Of a stretch of 64,000 nucleotides of DNA, positions 1 to 64,000 are shown one piece after another. The stretch comes from Triglochin maritima (taxonomy: Eukaryota; Streptophyta; Magnoliopsida; Alismatales; Juncaginaceae). The notes under the pieces were generated by a model. The model was given only the letters and a program-made list of their open reading frames with translations. It was not told the origin of the DNA and searched no databases. The stretch spans positions 45,522,201-45,586,200 of the forward strand of contig OY821774.1 of assembly GCA_963682175.1 (NCBI GenBank), in the 5' to 3' direction. Made by a program: the position numbers and the translations under genes. The stretch's first letter is position 1. Each line of letters starts with the position of its first letter.

Positions 1-249
1 TGCCGAAAAACTACTTAAATTGTCATAACAATTACTTTTTTGACATTAACAAATCACTTAATACTCATTTCGTCCTATGTCTTTAAATAAATTTTTTGAC
101 TCAGTTTTACTCACATTCCTAGTACTAATACCACGAAAATATCTGGCGAAGCACCTAAATCCGGCGAGGTAACGATGATGGATTTTTTTTTCCGACTCGG
201 GCATCTCGCTAAAACGCCCTGTTTTTTAAAGTTTTTTTTAAATTTTCTA

Positions 250-2885
250 TTAATTTTTTTTCAGGTTCCATTGCAAGATTTCGGTAGTGATGAAGTATAT
301 TACAGTTGGCTTTTTGATAGTAAACAAAGATTTATAACAATCGAGGAAGCTTGTAAATGGGCGAAACAAGTTGCAATAGGAGTCAATTTTTTGGGTTATA
401 TCATCGTACAAACTAAAAGCAGATAACCGCATGAATTGTTACCTGAGATGTGATCGGAAACATGAAATGAGTTTTCGTGATACGAGTATTGCACTACGAA
501 AGAACAAAAAAAGAAAAGGTTGCGGTTGTCATTTTTTGGTAAAAGCAGTTGAGCGACGGGATCATGATTGATGAGTCGTTGTTTCTAATAGCACCTATGG
601 GCAGCACAACCACGCACTTGCAGTTTATTTAGAGGGTCACCGACAGGTCAGCAGACTTAGTGCTGGGGCCAAACAATTGTTCGTGATATGACTGAGGCAC
701 AAGCAAGACCACGTAACATTTTGTCGGCAGTAAATGAGAAATTCCCGGAGGATAATCTCAATCAAAGACACATTTATAACTTCAGAAGGTACATGAGGAG
801 GACGAAATCTAAAGTCAAGAATCTCGTTCAGCAGTTTCTCAGTCAGACAATGCAGTATAACTATTTGCATTGGATTGTGGCAGATGAAGAAATTAATGTC
901 CTCACTCACGCATTTTTGGCATATTCGACTTTAGTTCAGTTGTTACGTACATGAGCGATTCGTAATATGCATGAATTCGACGTATAAGACGAACAAGTAC
1001 AAGATGTCTTTGTTTGAGATGGTTGAGGTTACTCCAACAAACATGAATTTCCTCGTCGGATATGTGATTTTGAAGGATCAGACTGAGTCTAGTTACCAGC
1101 GGGTGTTGGAGAGGTTGCGAGATCTATTATTGAATATTGTTAGCCCGACTGCAATAATAACGGACCAGGATATGAGTCTGATGCGACCAGTGACAGAGGT
1201 TTTTCCTGAGTCTACTCATTTACTTTGCACCTGACATATCAACAAAGACGTGTACAACTACGCATACCACATATTCGCCAAGAGCAAACAACTTGTAGAG
1301 AGTTTTAAGTGTGGAAAGTGGAGGAGAGTTATGATTTCTGATTCACGGACGGATTATGATAGATCAGTTCGTAATCTGAAAGATTCTTTCAAGTCCTGGC
1401 CAGTGCTCACGGAGTATGTGGAAGACATGTGGTTGGTGCATAAAGAAAAATTTGTGTTGAATTGGACAAATAAAGTTCTTCATTTCGGCAACACTACGAA
1501 CTACAGGGTGGCAAGTGCACATTCGGCTCTGAAAGAGTGAATCACTACATCGACTGCCGCTCTCGACACTCTTTTCGACCGCGTGAACTCGGCTATTGAA
1601 ATGCAGCTGATGAATATTCAAAACTTTCTTGAAGATTCGAGACGTCGAAATTTGACAAACTATATAGGTCTTTTGTTTCAACATATAAATGACCGAGTTT
1701 CACATCACTGCTTGTCGTTATTGACTCAGGAGTTGAAGAGAATGCAGGACTTAAGTAATGAAGTTGAATATCGTTGCGGGTGTGCTTTTCTGACATCACA
1801 TGAAATTCTTTTTGCTTGTACCATGTATGAGTGTTTTGCGTCAGGTAATGGAATTTATTTAGAGCAGATTCATCCATTCTGGAAAACACTTGTAATTGAA
1901 GAAGGAGTCCAGATGTCAGAGTTTGTGGATCAGTCAGTACAAGACGTTGAGCATTTTCGGAAGCTCGTTGATGAGATTTCGAAGAGCGGTCCTGCAGTAA
2001 TTCGTAGTACCTCTCGTATTTTATACGAACAGTTACACCCTGATCAGTCAAACTATGGAGAACCTGCAGAAAATACTAAGGTACAAGGTCGACCTAGAGA
2101 GCATGGGTCGTGGTCAGTCTTCCAATTCCTCTCGATTGTCCGTGAACACAGGCACATGATCTAGTATGACGATATATTTGTTGTTATTTAATATATATCA
2201 CTAATCTAGAGATGGTTGAATATATTATCTCCTAATTTTGTTGTGTTAATGAATTGCTATTTCTCTATCTTACAGTGTCCGGCCGGACTGACGTGGATAA
2301 CTTCTCATATGTTGATAGACTATCAGGAATCATTTATTCCATTTCTGAAGAGGTGGAATGACGTACGTGCTGATGGCAACTGTGGATTTCGATGTGTTGC
2401 CGATGTCTTCCATGGTGGTCAAGACAACTGGTCGTACGCTCGTCGTGCAATTTCTAATGAGATATGTGTGCATCCTATTTATGAGTGTATTTCGGCAATG
2501 TGGTACAGACTCGTCAACGAATTGATTGGGGGCGGGGGAGCTTGTGATGAGGATCATTATATGGAGGTTTGGGCCAACTTGTTCTCGATTGCTAATTTTT
2601 ATAAGTGTACGGTCATGTAATTTTCAATGGGAATTGATGGTTCGTTGTTCACGTGTCTTACTGTGCTACCTTGGGAGAGTCCGTCTGCCATGACGAAGCC
2701 TGTCAGAGAGTTGGTCATTGCTCATTTAGGGAGTTACATACATTTTATTCGTTTGGAATTAGCTGATGATTTGTCAGTACCTCTTATAGCGACCTTGTGA
2801 TATCAAATGCGAGATGAGAGTGTTGTTGGATGGGAGGATCAGTACGAAAGTAGGATAACATATTGGAATCGGTTACGTAGTACAT
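250..2885 (+). pseudogene. MULE transposase fused to an OTU-type cysteine protease domain, broken
   Basis: Fragments appear in the order of plant MULE-OTU proteins. At 262-430 is an N-terminal stretch with EEACKWAKQVA. At about 480-560 is a basic Cys-containing stretch (KNKKRKGCGCHF). The MULE transposase core is at 971-1260 (VGYVILKDQTESSYQRVLERL, then IITDQDMSLM). The usual C-x-W-H is interrupted by TGA at 1232-1234, followed in frame by HINKDVYNYA. C-terminal sequence runs to about 2164. After a probable short intron (acceptor near 2277) comes an OTU domain with the ADGNCGFR catalytic-Cys motif (about 2370-2390), ending near 2885. Frame changes and stops (for example TAA at 2618) show it is not functional. 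OTU domains are a known passenger of plant MULEs. Confidence 0.8.
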
Positions 2886-3122
2886 TTTGATTGTAATTTG
2901 TAATGCATTTGTAATGTATATTAATCGTGTATTTTTACTTATATCGTGTTGTTCTTTTACCAAATTTTAAATTTAAGTATTAAAAATACAGTAGCTAAAG
3001 AAATAAGTAGAAGATATGTTCGTAAGAAATAAATAATAAGAGTACACAGATAAGCATAAGCAAATACCAACAAATGTAGTAACAATTCAACATATAATAA
3101 AACGAAAGTAAAAACAAGTCAA

Positions 3123-3840
3123 CTAAAACCCAGCATCCGAATCATGGTCTGAAATGCTCAACTGGTTGTTCCAATCTTCAATGACCCGATCCCAATTTGT
3201 ACATGCAAGTCTCGTATCCTCAGTCAGCAACTGTCTCTCTGTCGCAAGAACGGCTGCGTATACCGTATCGCCGTACTCATCCTCTGTATGTAACATAAAA
3301 ATTAGCGTGCATTAACAATAAAAACAAAATATACACTACAATTACAAATTAAATTAGATAAACTTACCACATCGACAAATGTCCTATCCAGTGGTCTCTC
3401 TGGTCTCGGAATGGTACCACGTACGATAAGTGGATGTGAGCACCTACCGAACCACTGCAAATAATCTGCATCACAAGTGGAGGGGTCGCGACTACGACTC
3501 AGATCGTCCAGGTGAAGTCGTCCTACTCAGATCGTCCTACCACTGAGCATCATATCCGTCACGATCCAAGACTCGTCATCACCCCTCTTCTTCTTCTTCT
3601 GAGTTCGGGCGTCTGTAGTGCACGAACTCGAATCACCAGTCACAAACCGGCCACCTCGACCCTTCCTAACAACCCATTCAGCCGAAATACTACAATGTCG
3701 CCCCCGTCCTCGACCATGCTGCTGTATCGCCTCCTCCTGTGGCTCCAAGCCATACCAACCCCCATCATCACTCTCGTCGTGACTCCTCAACTCATCTGAA
3801 ACATCCTCATCGTCGAAAGAATTATCAGGTGTCTGACGAC
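3123..3840 (-). pseudogene. Second coding remnant of the MULE, convergent to the transposase
   Basis: Read on the minus strand, 3790-3530 encodes an acidic to basic stretch (SDDGGWYGLEPQEEAI, GRGRGRHCS, KKKKRGDDESWIVTDMMLSG). After a frame break comes DADYLQWFGRCSHPLIVRGT, a likely intron (donor near 3365, acceptor near 3300), and an exon ending with stop at 3123-3125 (…NQLSISDHDSDAGF). The YLxWFxxxSHPxI stretch resembles the C-terminal region of plant mobile domain (PMD) proteins; that link is tentative. The gene lies inside the MULE ends and converges on the transposase gene. At least one frame break makes it a remnant. Confidence 0.5.
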
Positions 3841-4018
3841 GATGTAAAAGATCTCTCTCCTAACTGAAGCAGAAATACCCCGTCTATGTGGATAACGAGG
3901 ACATGACTCATCTGCTAAACTACGTACCGCGCGCAAGGGAATTGATTTTCCTTTTCCTCCACGGTAACCCGATGACTATTAATTCAATTTTAAAAATAAA
4001 AATTTGTTAATGGATTTT

Positions 4019-4250
4019 CTAAAATAATTAAACTTATTATTAACTTAATAATCACTTTATTTATCAATTATCACAAATTATAATCAATAATCCTTTACTA
4101 AAATAATTAAACTAATTATTAACTTAATAGTCAATTTATTTAGTAATTATCACAATTTATAATCAATAAAGGATTTACTAAAGTAATTTAACTAATTATT
4201 AATATAATAATCAATTTATTTAGCAATTATCACAATTTATAATCAATTTA
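4019..4250. repeat. Three AT-rich tandem copies of about 80 bp inside the MULE
   Basis: A unit beginning TAAAATAATTAAAC and ending near TTATAATCAATAA occurs at about 4019-4098, 4099-4178 and, diverged, 4179-4250. It sits in the subterminal part of the MULE, between the minus-strand coding remnant and the right terminal repeat. Confidence 0.75.
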
Positions 4251-5000
4251 AATAATAATAAAAAATAATGTGGCGTCTCCGGGAGACGCCTTCCCTTTCG
4301 GTCGGGCGTCCACAGGAGACACCCGACCGCCGACCCAATTTTAAAAAAAAAACAAAAAAAAACTAAACAAGACATTTTACGAGATTTGAGTAATCTGGGG
4401 CGTCTGCTGGTTCTTTTCCCGTCCTCCGAGAATTTTTTTTGGTGAATATGAGAGTAATATGAAGAGAGAGTGGTGTTAGGAGAGTGAAATGAACAATTAT
4501 ATAAGTATAAAGGGTATAATGACAAAATGATAATTTGTACGGACAATTTAAATATATATAACATTGTTGTCGTGCTCTGATCATCAAACACATCAGCGTA
4601 TGTATACTTTTCATACGGTGATCACTTGTATGTTAACGTTGTTGGCTTTTTGGCCTTAATCTTATGTTTTGATGATTTAATCAACCGAATCTTAATTAGA
4701 GTAGCACACACTATGCATTGCATATATATTGTATTGTGCTAACCTCTACAGGTGATCAAGACTCAAGAAAGATGGAAATGAAGTCAAGACATGTAATTAA
4801 AGCTAAATCGAAGACATGTAATCTTGATTTCTTTTGAGTCTTAGGAACAAAGTGTAATTGAGCATACTTGAGCTAAAATCAACTTAATCACACACTAGGT
4901 TCCTCATAGAAGTCACACACGAAATTTCACTTAATTTGGACTTCAATAGATCACCCAAACCTAGACCGGAAAACACTAAACTTAACTGTCTGCCCACATT

Positions 5001-5492
5001 CGGTCGACTGCAACAGGCCGTTCGGTCGACCGGATGATCAAGCTTTCTAATTGTGTTTCCCTGTCTGTTTCCGGTCGACCGAACCTTTCCAAACGGTCGA
5101 CCGTTCGAACCTTATTTTCCCGACCGTTATTTTGTCGTATATACCCAACGATCGTATTCGTATTAAACCAAAAATACCCCAAATGTATTTCATGTATCGG
5201 TCGACCGAGGACCACGATCGGTCGACCGTTTGTCCATCTCTTGACAAACCCAAAGTGCCTGTCCATAATCGGTCGACCGCCAAACCTGTTTCGGTCGACC
5301 GTTCACACATTTGTTTGTCACCCCCAAAGTGCCTGGACGAAATCGGTCGACCGAACCCTCTTAGTGTGTTCGACCGATGACTTAAGTTTTCTTAAGTCGT
5401 AGCGTTGGGCGGTCAACCGTTGCTTAACCGGTCGACCGAACTGAGTGTAAAACTGCCTAACGGTCGACCGATTGTCCCGATTCGGTCGACCG
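5001..5492. repeat. Array of paired TCGGTCGACCGA palindromes in solo LTR 1
   Basis: CGGTCGAC-type motifs start at 5001/5023, 5072/5094, 5198/5219, 5270/5292, 5344/5367, 5410/5429 and 5461/5483. Distances within pairs are 22, 22, 21, 22, 23, 19 and 22 bp. Distances between pairs are larger and irregular. The DNA between the motifs is unrelated from pair to pair. Confidence 0.93.
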
Positions 5493-5586
5493 ATTACAGC
5501 CAGAATTGGGTCCTGACTTTTCTGTTTTGTGTAATCACACTTCAACTCATACCCAATCAATCCCAACGGCTCTATTCTCTCTAATG

Positions 5587-5597
5587 CCTATATAAGG
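5587..5597 (+). promoter_or_regulatory. LTR TATA box
   Basis: CCTATATAAGG lies 947 bp into solo LTR 1, just before a GTTGTAAAACAC stretch. The equivalent in the reverse LTR at 57491-58987 is CCTATATAAG on the minus strand near 58030. In the LTR at 6557-8013 it has decayed to TTATAAATAG. Confidence 0.65.
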
Positions 5598-6138
5598 AGT
5601 TGTAAAACACATTTTAACACAACTCTCCCACTACAAACTTGTCCCAAACATTAGAGAGAATCCAAAACACTCAAAGCCTCAAATCTCAACACTTAGTCTT
5701 AATTCCAATCATACTCAAGTGTGCTCAAGCTTAGAGAGTGTTGCTCTACTCAAATTGTTGTTGTCAAAGGAAGCAAAGACTTCGGTGAAAGTCCGAAGTG
5801 TTCCTCTCGGATTGTGAGAGAAGAAAGTCAAGCTCGCGAGGTTGTTCGCGGAGTTTGTTTTGTAAAAGGCGTTCTCTCCCGGCCCGGAACGGGGAGTGGT
5901 TAGTGAAGACGTAGGCGGAGCTCGCGGAGTCGAGCGGAGCTTACAAGAGAGGACTAGGACCCGGGTGGGGTGCCGAACCTCTATAAAAACCGACGCGTCT
6001 TTGTGGTTTGCATTATTCCTTCCCTACTTGCTTTAGTTGTTTAAATTCCGCTGCATATAACTCAATCGATTAAACGAGTAGGTGATTAGATTAATAGTGA
6101 TTAGTGAACCCATTAAACCCACACGATCCTACAAACGT

Positions 6139-6551
6139 CAGATCAAACTTTTATTCTCGAAAACCACAAAATTGACCAACTATTTCACAAAGATCATCAT
6201 ATCGCATTTCACTATTAACATTCATCATCCGTTTGTAACCACCTTTATATTTGGGAATACATCTACGAATGTAACAATTTCATCGGAAAAACTATAACTA
6301 ATCCGGTACGGGAGCTCATTACTTCAGATGTATAAAATCTACACTTAATACATCAAAATAACAATCATATATTAACCATACATGCATTAAATTTCATATC
6401 AAAATAAAAAAAACCAAAAACTAAAGGGAAACCAACATGAACTTTGCTTGTCGCTGGAGAGATAGAGTAATGAGAGGGGAGCGTGATTTGGAGGTGAGAG
6501 GAAGAGGGTGACTGACAACCCACTTTGTGCCTTACTGAAAAATGACATGTT
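6139..6551. other. Unassigned spacer between two solo LTRs
   Basis: This is the original host DNA left between the two independent LTR insertions. It is AT-rich. A GC-richer stretch at 6430-6530 (GGAGAGATAGAGTAATGAG) looks exon-like, but I see no gene in it on either strand. Confidence 0.5.
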
Positions 6552-6556
6552 AGTGT

Positions 6557-8013
6557 TGTATGATCGTGATGGTCTCTAATTCTAATTACTTTTAAGCTAA
6601 TTACCTACTTGTTTAATCGATCAAGTATATGCAGCGGAATTTAAACAAATAAACAAACAAGTAAGGAAACACAAGCAAACCACATTGGCACCCCACCCGG
6701 GTCCTAGGCCTCTATTGCAAGCTCCGCTCGGATCATCGAGCTCTACTCACGATTTCACTAACCACTCCCCATTCCAGGTCGGGAGAGAACGCCTTTACAA
6801 TCTTCAAACTCGCGAACAACCCTCGCCGAGCTTGACTCCTACTCTCACAATCTGAGAGGGACACTTCAGACTCTCACCGAAGTCTATACTATTGTCTTGG
6901 ACTTTCACAAAGACCATTGATTCTTTGACAATGATTGAGTGGAACAACACTCTCTAATCTTGAGCACACTTGAGTAGAATATGGAATTGATTACTAAGTG
7001 TGGAAGGTTTTGGCCTTTTGAGTGTGTGGAGTTTTCCCTCTAATGTAGGGGACAAATAGTAGTTGGAGAGTTTTTGTTAAAATGTGTTCTACAACTCTAT
7101 TTATAAGCTATTTAAGAGTTATAGCCGTTGGGGATGAAATGAGTAAAGATTGTGTAAGATACACAAAACAGAAACTTACAGGATGCATTTCTGCATAAGT
7201 TCGGTCAACCGTTGGGCAATTTTGGACTCGGTTCGGTCAACCGGTTAAGGAACGGTCGACCGCCAAAGGCTATGACTTAGGTACACTTAAATAATCAGTC
7301 GAACACCGAGATAAGTTCGGTCGACCGATTTGTAACAGGCTCAATTGACAAACAATATCATATTCGGTCGACCAAAACAAGGTCCACGGTCGACCGAAAC
7401 CAACAGACAGTTTGGGTTTGTCGAGTTATCATACGTTCGGTCGACCGAACAAGGTCCTCGGTCGACCGATACACTAAATATATTTTGGGGTATATGGAAA
7501 TAATACGAATACAACCGTTGAGTATAATACGACAAATCTAACGGTCGGATAAATTGTGTTAACTCGGTCGACCGAAAAGGTCTGGATGGTCAACCAAAAC
7601 CGAGTAGTAAAATACTAACTGGGTAATTGATCACTCGGTTGACCAAACGGTCTGTTTCGGTCGACCGAGTGTGGGCAGACAGTTCAGGTTGAGTGTTTTC
7701 CGGTCTAAGTTTGGGTGATCTATTGAGGTCTAAATTATATGAAATTTTGTGTGTGACTTCTATAAAGAACCTAGCGTGTATGTTAGTTGATTTTAGCTCA
7801 AGTATGCTCAATTACACAAAATTCCCAAGACTCAAAGAAAGCAAGATTACATGTCTTCACTTGATTTCATTTCTTCATTGAGTCTTGATCACATGTAGAA
7901 GTTAACACAATACAATATATATGTTATGTAATATGTGTGCTAATCTACATGATTACAATTAAGATTAGGTCGATTAAATCATCAAAACATAGATTAAGAG
8001 CAAATAACCAATA
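6557..8013 (-). mobile_element. Solo LTR 2 of the TGTTGGC family (1457 bp), minus orientation
   Basis: Read on the minus strand it starts TATTGGTTATTTGCTC (a decayed TGTTGGC end) and finishes …ACGATCATACA, collinear with solo LTR 1. It is flanked by its own perfect 5-bp duplication AGTGT (6552-6556 and 8014-8018). The separate target duplications show that this and LTR 1 are two insertions, not the arms of one foldback element. It is more diverged than LTR 1 in its TATA box and palindromes. Confidence 0.86.
7202..7667. repeat. Array of paired TCGGTCGACCGA palindromes in solo LTR 2
   Basis: Motif starts are 7202, 7233/7253, 7296/7318, 7365/7387, 7438/7459, 7564/7587 and 7635/7658. Within-pair distances are 20, 22, 22, 21, 23 and 23 bp. 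Several copies have CpG-decay forms (CGGTCAACC, CGGTTGACC). Confidence 0.9.
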
Positions 8014-8035
8014 AGTGTCATTTTCTCCCTCGATT

Positions 8036-8126
8036 GAAACGACATCGCTGATGTTATTTTCATTAAGGATAAAATGACCGTGATGTCATTTTATGTTATT
8101 AAAAAGGACATCACAATGTCGTTTTT
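8036..8126. repeat. Small nested hairpin upstream of BARD1
   Basis: GAAACGACATCGCTGATGT near 8036-8054 is complementary to GGACATCACAATGTCGTTT near 8106-8124. Inside, ATAAAATGAC (8069-8078) and GTCATTTTAT (8085-8094) form an exact inner stem. It may be a very short MITE remnant. Confidence 0.5.
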
Positions 8127-8570
8127 GAGAACCATGTTTTGCCAAAAAAGTTTTGAATGTTTATATTCTTTTAATTTTTTATTTTCCCATGATTATTTTT
8201 AAAAAAAATTACTTGAGAATATTTTGTCATTCCATATCAAAGGACTATGGATTCCCATCAATTTTCTTATGCATTTGATCGTACTAAGCGATCAATGACT
8301 TATTGCGAATTGAATATGAAAAATAGTCCCAATTTGTGAATAATAATCAAATGCGAAGCCCAACGAGGCAATGAGGCGAATGTGTCAAAAATAGAAATAA
8401 TCGGTCAATCGGACAAAAGAAAATGATGGACGGATCCGATTAAAACCAAAAAGAAGCGCGGGCGGGACAACTAAATAAAAGCTCCAGAAACAAAACCACT
8501 CCTTTCCTTCTTTCTTTTTCGTCCTCTCCCGCTCGCGAACTCAACTTCTATAAGTCCACTTCCACCCCCA

Positions 8571-8590
8571 AACCCTAACCCTAACCCTAA
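8571..8590 (+). promoter_or_regulatory. Telo-box run in the BARD1 5' leader
   Basis: Three consecutive ACCCTAA units precede the ATG by about 27 bp. Interstitial telomere motifs of this type are common in leaders and promoters of plant genes linked to cell cycle and translation. Confidence 0.7.
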
Positions 8591-8616
8591 TCCGAAACCC
8601 AAACCTTTTCCTTAGA

Positions 8617-11600
8617 ATGGCGGAGGGAGCACCGGAGAGCCTCGGGCGATTCCTCAACCCCTGCGTGCTTCACCTCCAGAAGATGGAGCTGGAGCTCAAG
8701 TGTCCTCTTTGGTACTTACTCTTTTCGTCCTCAAATCGTGGGTTTGGTTAACATTCTTCTGACTGTAGACGATGTGAATATGTTATAGTCCACTGTTAGT
8801 TTAGTCTTACATTCGGTAGTATGGGATGACTGATGTGGGATGTAATACCCTCATAGATTTACCAAATGAATAAGCTGGCTTTCGCAATGCGTTTTCCCCA
8901 CTTTGAATCCCAGTCCTTGTAATGTGAATGTGCGGTGGCGACTTCACATTTTTTTTAATACAGAACACTGATGCTTTGCTATCTTTACATTAAACATTCT
9001 ATTTTTATATCAGCTTGAAGTTACTTAACAAGCCAATGCTTCTCCCATGCAATCACTTGTACTGCAGGTTAAGTAAACTCCCTCTTTCTTCTGTTTTAGC
9101 TTTATATTTACCCATTCATCCTATCGATAATTTCTCATTATTACAGTTCATGTCTGAAAAATGTTATGGCCTATGGATTGCGTTGTGCTGTTTGTGAGTC
9201 GTCTTTTCTTCGTCAAGGTACTCTATTTTGCTAGTTTTGTGAATATCAGCTGTAAAGATAATATTGTTTGCCTTGAATTAATCTGATAATGTCTGCAGAT
9301 TTAAGAGCTGCTCCGCACATTGCAACAATGGTGACCATCTGCAAATGCCTGAATGCTGCTTTTGGCACAAACTATCGCCAATTAGCACCTGTAGCTGATG
9401 TGTCTGGTGCGATATTGTTGTCTGACTGCCAAAACATTTCTTTGATCTTTTTTGTTTGTCCACTTAATATTATATCTGTTGCTAAACTTTTAGATGCAAA
9501 GAGGTCCTCAAGTGAGAATCCAGATTCATGCAATACAAGTACTGAAGATAAATCACAAGGAGAGGCAACACAAGTTGTTTCAAAGAAAAAGACAATTGTT
9601 GCCCCCTCAAGCAACAGTAAAGATGTTTTAATCAACCAAGGAGGACATTATAGTCCCCCCTCTATTGGCGTGACTAAGGATTCTGATGCGGACAGTAGTG
9701 ACCTAAAAAGTGCTCAAGTTAGTTTTATGTTGTCTATAACGTTGGGGGTATCTTTTTATCTGAAGCAGTCTTTCTTGTTTATTTGCATTCTCCGACTTCA
9801 GATAAATTCCTATGGTTTTAAATGATAATTGCTCGTGAAACAGTTGGCACATTCTGACTGTATTCTCAATGGTAGAGTTGAAGAGATAAAAACCTTGAAC
9901 CACATGGTAATTGTGGTGAATACAATCTTTACAATTGCTCAAGGAATAAAATGATAATGGTATTTTTAACCACCTTTGTTTACTGATCAATGATAATGAA
10001 ATACAAGTTGTGTGATTGAGGGACACCGTAGGTCACATGGGTTTGGTATTTAGGTCAAACTTACTACTATTTATTACTTTATTTGTATCCTTGTATGCAC
10101 AATGTGTGAATCCTTGAACATGGTCAATTTCAGAAAAGAAAGCCATCTTGTAAGAGGGACCAGGGTTGTGCTGTCACTCACAATTCAGGAGCCACTCCAC
10201 CAGCTTGTGGTGATCATCTGGTTACTGGAAGTGATTTTGGTCGAGGAAGTGAAAAGGTCACTCAGGTGCTAAGTACAGCCGAAGATGATCCTCTTAGAGA
10301 ATCTAAAAGGCAAAAATTGGACAGTGAATTTGGAAACAATGTTGGGAAGAATACCATTGTTGATAGTGAAAAGGTTACTAATGCTGATCTCGTATCAAGT
10401 CCCCTGTGCAACTCTGCTTGTCAAAATAGTCATGGTAGTCCGGTTCCAAAACAATTGAACTGTGCAAAACCTTCCATGACATGTGTTTTTTGTCATTCCT
10501 CTACGGAATCCAAGGTAGTGCTTGTATGATGTGTAATGGTACTTCATTTGTTACTTGTATCCTAACCTTGTTGGTAAACTGTAGGCCTCAGGACCAATGC
10601 TACACTATTCCAATGGAGAACCAATAACATCTGATCAAACATTTCCATCAGATGTTCAGCATGTTCACGAGAAATGCATTGAATGGTACCTTCCTATCTA
10701 CAAGCTTATTTTTCTCAATTTATTATTGTACCGATCAAATCTATGGTAAAATGTTAAGGCATTTTTATGCAACCTTGGGTTATGTTGTCTTTTCTAGTAT
10801 GTACTTTTAGTTTGATTTTATAAACATGCAGCTTTAATTAGTAACCAATCTTGCATCTGCTTTTTTTTTACTATTTTCTGTGTCAATGTAATGACAATCT
10901 GGAGATAGCCGTAGTATTAATTACATTTGGAATTTGGTCTTGCCATTGTCTTTGCTGTAACATAATAGCTAGGAACATAATTTCAAATCAATCCTCACTA
11001 GATATGTATTTTAGTGAACTGATAGTGGTGCTTGATTACAGCTTTCTATTTACATATTCTTTTCAAAATTCTTTTCAAAATTCTTTTAAAAAATGCTTAA
11101 TTTCTGCATTTCAGGGCACCACAAGTTTATTTCTCAGGTGATACTGCTAACAATTTGGAGGGTGAAGTGTCAAGAGCTGCAAAGATCAAATGTAGCCAAT
11201 GTGGCAAGAAAGGAGCAGCTCTTGGCTGCTATGCAAAGTCTTGTCGAAAGAGCTTTCACCCCTCTTGTGCGGCTGGGGTTTCGGGGTGCCGGTGGGATTA
11301 TGTGGGTTTTCATTATGGTACATTTGTTCACCTTTTTTCATGAAGTAGTTATTGGTTTTCCGAGCATGTGAATTTTCTGCCACAGGAAGATTTTCTACTG
11401 TTTTGCCCAACTCATTCTTCAAAAAGATTTCCCAGTGAGAGATCCAATTCTCGGAAGAAAGCTAAAAGCTCCCAACCTTCACATGTCGAGATGTATGAGA
11501 GGTTGCCTGCAACCTTTTTTCATGAATTGCATGATCTTCTCCCATTTCTTGAGTTTGCATTATTGTAAATTGCTTTTCTTAAAATTTTGTGCTTATTCTC

Positions 11601-13061
11601 ATTGCCTCTATTAAGATTGTGTCTAAACCTTGGCAGAGAAAATTTCCCCCCTTCAACTGATCCACCAACTATGAAACAAGGAACTCATGGTATTTGGACT
11701 GATACTTCTGGTGTGGCTAGAGGATGGGTTCTATGTGGTTCTGCTCTATCTGGCAAGGAATATGTGAGTCCGTATTTCTTTATATGCAAGTAATGCAACC
11801 AAAGTAGAGACATACAAAATATTTCCCAATTGACCAATTCATAAAAACTGTCTGTATTATTGCTCCAATCAATTTGTTCTAGGCTCCAAACTTTTTAACT
11901 GTTTACACTTTTAACTTATATCTAGGTTATAAAATATGAGGTCTTTCTTGTGCATGATTTACAGGATTTGTTGGTAAAATTTGTGAAGATGACTGGTGGT
12001 TCACTCTCAAAGGACTGTAAATCAAATGTGACACATGTCATTGCATCTACTGATGAATTTGGTGCATGCAGCAGAACACTGAAATTTCTCCTAGGTGTTT
12101 TAACTGGAAAGTGGATTATCAAAATCGACTGTAAGTTTAATGACATCATTATTTCTTGTGTTGCTTATTGCTTATAATGGTATCGCCTTGACTATTGTTT
12201 GAAAACTTTGATAAGGTTCCAATGATCTGATCACGGAGGTTCTCATAGTATACTGTTATCCCATGAATCTTCTTTTCTCCTTTTCGCAATCAATTTTTTT
12301 CCTGAGGTGTATTTTCATTATTGATATTTATAGTATATCTATCATTTATTGTATCACTAAGTTTCCTAAACTAAATAAATTTCTTTTTTTACTGGTTTCT
12401 GGTTAAAGCTTGGACCATAAGCCATGTAATATTAATTTGCTTATTTTGTGTCATATTGCTAGGGATAAAAGCTTGCATAGAGGCTTCACAGCCTGTTCCT
12501 GAAGACTTCTATGAAATTAGCCATGATATTCATGGCTTTTTTGATGGTCCCAAAAGTGGAAGAACTAAACTCTTGCAAAAGGTATCCACTGTCACATTCT
12601 CACTCATTCATCATTTAAATAGGAAGCTGCATTTGTTTACCCACTCTAACCTTAAGAAGGTCTTCACTTTTAATTTTACACATCAAAATCTATTGGTGGC
12701 TAACTTTTTGTGAACACTACAGGAACCTTCACTCTTTAGTGGATCAAGATTTTATCTAAGTGGTGAATACGTGCCTTCCTACAGAGGATATCTAGAGGAG
12801 CTTATAGCACTAGGTGGTGGTACCATGATGGAGAAAACTGAGCTGTTGGGTTATGGTCTCAGAGAAGTCAACACAACATCATTTGTTGTTTACAGTAAGG
12901 ATCCTCCCGCAGAGTGCACTCCCAGAGAAAGTGTAGAGGTGATTCAGGAGAGATTGGAAGAGGCAAGAGCTTTGGCAAGTGACAGTTGCTCCTTAGTTGT
13001 CTGTCACACATGGCTTTTGGATTCTATTGCTGCTTGCAAGCTGCAACCTTTGCCAAATTGA
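8617..13061 (+). CDS. BARD1: BARD1 homologue: RING, extended PHD and two BRCT domains
   Basis: Nuclear BRCA1-partner RING protein (E3 ligase subunit, DNA repair and meristem gene control in plants). I model 13 exons: 8617-8711, 9014-9067, 9147-9217, 9299-9406, 9494-9717, 10134-10514, 10585-10685, 11115-11301, 11386-11501, 11637-11763, 11965-12130, 12463-12581, 12723-13061. All junctions are GT-AG and phases join to 695 aa, close to the size of known plant BARD1. RING C3HC4: C29, C32, C44, H46, C49, C52, C63, C66 (CPLC, CNHLYC, SSC, CAVC), split over exons 1-3. A Ser/Lys-rich linker follows. The extended PHD is at about 300-425 (CVFC, CSQCGKKGAALGC, FHPSC, FCPTHS). BRCT1 is at about 474-565 and BRCT2 at about 590-695 (CHTWLLDSI). 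The NPCVLHLQKMELELKCPLC start fits BARD1 better than BRCA1. Intron 4 (87 nt, no frame effect) is the least certain junction. Confidence 0.9.
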
Positions 13062-13460
13062 GATTTTTGGAATATGTTGCAGATGCACTTCTTATTTGAC
13101 CTTGTCTTCATTTGATACTGTTGTCAACTTGAGATGCATTGCCTGTTTTACTTGTAATGCCTTTTTATCAGATCCATATTTAAACTCAGGAATTCTATAG
13201 TGAGCTTGTGGTTTATTTTTTTTTAAATTAAGCTCTACAATTTGAAATCTACCTTACAATATCTACCACATTACAATCCAAAATCACATAAACTCAATTC
13301 GTTATTATATGTTGACAAAAGATGAATAATACAGAACTAGTTTGTAATATCCTTAGATGTTTTGGGCTGCATGCATGCGCTACACTAGTGTTTTGAAATG
13401 TTGCCCGATGTGGCCGTATATGTGGATGTGGGTGTGATGTTGGGGGATGCGTATCGCATA
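13062..13460 (+). other. BARD1 3' flank
   Basis: T-rich sequence follows the BARD1 stop and probably includes the 3' UTR up to about 13200. I see no polyadenylation signal I would insist on. From about 13380 the sequence is GT-rich up to the Copia LTR. Confidence 0.4.
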
Positions 13461-13734
13461 TGTTGAAATTTGTTTACATTTATTAAACATGCAGAATCAG
13501 GTTAAAATGATCAACCGATGGAGGAGTTTGATCGACCGATTATAATAGGAGCTCATTAATGTTGATGCTCGGTCGACTAGTGGAGAAGCCCGGTCAACCG
13601 GAATTATCAGGCACTTTTGGATGTTGGGTTCAGTCGACCAGTGTTGGATATGGTTCAATCGAAAATAACAGAGATTTTCTTGGAGTTAGGAACGATTGAC
13701 CGATGGTGATTTCGGTTGATCGAAAATTATTCAC

Positions 13735-14900
13735 GGGCACATAGAGAAAGATATCTATATGAAGCAGCCGAATGTGTTCATTACACAAGGCAAAGAAGGG
13801 CAAATTTGCAAACTGAAGAAGTCCCTTTATGAACTTAAGCAGTCGCCAAGGCAGTGGTACAAAAGGTTCGATACATTTATGTTAGAGCATGACTTTGTAC
13901 GTTGCGACTATGATAGCCGGGTTTACTTGCTGAGTCTTTGAGACGGGTCACACATGTTCTTACTCTTGTATGTTGATAACGGCTAAGGAGATGAAGCATA
14001 TAAATGATCTCAAACAGAAGCTTCATGGGAAGTTTGAGTTGAAAGACCTCGGGAGTGTCAATAAAATTCTCGGTATGAAAATCTCCAAGGATACCGAAAA
14101 AAGTGAAATCTTGTTCACTCAAAGGAGTTATATCTGGAAAATACTCGAGAGGTATAATCTCGAGAATGCCAAGCAAGTGACCACACCTATTAGCACTCAC
14201 TTCTAGCTCTCGTTGAAGTGCAACCCCTCTATTGAAAAAGAAAGGAGAGATATGAAGAGATTTCCATATGCTAGTGTAGTCAGATTCGTTATGTATGCTA
14301 TGATTTGCACTTGGCCTGCAAGACATTTCACACGCAGTTAGCCTCGTGAGTCGTTATATGACTAACCCAGGAAATGAGCACTGAGAGGCGTTGAAGTGGT
14401 TGTTGAGGTACCTGAAGGGAACCACTAATGTTAGCTCGAAGTTCACCAGATATGGAATACAAAGGCAGGTGGAGGGGTACGTCGATTCAGATTATGCTGG
14501 TGATCTGGATAAACGGAAGTGCAAAACAAGGTACGTATTCACTTTAGGTGGAGGATCCATTCTCTAACATACTACTGCACTGTCTACGACAGAAGTGGAG
14601 TACATGGCAGTTATATGGTAGAAGGGGTTGATAAGTTATTTGGGGATGGAACATGAAGTGACTAAATTGCATTGCGATAGCCAAAGCGCAATTTATCTAG
14701 CCAAAGATTAAACATTTCATTCAATGACCAAACATATTGAAGTAAGGTACCATAAAATCAGGGAATAGATCAAGGAAGGCCAGATTATTCTCCAGAAGAT
14801 TGATACGAGAGAGAATCTGGCAGTTATGATGACCAAGGTGGTCAGTCGAGAGAAGTTCGAGTTGCACTCGAAGCTTCTCAATGTCCTCAGAAAGTGAGAA
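13735..14900 (+). pseudogene. Copia reverse transcriptase C-terminus and RNase H, broken
   Basis: The RT region is recognisable from DIYMKQP…ICKLKKSLYELKQSPRQWYKRF (13750-13870). The catalytic YVDD motif near 13970 has lost residues through a small deletion that also shifts the frame. The connection domain (HINDLKQKLHGKFELKDLG, LGMKISKD, 13990-14100) and RNase H fragments (EGYVDSDYAGDLDKRK near 14475-14520, LHCDSQSAIYLAKD near 14660-14710) follow, with many stops and frame changes. Confidence 0.85.
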
Positions 14901-15049
14901 GAAGGAGCGTTCTAAGGGGTAGCGCCAACGGTGCTTCATGGAAACATGAAGGAAGCAGGTAAGAAAACAACTCAGGTAACAAATCTAAACCAAGGTGGAG
15001 ATTGTTGAAAATTGGTTTACATTTGTTAAGCATGCAGAATCAGGTTAAA

Positions 15050-15390
15050 ACAGTTGACCGGTGGAGGAGTTCGGTCGACCGATTTTAACAGGAGCTCACG
15101 AATGTGGATGTTCGGTCGACTAGTGGAGAAGCCCGGTCGACCGGAATTATCAGGCACTTTTGGATGTTGGGTTCAGTCGACCAGTGTTGGATATGGTTCG
15201 ATCGAAAATAACAGAGATTTTCTTGGAGTTAGGAACGATTGACCGATGGTGATTTCGGTTGACCGAAAATCGGTTATGGAGCTGAAGAATTTCAGGACGG
15301 TAGACCGGGGAGGGAGTCGGTCAACCGAAATTAACAGGAAGTATTCCTGTTAACCGGATGGTCGACCGTTTGAAGAATCCGGTCGATTGT
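15050..15390. repeat. Paired palindrome array in the Copia 3' LTR (shorter twin at 13508-13727)
   Basis: GGTCGAC-type motifs come in pairs whose matched ends are at 15058/15079, 15120/15141, 15181/15206, 15243/15263, 15305/15325 and 15366/15387 (21, 21, 25, 20, 20, 21 bp). Most pairs are followed by an A/T-rich AACAG or ATCAGG tag, giving a composite unit of about 60 bp. The same layout is in the 5' LTR fragment. Confidence 0.85.
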
Positions 15391-15847
15391 TGCACACGTT
15401 TTCTGTGAGATTTTGCATGTATTTTGAGTTGTCTATTTAAGAGATCCTTTGCCGTATTTGTAAAGAAAGTACTATTCTTATTTTCTTCATTGAGTATTGA
15501 GAGATTATGACTAGAGAGAGATCTAGAGTGCTTTGGGGGACAAATTGTTTTCATAAACTTGTAATCTCTGTTGCTTCTCTTGTTGGAGAAGCAGAAAAAG
15601 GAAAGGAAACCCGTAGGAGACCCCCGAAGAACGTATGCATGTTACCGAATCTTGTAAATCACGTGTGTCGTGATTGTTTTAGGTGTGAGTTCGTTATTGC
15701 TTGTTTATTTCATTTTGTGTGTGTGTTTCTTGTTGAATGATATAGTAAAGTGCTCGGATCGCAACAACGACGTCGTTAGAAGTCCATTGAACATTTTCAT
15801 GTATTTTACGGTTGGAGATGTTAAAGTGAATACGAAGAAACGAAGGA

Positions 15848-15853
15848 TATAAA
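15848..15853 (+). promoter_or_regulatory. TATA box of RNP copy A
   Basis: TATAAA in GGATATAAATGCAAAAA, 101 bp before the ATG. It is conserved in copy B at 26521-26526. Confidence 0.65.
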
Positions 15854-15925
15854 TGCAAAAAGCCCGCGAAGAGTGACCCAACAAACAACCTGAAATCCCT
15901 TTCTTTCCAACAAAACCCGACGGAG

Positions 15926-15938
15926 AAACCCTAACCCT
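15926..15938 (+). promoter_or_regulatory. Telo-box in the leader of RNP copy A
   Basis: AAACCCTAACCCT lies 11 bp before the ATG. Copy B has the same motif at 26606-26618, slightly longer. Confidence 0.65.
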
Positions 15939-15948
15939 CCGACGAGCG

Positions 15949-17865
15949 ATGGATTCGGACCAAGGGAAGCTGTTCATCGGGGGAATCTCGTGGGAAACGT
16001 CGGAGGAGGGTCTGAAGGACTACTTCTCCAAGTACGGCGAGGTCACGCAGGCCGTCATCATGAAGGACAAGCTCACCGCTCGTCCCCGCGGCTTCGGCTT
16101 CGTCGTCTTCGCCAATACCTCCATCCTAGATCTCGTCCTCGACGACAAGCACGTCATCGACGGCCGAAACGTAAGTGCACTCTCGCGGTCCCAAGATTTC
16201 AGCATTTTTTGTTTTTTTTTGTGGGATTTACGTTTTTTTTTGTTTGCTTTTCTTGGTGTTTGTGGTTTGGTTTTCGGTCCAAAGATTTGATTTTGGTCTT
16301 CTTTATAAAAAATTAGGGGGTTGTCTACAATATTTGATCTAAAATGTTGAACTTTTTTTGTCGTTGTTTTCGGTTTAGGGTTTTGTCTTTGTTGTCCTTT
16401 AATATTGTGGTTTAATGATTGGTACTGAAAAGAGTCTGATCTCTCAACTGTTGTAATACTCGTGTTATGTGTTTCTATTATTTTTGCTTGATTTATTTGT
16501 GCGTACGGTTTTTTTTTGGTTTAAATATTTGACTATGTACTATAGTGTTTGAGTTTGGTGTAAGGTTTTCATCACACTGAACTTTGTTGCATCACACGTT
16601 CCATGTTTTTCATCTACCTTTGCGATCTCTTTGTGGTACTCAAATCACACGTTCCATGTTTTACCTCAAAGGACCAAGTTTGCCAATCATATGTGTTGAT
16701 TGATTGTATTTTTATTAAATGAATTAGTGAATATTTCATTGTGTTCTGCCTGTTGCCTGTTGTGTCCTTCCAGGTAGAAGCCAAAAGGGCCCTGTCGAGG
16801 GATGAACAGCATACATCTGCAAGATCATCAAACAACTCGGGCAGAGGTATGGGCGGAGGTTCTGGTGACAACACCAGGACCAAGAAAATTTTCGTGGGTG
16901 GCTTGCCTCCTACTCTTAGTGAAGATGGGTTCCGTCAATATTTTGAGAATTACGGTACAGTTACTGATGTAGTTGTAATGTATGACCAATCAACACAACG
17001 TCCGCGAGGGTTTGGGTTCATCTCGTTTGATACAGAAGATGCTGTCGACCAAGTCCTCCACAAGTCATTTCACGATTTAAATGGAAAACTTGTGGAAGTT
17101 AAGAAGGCTCTGCCCAAGGACGCAAACCCCAGCAATGGTGCTTCTAGCGCCCGTTCAATGGGCAACGGCTCCTACAATTCGTATGGTTCCAATCACAATG
17201 CAAATTCATATGATGGCGGAATGGACAACAACAGGTATGGGCAAACACCTGCCCCGGGTGGTTATCCCGGATATGGTCCTTCAGGGTATGGTGCTCAAGC
17301 CTATGGATATGGAGCAGCGGCTGGCTATGGTGGTTATGGTATGGGTGGTTATGGAGGTGCTGCTGTGGCTGGCTATGGACCTCCTGCAGCCTATGGAAAT
17401 CCCAATGCTTCAGCAGGAGGTTATGGAGGTGGGCCCAGGATCCCTTATAACAATCAAGCTGCTTATGGTGCAAGCGCAGGCTATGGTGGTGGGAATCCTG
17501 CTGCCTCAACTGGTCTTTGCCCTGGTGGAGCAGCTTATGGAAATCCAGGATATGGGTATGGTGGTTATGGTGGGAGTGATGGATCATATTCTAGCCAAGG
17601 TGGATATGGTGCTGCTGGGCGTGGAGGTAATGGTGGTCCAACTGGTGCATCAGCCGGAGGTGGTGGAGATCAAAGAGCTGGTTCTGGTTATTTCGGTAGT
17701 GGTTATGGTGATGCTAATGTTAATTCTGGCTACCCTAATTCATGGACGTCGGATCCCTCCCAAGCTGGTGGAGGTTACGGTGCTGGTCAGGTGGATGGTG
17801 TTGGTGGCCCTGGGAGTTATGGAGGAGGATATGATGCTGCTCAAGCCAGACAATCTGCACAGTAG
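15949..17865 (+). CDS. hnRNP-like RNA-binding protein with two RRMs and a Gly/Tyr-rich tail, copy A
   Basis: Two exons, 15949-16170 and 16774-17865, with GT-AG intron 16171-16773 in phase 0; 437 aa. RRM1 is at about residues 6-80 (KLFIGG as RNP2, RGFGFVVF as RNP1), with the intron splitting its end. RRM2 is at about 111-187 (KKIFVGG, RGFGFISF). From about 190 the tail is a low-complexity GYG/GGY-rich domain with Asn and Ser, as in plant homologues of hnRNP A/B. Likely role: nuclear and cytoplasmic mRNA binding, splicing, export or granule formation. The start is fixed by MDSDQGKLFIGG, the standard N-terminus of the family. Compared with copy B, RRM1 has FANTS for FADPS and DDKH for NDKH. The Copia LTR ends ~155 bp upstream, so only a short proximal promoter is shared with copy B. 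Confidence 0.95.
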
Positions 17866-19950
17866 TTATTCTCACCGTATGGATTCAATCCTTCTCGTGC
17901 CACTCAATCTGCTCATGCCTTCGGCATTGCAAAGCACGTCCAGCACTGGTTGGGGTGCTCAAAATTTATTATCTTATAAGTAATGCCTATTTGTGTTTGA
18001 AACTTCTTTCTCTCTACATTTTTAGTACTAAGTAATTGAGGAATATATATTCCTTTGGCTGTTCTGTCTTTTGATCTTTAAGTTTAAGTATGAGGTCCGT
18101 AGTAGTAGTTGTATTGCTACTATTCTATTATAATTTATTCTCCATAATGTGTTGCTCATATTTCTTTTTTTCTGTTTCCCATCAAATATGCATAGCTGAT
18201 AGAGTTTTTTTTTGGGTTCAAAGGACAACAGAAATGTAGAGTTTATTTGCTTTAATCTGAGGATTTAGGTGTTGGCTTGTGCTTACAGTTCTTTAGTGCT
18301 ATTAATAGAGTTTGTTTGATGAAGCACGATATGGTAAAAGTAGATGCTCAGTTGCCTTCACTTCTCACTGGTGGAATACATTGTTATCCAGCTTAGATGT
18401 TGGACGCTGCTAACAGATTCTTGGATTTATGTGACAAAGATGTAGACTGTCATGCAGTTGATTGTCATTTGGTAATGATAAAGAGTAGTGGCCTTGAATT
18501 GTTGCCTTTTTTTGTAACGATAAGGATGAATGGAAATGCCTGTAAGTTAGACTAGCAGCTGAATATCAGATACGGAAATCATAGTAGTTAAGTTTTATTT
18601 GCTAGAGGAATAATGCATTATTTCCTTTTCTATTTCCCTTTTCTCAGGGGTGCTGCATTATTTGGTAAAGCATGTGCTGGCATATTCGATAAAACCTGTG
18701 CTGCTTGGTTCGGGCAATGGGAAGTTTGGCAGTTGCAGCACGAGGTTGTGGCTAACTGCTTACATGGTGTTTAAGCGTGTTAATGGGAAACCCAGATTGA
18801 TCCTTTTGACAAGTGGCGTGATGAGGAGCAGCACCTCCTGGATTCACTCCTGTCTGGGAACTGCACAGGTTGTTTTGGTATGTCAAAATGGTACTTTGAA
18901 ATCCTTAGGCATGTTAGTGTTCCCAATTTAGCAGTGGTTACTATTTTACTAATAAGGCAGTGCCAGATTACTAGTTTAACTATTTGGACGTTACCGGTAG
19001 TTTTTGGTTTTTTTAATCTCATGACATATATTGAGTTTGAGTGCCTTATATGTGCTTAGTTCTCTTTGTAGTTATAGCTATCAATTTATTTCTGATTGCC
19101 AGCTCTTTCATATTGTAGTACTGCCGATTAGTATACTTATTATTCCAAAATGTCTTGCTAGTAGTTATCCCAGATTTGTAGATTCTTTCATTATCGAAAA
19201 TATAGAGATCATAAAGTCTAGTTCACCGCTGCTAATTATCAGACACTTTACAATTTCCATACATCTTCAAAGTGTCGAAGTAGTAAATACTGGTTATCTA
19301 TGAAGGCTGTAGGCTAGTACCGAAATCGTAGAGGCAGTATTTGACACCATTTGCTTGTGCTCAGATTTACCAGCTGATTGCAACCCTTGATTGAGTCTGG
19401 ATTGCTGGAGTTTGCGGTTGCGAGTTGCACTCCCTACTGGATATCTGTCACCTGTTTTGATTGTTGTTTCTGATGCTCTCTGTTTTCTTGTATTGTTGTT
19501 TGTTGTGGCTTTAGTGAGAATGTGAGAGAGGCTGTGAACCAAAGTGAAATTACAGATTTAAAATTCTCCAGTCTAAATGCTGTTCTGAACTCATATATGA
19601 TTTTAGCAAGTCGTCAAGAGAAGTGTCTTTTACCGATCGTTGACAGTTGGAGCTGGTGTGTGGTTGTATGTTTCATTTTAATCGATGTGTGTAAGGTTCC
19701 TTAACCTAAGATCAGTGGAAAGATATTGTGATACTGGAAATCTTAAGGGCTCTTTCGGTTACCCAGGACATCTGATAGTGCCTTCTGTTGAGATTTCAAT
19801 ATGGTTTCAAGATGTGGTTTGGTTCTTCATTCATGTTTACAAAGGTGTTTTTTGCACGGTTTCTACTTTTGGCATGAAACTTATGAGAGAACTGAGCAAA
19901 GGTTCTCTAAATAAGTAGCATGGCAGTTTATGTTTGAAATGATATCATAT
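17866..19950 (+). other. 3' flank of RNP copy A, conserved in copy B
   Basis: About 2 kb after the stop is collinear with 28605-30800 downstream of copy B, with small indels. It includes a splice-acceptor-like CTTTTCTCAG before GGGGTGCTGCATT (18640-18660) and a block to 18940. Both copies carry the same TAA in the most coding-like frame of that block, and indels shift the others, so I read it as 3' UTR or spliced 3' UTR sequence, not a separate gene. Confidence 0.55.
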
Positions 19951-20099
19951 CTTTTGCTTCAAATGTAGACACTTTTTTGTTTTTGTGTTTGGTGTACACT
20001 ATTTTCCAAAACAGAGCTTTAGTTTACGTTCAAGTATGAACACATGCAGGAATGGATTGCATCCACTCTTCAGATATGTTTGTTTCTCATGATTCAAGA

Positions 20100-20613
20100 G
20101 TTGGTATGTGTACATGGAGAGAAGGCACAAAAAAATGCTAGATAGATACAAATCCCGAGCAGACCTCCCAACCCATAGTCAGGAATTGAACCGTATCACT
20201 TGAAAGCACACGAGCTCAAAGTTCGGTTCAACCGACTCGTTTAATCCTCTGGGGTTGCAGTATGCCCTCCAATATCTGTAAGACGTTATGAAGTTACAGA
20301 TTATAAAGCCTAGATTCATCGTTTCACGGTCAAGCTCAACTTATAGGAGGTGCCGCTTCCGATGAGCCCAATTGGTAATCTGTGGCTTTCAATGGCTTGG
20401 TTACTAGTTCAATACTAGATATGTCACTTCATAGTTGGTTTATTGGTGTCCAAGGTAGTACCAAAGTTCATTAGGAGATTCTCTCTTTGCCATATCATTA
20501 TCCATAGCAAAGGTAAGCCAAACTACTTTTACTCGAACCGGGTGGGAACTTCTATTGATGCTTTGGGGTACTGTTTCATCTATGTATTGGTGGCCAACCT
20601 AGTACCAGAGTAG
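20100..20613. other. Unassigned sequence before Harbinger element 1
   Basis: The block is not shared with the RNP copy B flank and has no long reading frame. It has repeat-like wording (GAATTGAACC, GTTCGGTTCAACCGACTCG) and may be an old insertion, but I cannot name it. Confidence 0.35.
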
Positions 20614-21020
20614 TTAGGTCATCCCAACGAGCGATCTTGTTTTAAAGATTACAACCATCATTCTCTTATCCACAACAATTTCTCTTTCTTCCTCGTCAGC
20701 ATAATCTTTACTCACACAATCTTTACATTATTCGCTTCTCAATAGTGATCTTATCTCAGTACTTTCTATTTTCTTCACCTCACTTTTTTCTCTATTATTT
20801 TATGTTTACTCTCAACAATCAATATATAACTTAATTCACTTACATCACTTAATGTAATTAATTAATAATTGCGAAAATTAACAATATTAATTAATAATCC
20901 CGAAAATTCAAAACAAATATTATTAAATATTAATAATGTATAACAATAATTTAAGCTACAAATAATTAAAACATGATTAAATAAATTACATTCACATTCA
21001 TCATTTTGTCCAAAACGATC

Positions 21021-22329
21021 TCATATGTTCTCGACCAAGTCATTCTTCAAAGCCAAATGTTTAACTCTATCATGAACCCGATCTCTATTATCCAAGTATG
21101 CGTTAATATCCACAATACGATCGAAGGAGTACCAGAAATGCTCATCGTTGGATCTTCTTCTTCTTCTTCTGCGTTGATGTTGTTCCTTTGACAAATTCGG
21201 TTGTATCCGCGTGGTCATAAGAGTTATTCATCCTCCACTATCATATTGTGCTTTATGATGCATGCAGTCATTATTTTGTTTAGCAAATCCGAATTCCATG
21301 CAAGAGACGGGGTCCTGACTATTGCAAATTTTGATTGAAACACTCCAAATGCCCGTTCTACATCCTTATGGGCTGCCTCTCGACGTTGGACAAATAGTCT
21401 ATCCTTACAATTTGCAGAAGAATAATTAACTGGATAAATGCCGCCCACTGTGGATAGATATCATCTGTTAGATAGTATGTTATATCGTATTGGTGATTGT
21501 TCACCACAAAGTTTACTGATGGTGCTTGTCCTTCTCGGACGTCATTAAAAACATGTGATCAATGTAGTACATTCAAATCGTTGCACAAACGTGCAATACC
21601 ACAAAAATAATGCAAAAATCCAGAGATCGTAGGATGCTACTGCTTCAAGGACATCTATTGCCTTTCCACTACGTCCCTGATATTGTACTTTCCAAAGTAG
21701 CAAGACAGTTTTCCACTGCCAGTGCATGTAATCAATGCTCCCAATCATTCCTGGAATTCCATGTCTCTCTTCGACATGAAGAAGTCTTGTTAAGTCTGTT
21801 GTTGTTGGCCTTCGAAGGTATACCTCACCGAAGTTGGCAATGAGACCTTCTGCGAATTTTCGCAGAGATGTTCGCGGTTCCCTCACCAAGACACAAGTAT
21901 TCATCGACTATAGTCGTGGTGTATTTTTGAATCCAGAGATTCCAAGCTTACCCATGGCATCATGTCGTCGTTGGAAGAAGACATCGGAGGACTCGAGGGC
22001 AGTGACTACCCGAAGAAATACGGGTTTAGTCATTCTGAATCTTCTTTTGAACACTCAATCAGAATACACAGGATTTTATACAAAGTAATCATTCAAAAGA
22101 CAATTGTACCCCATTCCCTAACTCTTTCGGTGTTGCCATAACTATTGGGTCGTGATCCCCGCTGTCTTGAGTTGGAACCTTTAAGTGCTTGTGTTAACTC
22201 ACCCCTCATATCGGTAAGGATTTGCTCAAACTACTCGTATCTTGCACGAAAGTTGTCATTATCAGAACCTGATGATGAAGAGTCTGGGCTTACAGAATAC
22301 AAAGACGAGTAATCAAAATCGGAAGTCAT
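21021..22329 (-). pseudogene. Harbinger element 1 transposase (DDE superfamily), broken
   Basis: The frame starts at 22329 with MTSDFDYSSLYSVSPDSSSS. The DDE domain is recognisable from GEVYLRRPTTTDLTRLLHVE, GIPGMIGSIDYMHWQWK (first catalytic Asp in GSID, about 21760) and QYQGRSGKAIDVLEAVASYDLWI. The block with the catalytic Glu is RREAAHKDVERAFGVFQSKF (21360-21420). The C-terminus ends LALKNDLVENI at 21021, like Harbinger element 2. There are in-frame stops near the N-terminus and deletions around 21900-22080. Confidence 0.85.
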
Positions 22330-22414
22330 TTCGACAAAGTGGTGGAAGATGTCTTAAGCGTTTGTAGGTAAGGTGATTGAAGTATGTGTGGGTAAAGAGG
22401 TTGAGTTATTTGTA

Positions 22415-22870
22415 CTTAAGGAGAAAGGAGTCGCGAATGAGGGAAAGGAGTCATTGGGTCACGAGAAAGGCAACTTCAGGCTTGGGGAAAAGATTCCTCA
22501 GGTCACGACAAAGGAATTTTCGGGTCCCGAGAAAAGAGTTGGGTCGTGAGAAAGGAGATGTTGGGTCACGAGAAATGCAACTTTGGGATAGGGGAAAAGA
22601 TTCCCCGGGTCACGACAAATGAATCTTCGGGTCGCGAGAAAGGAGTCGTTGGGAAGGGAGAAAGGAGTCGTTGGGTCACGAGAAAGGAGTCGTCGGGATG
22701 GGAGAAATGAGTCGTTGGGTCATGAGAAAAACAACTTCGGGATAGGAGAAATGATTACTCCGGTCACGACCAAGGAATCTTCGGGTCAAGAGAAATGAGT
22801 CGTTGGGTCATAGGAAATGAGTCGTTGGGTCACGAGAAAAGAGTCGTCTGGATAAACAAAAATGACTTCG
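22415..22870. repeat. ~22-25 bp minisatellite in the divergent promoter of Harbinger element 1
   Basis: About 18 imperfect copies of a unit like GAAAGGAGTCGTTGGGTCAC fill the space between the start of the transposase (22329, minus) and the start of ORF1 (22940, plus). Confidence 0.85.
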
Positions 22871-22939
22871 AAATAGTATAAAGGAATGGTTGGGTTACGA
22901 GAAGGAGTACACTGATAATCTAAACTTCATTGATTTGCA

Positions 22940-24123
22940 ATGGATTCTCCTAACTATAAGAAAGAATCACAACCACTGCCACATAACCCATGTAGCATGT
23001 TTCCCAATCCTTATCCCCAACATAGGCCACCGACATTCGATCCCACCTGTGGATGCCCACAATATCCATAATACCAACCTTACTAGAACCCGCAATATCC
23101 TCCACTAGGGGAGAGCATTGACCGGGTCAAACCGGTCAACCGGACCGGACCGGTCGGTCCGGGTTCGGTCCGTAAATTTTTGAAAAAATCCGGTCCGGAC
23201 CAGTCCAATTTTTTTTTTAACTTAAAAAATTCGGTTTTTGACCGGACCGGACCGATTCAGTCAGGTCCGGTCCGGTCTTAGGTCCGTGGGCATCCGGTCC
23301 GGTTTTCGGTCTGGACCCCGGATAAAAATCCGGTCCGGTCCGGTCCGGACCGGATGCACAACCCTATCCTCCACCACATCAACCCTACAATTATACTATG
23401 TATTCGAACTACCTTCAATATGAAGGTGGTTCCAACCATGTAAACAAAGAGGCAGACACAACTGACGAACCAGTTGTTAATTGAAGGAAGAACTCGTGGA
23501 TGATTGTCTTGTCAATTTATCACAACAATTTAGTCACCACCATCACAACCCGACACACAACCAATGACCCATGGGAGCAAGAAATGGTCAACGTAGGAAA
23601 ACAAGGTCCTCATCTCATCATACATGAACTTAAGTTGCGATGCGATTGTCGGCACCAACCAGAAAAGCAACAACATCTGGAACAATGTGAAAAACCCTAC
23701 AACATCACATGCTCCACCAACGAAAAAACTGACATGGCAGAACACGACTTCTCGTAAAGGACATTGGAGAAGATTAGGAGCATCGATCCTTAAGTGGGTC
23801 GATTGTCACGACGAAACACTTCAACGAAAAAGGAGCAAAATGAATGATGAGGACGTAATCAAAGAAGCTCATGTCATTTATGAGGAAACTCACAACAGTA
23901 AGTTTCAATTCTTTCATACCTGGCTCCTTCTGAATATGTATCCAAAATGGGATTCCATCCTTCGAACATCTGTCATGAACAATCCACGCGGTCGTCGCCC
24001 TGACATTATGGTGGAGGATACTTTAGAAACAATTGTAGCAGCGAGAAACATATGCGTACTTCTGAATCCGACGAATGTCCAACCCCAAATACAGAAAGTC
24101 CCCTCACTCGTCCTAAATGTGTG
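22940..24123 (+). pseudogene. Harbinger element 1 ORF1 (Myb/SANT-like accessory protein), broken
   Basis: It starts MDSPNYKKESQPLPHNP, a Pro/Gln/Tyr-rich leader like that of element 2. It is interrupted at 23106-23366 by an hAT-type insertion. The trihelix-like part follows: VGTNQKSNNIWNNV, GHWRRLGASILKWVDC, RKRSKMNDEDVIKEAHVIYE, KFQFFHTWLLLNMYPKWD (23640-23950). It ends at about 24123 after an LNPTNVQPQIQK tail. Stops and frame changes are present. ORF1 proteins of this type act with the transposase in DNA binding or nuclear import. Confidence 0.8.
23106..23366. mobile_element. hAT-type non-autonomous element built of CCGGTCCGGACCGG words (261 bp)
   Basis: Perfect 8-bp target duplication TCCTCCAC (23098-23105 and 23367-23374). 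The ends are TAGGGGAGAGCATTGA and, reversed, TAGGGTTGTGCATCCG. The whole body is GGTCCGG/CCGGACC words on both strands with a TTTTTTTTT-type centre. Confidence 0.88.
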
Positions 24124-24517
24124 AAAAAGGCAAAATCCAGAGGAAAAGGAAGGGTTTCCGGGCTATTAAAAATATTTTTGTTTAAATGTAATTTAAGTTG
24201 CTATTAAAAATATTATGTTAGTTACTTATGTTGTTCATTTATTTTTTAATTTAATTTTAGTTTCACAAAAAATTAGTTGAATTATCTTAGAATTTATAAC
24301 GTACTAAATTATTTTCAATAAACAAAAATAATTAGATTATCAAAATAGATTATTCATAATAAGTAATAACAAGTATTTAACAAACACATTAACAAAAAAC
24401 AAAAAAATAGTTTCCACCCAGTTGGTAACGAACGACACTGTAGTTGCACGGTTTACCACACAAATACAGTGCATGTACGCCCTATTCGAGGGGCACAACC
24501 CATGATACCCATTGAGG

Positions 24518-24982
24518 TAGGGGTGCAACTCGGATAATTTAACTCGGATACCTGCTATATCCGAATTCGAATCCGAATACCATATTCCATTACCAAATTC
24601 GAATTCGAATCCGAATTCAGTAGAACTATCCGAATCCGAAACTTCAAAATTTTCGAATACTAATTGGTATTCGGATATTATCCGAAATTGAATAGATATA
24701 TATATATATATATTATAATTAATTTTCGAATCAAAATTTTCGAATACTAAATTTTCGTATTAAAATTTTCGAATACTAAATTGTGTATTTGACTATGTAT
24801 TTGAATAATTCGGATAATTCGAATTTTAAATACCTTGTATCCGAATTCGTATCCGAATTCTAATTGGTAATTTTTTTTAAACCATATTCGTATCCGAAAT
24901 TAAATTGGTAACATTGAACTTACCAAATACCAACTAAATAGAAATTTTCGAACCGGATACTCGGATACTTGGTAACCATTTA
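24518..24982. mobile_element. hAT-type non-autonomous element built of CCGAATTCGG words (465 bp)
   Basis: Perfect 8-bp target duplication CATTGAGG (24510-24517 and 24983-24990). The left end is TAGGGGTGCAACTCGG; the right end, reversed, is TAAATGGTTACCAAG, so the terminal repeat is weak. The body is ATTCGAATCCGAAT and CGGATATTATCCG words with a TA-dinucleotide run near 24698. Confidence 0.82.
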
Positions 24983-25582
24983 CATTGAGGGGATTATGGT
25001 GTGCTTGATGAGTGGGGGGAAACACCCACTGAAGATGCCCTTGGCAAAGACATCTTCAGTTGAAACCTTATGTCATATTGCTTGCTTAAGAGCATTTGAA
25101 TGATCTTTGTGCTTATACGTTTAGTCAAAGGGTAGTATGTAACTTTTCCTACTTGAAGTCTAGGGCGTAAGTTTACAACATAACTCTACCACTTGATGTT
25201 ACAAATTACATCTGAGATGCAAAACAAAATATACTTTTTTATGTCTATAGTTTGAAGTGAGAGTGTGAGACAGGGTAGGGTTGGTTTAGTTCCGGTTTTG
25301 GGGTTTTGCAAACCCAGTCTCAAATCAAATTAATTTTGGTAAACACAAATTAAACCAAACTGTTTTGCTTTATCATTATTTTTAGTTTGCATTTGATACC
25401 ATTATTTTTTAGCAAGTAATTCTAAATAAGTTTAAACAATAAAAGATAATAAACCAAATTATAAACTATTAACCCAAAGAAACGTCGGTGAATAGTTTGG
25501 AGAGGCCGGTGATGTTTTGAAAAGAATGAAGTCGATTAGAATTTTCAGAGGAAACTGGTGAATAGTTGCCCTACCAAACTTA

Positions 25583-25883
25583 GGCCACCCTTAACGGGTC
25601 GGGTGCCCGGGCGTCCATCCGGGCGCCAGAGCTCCCGAATGGACTACCGGGGCGCCATCAGGTGGGGGGCACATGTTGCCCCCCGTTGGTCTATTTTTTT
25701 AATTTTTATATATTTTAGTACATGTTTTGTTATTAGAAGTCATTAATAATGTATTGGGTGGGTGAGTGGGGTAGCCCGGGCGTGGTTAAAGAGATTTTTG
25801 GGTGGGAGGTGAGGTAAGTTGGCGTGACGGAGAGAGAAGCTGACATGACAAAAAGAGGGACCATGGTACTATTAAACTTGGTC
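25583..25883. mobile_element. Tourist/Harbinger-like MITE (301 bp)
   Basis: Flanked by TTA (25580-25582 and 25884-25886). The ends are GGCCACCCTTAACGG and, reversed, GACCAAGTTTAATAG. It has GC-rich inner parts (CCCGGGCGTCCATCCGGGCG) and a subterminal GACGGAGAGAGAAGCTGACATG that resembles the right end of Harbinger element 2 (48630-48660), so it is probably a deletion derivative of that family. Confidence 0.8.
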
Positions 25884-25900
25884 TTAACCTTAAGTAAACT

Positions 25901-26446
25901 GAACTGCTAAGCGTCGCCCGTGAATTACTTAAATTGCCTACGCCAATTACCATTTTGTCATTCTCTCATTTTTACTTATTTATGCTCCAATAAGCTCTCA
26001 TCTTTTCATACTACAACAAAAAACCATGAAAAATAAAACAAGAGTAGGAATGCAGGGGTGGCAATACTTGCAGGATATTGATATGTTTACCTGTTTATTT
26101 ACGTTTGTGTTTTTTCCTCACCCCGTCACCACCGAAATCTTGCAACGGAACCTGAAATAACTTGAAATAACAAACTGTATAAATTCAAGATTAAAAGGGT
26201 TGGGGAAAGATTGAACCCAGTTTCTACAGTGATGAATATAAGCACAATTGAAATTTCCGGGGAGTTACCCCCCAATGGGGAGGCATTTTTACCAGACGCC
26301 CCCCCACATAGTGGTGTTCTTTTGCAGACGCCCCGATTTTATTATTTTTTATGACACATAATGAGTATTAAATGAAATGTGAATGACAAAATGGTAATTG
26401 ACGTGGACGATTTAAGTAATTTGCGGGCGATGAATAGTAATTCCCT
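25901..26446. mobile_element. Non-autonomous MULE, copy 1 (546 bp)
   Basis: Terminal repeats: GAACTGCTAAGCGTCGCCCG…AATTACTTAAAT on the left, and the reverse of …ATTTAAGTAATTTGCGGGCGATGAATAG on the right. Near-duplicated 9-bp flanks AAGTAAACT / AAGCAAACC. The body (TTATTTACGTTTGTGTTTTT, CGCAACGGAAC-type block) matches the element at 54332-54876. Its right end is 195 bp before the ATG of RNP copy B. Confidence 0.83.
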
Positions 26447-26520
26447 AAGCAAACCCAAGGATAAAATGGCAAAATCACCGTGGAAGATATTAACGTGATT
26501 TATACGAAGAAAACTAAGGA

Positions 26521-26526
26521 TATAAA
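26521..26526 (+). promoter_or_regulatory. TATA box of RNP copy B
   Basis: TATAAA, 120 bp before the ATG, in the same context as copy A. Confidence 0.65.
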
Positions 26527-26640
26527 TGCAAAAACCCCTCTAAGGTCTAACACACACACAACAAACAAACCCAAATCGGCAAGGGAAATCTCTCTCTTTC
26601 CCCCAAAACCCTAACCCTAACACGAACCCTCCGACGAGCG

Positions 26641-28604
26641 ATGGATTCGGACCAAGGGAAGCTGTTCATCGGGGGAATCTCGTGGGAAACGTCGGAGGAG
26701 GGTCTGAAGGACTACTTCTCCAAGTACGGCGAGGTCACGCAGGCCGTCATCATGAAGGACAAGCTCACCGCTCGTCCCCGCGGCTTTGGCTTCGTCGTCT
26801 TCGCCGATCCTTCCATCCTCGACCTCGTCCTCAATGACAAGCACGTCATCGACGGCCGCAACGTGAGTGTACTCTCGCGGTCCCAAGATTCCAGCCCTTT
26901 TCGTTTTTTATTGTGGAATTTGGGTTCTATTGTGGGATTTGGGGGTGTTTTTCTTACCTTGGTGTTTGCGATTGGGTTTTGGGTCCAAAGTTTTGATTTT
27001 GATTTTGTTTATCAAATTTTAGGAAATTTTTTCTACAATTTTGGTCTAATTTTTTCCTACATATCTCTTTCCTTTGGTTTGGTAGTTTCAAGATTTGTAC
27101 TGAAAAGAGTCTGATCTCAAAACTGTGGTGATAGTATTGTTATTTGCTTGACTTATTTGTGCTTAAAGTCTGATTGTTGACTCATTTTATTTGTGTGCGA
27201 CCATTTTTTATTTTTCAGTTCAGCGTTAAGGGCTTTTTTGTTTCTATCTTTGACTATGTTTTTGTGGTTAAGTGGTACTATGGTGTTTTAAGTTTGGTGT
27301 AAGGAGTCATAAGACTGCACTTTTGTTGCATCACATGTTCCATGTTTTTCATCTACCTTTGTGATCTCTTAGTGGCATTCGATGTAACCCTTATTTGGTA
27401 TTTTGCACCAAAATTGTGAATCATATGTACTAATTTCTTGTGTTTTTTTATTAAGTGACTTAATGAATATGCTGTTGTGTTCTGGCTGTTGCTTGTTGTG
27501 TCCTTCCAGGTAGAAGCCAAAAGGGCCCTGTCAAGGGATGGACAGCATACATCTGCAAGATCTTCAAACAACTCGGGCAGAGGTATGGGTGGGGGTTCTG
27601 GTGACAACACCAGGACCAAGAAAATTTTCGTGGGTGGTTTGCCTCCTACTCTTAGTGAAGATGGGTTCCGTCAATATTTTGAGAATTACGGTACAGTTAC
27701 TGATGTAGTTGTAATGTATGACCAATCAACACAACGTCCGCGAGGGTTTGGGTTCATCTCGTTTGATACAGAAGATGCTGTCGACCGAGTCCTCCACAAG
27801 TCATTTCATGATTTAAATGGAAAACTTGTGGAAGTTAAGAAGGCTCTGCCCAAGGACGCAAACCCCAGCAATGGTGCTTCTGGTGGCCGATCAATGGGCA
27901 ATGGGTCCTTTAATTCTTATGGTTCCAATAACAATGCAAATTCATATGATGGAAGAATGGACAACAACAGGTATGGGCAACCACCTGCCCTAGGTGGTTA
28001 TCCAGGATATGGTCCTTCAGGCTATGGTGCTCAACCCTATGGATATGGACCAGCAGCAGCTGGCTATGGCGGTTATGGTATGGGTGGTTATGGAGGTGCT
28101 GCGGCTGGCCATGGACCTTCTGGAGCCTATGGAAATCCCAATGCTTCAGCAGGAGGTTATGGAGGTGGGCCCAGGAACCCTTATAACAATCAAGCTGCAG
28201 GGGGATATGCTTCTGCTGCTTATGGTGCAGGTGCAGGCTTTGGTGGTGGGAATCCTGCTGCCTCAACTGGTCTTTCCCCTGGTGGAGCAGCTTATGGAAA
28301 TCCAGGATATGGGTATGGTGGTTATGGTGGCAGTGATGGGTCTTATTCTAGCCAAGGTGGATATGGTGCTGCTGGGCGTGGAGGTAATGGTGGTCCAACT
28401 GGTGCGTCGGCCGGAGGTGGTGGAGATCAAAGGGCTGGTTCTGGTTATTTTGGTGGTGGTTATGGTGATGCTAATGTTAATTCTGGCTACCCAAATTCAT
28501 GGACGTCAGATCCCTCCCAAGCTGGTGGAGGTTACGGTGCTGGTGGCCCTGGGAGTTATGGAGGATATGATGCTGCTCAAGCCAGGCAAACTGCACAACA
28601 GTGA
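26641..28604 (+). CDS. hnRNP-like RNA-binding protein with two RRMs and a Gly/Tyr-rich tail, copy B
   Basis: Two exons, 26641-26862 and 27510-28604, with GT-AG intron 26863-27509 in phase 0; 438 aa. The domain plan is that of copy A: RRM1 about 6-80, RRM2 about 111-187, then a GYG-rich tail. The tail differs by small in-frame indels (for example an added GGYASA block and loss of VDG near the end), and it ends …QARQTAQQ. RRM1 has the family-typical FADPS. Coding, intron and ~2 kb of 3' flank are all collinear with copy A, so this is a recent tandem segmental duplication with 10,692 bp between start codons. Both frames are intact. A 546-bp MULE sits directly upstream, so the distal promoter differs from that of copy A. 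Confidence 0.95.
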
Positions 28605-30800
28605 TTTTCACCTTCTCCATCCATTCAATCTGCTCATGCCTTCGGCATTGCAAAACACATCCTGCAGTGGTTGGGGTGCTTGAAATCTAGTAACTTATTA
28701 AGTAATGCAAGTTTGTTTGAAATTTCTCTCTCTACATCTTTAGTACTGAGTAATTGAGGAATATATATATATATTCCTTTTGCTGTTCTGTCTTTTCATC
28801 TTTAAGTTGAGTTTGAGGTCGTAGTAGTAGTCCTTCCAGCATTTCATGAGTTGTTTGGTCTACATATACTTTTAGTTGTTTTGCTACAATTCTATTAGAT
28901 CTTATTCTGTATAATGTGTTGCTCATATATCTTTTTTCTGTTTTCCATCAAATATTACTAGCAGAAAAGAGTTTATTATTATTGGGTTCAAAAGGCAATA
29001 GAATGTAGAGTTTATTTGCCTTAATCTGAGGATTTAAGGGGATGGCTTGTCCGCTTGTTCTTGTAGTTCTTCATTGGTATTAATAGTATTTGTTTGATGA
29101 AGCATGATATGGTAAAAGTAGATGCTCAGTTACCTACACTTCTCACCTGCTAGAGAGTAGAGGTTTTGCTCGCTGCTAAAAAGGTCTCGGATTTATTTAA
29201 CAAAGATGTAGACTGTCCTGCTGTTAGTTATCATTTGGTTATGATAAACAGTAGTGACCTGGAATACACTATTCGTTATTGTTGCCTATTGTGAGTAACA
29301 TTTCAGGGATTAATGAGAATGCCTGTAACTTGGATTAGCAGCTGAATAGTGGATATGGAAAGCATAGTAGTTAAGTTTTATTTGCCAGAGGAATAATGCA
29401 TTATTTCATTTTCTATTTCCCTTTTCTCAGGGGTGCTGCATTATTTGGTAAAGCATGTGCTGGCATATTTGATAAACCTGTGCTGCTTGGTATGGATTAT
29501 GGAAGGTTTGGCAGTTGCGGCATGAGATTGTGGCTAACTGCTTACTTGGTGTTTAAGCGTGTTAGTGAGTTACCTGGAGTGATTCTTTTGACAAATGGCG
29601 TGATGAGGAGCGCCTCATGGATTTACTCCTTGTCTGGGAACTACACAGTCTGTTTTGGTATGTCAAAATGGTTCTTTGAAATCCTTAGGCATATTAGTGT
29701 TCCCAATGTGGCAGTGGTTTATTAGTCAGTGCCAGATTACTAGATAAAGTATTAGGACTTAGCAATAGTTTTGGCTTTCTGTCATCTCATGTGATATTTT
29801 GACTTACCTTACAAGTGCTTAGTTGTCCTTATAGTTATGGCTATCAATTTATCTGGTCAGTACTTCTTTCATACTATAGACTATAGTAGTGCGAAATAGT
29901 TATTTTCCTAAAAATGGTTTGCTAGTGGTTAGCCCAGATATGTAGATTCTTTGATTATCTAATTGTTGCAGTTCTTGGGCTTGAAAAATATAGAAATCAT
30001 AAAGTCTAGTACAGCCCCACTAATTATGAGATACTATCCAATTTCTATACATCGGCGAAGTGTAGTAATTAGTGTTTACTGGTTATCTATGAAGGCTGTA
30101 GTCTAGCACCCAAATCATAGAGGCAGTAATTGACAGTTGACACCATTTACTTGTGATTCAGATTCACCAGCTGACTGCAAGCCTTGATTGAGTCTGGATT
30201 GCTGGAGTTTGTGGTTACGAGATGCACTCCCTACTGGATTGCCGTCACCTGTTTCGATTGTTCTTTCTGATGCATTGTCTGTTTTCTTGTATTGTTGTTT
30301 GTATTGGCTTTAGTAAGACTGAGAGGCTGTGAACCAAAGTGAAATTACAGATTAGGGAGCTCTCCAGTCTGAATGCTGTTCTGAGCTCATATATGATTTT
30401 AGTCATTTGCCGTTTAGAATTTTCTTGTTTACTAAAAAATTGGTCTCTTGCATCTTCAGCAATGTGGTCAAGAGAAATTGGCTTTTACAGAACACTGAGC
30501 GTACTGAGGTGGACGACAGTGTGGTGGTTGGTTTTATTTTTATATATACTTGTGTAAGGTTCCTTAACCCAAGATGAGTGGAAAAATATTGTGATACTGG
30601 AAACCTTAGGTGCTGTTTCCAGTACTCAGGACATCTGAGAGTGCTCTCCGCTTCTTCAGACTTCATTATCGTTTCAAGATGTAGTTCAGTTCTTCATTAA
30701 AACAAGAAACAAGGGAAGACGGCAGACATGTTTGCAAAGGTTCTGAGGGAAGACAGGAGACATGTTTGCAAAGGTTCTCTTTCATTTCTTTGAATGCAGA
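28605..30800 (+). other. 3' flank of RNP copy B, conserved with copy A
   Basis: Collinear with 17866-19950. It includes the block at 29430-29710 (GGGGTGCTGCATTATTTGG…) and the segment 30150-30380 (GAGGCTGTGAACCAAAGTG). Similarity fades beyond about 30700. I find no separate gene here. Confidence 0.55.
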
Positions 30801-31007
30801 TCATGGTTTTTGGTCATGCTACTTAGTCATGGTCATTTCTTTTTAATGCCGAAATATTTCAACCATTGAACCCAAAGCACGTTTTTTTGCCATCATCGTC
30901 TCCACCACAGTCATTTCTCTCGTTCAAGCATTGAAACCCCATTATTACAACCCATAGTAACTCATTTGACACAACTCGTTTGGCAACTTTGGAACACCTA
31001 ATAGCAA

Positions 31008-31577
31008 GGATTTCAGAACCGAACTGGCCATCGAACCGATAAAATTATGGGTTTGGTTCAATGTGGTCGAACCACGGTCCAACTACGGTCAAACTGTTGA
31101 TGACGTCAGCATGACGTCATCATTTTTTAGACCTGAAGTTGGACCGAACCGAATAAATATTAACGGTCGGACCGGTTTAAACTGATTTTTGTAAAACTAT
31201 TTAATATATACATACCAAACATTAAATATAATACATGATATTAATCGCAATTTACTTAATTCAGCAAATTTGTTATGTTTACTTAACTCAACAAAATTGT
31301 TCTCTTTACTTAACTCTACAAAGTTGTTTGAATAAGAATCAGAGAAAATAATATTTGGATTAAGAATCTAAAATCCTCGTATTTTCTGATTTTAAAAAAA
31401 AGTAAGAAAATTTGAAATATTTTTATGTCCAGTCTGACTACTCGGCCCAACCCGGTTCGATCCGGCCCAATCCGATTCAGAACAGGCTCGGTTTTTGGCT
31501 GAACCGGCCGTCGGACCATCGATTCCCGCTCCAACCGGGGCGAACCGTCCGGTCCGGTTCGATTTTTAAAACCGTGC
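31008..31577. mobile_element. Element rich in CCGGTTCGG words, type unresolved (~570 bp)
   Basis: The ends are GCAAGGATTTCAGAACCGAAC and, reversed, GCACGGTTTTAAAAATCGAAC, an inverted repeat of moderate quality. Both ends are dense in GGTCCGG/AACCGG words and the centre is AT-rich. TAATA occurs at both borders, but I cannot settle the duplication length, so hAT versus another superfamily stays open. Confidence 0.6.
31098..31122. promoter_or_regulatory. Double TGACGTCA palindrome inside the 31.0-kb element
   Basis: TGACGTCA at 31101-31108 and 31112-31119 are each palindromic, and with flanking TGA/TCA they make a 25-bp palindrome. TGACG pairs are the binding sites of plant TGA-type bZIP factors (as-1/CRE-like). 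Confidence 0.55.
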
Positions 31578-31599
31578 TTAATATAGCTCTTGAACTTCA

Positions 31600-32738
31600 A
31601 ATGACATTTAGCCTCCTTCCTCCACCTCTTTACACAATTTTGTCTAACATTTCCATACCAAGAAATTCAATAGTATCATTACACCTCTAAAAAAATGAAA
31701 TACTATTAGTTTTAAAAACTGAGTGTTTTCTTCAAATTTTGTAAGCTATAATCTTTGGATTTTTATCAATAAATGCAAAATCTAAATTTTCCTCTTCACA
31801 TACGTTCGTTTAATATTTTCATTTGAAAACATTCATTAGTATTATTAAACCTCTCAAAAAATGAAGAAATATCAAGATTTTTTTAAAAACTACGTGTTTT
31901 TATCAAATTTTGTCAGCTATATAGCATTTAAGTATTACCGAAGACAATAAAAGAATCTTCCGATAGGCACATATGTTAAACTTTTAAATTATACATATCT
32001 TATCATTAGACCTCTCAAATCATGACACGATATCATGTGTTTTAGAAACGTAATGTTTTTTTATCAAATTCCATGTATACGTTTTGGGTTTTATGGGTAA
32101 TGTGAAATCTAAATCTCTCTCTTCACACGATATGTTTAACATTTTCAACTTAAAATATTGATTGGTATCATAAGACCACCAAAAATAACAAAACATTATG
32201 AATTTCCAAATTGTATGTGTTTATCAAATTACGTGAGTATCAAATAGCCTTTTGACTTTATCGATAAATGCAAAATCTAGGTATCTTTGTTTACAAACAT
32301 ATTTTTAAGATTTCCATCTAAAATATTCTTTTGTATCATTTAGACCTCTCGAAAAATGAAAAAATAATAAAGAATTTTAAAAATACAGTATTTTATCAAA
32401 TTTCGTGAGTTATAAGCTTTTAAGGTTTACTGAAAACAATAAAATCTAAATATCTTTCAATAGACACGTGTGTTCAATATTTTCATCTTATAATATTGAT
32501 TAGTATAGTTAGACATCTCAAATGATGACATAATATCATGAATTTTAGAAACTCGTTGTTTTTTTTATGAATTTTAGCCTTTGGGTTTTGTCAATAAATG
32601 TAAAATCTAATTTTCTTTACACAACTTTGATCAATATTTCCGTCTAAAAAAATCATTATCATTACACCATTAAATGAATAAAAATTACGGGTTTTAAAAA
32701 CGAAGCCATTTTTTTTCTTCAAATTTGGTGAGTTATAG
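31600..32738. repeat. Diverged ~165-180 bp satellite, segment 1
   Basis: Tandem monomers share the frame …CATCTTAAAATATTGATTAG / TATCATTAGACCTCTC / GAATTTTAAAAAC / TTTTTATCAAATTTCGTGAG / TTTTATCGATAAATG / AAATCTAAATATCTTTC. Monomer types can be told apart by tags such as GAAAACAATAAAATC (A), CTAGGTATCTTTGTTTACAAAC (C) and TAAATCTCCCTCTTCACACA (D). The segment is cut at 32738 by a solo LTR. Confidence 0.8.
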
Positions 32739-35544
32739 TGTAACGCCCCCGATCTCGTGGGTACGCACACTGGGAAAGACTACAAGTGTCGCGATCAGAG
32801 ACCTCCGCGAAGACCGAAGGAGTTACAAAAGATAGACCAACAACGACTCGACAATACGTAGAGAGATCATACATGGATAAACTAACATAAAACATGACTG
32901 AAAAGTGAGAGATTATCCATATATGGTAACAAGGTCAAATACATTACATCGAGTTGAAAAGGGAAATACATCATAAACAATGCGGAAGCAAAAGACAAAC
33001 TGAAGAATCTGGTCGACGTGTCCCTCGTGTACAGAATCTTCGACTACTCGTCTAGTCTACCCTGTAGGAATCTAAGTACCTGCAAGCACCGCATCAATAT
33101 ATGCGTGAGTTTTCTATAAAGAAAATCCAGTATGACCCTGACCCAATCAAAGTTATATGGAAGAATGCATGCAATCTATCTAAGACAAAAGCATCCGAAA
33201 CAGAAACAGAAAAACACATAATGCAACAGAAGGCTACGACTTCATAAGCCGTGCTGGTCGGGTGCACCCGAATCATTCCTCAATAGGAACCAAAACACCA
33301 ACCTCGCTGGTCAAAGACGGTCACTCGACAGTGACCCACCGCTCGGCACAAAGCGGTGCGCCGGATAAGTGTCCCAATTCGCGGCAAGTGACCTACATGG
33401 TGCCATCGCGAACTTGGGAATACCTACCCTGAGACAGAATGGCAGCGCGCCTGCCCAAGACTTATCTTACGCCTGGCCTCCCAACGTGAAGGTCTTATGC
33501 GAATGACCTCTCTAGCTAGAGGACCCACTCGTGGCCCGTCGGCCCAAAAACAGAATGTGCCCAGAATTATTAATCAGATTAAATGCGATGCAAGCTACTT
33601 AAGCATCTAAAATCTAATGCATCTACAGTGTATGGAATGAGCTCAAGGAAAGGTATCCGGATACCCTCCTAACAGCCCCCAAACAAATCAAATCAGAACA
33701 TCCCAATCAGAAATCAAATGAAACTCACAACAGGAAGCAATCATAACCGGATCAGCAAATCAAGATAATAGATAATCGAGTCATCTACGGGTCATGATAA
33801 GGATGTTAAAAGGTCTGATATCCTAAGGGTCATACATAACCATATCATAACACATCACTTCAGTAACATATAGACTTGAGATACGCAATAGAATGATGCA
33901 TTACAACTAGATATATCAAAATCAAACTCCACAATAATCGGTAGCATGCATCCTTAATTTCAGAGTTTATATGCGATGATAACTGAAATCTCAGAGCTGA
34001 TCAGAGCTGACATGGGTATGTATTACATATATATTAGTAGGATAATGATGTTGGAACATGCATAAAATATCAGTAGACGATATAGATCTCTAAACTAGCA
34101 TACATGCATGCAACGGGTTAATATGTTGCTTTAGAACATGACACGATCAGCACATGATATGAAAGAGCCCGTTTACATTCATAACTGCATGCATGACTAC
34201 AACATCAGGAATACACACACATCCGATCATATAACCACGTTATATCTGCTACTGAAACACAACAAGTCATATAAAGCAAAACACATTCAACACATAGAGC
34301 ACGATAACTAACAAAAGACAAGCTAACAAGTTCAATCGACTCAAACATATGCATGAGCCCTTGACCACTCCAACCCACGTGCTTAGAGTATCCCTCTCAG
34401 GCCGTCTATGATGGGAGAGGATCAGTAGAGATCCATCCAAGCAGCTCAACCCAACAATCGAGCAAGCTGTTGCACATGGTGCACTAACCGCATGGCTAGC
34501 CCATTCAAGTGCATGCTGCTCAGACCGAGCTAGCCCATCAAGATCCCCTTCACCCTTATCATCCCTAGGTTTGTTCCACACCTTTTCCTGACCTTTTCCA
34601 CCATCTAGAAGAGCTGGACCAGCCATCCGATCCAAACAAAGAGTCAAAAGGGTTGAAGACAAATCCTAGTCGGATCTTGTGTGCACCAGCCACACCCAAC
34701 CAATCCGTGCCCACCCCAAAACTCAGCCCAGAAGAAACCTCATCACTCCTGATCGGACCTCACCGGAGCTCACTGGAACCCCGGTCCCTCTGGCTTCCCC
34801 ACAGCCAGCCCCATCTAGCGCATGCTCCATGCGCACGCTAGAAGGGAACTCGGTTGTTGGTGCAACTGATTGCACCAACCACCAACATGGTGCTGGCTGG
34901 ACCTCCAGCCAACACCCCCTCCCATACAACTCTTCAAGGGTCAGGAGCATACCTGAATTCACGAAAAACTTTGCCCGAGATTACCGGAGATCAGCCCACC
35001 CAGATCTTCGTCTAGTTGCTCCCAGAAGATGCACTCTAGCTTGCTCCACTTGACTCGTCGAAGCTCTAACCACTAGCACACCGGAGAGGGAGATGGAGAG
35101 GGTCTGAATTTCGTGGGTGAGGGAGTGAGAGGGTAGGGATGGCTTGGGTTGAGGGGGTTTTGTTTGCAAACAATCCTCCAACTTCCATAGGCTTCATGGC
35201 TATTCAAGTCACATTAAGGCATGCCAAAATGGCACCATTCGAAAGGCATCCAAAAGCCACGAAAATGCACATCCAAACCCTAATGCAACCCTTCCAATTC
35301 CATGCCACTTAACCACGGTTTTAGTCCAAAACCGACCCTACACTCACTCGGGCCCAAATTGAGTCGATCGAGTCAAACAACCGCGGACTCGTCCGATGTG
35401 TCGCACCCGATCGACCAACGAGAAATCTGATCAAATCTACTCAAACAAGCATGCCATAACACAATTTGACATTCCAAGAAGTCAATTATGCCTAACCGCG
35501 GAGAGTGGACTTATTATTATTATAGCAGGAGAGCGGGTCTTACA
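32739..35544. mobile_element. Solo LTR of a large LTR retrotransposon (2806 bp), target duplication TATAG
   Basis: It starts TGTAACGCCCCCGATC and ends GCGGGTCTTACA. The perfect 5-bp duplication TATAG is at 32734-32738 and 35545-35549, and removing the element restores a satellite monomer. TGTAAC(G/A)CCCC…TTACA ends are typical of plant Ty3-type LTRs. There is no internal repeat of the ends and no coding region, so I read it as a solo LTR, with a structurally complete non-coding element as the alternative. Confidence 0.82.
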
Positions 35545-36973
35545 TATAGACTTCAAATTTGATTGAAAAAAGAAAATTTTAAATCTCCCTCCTCACACAT
35601 ATATGTTTAACATTTTCATCTTAAGATATTGATTAATATCATTAGACATCTCAAAAAAATGACAAATATTAAGAATTTTAAAAATTGAATGTTTTTATCA
35701 AATTTCGTGAGCTCTATTTTGAGTTTCACCGAAAACAATAAAATCTAAGGATCTTTCGATAAAAAACATGTGTTAAACTTTTTCATCTTAAACATTGATT
35801 ACTATCATTAGACTCTCAAATCATTACATGATATCACGAATTTTACAAAAAACGTAATGTTTCTATTGACTTTTGTGTGTTATATACTCTTTGGGTTTTA
35901 TGGATAATGTAAAATTTAAATATCTCTTTTCATACAATTTGTTAATCGTTTTCAACTTAAAATATTGATTAGTATCATTGAACCTCGAAAAATAATATAG
36001 CATTATGAATTTTTAAAACTGGATGTGTTTATCAAATTACGAGAGTAATAGACTTTATGGTTTTATCGATAAATGTAAAATCTAGATATCTTTGTTAACA
36101 AACATATGTTTAAGTTTTTCATCTAAAATATTCATTAGTGGCATCAAACCTCTCAAAAAATGAAGAAATATTGAAAATTTAAAAGTACAATGTTTTTATC
36201 AAATTTCGTGAGCTATCTATCCTATGAGATTTAACGAAAACAATACATCTAAATATCTTTAGATAGGCTCCTATGTTCAACCTTTTCATCTTAAAATATT
36301 GAACAATAACATTTAATATACTAATCAGATTAGCCTTTGGATCTTGTCGATAAATAAGTAAAATCTAAAAATCTCTCTTCATCTGCATATGTACAACACT
36401 TTTTCCAAATTTCGTGACTTGTAGCTTTTGGATTTTGTCTATAAATGCAAAATCCAAATCTCCCTCTGACAAATAGGTTAACATTTTCGTCTTAAGATAT
36501 TCATTGGTATCATTATACCTATCAAAAAAACGAAGAAATATTAAGAATTGTAAAAAACCAATGTTTTGTCAAATTTTGTGAGCCAATAAAATCCAAGGAT
36601 ATTCTTTCGTTCCACATGTGTTAAACCTTTTTATCTTAAAACATTGATTACTGTCATTAGACTTCTAAAATCATGACATAATATCATGAATTTAAAAAAC
36701 TCATTATTTTTATTAATTTTTGTGGGTTATACTCTTTGGGTTTTATAGATAATGTAAAAATCTAAATATTTCTTCAAACACATATGTACATATGTTTAAC
36801 ACTTTCATCCTAAAATATTAATGAGTATCGTTTTTAAAATATTAAGAATTTTAAAATACATTGTTTTTATCAATATTTTTGAGTCACCTTTAAGTTTTGG
36901 CGAAAGCAATAAAAACTAAATATCTTCCGAGAGACACACCTGTTCACCTTTTTCATCTTAAAATAATGATTAG
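35545..36973. repeat. Diverged satellite, segment 2
   Basis: It continues the interrupted D-type monomer and repeats the order seen in segment 1: D (35560), A (35720), B with TATGGATAATG (35890), C with CTAGATATCTTTGTTAACA (36080), A variant (36220). Near 36310-36330 it carries the short foreign junction CATTTAATATACTAATCAGA that recurs at 41310 and 54118. Confidence 0.8.
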
Positions 36974-37520
36974 TAGGGGTGTAAACGAGCCTAAACGAGC
37001 CGAGCCCACGGTGTTTGAACTTGGCTCGTTTAATAAACGAGCCGAGCTCGGGCTTGTCTCGTTTAATAAACGAGCCAGATGTCATGTTTGGGCTTGACTC
37101 GTTTATTAAATGAGCCGAGCTCGAGCTTGGCTCGTTTGCTCGTTTAAAATTTTTAACAAGTTTTTGAGCCCATTTAAGCTTGTTTAAGGCTTGATTAACT
37201 TGTTGTAAAATATAATAATTACATTTTATAAATATCGTTAGCATATAAATGGATAATTTTATAAATTATATGTTCTACTTTTAGGTAATTGAGATATAGA
37301 AAATAATATGTTTATTTGTGACATATATGTAATATGTGTATAAACTTAAACGAGCTCTTATCGAGCTAACCGAGCCGAGCTAGGGATTGACTCGTTTATT
37401 AAACGAGCAGATTTTGATGTTTGAGCTTGACTCGTTTAATAAATGAACCGAGCTCGAGTCGAGCTTTATCGAGCCGAGCTTGAGCGAGCTCACGAGCTCG
37501 AGCAGAATTTGACAGCCCTA
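36974..37520. mobile_element. hAT-type non-autonomous element built of ACGAGCCGAGCTCG words (547 bp)
   Basis: Perfect 8-bp target duplication ATGATTAG (36966-36973 and 37521-37528). The ends are TAGGGGTGTAAACG and, reversed, TAGGGCTGTCAAATT. Both arms are made of TTTAATAAACGAGCCGAGCTCG-type words, and the centre (37140-37350) is AT-rich. Excision in silico restores a satellite monomer. Confidence 0.9.
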
Positions 37521-37738
37521 ATGATTAGTATCTTCAGACCTTTAAATGATGACATAATATCATGAATTTGAAACCCTTACTGTTTTTATCAAAATTTGCG
37601 TGTTATATCCTTTGAGTTTTATCGATAATGTAGAACTTTACACACATATGTTTAACATTTTCATTTAAAATATTCCATACGTTGTATTATTATGGTCCTC
37701 TAAAAATGATGAAATATTTTGAGTTTTAAAAACTAAGT

Positions 37739-40700
37739 ACAACAACAACAAGAAAGTCTTTTATCTCAAAACTAGTTGGGTAGACTAGAAATGAAACTCT
37801 AAGGAGTCACGGTTCAGGCACGTGAATCACATTCCTACACGCGTTTCTATCCAATGCAAATTCTCGAAGAACATTCCAATTTTTTAAATCTCTTTTGACC
37901 GCTTACTTCCAAGTCAATCGTGGTCCACCTCTTCCTCTTTTTATGTCTTCAATCTGATTCAATACCCCTCTTCTTATAGATGTCTCCATAGGTTTTCTTT
38001 GTACATGTCCAGACCATCTCAGTCGGTGTTGGATAACTTTATCTTCCATTGGAGTAATTCCAACTCTCTCACGAATGTCTTCATTTCTAATCTGATCTAT
38101 TCGCGTATGACCACACATCCACTTCAACATCCTCATTTCAGATACACTCATCTTTTGTATATGTTGTATTTTAGTGACCCAACATTCCGTAATATATAGC
38201 ATTGCAGGTCTTATCGCGGTCCTATAAAATTTTCCTTTTAACTTAAGTGGAATTTTCTTGTCACATAAGACACCTGAGGCTTGTCGCCATTTCATCCATC
38301 CTGCTCTAAATTTATGGTTAACATCTTCATCGATCTCCTCATCTTTTGAAGTATTGATCCAAGATATCTAAAGATATCTTTTCTACGCACAACTTGTCCA
38401 TCTAATATAATCTCATCTTCATCGGTATTAACGGTACATCAACACTTCATATATTCAGTTTTAGATCTACTTAGTTTAAAACCTATTGTTTCTAAAGTAT
38501 TTCTCCACCACTCTAGTTTTCTCTCCACACCTACCATACTCTCATCAATTAATACTACATCATCCGCAAAAAGCATACACCATGGAACCTCACATTGTAT
38601 GTCTTTTGTCACCTCGTCCATTACTAAAGCAAAGAGATATGGACTTAAAGCTGAACCCCGATAAAGTCCAATCTTAATCGGAAAAGCTTTAGTCACACCA
38701 TCACAAATTCTAATGCTAGTTTCAACTCCTTCGTACACATCTTTACTTAAATTCACATATCTTGTTGATACATTCTTCTTCTCTAGGGCCCACCACATCA
38801 CATTTCTTGGAACTCTATCATGTTCCTTTTCTAAATCAATAAAAATCATGTGTAGATCTTTCTTTTGTTCTCTATACCTCTCCATAAGTTGTCTAATAAG
38901 AAATATGACATCTATCGTTGACCTTCCAAGCATGAAACCAAATTGATTATCTCTAACACATGTCTCTTTTCTTAGACGATGCTCAATTACTCTTTCCCAC
39001 AATTTCATAGTATGACACGTGAGCTTGATACCTCTATAGTTAGTACAACTTTGAATATCCCCTTTATTCTTGTAAATTGGCACCAAAGTACTCATTTGGT
39101 ATTTTTCTCTCTCTCAAAGATACCACTAAACAGTTTAGTTAACCATGTTACTACTTTATCCCAAGACATTTCCACACCTCAATCAGGATCTCGTCTGGTC
39201 CTAAAGTCTTACCAACTTTCATCCTTTTTAAGGTTTCCTTAACCTCAACTTCTCTTATCCTCCGTACAAATCGTCTATTAGATTCCTCAATTTTATCATC
39301 CACTTCAAAAATGTCGCTATTACTTTCTTCATGGAACAACTTATCAAAATACCATCTCCACCTTTCCTTGATATCCTCCGCCTTAACTAAAATGTTATTA
39401 TTATTATCTTTAATGCATTTAACTTGATTAAGGTCTCTAGTTTTCTTCTCTCTTATTTTAACCAACTTATATATTCCAACATCTCCCTCATTTGATCCCA
39501 ACTTTTTGTATAAATTCTCATAAGCAACCCCTCTAGCATGTCTTACTGCTTTCTTAGTTTTTTTATTAGCCAACCTATACTCTTCTAAGTTAGTTTAATT
39601 TTTATCTTTAAACCACATCTTATAACATTCTTTCTTAGTTTTAATTGTCTGTTGTACATCATCATTCCACCACCACGTGTCTCTCGAATCTATTCTACCT
39701 CATCTACTCTCCCCACAAACTTCTTTAGCCACTCGTCGAATGTAAGATGACATACTCTCCCACCTACTATTAGTGTCTCCTACAACATCCCAATGTCCCT
39801 CTGCCATAAGTCTATCCCTAAATCTCATACATTTTTCTCCTTTAAGATTCCACCACTTAATCTTTATTACACTTATTTCGTACCACACCAATACGAAAGC
39901 GAAAGTTCACTACTACCAACTTATGTCGAGTCACCACACACTCTCCAGGTATTATCTTACAATCTATACAAGATCCTCGATCATCTTTTCGAGTAAGCAC
40001 AAAATCAATTTGACTCCGATGTTGACCACTATGTGATTAAACGAGATTCTCTTTTCCTAAAAAAAGTATTTTCTACCATGAGGTCATATGCTACAGCGAA
40101 ATTCAGAAAATCTACTCATTCTTGGTTCCTAATACCAAACCTAAACCCTCCATGGATACGTTCAAATCATTCGCTATCTTTACCAACATGACCGTTAAAA
40201 TCTCCTCCAATACAAAGTTTCTCACTACTAGGAATCTCTCTCACCATAATATCAAGGTCATCCCGAAACTGTTTCTTCCCTGTTTTGCTCAAACCTACTT
40301 GTGGGGCATATGCGCTAATGACATTCAAAATCAGTTTTTCGATAACTAACTTAATCAAAATTATTCGATCACCTTGCCTTTTAACCTCTACCACCTCATC
40401 TCTTAGGCTCTTATCTACTAAGATTCCTACTCCATTTTTGTTTCTATATTTTCCACTATACCATAACTTAAACCATGTATTTTTAACTTCTTTAGCTTTT
40501 TCACCTACCCATTTGGTCTCCTGAACACAAAGAATATTGACTTTTCTCTTGTTGATCACATCCACTAACTCTCTCAACTTCCATGTTAAAGATTCAACAT
40601 TCCAACTACTTATGTGTATCCTACTATCCTCAACTACCTTCCTTACTCCTTGCACCCGTTGAGTAAAGTACGAGGACCCTAACTCCTTGTGCACTACATC

Positions 40701-40987
40701 CGGGTGCCGATTCAGTGTGCCACTAAGGCGGTGGTGTCCCTCGACTAGCTTCCTTATCGCTAGCACCCATCGAGAATGATGCGTAGACCCTTGCTAACTT
40801 TGAATCACTACATCCGGGACCCGATGTAGCACGTCGCTAAGAGGGTGACATCCCAAACACGATTTTCTTTTAAGTTTCATTTCCATGGGAGTAACTAAGG
40901 TTTTACGCTGGCTCGCAACATCTATCGCAACCCTATTCCTTTATCCTCGCTTGGGATAGGCTATGTACACGTACATAGGCGAAGTTT
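37739..40987 (-). mobile_element. RTE-type non-LTR retrotransposon (LINE) inserted in the satellite
   Basis: It is read on the minus strand: 5' end near 40987, 3' end at an ACAACAACAACAAG stretch at 37739 (GTTGTTGTTGT tail on the coding strand). AAGT occurs at both borders but is too short to prove a duplication. Satellite monomer sequence continues across the insertion (AAAAACTAAGT | TTTTTTTATTATC). Confidence 0.82.
37900..40790 (-). pseudogene. RTE LINE polyprotein: endonuclease and reverse transcriptase, broken
   Basis: The endonuclease (EEP family) lies at 40640-40167: ISSWNVESLTWKLRELVDVI, ILCVQETKWVG, ISAYAPQVGL, and CIGGDFNGHVG with the catalytic Asp and His region. The linker is at 39900-39151. 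The RT is at 39095-38439: YRGIKLTCHTMKLWERVIEHR, FIDLEKEHDRVPR, and MLFADDVVLID with the FADD catalytic pair. The C-terminal part is at 38295-37903 (AMLYITECWVTKIQHIQKM, HRLRWSGHVQRKP). The pieces are in different frames with stops between, so it is dead. The domain order and RT wording are those of plant RTE elements. Confidence 0.9.
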
Positions 40988-42479
40988 TTTTATTATCAAA
41001 TTTCTTAAGTTATAGTATTTGGGCTTCTCGAAAACAATAAATTTAAATTATAAATGTTTTTCACTAGACACATGTGTTCAATATTTTCATCTTAAAATTC
41101 ATTAGTAGTATTGAACCCTTGAGAAATGAAGAAAAAGTTGAATGTTTTTATATAATTATGTAACATGTAAGTTTAACACGAAAGAAAATTAAAAATAACA
41201 CTCCCTTTTGTGCTTGGGGAAAATCCAACATGAAAACAGATACAATACAAAACAAACAACTTAATGAAAACACTCCAGGCCTTGTATGCAAAGAAAGACA
41301 TTTATTCATTTAATATACTAATGAGACTATGATTAAATTTAAGCATCCTTTAATAGACATTTATTAAACTTTTCCATCTAAAACATTGATTAGTATCGTT
41401 AGACCTCCCAAATCATGAAATAATATCATGAATTTTAAAAACTCATTTTTTTATTATCTAATTTCGTTTGTTACGGTTACACTCTTTGGGTTTTATTAAT
41501 AATGTAAAAATATAAATATATCTCTTCACACACATAAGTACATATGTTTAACACTTTCATAATAGAATATTCATATGTATCATTAGACCTTCAAAAAAAT
41601 GAAGAAATAATAATAAGATTTTTTTTGAAACAATCATGTAAAAATAAAAAAAATTGGAAGAATTTAAGTCTGAAAGACTTATTTGGTAAAAATGCATCTT
41701 AAAAATGACACATTTAATGACGTTTTCATTCACCACATGTGACCTTTTTTCTTTTTCTGAAAAACAACATCTTTCAGAAAAAGTTTGTTTTTGCATCCTA
41801 CAAATTAAGAGTCAACATTAATACATAAAAGACCAAAAAACACTAAAAGTGAAAACAATAATATGTCGTACATTAATACCACCAAAGGAAAATTTCCACC
41901 TCAATTTATGCTACAAAATAAAGATCTTAATGATTCGGAGATGCTAAGACATCTAGTCAAAGGCAAAATTTCTATACAAAATTACGTGATACAAATTAAA
42001 GACCTAAATTTTATGTTTACACCTTTAATAATAATTAAATAAAGATTTAAATATGAGGCAAAAAGTGTATACAAAAAAAGACACATTACAATTTTCCTTG
42101 TTATTTTTTGTTTGTTTAAAATTTGAGTTTTGAATTTGAGTTTTATTTGTTATTTTTGGCAAATTTTGTGTTGTTTTTTTGTTGGGAATTTTGATTTCAT
42201 GATCGTTCATGATTTTAAAATTTATTAATATCCTTAGACCTCACAGATAATGACATATAACATAAATTTTAAAATTCATTATCTATATCAAATTTTGTGT
42301 GTTATATCTTTTTAGTTTTATCAATAAATGTAAAATAATGTAAAATCTAAATATCTCTCTTCAATATATTTAACAATTTCAACTTAAAATATTGATTAGT
42401 ATCATCAAACCATGAAAAATGACATAATTTCATGATTTTTCAAAACTGAATGTATTTATTAAATTATGTGAGTAATATT

Positions 42480-42717
42480 CCCCTTTCCTTTGGGTGGCGG
42501 ATACAGGAGCTGCACTGCATGGGACACCAGATCAATCTGCAATTCCCACGAGAGTGAGACGCATAGGAGCCAACAACTGGACCAGAGAGAAGCTACACTA
42601 AAAGCTCAGCATCAAAAGATGCTGGAAAAGGAGCTACTAGCTAAACATGGCACAAGCTCATCTGTAACAACTAGAAAGGTTACTCAAAGAAGTAGCTACC
42701 CTGAGCTAAACAGATAG
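42480..42717 (+). other. Short coding-like insert in the satellite, origin unknown
   Basis: A GC-richer piece of about 235 bp has one open frame from 42490 to 42717 ending at a stop. Its C-terminal half reads like a Gln/Lys-rich helix (QQLDQREATLKAQHQKML, EKELLAKHGTSSS). It is unlike the AT-rich satellite on both sides, which resumes at 42718. I see no terminal repeats or target duplication. It may be a transduced or filler exon fragment; the parent gene is not recognised. Confidence 0.45.
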
Positions 42718-43119
42718 TGTTTGAGTTTTATCGATAAATGCAAAATCAAGATATCTTTGTTTACAAACATTTGTTTAAAATTTCCATCAAAAACTATCCA
42801 TTGGTATCATTAAATCTCTAAAAAACGACAAAATATTAAAAATAATAATTCAAAATATAATATTTTTATCAAATTTCGTGAGCTATAATATTTGAGATTT
42901 AGCGAAAACAATACAATCTAAATATCTTTCCATGCGCACATTCGTTCAACCTTTTCATATTAAAATATGAAGTAGTATCGTTAGACCTCTCAAATGATGA
43001 CACAATATTTCTTGTGTTATAGCCATTGGGTTTATCGGTAAATTTATAATCTAAATATGTTTCTTTAGCTAACTTGGTGTAACATTTTAACATGAAAACC
43101 TCATTGGTATCATTAAACC

Positions 43120-43182
43120 TAGGAGTGAGCATCGGTCCGGACTCGTACCATCTCCAAGGTCTGGATAGAAGATCAGACTGAA
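43120..43182. mobile_element. Truncated hAT-type element of the CCGGTCCGG family
   Basis: TAGGAGTGAGCATCGGTCCGG matches the left end of the element at 23106-23366 (TAGGGGAGAGCATTGACCGG), followed by GGTCTGG and TGAACCCAGATC words. The right end and target duplication are missing. Confidence 0.55.
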
Positions 43183-45442
43183 CCCAGATCAAAACTATAT
43201 GTCTTTATTAAATTATGTGAGTAATAAACAGCCTTTGGAATTTATTGATAAATGTAAAATCTAGATACCTTTGTTTACAAACATATGTTTAAGATTTCCA
43301 TTAAAAAAATACTAGTACCATTTGACCGCCCAAAATATGAAGAAATATTGGAAATTTTAAAATACAATGTTTTTATGAAATTTCATGAGCTGAAGCATTT
43401 GAGATTTAACGATAACAATACAAATCTAAATATCTTTCGTTAGACACTTGTGTTAACATTTTCATCTTAAAATAACGATGAGTATAATTACATCTCTAAA
43501 GACTAAGAAATATTATCATTTTTAAAAACTGAGTTTTTTTCCTTTCAAATTTCGTTTCATCTTAAAATAATGATTAGTATCATTATAGCTCTAAAAACGA
43601 AGAAATATTATCATTTTAAAAAATAAGTGTTTTTTTTCAAAATTTCGTGAGTTCTAGTCTTTGAATTTTATCAGTAAATGAAAAATCTAAATCTCTCTCT
43701 TCTAACACATTTGTATAACATTTTAATCTTAAAATTATTATTAGTATCATAGACCTGTCAAAAATATATATCGATAAATTAAGAATTTTAAAACTAGTTG
43801 TATTGATCAAATTTCGTGAACTAGGTGTTTTACCGGAACTATATAACTTTTGAGTTTTACCGGAAACAATTAAACTAGGTGTTTTAATCAATTTCGTGAA
43901 CTATATAGAACTATTTCATCTTAAAACATTAATTAGTATCACTAGACCTCCCAAATAGTGCCCTGATATCATGAATTTTTAATTTTTCATGTTTTAATCA
44001 AATTTCGTATGTTATAGCCTCTGGGTTTTTTCGATGACTGTAAATCTAAATATCTTTCTTTACACAACTTTATTTAACATTTCTGTTTAAAAAAATTCTT
44101 TGGTATTATTGCACCTCTAAAAAATGAAGAAATATTCTGACTTTTAAAACCTGATTTTTTTCTTCTTTCAAATTTCGTAATTCTTTGGATTTTATCGATA
44201 AATGCAAAATTTAAATCTCCCTCTTCACACACATATGTTTAACATTTTCATCTTAAAATATTCATTAGTATCGTTAGACATCTCAAAAATAACAAAATAT
44301 TAAGAATTTTAAAAACTTAGTATTTTAATCAAATTTCTTAAGGTATTTTTCGTAAGCCTTTGTGTTTTTCGAAAACAATAGAATCTAGGGATTTTTCGAT
44401 AGACACATTTGTTAAACTTTTTTATCTACGTTAATTAGTATCATTAGACCTCAAAAATCATGAGATAATAACTTCTATTTTAAGAACTTACTGTTGTTAT
44501 CAAATTTTGTGTGTTATATTGTTTGGGTTTTATCAATAATGTAGAACTTAATATCTTTCATTACACACATATGTTTAACATCTCCATATTTATATTTTGT
44601 ACACAATATCATTACAACTCTCAAAAATGAAGAAATATCTAAACAAAGTGTTTTTATCAAATTTCTTACGTTATAACCTTTGAGTTTCTCGAAAATAATA
44701 AAATATAAATGTCATTTGATAGACACATGTGTTCAACCTTTTCATCTTAAAATATTCGTTACTATTAGTAAACCTCTCAAAGAAGAATAAAATATAAACA
44801 ATTTAAAAAATTGAGTGTTTTTATCAAATTTCATGAGATATATAGCCTTTGAGTTTTCCCGAAAACAATAAAATCTAAGAGCACCCTTAACGGGTGCTCT
44901 TTACTCGGGCGCCCGAGTTGCCCTCCCTTAACGGGAGGGCGCGCCCTGGGCGCCTGAGCGGGGGGCCACGTGGCCCCTTATTGGTCCCGATTTTTGTTTT
45001 GTTTTGTTTTTGTTTTAAAGAAAAAAGATTATTTATATATAATTAGGATAATGTATTAATTAGGTAAATTGAATTAAATTCATTAGGTTTTGAAAATTAA
45101 TTGAAAAAATATTTTATGATTAATTAACTTTTTTTGATTTATTTAGATAAAAGTAAAATTAAAAAATCATAAACAAAATAAGAAATAGTAGTACAATACT
45201 CATACACTTCGGAAACAAAATACAATACAAATACAGAATACGAAATACAACAGAAATAAGGAAAGGAAAGATAGTCCTCCTACGGATACGAAATTTAAAC
45301 TAACACAATACTGATAAACTACAACAGACATATTGATATTACAAATGAAAACATGAGCACCTACAGATATTCTTGTGCTTAGCCCACTCCTTGAGTTCTG
45401 CAAGTGTTTCTTTATCGAATTCGTCCTTGTTTTCCTTCTTGA

Positions 45443-46561
45443 TTAGAGCAAATAGGACATCAAGTTTCTTGCTGTTGAGTTCCCTTTGGAAATTCGCCTC
45501 AGCTTCGATGCTTCGATGCGTTTCCTCTCCACCCGTTCTTCGTAACGCAAGTATTTTTCCTCTTTCACTTTTGCGCTATATTCAATTTGTTTCCCCAGTT
45601 CTAACATATCAGGATCAAGTGGTGGCTGAAATGATTGTTTCCCCTTCTTTTTTTTAGCTTTTTTAACACCTTTAGGACGAAGACATGTTTCGAACACCAT
45701 TCATCTGTTGACGGTGTTGCGTGACTCTCATCGTCGTCGATGCCTTTTCTTTTCCCGTTGCTAAAACTCTCCGGACTTTCTACAACGACGTTTCCGGTGG
45801 GAAGTCCAAGCGCAACAGACTCCCATTTAGGGTACCTGCGTAACAAAAGCTACACATGCATGTACTGAAATTTGGCGTTGTGTGTTCGTTCGTAGATGGT
45901 GTGCGCATCATGGATGACATCGTCCTCATTGTAACCACTTCTCTTCCTTCGGATCGCCTGGTCGAAGCAACCGACCCATTGGTTCACAGATGGCGATGTA
46001 CGCCTCCATCGCCCCTTCAATGATTCATCGTTACTCTCTACTGCACATGGCTCGCCCGAGTCATTGAAGATGCACTCCACACGTCTTCAGAAGGACTTCA
46101 TTTTTTGGTTTGTCCCAACCACATCATCGCCACTTACAGCAATGTAAGCCGAGACGAGTCGTTGATCCTCTTGTGTGGACCACAATTTTTGCGACCTCGT
46201 CGTCGCGGTTTTGCGTGTTCCCTTACGACTTGTAGGTTGAACGACATTTTCGTCATTCACATCAGGTGTGCCCACTACTTTCACCACTTAGGAGGCAAGT
46301 ATACATACCCATTGGGAATTGGGTTTGCCCTTCTTCCTGAGTTGGCGGTTGGTATTGATTGTGCGGGTAGAACCCTGGGTGTGGGAAAAATTGGTTTTGG
46401 TGGGACGGGTGGAACCCTGGTTGTGGGGTAAATTGGCTTTGGTATAACATGTGGAATTCTGGTTGTGGAACATTTTGGTAGGGGAAAAAGTGTTGGGTTG
46501 GGGGTGGACGACGTGGAGATCGTCGGTACTCTGGTGAACCATTGTCTTCTGAAGAGGACAT
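45443..46561 (-). pseudogene. Harbinger element 2 ORF1 (Myb/SANT-like accessory protein), frame-shifted
   Basis: The start MSSSEDNGSPEYRRSPRRPP is at 46561. A Pro/Gln/Phe-rich repeat leader follows (HPSHQNQFFPHPGFYPHNQY). After a frame change near 46300 comes the trihelix-like domain: KLWSTQEDQRLVSAYIAVSG, VGTNQKMKSF, then GRWRRTSPSVNQWVGCFDQA, RSGYNEDDVIHDAHTIYE and KFQYMHVWLLLRRYPKWESV. The C-terminal coiled-coil-like part is AKVKEEKYLRYEERVERKR. Stops at two or more places. GTATGT near 46308 could be an intron donor, but the gap seems too short. It is the better preserved of the two ORF1 copies. Confidence 0.82.
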
Positions 46562-46642
46562 TGTGAGATTATGGTGGAAGAAGTAAGATCGGAATAGAGG
46601 TGAGTAGAGAATTAAGGTGGTTGGGGTATATATATTCAAGTA

Positions 46643-46930
46643 GTCACGCACATACTGTAGGTCATCGATCCAATCGTCTCGTCTTTTGTGAGTCACGCGC
46701 ATACTGTAGGTCCTCGATGCATGAGAAGTCCAAGCCTCGATGCAATCGTCTTGTCTTTTGCGAGTCACGCGCATACTGTAGGTCCTCGATGCTTGAGAAG
46801 TCCAAGCCTCGATGCAATCATCTCATCTTTTGTGAGTCACGCACATACTGTAGGTCCTCGATTATTGAGAAGTTCAAGCCTCGATGCAATCGTCTTGTCT
46901 TTTGCCTAGTCACGCGCATACTGTAGGTTA
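46643..46930. repeat. 72-bp minisatellite in the divergent promoter of Harbinger element 2
   Basis: The word GTCACGCGCATACTGTAGG starts at 46643, 46692, 46764, 46836 and 46909 (49, 72, 72, 73 bp). The first unit is shortened. Confidence 0.92.
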
Positions 46931-47013
46931 CTTCTCACAACTATAAATGTACTCCTCCTGGTTGGTTCTCCTGATAGGTTACTTCTCACAACTATAAATG
47001 TACTTCACCTGAT
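46926..47013 (+). promoter_or_regulatory. Duplicated TATA block before the Harbinger 2 transposase
   Basis: GGTTACTTCTCACAACTATA with TATAAATGTACT occurs twice, about 48 bp apart, just after the minisatellite. On the other side, GAATATATATAC (minus strand, near 46626-46637) would serve ORF1 about 70 bp before its ATG. Confidence 0.55.
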
Positions 47014-47052
47014 AAGTCTTCCAGTTCAAAGACTTCATCATCTTCAACATCC

Positions 47053-48279
47053 AATGACGAAGTTTACGACCAAGTGTTGAACTGCTTAACGGAGTATGTC
47101 TCCCAAGTGGTGGACCAACGTTCTAAGAGGCGCAGAAGGTGAACTTCAAACCCATATAGAGATAGGGAGCTTGGTTACAACCGTTTGACTGCCGATTATT
47201 TTTCTAACGACCATGTTTATCCTGACAACATTTTCAGGAGAAGATTTAGGATGCGAAAACATGTCTTTCTTCGCATTGTGAGTGCCATTGAGGCGTCTGA
47301 TGCCTTCTTCCAACGTAATCCAGACGCCACCGGTAGGATGAGCATCTCTGGCCTGCAGAAATGTACCACGGCGATTAGTATGCTAGCGTACGGTGTTGCG
47401 GCTGATGAGGTGGACGAATACTTGAGCCTAAGCGAATCCACGGCGAGAAACACACTTGACAAATTCTGCGATGGTGTAATTAACAACTTCGGTGGTGAGT
47501 ACCTCCGAAGACCTAATGCAAATGATCTAGCACGACTACTTCACGTTGGTGAGCAGCGTGGGTTCCCTGGCATGATGGGAAGTATTGATTGCATGCACTG
47601 GGTGTGGAAAAATTGCTCGGTTGCTTGGAGGGGCCAATATCAAGGGCGTAGTGGTAATGCCACTCTTGTCCTCGAGCAGTGGCGTCGGCTGACTTGTGGA
47701 TATGACACTCGTTTTTTGTCACACCAGGTTCATGCAATGACTAAAATGTCCTACAACAATCTCTGGTTTTTGACGACGTAATGGAAGGACGAGCTCCACC
47801 TGTGAATTTTGAGGTAAACAGTTCTCGATATAATATGGGTTCTTACTGATGATATTTATCCAAAATGGGCAGCATTCATTCCGTCCATCGTTCATCCACA
47901 AAAACCGAAGGACAGGTTATTTGCTGAACGACAAGAAGCAGTACGCAAAGATGTAGAACATGCATTTGGAGTCTTGCAAGCGCAGTTCACGATAGTGAAG
48001 AAGCCATCTCTTGCATGGAGTAAGGTTGTACTTAACAAAATAATGACAGCTTGCATTGTAATGCATAATATGATAGTGGATGATGAACGTGATTCCTTCG
48101 TTGGTTTTGGAGATTGAAATGAATTTGTTGAAGATCAACCTGGAAATTCCGTGAACGACGCGATTCGGTATTCCACTGACCGTGTAGTGAATATTACCAG
48201 GTACTTGAGAAGGAGAGATCAAGTGCGTGATCGCACCACACATTTGAACCTTCAAGCCGATTTGATCGACAATATATGA
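47053..48279 (+). pseudogene. Harbinger element 2 transposase (DDE superfamily), broken
   Basis: From 47185: LTADYFSNDHVYPDNIFRRR, helix-turn-helix region SMLAYGVAADEVDEYLSLSE, EYLRRPNANDLARLLHVGEQ, and the first catalytic Asp in MMGSIDCMHW. A one-base frameshift follows VLE near 47675, then PGSCND in a second frame. The Glu block RQEAVRKDVEHAFGVLQAQF is at about 47930-47990. The tail is KPSLAWSKVVLNKIMTACIV … HLNLQADLIDNI, ending at 48279. There is a TGA near 47140 before the conserved region and a stop at 48118. Close to Harbinger element 1 in order and wording, though not the same copy. Confidence 0.88.
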
Positions 48280-48705
48280 CAACGCTTTGGAGGAAATGTG
48301 TCTTGATGTATTTTAAGTTTAGTATTTAAGTTTAGTATTTAATGATGTATTTTTAGTTTTAGTTTTTAAATTTCCAGTTAATGTACTATGTAATGTGGTT
48401 TCCTAAATTTTAATAATATTTTCGTATTTATTAATTAAATGTTAATTAAAAACGAATGAATTGTTGATATTAAATAATTACGATAATGATTATTAATATA
48501 TTTTGTTGATTGTTGAAAGAGTTTTAGAGAGAAGAATAAAAATAATGATGTGACAACAAATACTGTAGCGTGACTGGGTGGATTGGGTAATGGTTAAGGA
48601 TTTTGTAGGGGGGTTGGGTTGTGCTAACGTGGCGGAGAGAAGCTGATGTGGCTGAGAGAGAAACCAGGGCGCCCGGAAACTGCCCGGGCGCTGTTAATGA
48701 TGCTC

Positions 48706-51170
48706 TAAGGATCTCTCGGTAAACACATTTGGTAAACCTTTTCATCTTAAAACATTGATTAGTATCATTAGACCTCTCGAATGATTGACATATTTTATGA
48801 ATTTTAAAAAGTCATTGTTTTAATGAGATTTTGTGTTATACCGATAAATGAAAATTCTAAATCTTTTTTACACACTTTTTTACCATCTAAAACAAATTCA
48901 TTACTATCAATACACCTCTAAAAATGAAGAAATATTATGAGTTTTAAAAACTGTGTTTTTTTTCAAATTTCGTGAGCTTAGGCTTTGGATTTTGTCGATA
49001 AATACAAAATCTAATCTCTCTTCACACACATATGTTTAAAAAAAATTAAAATATTCATAATTGTCATTAGACCTCTCGAAAATATGAAGAAAATTTAAAA
49101 TACAATGTTTTTATCAAATTTCGTTAGATATAGCTTTTGAGTTTTAGCGAAAACAATAAAATCTAAATATCTTTCGAAATACTCATGTGTTCAATTTTTT
49201 TATCTTAAAATATTGATTAATATAATTAGACATTTCGAATGATAACATAATATCATGAATTAAAAAACTCAGTGTTTTTATAAAAAAACTCAGTGTTTTT
49301 ATAAAAAAACTTCATGTTATAATTTTTGAGGTTTATCAATAAATTTAAATTTAAATATCTTTTTTATGCACCTCTGTTTAACATTTCCATCTTAGTATCA
49401 TTATAAAACTAAAAAATATTATGAGTTTTAAAGATGTACTTTATTTTTTAAAATTTCGTGAGTTATAGCCTTTGGATTTTGTCGATAAATGCAAAATCTA
49501 AAAATCTCTATTCGCACACATATTTTTTACATTTTCATATTAAAATATTCAGTAATCACATTAGACCTCTCAAAAAAAGAAAAAAACATTAAGGGTTTTA
49601 AAAACACAATGTTTTTATCAGATTTTGTTAGATATAGCCTTTGAGTATCTAAAATAATAAAATCTAAATATCTTTCGATAGGCTCACGTGTTCAACGTTT
49701 TATCTTAAAATATTGATTAGTATAATTAGACATTTGAATGATAACATAATATCATGAATTTAAAAACTCATTTTGTTTATGAAATTTCATGTTATAATTT
49801 TTGAGTGTTATCAATAAATGTAAATTTAAATATCTTTTTTACACACCTTTGTTTAACATTTCCATCTAATTGTTTTTCATTAGTATCATTATAAAACGAA
49901 AAATTATTATGAGTTTTAAAATTGTGTTTTATTTTTTAAATTTTCATGATCTACAAAATCTAAATATCTCTATTCACACACATATGTGTAACATTCTCAT
50001 CTTAAAATATCATCATTATCATTAGACCTATGGGGAAAAATGAAAACATTAAGAATTTTAAAAATACAATGTTTTCATCAATAAAATCTAAATATCTTTC
50101 TAGAGGTTTTTTCGTCAATATTTGATCTAAAATGTTGAAATTTTTAGATCTAAACATTTTAGACAACATTTTCATCAATAAAAGCAATATTTGGACCTAA
50201 TTTTAGATCTAAACATTTTAGACAACATTTTCATCTTAAAATATTGATCAATATTATTACACCTCTCAAATGATGACATAATATATATCATGAAATTTAA
50301 AATGTTATTGTTTGTATCAAATTTCGTGTGTTATTTCCCTTTGAGTTTTATCGATAATGTGGAACTTAAATATCTTTAATTATTTACACATATGTTTAAC
50401 ATTTCAATCTAAAATAATTAATAAGTATCATCACACCTCTCAAATATGAAGAAATATTATGAGTTTTAAGAACTGAGTGTTCTTTCAAATTCGTGATATA
50501 GCCTTTGGATTTTGTCGATAAAAGCAAAATCAAAATATCTTTGTTCACTTACATATGTTTAGCATTTTCATCTTAATATATTCATCAATATCATTAGACC
50601 TTTCAAAAAATAAAGAAATATTAAGAATTTTAAAAATGGAGTGTTTTAATCAAATTTTGTAAGCTATAGCCTTTGAGTTTTAGTGAAAATAATAAAATCT
50701 AAATATCTTTCAATAGGCGCACATATTCAACCTTTTCATCTTAAATAATGATTAGTATCATTAGACCTTTAAATGATGACATAATATCATGAACTTCAAA
50801 ATCTTATTGTTTTTATCAAATTTTGTATGTTATATCCTTTGGGTTTTATTAATAATGTAGAACTTAAGTATCTTTTTGTACATACATATGTTTAATATAA
50901 TTTCCACCAAAAAAATATTCCGTACCGAATATCATTACACCTCTCAAAAATGAAAAATATTATGAGTTTTGAAAACGGAGTGTTTTTATCAAATTTCTTA
51001 AGTTATACCCTTTGGGCTTCTCGAAAATAATAAAATGTAAATGTATTTCGATAGACACATGTTCAATATTTTCATCTTAAAATATTCATTAATATCATTG
51101 AACTCCTAAAAAATGAAGAATAATATAATGAATTTTACAAGTTGAGTGTTTTTATCAAGTTGTAAGTTTA
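48706..51170. repeat. Diverged satellite, segment 4
   Basis: About 14 monomers. CATCTTAAAATATTGAT-type starts near 50231, 50404, 50562, 50735, 50890 and 51064 give periods of about 155-175 bp. Near 50100-50215 there is a local duplication of GATCTAAACATTTTAGACAA, and at 49266-49305 of AAAACTCAGTGTTTTTATA. Confidence 0.8.
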
Positions 51171-51179
51171 AAATAAAAG

Positions 51180-51291
51180 AAAATTAAAATAACACTACCT
51201 TTTGTGCTTGGGGGAAAAAATCCAACGCACGATACAAAATAAACAACTTAATGAAAATACTCTAGGCCTTGGATGCATAAAATGACAAAGA
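51180..51291. repeat. Non-satellite block repeated at 41170-41345
   Basis: AAAGAAAATTAAAATAACAC / TTTTGTGCTTGGGG / AAACAACTTAATGAAAA is shared, with small changes, by 41175-41285 and 51181-51275. The continuation TTCATTTAATATACTAATGAGAC (41308-41330) is found after the MULE at 54115-54137. Confidence 0.8.
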
Positions 51292-51479
51292 TTAATTTAA
51301 GGGGAAATTAATTGCAGGTCATAAAACATCATCCACTTCAATGATAAAGGGATTGAAAAATCAACTTTATGTTTAAGTCACACGTTGTCTCAAGACTTAT
51401 TTACTAATACTACATCTAACCTTAAATTAAGGTTTCTTTCCTATTTTACACCTCACAACATTTCGAAACTAAAAGTCAT

Positions 51480-51745
51480 CCCATCTCACCTCCAACTCCA
51501 TTCCTAACATCTTAGCATACAACCTCCCTGCCTCCTCCCCTTTTCATCATCGCTATCCTCTCCTTTCTCCTCCTCCAGCCTTTCCACCCCACCCCGGCCT
51601 TCATCTGGTCCAAGCTCCACCCCATCCCCACCCTATCCTCTCCCTCCCTTGCCTCGCCTTCCTTGTCTACTACTTCGTCGGGGATGCATCTGCTTTTCTC
51701 TGCACTCTCCGGGCCCCCTCTACCCCTCTATCTCCGTTTGGGATA
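51480..51745 (+). other. GC-rich, possibly captured gene fragment inside the MULE
   Basis: Pyrimidine-rich, GC-rich DNA stands out in an AT-rich element. One frame reads LAFLVYYFVGDASAFLCTLR. There is no start, no long frame and no recognised parent gene. MULEs often carry captured host fragments (Pack-MULEs), which is why I single it out. Confidence 0.35.
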
Positions 51746-52535
51746 GAGATTGTATGAGTAGATATGAAATTGAAAATTTTGATTATTTTTATGGGTTTCT
51801 TGTTGGGTTGGAGTGGATTTAGTTGTTTTGAGTTTTCTGTTTTGAGATCACCCTTTTTGGTATTTAATGTTTGGTTTGGTTTATGTGTTGGACTTGTAAG
51901 TGTTCATAAGAGATTACCCAACTTGTTCTTTTTTGTGTGGGATTTGGGTTGTTTTTGTTGGGTTCTTTTTTTCATTTTCATTTTTGTTATATGTTCTTCA
52001 CCTTGTTGGAGTTTACTAAATATTGTTCAAGTTGAGTTTTTCTTCTTCTTATTTTGTGTCTGATGGGTTTTTCTTGACTTTTGAATGATTTTGGTTTTAG
52101 ATTTTGAGGGTATATGTTTCACATTGTAAGAAATTATAAAAGATTACTCAAATTATTTTTTGTAAAATAAAAAATTCAGCTTGATGGGTTCTTTTTGGGT
52201 TTGGAGTTTTGAATTGATGTTGATGTTTTTATGTTATTGTGTAAGATTTTGATTTTGAGTATGAACCTGGAAAGTCATGGGAGAGGAAGGAAAACTGTGA
52301 AAAGATTTCTATTTTATATATTTTTTCCTGTTTTTTAGATGGATTGGAGTAGGGCTTAGGCATAATTCCTTTTGGTGTTTATCGGCTCTTCTTATTTTGA
52401 GACATCATATGAGTACAAGTTTGTGTTGGTTTAGATGACGTCTTGAAGTGTTATAAAGCAAGAAACTTTGCTACTTTTGTGTTTATGCACTTTGCCTATT
52501 TTAAGTTATTTTACCCATTGTAGTTCAAGTGTTGA

Positions 52536-53505
52536 ACGAGTTAAAATGGACATACTCATAACTTAAAATAGACACGTCTAAAACTTAAAATGGATAGACT
52601 CGTAACTTAAAATGTGTAGTCACACAAGTTAAAATAGACAGACACACAACATAAAATAGACAGATCCAAAACTTAAAATGGACGAACCCATAACATAAAA
52701 TGGAAACGTCTATAACTTAAAATGGAGACGTCTGTAACTTAAAATGGACAGACACACAACTTAAAATGGACACGTCTATAACACAAAATGGACAAACTCA
52801 CAATTTAAAATGGACACGTCTATAACTTAAAATGGACAGACCCACAACTTAAAATGAACAGACCCACAACTTAAAATGGACACGTCTATAACTTGAAATG
52901 GACGGACCCACACCTTAAAGTGAGCACACACAACCTAAAATGGACACCCACAACTTAAAATAAACATGTCTACAAATTAAAATGGTCAGACCCACATTTT
53001 TGGAACGGTCAAACGAGACACAATTTTCGGTTGAACAAAACACATTTTTCGGTCGAACATAACACATTTTTCGGTCGACCAGAACACATTTTCCGGGTAT
53101 GGATCGGTTGTAGGTATAGGATATATAAGTATTTCGTACACCTTTCCGTAATTCTCAAAATTGAAATAACTAGAGTAAGTCGCAGTACTTTTGAAAATTG
53201 GCCTATGTGGTGGAATATGCAATTGTTGTTATTCTTCTGAACATCTCAACATGAAAAAATGATTTTTTTAAACTGACAGACACACAAGTTAAAATTGACA
53301 TACCAACGACTTAAAATTGACAGACTCATAACTTAAAATGGGAAAACACAACTTTAAATGGACAGATCCAAAACTTAAAATGGACGGACTCATAACTTAA
53401 AATGGACACGTCTAGAAAATAAAATGGACATACCGGAACTCAAAATGGGCAGACACAACTTAAAATAGACATGTCTATAACTTAAAATGGACAGTCTCAC
53501 AACTT
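52536..53505. repeat. ~22-25 bp minisatellite ACTTAAAATGGACA…
   Basis: About 30 copies of AACTTAAAATGGACAGACCC / AACTTAAAATGGACACGTCT run over 52536-52990 and 53275-53505. Between them, at 52997-53095, is a short run of ACACATTTTTCGGTCGAAC units (~24 bp), a relative of the LTR palindrome half-site. Confidence 0.9.
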
Positions 53506-54148
53506 ATCCTAAATTATCTATTAATCATGGAATAAAAGGTTGTGAATGCATTCCATCAGCCAAAAGTATTTGTTAATACATTATAGACAAATTACAGTTA
53601 TAAAATCATTCTTAACATCTAATTCTGAAATCCCTTGCATACAAGTATAGAAAAATCAACACTTATTTTATCAATCATTATCATTGAGTTATTAAGCTCT
53701 AATAGCATAAGAAACTTAATTAATCATAAGGAAAACTACATTTTCAGAATTGTTTCTAGATATTAAAAGCATGGGTTCAAAGAAATTCACGAAATTTGGA
53801 TAAAAAACCCCCCAAAAAATGAACAACTCACGTTATCCTTGTCTTAAACGTTAAATCTCACAATTTGAACTTCGACAAAACATTTGAGAGGGAAAAAATT
53901 TTAGAGACGAGGGAAGAAAAGAAAGAGGGGGTAAAATGATGAGTTTCTCTTGCTAAAACCCTAACTTGAAGAGAATATCACTATTGTAATTAGTTAGTAA
54001 TGAAAATGATAGTTTTGGGAAAATAAAGATGTCTTGATCTAAAAATAAAGTTGAAAAGTCAACCCCTTTATCATTAAAGTTGAGGGAGTTTTGTGACCTT
54101 GAATTAATTCCCCCTTCATTTAATATACCAACGAGACAAGATTAAATC

Positions 54149-54228
54149 ATCAACAATGGGTCAAGCCTACCAGCATATTTTGCTGGTAATGGACAATGGT
54201 CAAGCCTACCAGCATAGTTTGCTGATAA
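54149..54228. repeat. ~38-bp tandem duplication
   Basis: CAATGGGTCAAGCCTACCAG… and CAATGGTCAAGCCTACCAG…, each followed by CATA(T/G)TTTGCTG(G/A)TAAT, lie side by side. Confidence 0.75.
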
Positions 54229-54331
54229 TTTATGCCCTTCTTGTTTCTTTGTTCCCAAGTTCGAATACCTCATATGTAACATCAAGTTTCGGATTTTTAA
54301 ACGGCAGTTTTGCAAAAAAACAAAAAAAACT

Positions 54332-54876
54332 GAATGACTAAACGTCGTCTGCGAATTACTTAAATCGTCAGCGTCAATTACTATTTTGTCATTCTCCCCA
54401 TTTTACTTAATAACAATGAAAAGTAAAATTGGAGTTGGAATGCGAGCGAGCAGAGGGAGCGCGCTTTACAGACATTTTTTTGTTTCGACACCCTATTATT
54501 GTACTCCGGATATTGATCCGCTTACTCGTTTATTTACGTTTGTGTTTTTTTTTCCGGATTCAGGCAAACAGATATGGGTAACTGGATCAATATCCACTCA
54601 GTCACTACCAAAATTTCGCAACGGAATCTGAAATAATTTACAATAACACACCGTATAAATTCAAAATAAAAAATAAAAAAGGTCGGGACGTCTGTATGAA
54701 AACACCTCCCTCATGGGGATGTGTCGGGCTAGGACCCCCTCCCCCCAGGAGGGGCGTGTCTTGCAGACGCTCTGTTTTTTTTAAGGAACAAAATGTGAAT
54801 TAAATGAAAAGTAAATGACAAAATGTTAACTGACACGGATGATTTAAATAATTCACGAATACGTTCGGTAACAGCC
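54332..54876. mobile_element. Non-autonomous MULE, copy 2 (545 bp)
   Basis: Perfect 9-bp target duplication AAAAAAACT (54323-54331 and 54877-54885). The ends are GAATGACTAAACGTCGTCTG… and, reversed, GGCTGTTACCGAACGTATTC…, both running into GAATTA(C/T)TTAAATC. Length and body match copy 1 at 25901-26446. The terminal sequence matches the larger MULE at 1-4580. Confidence 0.88.
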
Positions 54877-54885
54877 AAAAAAACT

Positions 54886-55617
54886 CACAACAAAGCACAA
54901 CAAAGAGGCACCCATTGGGCCTAACGTGGGACCATCCCGGATTGGAGTTGAGTTTTGCTAGGTGAAGCATAGTCAATCCGTTTAAATTTATATATATTGT
55001 TCTTCTACGGTCGAGTGCGAGGTGGAGGTCAAACAAAATTATCAAATCTACCATCATATATATTAGTAGCATGATTCTCACTAATTTTTGGTCTTTCAAA
55101 TCCATCCCAATTGTTCATTGTTTGGTCTCTCGAAATGATCTGAGTCTTCCTTAGTTTTTAAACTACTTTTTAACATGAAAAAACCTCAAATTTGATCTCA
55201 ACCATCCACTGTTTCGGCCATAAATTCATCCTGAACGCTGAAGCCATTTAGGACTAGCAAAAACCATATATTTTTTCTATATAAAATCCAATATTTTGTA
55301 ATAATCTTATTCATCCACGCGTAATACTCACGTGATCAAGACCATCATCAAAAAAACACATTTTTCTAAAATTTTCCTCTGGAGTAGTCAACTACATTTT
55401 CAAAGATCCCATTAATCCCACTAAATCTGAAAACATGCAATTCCCACCCTCCATTTAATTCAAATTTTATGTTCATTATTATATAGCGCAGTTGAAGTTG
55501 GTAGTGCAAAGCACGGGATTAATGCTAGTGTAACATATCCCTTAGTTATAGCCATAAATAAGGTGTCACACTAAACCTTCTGGCAGATCTTGCACAACTA
55601 ACTACCTGGACTTAATG
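54886..55617. other. Unassigned sequence
   Basis: AT-rich, no gene or repeat recognised. The only distinct phrases are ordinary plant intergenic ones. Confidence 0.4.
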
Positions 55618-56149
55618 TGTGATATCCTAACCCATTTCGTGGAGGCTAATGGTGTTTAAGGAGGTGGTTAGGTGAGAAGTTTGACTTGGAGGAGAGAGAA
55701 GTATGGTTGGAGTGTTGAAGGTGGAGTGATTGGGTGAGGGAGTATGGTTCGGGTGTTGGTGGATGAGTTATAGGAAGAAGGCTCTCCCTCTCCTTTCTTC
55801 TTTTCTTTCCCAACCCAAGCCTCATCTCATCCCCCCTTCTCTCTCAAGGTGTCGCCGGCGACGAGGTTGTCGAAGCTCCGGCGAGTGGCGGCGAGCGTGA
55901 CCCCTGAGGTGTGAGGCGTGTGGAGTTGACACGAGAAGAAGGCTCTCGAGCGGTTGTTGTTTGGAGGTGGTTGCGAGGGGGCTCCGGCGAACTCCGACAG
56001 TTGCAAAAAGAGGTACGTCAAGTTCTTTTGCATTAGTGTTTCTCTCACACATACGTTGTAAGGTTTGGGTTCGTCGCCGGAGATCGGAGACCTCACCGGC
56101 GACGAAGACATCAAGTTGTACTTGGTAGGTCCAAGTAGTTGTCGGCTAA

Positions 56150-56711
56150 CGGTCGACCGGTGCCTTCGGGCGGTCGACCGGACGTAGTGTAAATCTTCAT
56201 TTTTACCCAGTGTCGGTCGAACGATGTCATTTGGTGGTTGACCGGTTGAGCAAATTTGATGGGTTGGAGAGTTACTAGTGTTTTTCGGTCGAACGGGGGG
56301 GGGGGGGGGGGGGGGGGGGGCTGAGCCGTTTGACCGGTTGCCTTGTTACTGAGTTGGACCGAGAGTAGATCATCCAAACGGCCGACCACTCGTGACCTTT
56401 GTCCGACCGGTAACTTATGTCCACTTATTGTTCGGTCGACCGATTAGATGTTGGTTCGACCGTTGTGACTAGATCATTGTAGGGCAGACTCTGATATTTT
56501 TCGGTCGACCGGGACCCCTGATCCCGTTCGACCGTTGCCTTGATTTTGACTTAGATTTATTCTGGATTTTGACCATGTAACAGTCGACCGATTTATGCGT
56601 TTTGTTCGACCGTTGGGGCTTAAGTTGGGAGCCCAAAGTTTGACCGTGGTAGGCGTCCGGTCGACCGATCCTCTAGGGAGCGGTCGACCGGTATACCTTT
56701 TTCGGTCGACC
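56150..56711. repeat. Paired TCGGTCGACCG palindrome array in the TGTGATATCC LTR
   Basis: Matched positions of paired motifs: 56150/56171, 56214/56235, 56440/56460, 56509/56532, 56588/56610, 56644/56665 and 56688/56710, that is 21, 21, 20, 23, 22, 21 and 22 bp. Within the array a run of 26 G (56295-56320) interrupts another pair. Confidence 0.88.
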
Positions 56712-57490
56712 GTTTGGACCCAGAACTGAATCCTTGTCTTAGTGGAGTGACAACTTTGTCCACGAAAACTCATGTCCTCGCCTAGCGCGTGAGTCGGGAG
56801 ATGACAGTGGGTACGTTGCTCGTGCCTGCCCATGGATCATCGTATGGAAGAGTGTGGACACTTGAGACGTTCCACATTTGTACTATAGACGGTGGCGTCG
56901 TATATGCTTTACTTGACTCATATTAAAGCAGTAGACCTGAGGGATCGCAGATCCCAAAGTACGATGTTGCACTGCTCTACAGAGCGAGATGACCCTACGG
57001 ATTTCGGTCTGGTTGAGTTGATTGGCCGACCTTATGGGCGACAGAAACCTTCGACTGGCCTTGATGGCGATTGTTGCACCGTTCGATGTTGTTCCATACG
57101 TGTTTGACCTGAGTCGATGTTGTTCTGACGGGTGTACTGACCAACGATGTATTCCGACAGGTAGCTTGGATGTGACACAACTAAGTGAGATAGACCGACC
57201 TGAGCGACGACTCCGTCGGTGTGGTGTTGACTACGAGTGCAGATCTGTTACTACTGGCGCAGACATGCAGACGTACCTCACCAAACCCCATGATTAGTGT
57301 AGTCGCACGTTGGGTGTGTTGCGTACTTTCCGTAAGACCGTATGTACATACGGTAAGTCCCTACAGGTGACTCGATGATGGATTGATGGACTGGTGGACT
57401 GGTGTCCTTATTGACCCTTGAAGGGTGATGTTTACAGTTTCATTTTATATTGTCATGCTACTAGTTGTGGGGATCGTATGAGCCCTCTAG

Positions 57491-58987
57491 TGATCGTAAT
57501 TAACTAAAGTGCGGAATTAAAACTTAATTACGAAACTAATAACTAATCATGCAAGGATTAGATGAGAGTTAGAGAACTTGCAAACCACATTGTAGTCGAC
57601 GCCCGATGTAACGAGGTTCGGCACCCTCTCCGGGTCCTAGTCCTCACTCACAAGCCACGCTCGTCCCTCGAGCCTCGCTTGTGGTTTCCACTATCCGATC
57701 TCCGTTACCGGGCCGAGATCAACGCCTTTACAAACAACGAGCCTCGCGAACACCCTCGCCTCGCCCGTGTCTCCTCTCACAACCCGAGAGGGAGCTTCCC
57801 CGAAGCTATTACAACTCTTGTGATTTGGATGAAGGAATGAATCACACTTCTTGCTAATGACACTCTAACTTTGAGCACACTTGGATTATGATATGGATCT
57901 AGGAATACAAGTGGTGAAGTTTTGGCTTGAGTGTGTAGGATTTGAGCTTTGAAGGTTTGGGAAAGATAGCACAATGATACTTGATATTTGGAGAGTGTAG
58001 TGCTTGTTGTTGTGCTTCTAATGAGGTACTTATATAGGCTTCAAAGCTCTTAGAGCCGTTGGGGAGTGGGTGAGAAAGTTGACCCATGAAATGTGATGAT
58101 GTGACAAAAGTTCGGGCAGAATTTGCACGCTCCTCGGTCGACCGTTAATCGAACGGATTACCGAAGATGGTCATTTCGGTTTACCGAATCCTATTCGGTT
58201 AACCGCTCACTCAACTCCAGTAGCTCTCTAACTAGCAACCCTAATACAATTCGGTTTACCGTTCCAAACTGGACAGTAAGATTGGTAGGGTTCTGTTAAT
58301 GCTAGGTTCGGTTGACCGTCTATACTTCGGTGTACCGAAGTTAGCACGGGTTTTGCGCTGACAATGCGTGGGAAATTGTTTTACCAATAACGGTCAAGTT
58401 AAATAGTCGTTGGTCTCCTAAAGCAATATGATTTGGTTGACCGAATGAAGTTCGGTGTACCGAATATGGATAAGTCAATTTGGCTTTAGGTCAAGATTTA
58501 AATACGACCATTGGAGCAAAGTCCAAAACCTGTCCATGCTAATTCGGTCTACCGAAGGTGGTTCGGTATACCAAGGTGGTTATTCCAGGGAACACCTAAA
58601 GGATTCTACACGGTTGACCGCAAGGTGTTCGGTGGACCGAACTCTACATGATTCGGTTTACCGAGTGGGGTTCGGTTAACCGTGGGGATACGAGACAGAA
58701 TCCTAATGTGCTCAAGTTTACATTAATCCTAAGGACTCAAATTATACTAAATTACATATTGGTCCAAAGCTTGATTACATGTCTTGAGTCTTTATCTTCT
58801 TGTCCAAAGCTCCTTAGCTTGATTTTTCATCAACCTATTAAGAATATCGCAAGTAGACAAATATATATGCAATGCATGTATTCATGTTTGCTTACTTTGA
58901 TTGTCTATGTTGATTGATTAAATATAGATTAAGATTAGATTACTTAATCATCAAAACTAAATAAAGATTAAGGCTAAAAAGCCAACA
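57491..58987 (-). mobile_element. Solo LTR 3 of the TGTTGGC family (1497 bp), minus orientation, nested
   Basis: Minus-strand ends TGTTGGCTTTTTAGCC … TTAATTACGATCA, collinear with solo LTRs 1 and 2. The target duplication is CTAG (57487-57490 and 58988-58991), possibly CTAGT. The TATA box CCTATATAAG is on the minus strand near 58030. The GC-rich end region matches 5720-5970. Its palindromes have diverged (next entry). Confidence 0.88.
58135..58680. repeat. Drifted paired palindrome array, all pairs exactly 19 bp apart
   Basis: CGGT-N3/4-ACCG motifs start at 58135/58154, 58177/58196, 58309/58328, 58434/58453, 58545/58564, 58611/58630 and 58654/58673: seven pairs, each 19 bp. Centres vary (CGGTTTACC, CGGTTAACC, CGGTGTACC, CGGTCTACC, CGGTATACC, CGGTTGACC) but the CGGT and ACC half-sites stay. 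One unpaired copy is at 58252. Confidence 0.93.
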
Positions 58988-59359
58988 CTAGTATGATAGG
59001 TTCATTTCAGTATTTATGAGCATGCATATAGGTGAGCTTGGTATACGAGATTTCCTTATGAAAGCTTAGGCATTATTATTATGTTTGCATTTCAGGACCG
59101 CATAAGGTTCTGACAGGTGGTGACCGAGGACGATGCACTCTAGGATCAGATCTTTCTTTCTGTATTTTTTCCTAGGTAGTATGACTACTTGTATTCGTTA
59201 TTCTCGAACTCTGATGTAGTCATGCATTTTGACAACTACGATGTAATATGATGCATCTCTTGACTATTTATGAATAGTGTTCCTGCTCTTTTGGATCTTA
59301 ATCATTGTGATGATTGTGTTTTAAATTTTAAAATTTTCCATGTGTTTCGGGACGCTACA

Positions 59360-59671
59360 TATTAACTTCGTGTTGCCAAGTTCAAACGCTACGGCAACTT
59401 AGACATGAAGACTGCAACTGCCAACCTTCAATATATACACACACATACAATGATCATGCGTTTTTTTCCTATAAATATTTGGCCATCATACAATGCTCCC
59501 AGACTTGAGCTCCGTGGAGAGACAAACCAGCAGTTGCAATAGAAAGCATAGAGCCCTCAAAGTTGCAGGGGATAATATTTTCCCAGATCTTATTCCATTT
59601 AATGCCTTCAAAGTTCCCAGATCTTATATATGTATGAAAGTTGATGTGTGTTAGTCACCAACCATAAAAAA
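59360..59671. other. Unassigned sequence
   Basis: Between the large LTR and the next element. It contains CCTATAAATATTTGG near 59470 and GAGCTCCGTGGAGAGAC, which look promoter/leader-like, but no reading frame follows. Confidence 0.35.
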
Positions 59672-61055
59672 GGAAGATTTTTCAAAATAAATTTATTTTT
59701 TAATTTTGTTTCCAAAATAAACCTCTTTGGAAAGTATTTTCCATACTAGACTCGCTGCCACCACGTCGCGACACGTGACAGCGACGGGTTTTGTTTTTTA
59801 GTGTATACATAACTCGGCGTTTCAAACGCCGAGTTCTGTAATTTTTTTTTGGAGAACTCGGCGTTTGAAACGTCGAGTTCTGTATATTTTTTTTGGAGAA
59901 CTCAGCGTTTGAAACGCTGAGTACTGTAAAAATGTATTGAAGAATTCGGCGTTTCAAACGCCGAGTTCTGTAAAAAAAAGAATAACTCGGAGTGTCGGAT
60001 GCCGAGTCCTTCGTAACACAACTCGATGTTTAAGACACAGAGTTATACATAGTTCGAACACTTGGAAAAAAATTGCACCCCTTAGGAGGGTGCAGAGCGT
60101 GTTCGGATACCTAATCGAACTCGACATTGAATGTGCCGAGTTCTGTAAAAATATTCATTAACCAATACTAATTATATAAAAAATAAACTAACTTACAAAA
60201 AATGACCAATGGGTAGAGGTGGTTACACACAGAAGAAGTTAAGTTCACAACCATCTTCTTCTTCCCTTTGACATTTGGTGTGTTCTCCTTCTTCACCTTT
60301 GACATATGTTTTCGAATAAGGTTATGTAGTAGCACACATGCTTCGACTATGTGAACATATATTGGGAAAAATGAAGGTGATCTAAGAATGACTGACCTTC
60401 CCTTTAGTAAACAAAAATGGGGTGGGGGGGGGGGGGGGGGGGGGGGGTGTTGGAGAGAGGAGGTGGGATCGACTGGGGATGAGTTTGGGGAAGAGTTTGT
60501 TGGATGTTGTCGTGAGGGTCTGCAAGGGTTTCGTAGGGTGTAATGAATTCTTATTCTGGGGTGAGTGTGTAAGTTTTTTTTACAAATCTCGACTCTTTAA
60601 TTGTTGAGTTCGATTAGGCATCCGAACAGGCTCTGCACCCTCTTAAGGGGTGCGAATTTTTTTCCAAGTGTTGGAACTATATAGAACTCAGTGTCTTAAA
60701 CATCGAGTTGTGTTACGAAGAACTCGACATTCGACACTCCGAGTTATTTTTTTTACAGAACTTAGTGTTTCAAACGTCGAGTTCTTCAAAACAAATTTTT
60801 ACAGAACTCGGTGTTTCAAACGCCGAGTTCTCCAAAAAAATATAGAACTCAACGTTTCAAACGCCGAGTTATCCAAATTTTTTTTTTGCAGAACTCGACG
60901 TTTCAAACGTCGAGTTCTGTATACACTAAAAAACAAAATCCACCTCCGTCACGTGTCGCAACGTGGTGACAACGAGTCTAGTATGGAAAATACTTTATAA
61001 AGAGGTTTATTTTGGAAAACATTTTGAAAAATAATTTTATTTTGAAAAATCTTCC
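59672..61055. mobile_element. Long-inverted-repeat element made of AACTCGGCGTTT palindromes (1384 bp)
   Basis: The left end GGAAGATTTTTCAAAATAAA matches the right end reversed (GGAAGATTTTTCAAAATAAA), and the similarity runs inward for about 480 bp (59672-60160 against 60590-61055). Each arm holds five to seven copies of AACTCGGCGTTT-CAAACGCCGAGTT or variants, each a palindrome, joined by poly-A/T. The A-rich flanks (CATAAAAAA / TTAAAAAAA) may be a 9-bp duplication. The middle carries a transposase fragment and a 24-G run. Foldback or MULE-type is my best guess. Confidence 0.78.
60235..60410 (-). pseudogene. Captured C-terminal fragment of a PIF/Harbinger-type transposase
   Basis: On the minus strand the sequence reads KGRSVILRSPSFFPIYVH, then IVEACVLLHNLIRKHMSKVK, and KKENTPNVKGK. 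This matches the plant Harbinger/ALP1-type transposase C-terminus (…R.PSFYP.K…I…C.LLHN.IR). It is a different lineage from the two Harbinger elements in this window and lies in the unique middle of the inverted-repeat element. Confidence 0.65.
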
Positions 61056-61286
61056 TTAAAAAAATGCACAATCATACACAATGTCAGGCTTTTTAGCACT
61101 CATAAAACTAATATATGAAAGAGAGAGAAATAACAGCATTGTCACATCATGCGTTTTCCCTCCCACATCCACAACTCTAGTTTAACAGCCACTAGCAACA
61201 TAAGAAACTAGAAATATGAGTACAAGGGGTAAAGAAGTAACCACTATTAAACACACCTTTTTTTACATTCAATTACAATTGATTAT

Positions 61287-62829
61287 CTAACATACAGTTG
61301 AAGGAGGTATGCTGCTGGAATAATCTCCAGTTGACTCCTTGTTCAAAGCTCTTTCCAATCTCACCTCAAATGGAGTCGAGTGCCAATTAACTCGCTTATC
61401 CTGCATAAAATTAAACAATAAGAGTGTGAAATTTCAGTTAAAACACACTAGTAGTGGATACTTTGAGAGAAATATCATTCTTACCTCTCTATACTTGCTT
61501 GTTGTGTTTGGTATCCCTTTCATGCGCCCGCTCGAGCGAGTTTGATGGGAGTCCGCTTCTTGATTTTGGTCATTCCAGTAGCCTCCGACATTCCCGATAA
61601 TGGGCATCTCGTCCGGGCTCTTGGTGGGGGACTTTCGGGGGGACGGAGTGGCTGAATTTTTAATGTCTTCAACTGTCAATGCGCCCAAAATTGGGCGTTC
61701 ATCAAGACTAGTCGGCGATCTGGATCGCAAGGAGACACTTCCTGGGGAGCTTTTGACAGGGGTTGTTTTGGGGGTCAGCCATGAAGAAAGACTAGTGTCA
61801 ACTGAGACTTCTACTAAAACATTTTCTTTCTTTTGGCTCCACTTGGTCCCTCTTGATTGCGATAGAATCTCCACGGGACGAATGGCATTGTTGGACATAC
61901 GAGCAATCTCTTTTGCTGCCTTCTTCTGAATAGAGGTTGTATCAATGTCAAAAGGTTTTACCACTTTCTGATTAGGAGAGGTGCCACATTTTGCAGCAAC
62001 TGTACTGGTTACATCACTAACTTCCACTTTTTTGACCTGCCAATCATCGTGTTGGGTGGAAAAATAGGCATCATAGGATTCTTCATCGTGTCCACAATTT
62101 AAAAGTTCCTCTTCGTGTATCTCAGCTTCATCATCATCAACATCGAATGCCTCTCCTTCATCTTCAATTTCTTCATCATCACTGTCTGCACAATTTTGAT
62201 ATCTGTAGCCTAAAGTGTGAGTTTCTGGTCCATCGTTTGTGCTACAGTTATCGCCTCTTTTGTTCTGCAATTTCTGGTTGTCTGCATCTACAGAAGAGTT
62301 TAGAGTTTCACTGGCTGCAACTTCCGTATAAGTTCTGACATTCAAATCAAATGTGACTTTCTTCTTTGGACTGCTTAAATTTAGCTGCTGATCTCTGGTT
62401 CTGTACAAAACCAAAAAGGGGGCCTGGTTTGATAAAATTATCACAAACAGCAAATGCAGCACATAGAATTGTGAGCAATATTTACTGGGTTTTGAATTAA
62501 GCAAGCTATATTCCAAAAGAAAAACTTCGATGAATAAGAAATTTGTGCAGGGCATCATTTGTTACAACCACTAGTTGTTGGCGTTTTGATTTTACATTAG
62601 CAACAAGTTTAAAGAGTGATACAACTTTAGAACAAGCAGAAGAGAACAAGCCAATGTTAAAAGTATTTATTCTGGATCAAGCAATTCAAATTCCAAAAAG
62701 AAACTGAATCGAAATACTGTGAAGAACTCATACGTTTGAACAAAGTTCACAGTGCAATTTAATGGAAATTCGAACTTCAAAAAAACTCAGAATGACAATC
62801 ATCAGAGTAACATGATGGTACAGATACTG

Positions 62830-62868
<39 letters not shown>

Positions 62869-63686
62869 TTATTGATTAATCTCACAACAGTCTAGTAAAC
62901 AACAACAAAAACAATCCCTCGGAACTAATAACAAATATCAGCTTAGATAGTAGAAGATACTTCAAACTCACCTGTTTAGCTCCATATATTGAAAAATTAA
63001 TGCTTGTAAGGTCTAATTAATTATTCATTGCAGGCAACGGCCAATTCATTAATCGGAGATCGTTTCCCCAAGTAATAAATTATAATCCTCACTTCTCTGA
63101 CCAAACTAAACAAACAAAATTGGCTTCCTAATTGCCTAAAATGAAAAACAAAAATCAACCCAAATAGCTCTCCAGCTCACTCCCCACTTTCTTTCCAAAA
63201 TAAATACCAAAGCAGACTGACTTCTTAATTCATTAAATTGGAAAGGGAAAATATCAACATTTTGCTGTTGAAGTTAGAGCCTCCACTTGTCTCTCCAAAG
63301 ACCAAATAAAACACCAAAGTTGGCTTTCCAATCCTAATTAGATACAATGAGAGAGAAAAAGTGCCCAAAACAAAGACCAAAATCCAAACAAAATAAAGCA
63401 AAAAACGCACAAAAAAAAGAGAAAAGAAAACCGACTTGGTAACCGAATCGAAAGCAGCAACAGCTCCAGCGGGTCTCGGAACCTCCGTCTCCAGCTGCTC
63501 CAGCAACGAAGCCCCCCTCCCCTGCAAGACCCATGAAAGAATCTCTCTTAACCACCAAAATCAAACGATTACCCGACAGAAATCTCGACGAAAGACTCCC
63601 AACCCAGGTCTCACCTTCCCATTTCGTCCGGGTAGCGATTTCGCCTCTTTCTTCGGCTTCCCGAAGCAGGCGAGAAGATTCCCCAT
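61287..63686 (-). CDS. Conserved plant protein of unknown function with N-myristoylation-type start
   Basis: Four exons on the minus strand: 63686-63615, 63521-63436, 62400-61485, 61400-61287. All introns are GT-AG (93, 1035 and 84 bp), phases join, giving 395 aa. The start MGNLLACFGKP has Gly2 and a nearby Cys, as in myristoylated/palmitoylated membrane-tethered plant proteins. Then come SVTKTRDQQLNLSSPKKKVTF, the motif KKKVTFDLNVRTY, a long acidic stretch (SDDEEIEDEGEAFDVDDDEA), a Ser/Pro-rich part with two related boxes (DERPILGALTVEDI and DEMPIIGNVGGYW), and the C-terminal motif DKRVNWHSTPFEVRLERAL. I recognise the motif pattern as a conserved plant family but know no function. Mostly disordered, no membrane segment. 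Exon 1 and the start are inferred from phase and the MGNLL motif. Confidence 0.85.
62830..62867. repeat. (ACA)n microsatellite in intron 2 of the 61.3-63.7 kb gene
   Basis: About 12 consecutive ACA units in a 1035-bp intron. Confidence 0.95.
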
Positions 63687-64000
63687 CCGATCGCCTCACC
63701 AATCTCACTTCCTCTTTCCAAATCGAAGTCGATTAGGGTTTGGAGTGGAGAGGGGAAGGGTGTGTGAGTGGGAGTGGAGTTGTTCTTGTTTTTTTTTAAA
63801 GAATTTGACCGTTGGAAGAGGGCCCAAGAGCATAGCTGTTTTCGACGGCTCAGATCTTTTCTTGACCTTTTTTTGGTCTTTGGGAATTCCTTCTTGTTTT
63901 TGGAGGTAATTACGGAGATTTTGGATTCGATTAAGTGGGTGGAGAGGTTATGAGGTTTGAATTTCGAACTAAAATGGGAGGATTATCTACTCTCTCTTTT
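63687..64000 (-). promoter_or_regulatory. 5' UTR and promoter side of the minus-strand gene
   Basis: The sequence upstream of the ATG holds CT-rich stretches on the coding strand, typical of a plant leader. I see no clear TATA box before the window ends. Confidence 0.4.

Follow-up and report, generated by a model that had tools for sequence, protein, structure and literature searches.

The closest described counterpart of the palindromes studied here is the "repeated motif" (RM) of Sireviruses (Bousios 2010, PMC2829016). The RM is palindromic with a CGG-CCG core, is present in at least eight copies per element and clusters in the LTR upstream of the TATA box; its Vitis version is CGGTCGACCG, and Table 3 of that paper has its half-sites CGGT/ACCG recurring in Osr8, Osr10, Barbara and Inga. 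The consulted part of the paper also describes RM clusters as CpG islands, calls the motif Sirevirus-specific and absent from classic Copia elements, and reports that no single factor was found. In the passages of PMC10760457 consulted, small RNAs are reported to accumulate on the palindrome clusters of Sireviruses, with CACCGGACNNNGTCCGGTG as the maize palindrome (Bousios et al. 2016).

The arrays of Triglochin maritima share with the RM the CGGTCGACCG core and the CGG-CCG palindrome, and there are at least eight copies per LTR in each of the five arrays of the window (the whole 64,000-nucleotide stretch analysed here). They differ from the RM as described in that they are also found in other Copia and in Ty3/Gypsy LTRs, and in having narrowly spaced pairs, helical phasing and a second, variable-centre dialect; the part of PMC2829016 consulted gives no RM spacing. 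They resemble the maize palindrome in forming abundant clusters in Copia LTRs, but the sequence is another, and pair spacing and phasing are the features here, whereas CACCGGACNNNGTCCGGTG, in the portion of the literature consulted, was studied as an RNA structure and small-RNA source. As in the modular U3 boxes of Tnt1-type elements discussed in PMC2829016, again as partly consulted, regulatory boxes are repeated in an LTR whose control region diverges within an otherwise conserved element; the Tnt1-type motifs diverge between subgroups, whereas in our arrays the superfamilies share a single half-site. A literature search for spellings of the site returned nothing relevant. The motif class is already known in Sireviruses, and what is new is its spread over Copia and Gypsy elements, the grammar of the pairs and their phasing.

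The 1,063-Mb genome contains 79,427 copies of the 12-letter palindrome TCGGTCGACCGA, against 15 of a reversed-letter control. Its 10-bp core forms 86,109 exact pairs at spacings of 19-23 bp, but 1,886 at 12-18 bp and 7,505 at 24-28 bp, with control counts of 0 in all three ranges. An earlier note on this DNA had described the palindromes as paired within LTR arrays and had named a genome-wide spacing histogram as a possible refutation; the 19-23 bp peak is there, and the paired organization extends far beyond the window. Within the window, TCGGTCGACCGA has 51 matches at up to two mismatches, where dinucleotide shuffles lead one to expect 0.79 (100 shuffles, maximum 3). The five arrays have 9-15 sites per LTR at up to one mismatch, and 26 of their 56 adjacent gaps measure 19-23 bp, compared with 6.7 under random placement (20,000 runs, maximum 18); taken singly, the Copia array gives p = 0.057 and the other four give 0.001, 0.012, 0.004 and 0.00005.

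Table 1. Array-bearing elements and their palindrome arrays in the window.
Feature	Position	Strand	Remarks
Solo LTR, family A (Sirevirus-like), TGTTGGC...CCTACA	4640-6133	+	Read from sequence
Palindrome array in first family-A solo LTR	5000-5493	+	7 pairs, centre mostly CG
Second solo LTR, family A	6557-8013	-	Opposite orientation to first; target duplication AGTGT/ACACT
Palindrome array of second family-A solo LTR	7201-7668	-	Most pairs align with those of first LTR
Truncated Copia LTR copy	13461-13727	+	92% identical to 15003-15270; palindromes decayed
Broken Copia pol remnant	13728-14900	+	Pfam places RVT_2 in 13934-14203; RNase H part recognised by eye
Copia 3' LTR, 3' end not fixed	15003-15789	+	Preceded by single PPT AGGTGGAG + AT
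Copia palindrome array	15051-15390	+	Six diverged tandem units of ~62 bp, each with a pair ~20-21 bp apart
LTR-like sequence TGTGATATCC...GCTACA	55618-59359	+	Relatives indicate Ty3/Gypsy chromovirus type; solo LTR 57466-58987 interrupts it
Palindrome array, TGTGATATCC Gypsy-type LTR	56149-56713	+	Pairs 20-23 bp apart
Solo LTR, diverged subfamily of A (L3)	57466-58987	-	Target duplication CTAGT; nested in Gypsy-type LTR
Fifth array, variable-centre CGGT-NN-ACCG, in L3	58134-58683	-	Absent from earlier note

Both TGTTGGC LTRs of the window are solo LTRs; they belong to the same family and lie in opposite orientations (Table 1). The first is flanked by a 5-bp target duplication, AACGT, at 4635-4639 and 6134-6138, and has a TATA-like box at 5589. 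Its within-pair distances of 22, 22, 21, 22, 23, 19 and 22 bp, the fifth pair's second site having two mismatches, agree with those reported before. For the second array, the values 20, 22, 22, 21, 23 and 23 had been given, and we measure 22, 22, 21, 22 and 19; the ends of this LTR were set by reading, and computed analyses used ends within six bases of them. The family assignment comes through the copy L068, which is without RT and combines a Copia gag match and a Met PBS with the multiple PPTs of a Sirevirus: three copies of AGGGGGAG, at 3549, 3566 and 3704, precede a 3' LTR at 3788. The AT/TG junction is present in L068, and its terminal PPT, AAAGGGAG, differs from AGGGGGAG at two bases. 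The PBS pattern CCTACATGGTATCAGAGC was discarded for families A and B, as it matches in one place only and these families have other bases in their PBS or additional ones in between.

Both Copia LTRs had been credited with a palindrome array. The one in the 3' LTR stands, upstream of a TATTTAA at 15434, but the partial LTR at 13461-13727 has no exact copy and only four mismatched sites. In the surviving array the third distance, previously 25, is re-read by eye as 21, its second site having decayed, so that the series becomes 21, 21, 21, 20, 20 and 21. The two RT pieces of the pol remnant are 71-81% identical in amino acids to L067/L070. The several copies of the PPT AGGGGGAG and the long linker that mark a Sirevirus are not seen in this element, whose PPT is AGGTGGAG and whose pol ends, by reading, about 100 bp from the LTR; nor does AGGGGGAG occur in its relatives L067 and L070.

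The LTR-like sequence at 55618-59359, for which no target duplication was seen, is about 64% identical to its relatives and falls into the same cluster. In one of these, C1:194037, an integrase tail, SH3_Tf2-1 and a Chromo domain (E 6.6e-6) precede the LTR, as in chromoviruses; the chromodomain evidence belongs to this ~64% identical relative, the window copy being without a coding part. The distances given earlier for its array are reproduced by our measurements. In the array of the nested L3, 14 of 15 sites form seven pairs, each exactly 19 bp apart, and one site stands single.

The 66 arrays read, found by the motifs CGGTCGACCG or CGGT-NN-ACCG, fall into 10 sequence groups; the clusters draw on one chromosome (contig C1) and the window, with BLAST clustering thresholds of our own choice. 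Judged by adjoining sequence, their hosts are Sirevirus-like Copia elements, other Copia kinds and Ty3/Gypsy elements, one of them with a chromodomain, and arrays occur in LTRs that adjoin or enclose Ty3/Gypsy pol and, likewise, Copia pol lacking the Sirevirus PPT. Family E was placed through L071; C1:342900-348600 was rejected as the interior of an E element, as no retrotransposon domain is recognised in it and by eye it looks like host gene sequence. With the palindromes masked, no convincing homology is found between arrays of different kinds: eight cross-cluster hits reach E ≤0.01, the best at 0.002 except for a single hit at 5e-5, which links the window Copia with an unassigned cluster. 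One ancestral LTR for all arrays was rejected on account of the different superfamilies and the want of convincing masked homology.

Lineages could also have come by the motif through sequence exchange, by template switching or U3 cassette swapping, possibly long ago, and not by convergence. LTR control regions are modular, and in family B the arrays have been replaced or have turned over inside a conserved LTR: the left flanks of its copies are 92% and the right flanks 85% identical, while the arrays share a half-site and are unalignable beyond the sites. A clean cassette swap was rejected for this family, the promoter part behind the array being homologous though diverged and only the array part unalignable. 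Against exchange stands the scant cross-lineage homology of the masked arrays, in which the proposal that the word was seeded into unrelated elements in this way finds no clear support; we regard it as unlikely.

The pairs come in two dialects, one with a CG centre and spacings mostly of 21-22 bp, the other with a variable centre, CGGT-NN-ACCG, and spacings mostly of 19 bp. Across the 48 sampled arrays on which this link is based, 142 of 188 pairs with both centres CG are 21-22 bp apart, and 13 of 23 without a CG centre are 19 bp apart. The earlier idea of two helical turns placing both sites on one face therefore suits the CG-centre dialect, and less so the variable-centre one, whose 19 bp make 1.8 turns. 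The helical signal is clearer between pairs than within them, which extends the same-face idea. Pair-to-pair distances, non-independent because of tandem duplication inside arrays, cluster at multiples of 10.5 bp (R 0.57, p ~0.0003, best period 10.3), and the phasing is stable when any one cluster is dropped. In three of nine clusters it is weak or off-phase: L3 has R 0.11, and the other two, with R 0.37 and 0.55, are off-phase.

This phasing, over 40-130 bp, is not predicted if the pairs act as RNA, with palindromes 7-12 nt apart folding the LTR transcript into a hairpin of 10-12 bp that would serve the element or feed host small RNAs. Any two palindrome copies are mutually complementary, the small RNAs on Sirevirus palindrome clusters (PMC10760457, as partly consulted) would fit such a structure, and a crude test on 26 window pairs, with partners permuted across families, gave p = 0.028. 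Permuting partners within arrays, by contrast, left no excess complementarity in 54 pairs (p = 0.142), and none of the seven L3 pairs has fully complementary centres. We set the within-array result above the cruder one and reject hairpin formation as the principal explanation of the pairs; an RNA role seems to us quite improbable.

Conservation speaks to the sites themselves. In 10 family-A LTRs, with the site-defining sequence left out, identity is 0.89-0.91 in half-sites, as opposed to spacers at 0.66-0.72 and the remaining LTR at 0.80-0.84, and it falls to 0.59-0.70 when the mask is slid by 8-16 bases. The CGGTCGACCG core contains three CpGs, and the half-sites are still the best conserved part in this family. 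Half-sites exceed spacers in all seven clusters with at least five arrays, clearly so in six; the variable-centre cluster B2 has a small contrast (0.781 in half-sites, 0.751 in spacers).

The DNA between and around pairs had been called unrelated, which fits the TGTGATATCC array and 58134-58683, where flank similarity is not significant (lowest p 0.055), but not of the Copia array (p ≤0.001) or the TGTTGGC arrays, which contain units of ~72-74 bp. That the arrays are not simple tandem repeats holds insofar as adjacent units are not alike over their whole length, although Copia and family-A units are similar in part. That the arrays are selfish local minisatellites, produced by replication slippage of a CG-rich palindromic unit whose length the spacing mirrors, is highly improbable: such repeated units in the Copia and family-A LTRs and 22-bp minisatellites elsewhere in the window speak for it, but sites stay while spacers diverge, unrelated lineages share one half-site although their arrays have no convincing homology, and L3 pairs keep 19 bp in seven of seven cases with spacers that lack similarity.

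The palindromes are probably cooperative sites for a host protein, serving as an LTR enhancer or for escape from silencing; binding, host origin and activation are all things that we infer. The shared binding site suggested earlier finds indirect support in the conservation of sites over spacers (six of seven families), the single half-site in unrelated lineages and the helical phasing. Family B, whose arrays retain the half-site though otherwise unalignable, points the same way, and the presence of the motif in both Copia and Gypsy favours a host over an element protein. A dimeric, sequence-specific DNA-binding protein would recognise the half-site TCGGT/ACCGA, and each pair would hold two dimers side by side. 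As successive pairs lie roughly whole helical turns apart, the complexes would line up along the same face of the DNA, from which they may act on the LTR promoter. Unrelated elements would have converged on this one protein, and the arrays would have grown through local tandem duplication and turnover. If a host protein does read the site, a single factor could switch, or silence, the LTRs in several unrelated retrotransposon lineages together.

More tentatively, the phased pairs may form a genome-wide cis-regulatory code, read by a single host protein, or by a small protein family with two spacing dialects (CG/22, NN/19), on which several Copia and Gypsy lineages converged. With tens of thousands of copies, one factor could then govern a large share of the LTR load in this genome, and what has been reported as exclusive to Sireviruses would become a regulatory layer common to both LTR superfamilies in Triglochin maritima. 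Being abundant, narrowly spaced and phased, the sites make the candidate protein directly searchable and testable.

A TATA-like string follows the array in seven of nine LTRs examined (three of family A, two of B, one of D and the window Copia; all either family A or of Copia type), a count without a chance control; none follows the window Gypsy-type array or the one C-type array examined, and in the Gypsy type the start site, by reading, likely sits before the array. CpG observed/expected is 0.99-1.29 in the LTRs compared with 0.81 for the window, at an LTR GC content of 0.40-0.51. In viral contigs no variable-centre pair was found, and exact pairs occur there in nine stretches.

The palindrome and its paired arrangement extend far beyond the window: across the 1,063 Mb searched, the exact 12-mer occurs 79,427 times, against 15 copies of a reversed-letter control. 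Counted over spacings of 12-28 bp, and with family copy number unbalanced, exact core pairs number 86,109 at 19-23 bp, 1,886 at 12-18 bp and 7,505 at 24-28 bp, with 0 for the control in each class. The genome-wide spacing histogram, which the earlier note had named as a test, has the 19-23 bp peak that the note required. Among the matches listed in the shortest class, 47 of 50 are at 18 bp. In the 19-23 bp class, the first 100 of the listed pairs, all from one contig of the same genome (C1) and with duplicate families included, comprise 56 at 22 bp, 20 at 21, 10 at 19, 8 at 20 and 6 at 23.

A scan of the window gave 51 matches to TCGGTCGACCGA with at most two mismatches, against 0.79 expected. 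Nearly all fall inside five LTR-borne arrays and the truncated LTR copy of the Copia element, and scattered single matches lie at 27777, 44905 and 53071. Four of these arrays had been recognized before, but the fifth, in a nested solo LTR, was missing from the earlier note. Gaps of 19-23 bp make up 26 of the 56 adjacent gaps in the five arrays, where random placement predicts 6.7 and reached at most 18 in 20,000 trials (p = 0.057 for the Copia array taken alone); since the arrays of the first two family A solo LTRs are homologous and the fifth array is related to both, these are not five independent tests.

Array-bearing LTRs and other repeats in the window and on contig C1
Feature	Position	Details
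Solo LTR, family A	4640-6133	bears array; target duplication AACGT; opposite orientation to 6557-8013
Solo LTR, family A	6557-8013	bears array; target duplication AGTGT; opposite orientation to 4640-6133
Copia element remnant	3' LTR from 15003	bears array
Ty3/Gypsy-type LTR	55618-59359	bears array
Diverged family A solo LTR	57466-58987	fifth array; target duplication CTAGT; nested in 55618-59359
Array of cluster F (unassigned)	C1:72659	
Cluster E element (L071)	C1:650500-655300	open Ty3/Gypsy frame of 1,434 codons, with an array-bearing place on either side
Tandem units	53006-53096	four 22-bp units with CGGTCGAAC/CGGTCGACC words, outside any recognizable LTR; between 22-bp minisatellites of different sequence (52541-52991, 53270-53506)
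Minisatellite	22421-22848	22-bp GAGAAAGGAGTCGTCGGGTCAC, ~20 copies
Duplication	15808-19831 / 26477-30698	79% identity across ~4.3 kb; RRM-protein coding sequence in first copy
Related segments	20662-22134 / 47149-48659	63%, opposite orientation
Plant_tran match (PF04827)	47143-47778	
Inverted repeat	59670-61057	arms ~480 bp, 86% identity; 44-46-bp tandem repeats inside
Non-LTR element remnant	38442-40793 (-)	RVT_1 and endonuclease pieces
Dispersed AT-rich repeats	31634-51148	96-nt family x24, often ~166 bp apart

The 48 arrays that we read, which come from the window, from C1:41-822 kb and from four further loci on C1, form 10 clusters by sequence; eighteen more arrays from 17 C1 loci all fell into existing clusters, with one locus (L082) that has three sites only left out of the clustering. 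Element type was assigned from sequence adjoining or enclosed by the arrays. Judged by the sequence of copy L068, family A is Sirevirus-like: this copy has a Copia gag, a Met-tRNA PBS, an AT/TG junction, the target duplication CTATT and three AGGGGGAG PPTs, the terminal PPT differing by two bases. Family B encloses a Copia gag and RVT_2 without a AGGGGGAG PPT, and RVT_2 is also present for families C and D and the window Copia. In pieces of RT, the window Copia shows 71-81% identity with D and 45-63% with C. Identity between C and D is 58-59%, and B shares 26-40% with the others. Cluster G, into which the window Gypsy-type copy falls at modest identity, adjoins an integrase tail with a chromodomain. 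Inside cluster E lie a Ty3 capsid, RVT_1 and integrase, the second flanking array being known only from a listed match. By these domains, the motif is common to LTRs of at least three kinds of element: Sirevirus-like, other Copia and Ty3/Gypsy. The long open frame of the cluster E element suggests, from its sequence, recent activity.

The available portion of Bousios et al. 2010 (PMC2829016) describes a repeated Sirevirus motif, given as CGGTCGACCG in Vitis, states that it is absent from classic elements, reports no single factor for it and has nothing on its spacing or phasing; the arrays described here, in contrast, also occur in other Copia and Ty3/Gypsy LTRs. The accessible part of PMC10760457 summarizes how small RNAs over palindromes have been studied in maize and reports the maize palindrome from Helitrons as well (excerpts of PMC4029996 and PMC6317226 give general orientation). 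In the titles and abstract openings listed, with most subscription papers outside this range, we found no report of the motif across Copia and Gypsy elements or of helically phased pairs.

Once palindromes are masked, no convincing homology is left between arrays from separate clusters: there are eight cross hits, whose best E value is 0.002 save for one of 5e-5 between cluster F and the window Copia. What all arrays have in common is CGGT-NN-ACCG, with CG as the centre dinucleotide in most. In the 48 arrays, with related copies each counted, pairs with two CG centres stand at 22 bp (100/188) or 21 bp (42/188), pairs without a CG centre at 19 bp (13/23), and mixed pairs are bimodal (17/49 at 22 bp, 14/49 at 19 bp). 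In the fifth array the centres vary (AA, AC, CA, TA, CC, AG, AT, CG), and seven pairs at exactly 19 bp take up 14 of its 15 sites. The earlier description of the DNA between pairs as unrelated holds for this array, whose spacers show no similarity when compared with each other, and for the Gypsy-type LTR, but not for the Copia array, which is a diverged 62-bp tandem repeat, or for family A arrays, which contain 72-74-bp units.

Sliding the site mask along the arrays of 10 family A LTRs gives a single conservation peak, at zero shift, and half-sites are more conserved than spacers in all seven clusters having at least five arrays, if only barely in cluster B2 (0.781 vs 0.751). CpGs in methylated elements usually decay fast, and because every CGGTCGACCG core has three of them, this conservation is notable. 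Family B copies with left flanks 92% and right flanks 85% identical bear either the CG-centred or the variable-centre dialect; with sites removed, their array parts align at a score of 15, no better than shuffles (up to 16), and the promoter part behind the arrays is homologous though diverged.

Longer distances in the arrays also point to helical phasing. When each cluster is represented by a single array, the best period for gaps of at least 28 bp is 10.50 bp (p = 0.002 over the scan, n = 58), and this also holds when equal values within a cluster are counted a single time (p = 0.007, n = 50). Pair-centre distances (n = 38) gather near 42, 63, 73, 94, 105 and 126 bp; at 10.5 bp their R is 0.57, with a phase of -0.19 bp and p = 0.0003, and their best period is 10.3. 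Tandem duplication makes these statistics less independent. Pair-centre phasing survives dropping any cluster and swapping representatives (R 0.39-0.69), but three of the nine clusters show a weak or shifted phase. In the 19-bp dialect, long gaps are extended by roughly as many bases as the pairs lack (phases +2.74 vs -1.31).

We propose that a dimeric host protein may bind each palindrome, so that every pair would carry two dimers, the pairs would lie on one face of the DNA and the bound complexes would enhance LTR transcription; among the titles listed for the site letters none was relevant, and we name no factor. A hairpin between partner sites finds no support in the within-array test (54 pairs, p = 0.142), although a cruder complementarity test, limited to 26 pairs of the window, had given p = 0.028. 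As to the proposed enhancement by bound dimers, seven of nine LTRs examined have a TATA-like string after the array, all seven being Copia-type or family A and counted without a chance control. The start of the Gypsy-type LTR seems to precede its array, and the position of the array relative to the promoter would therefore vary.
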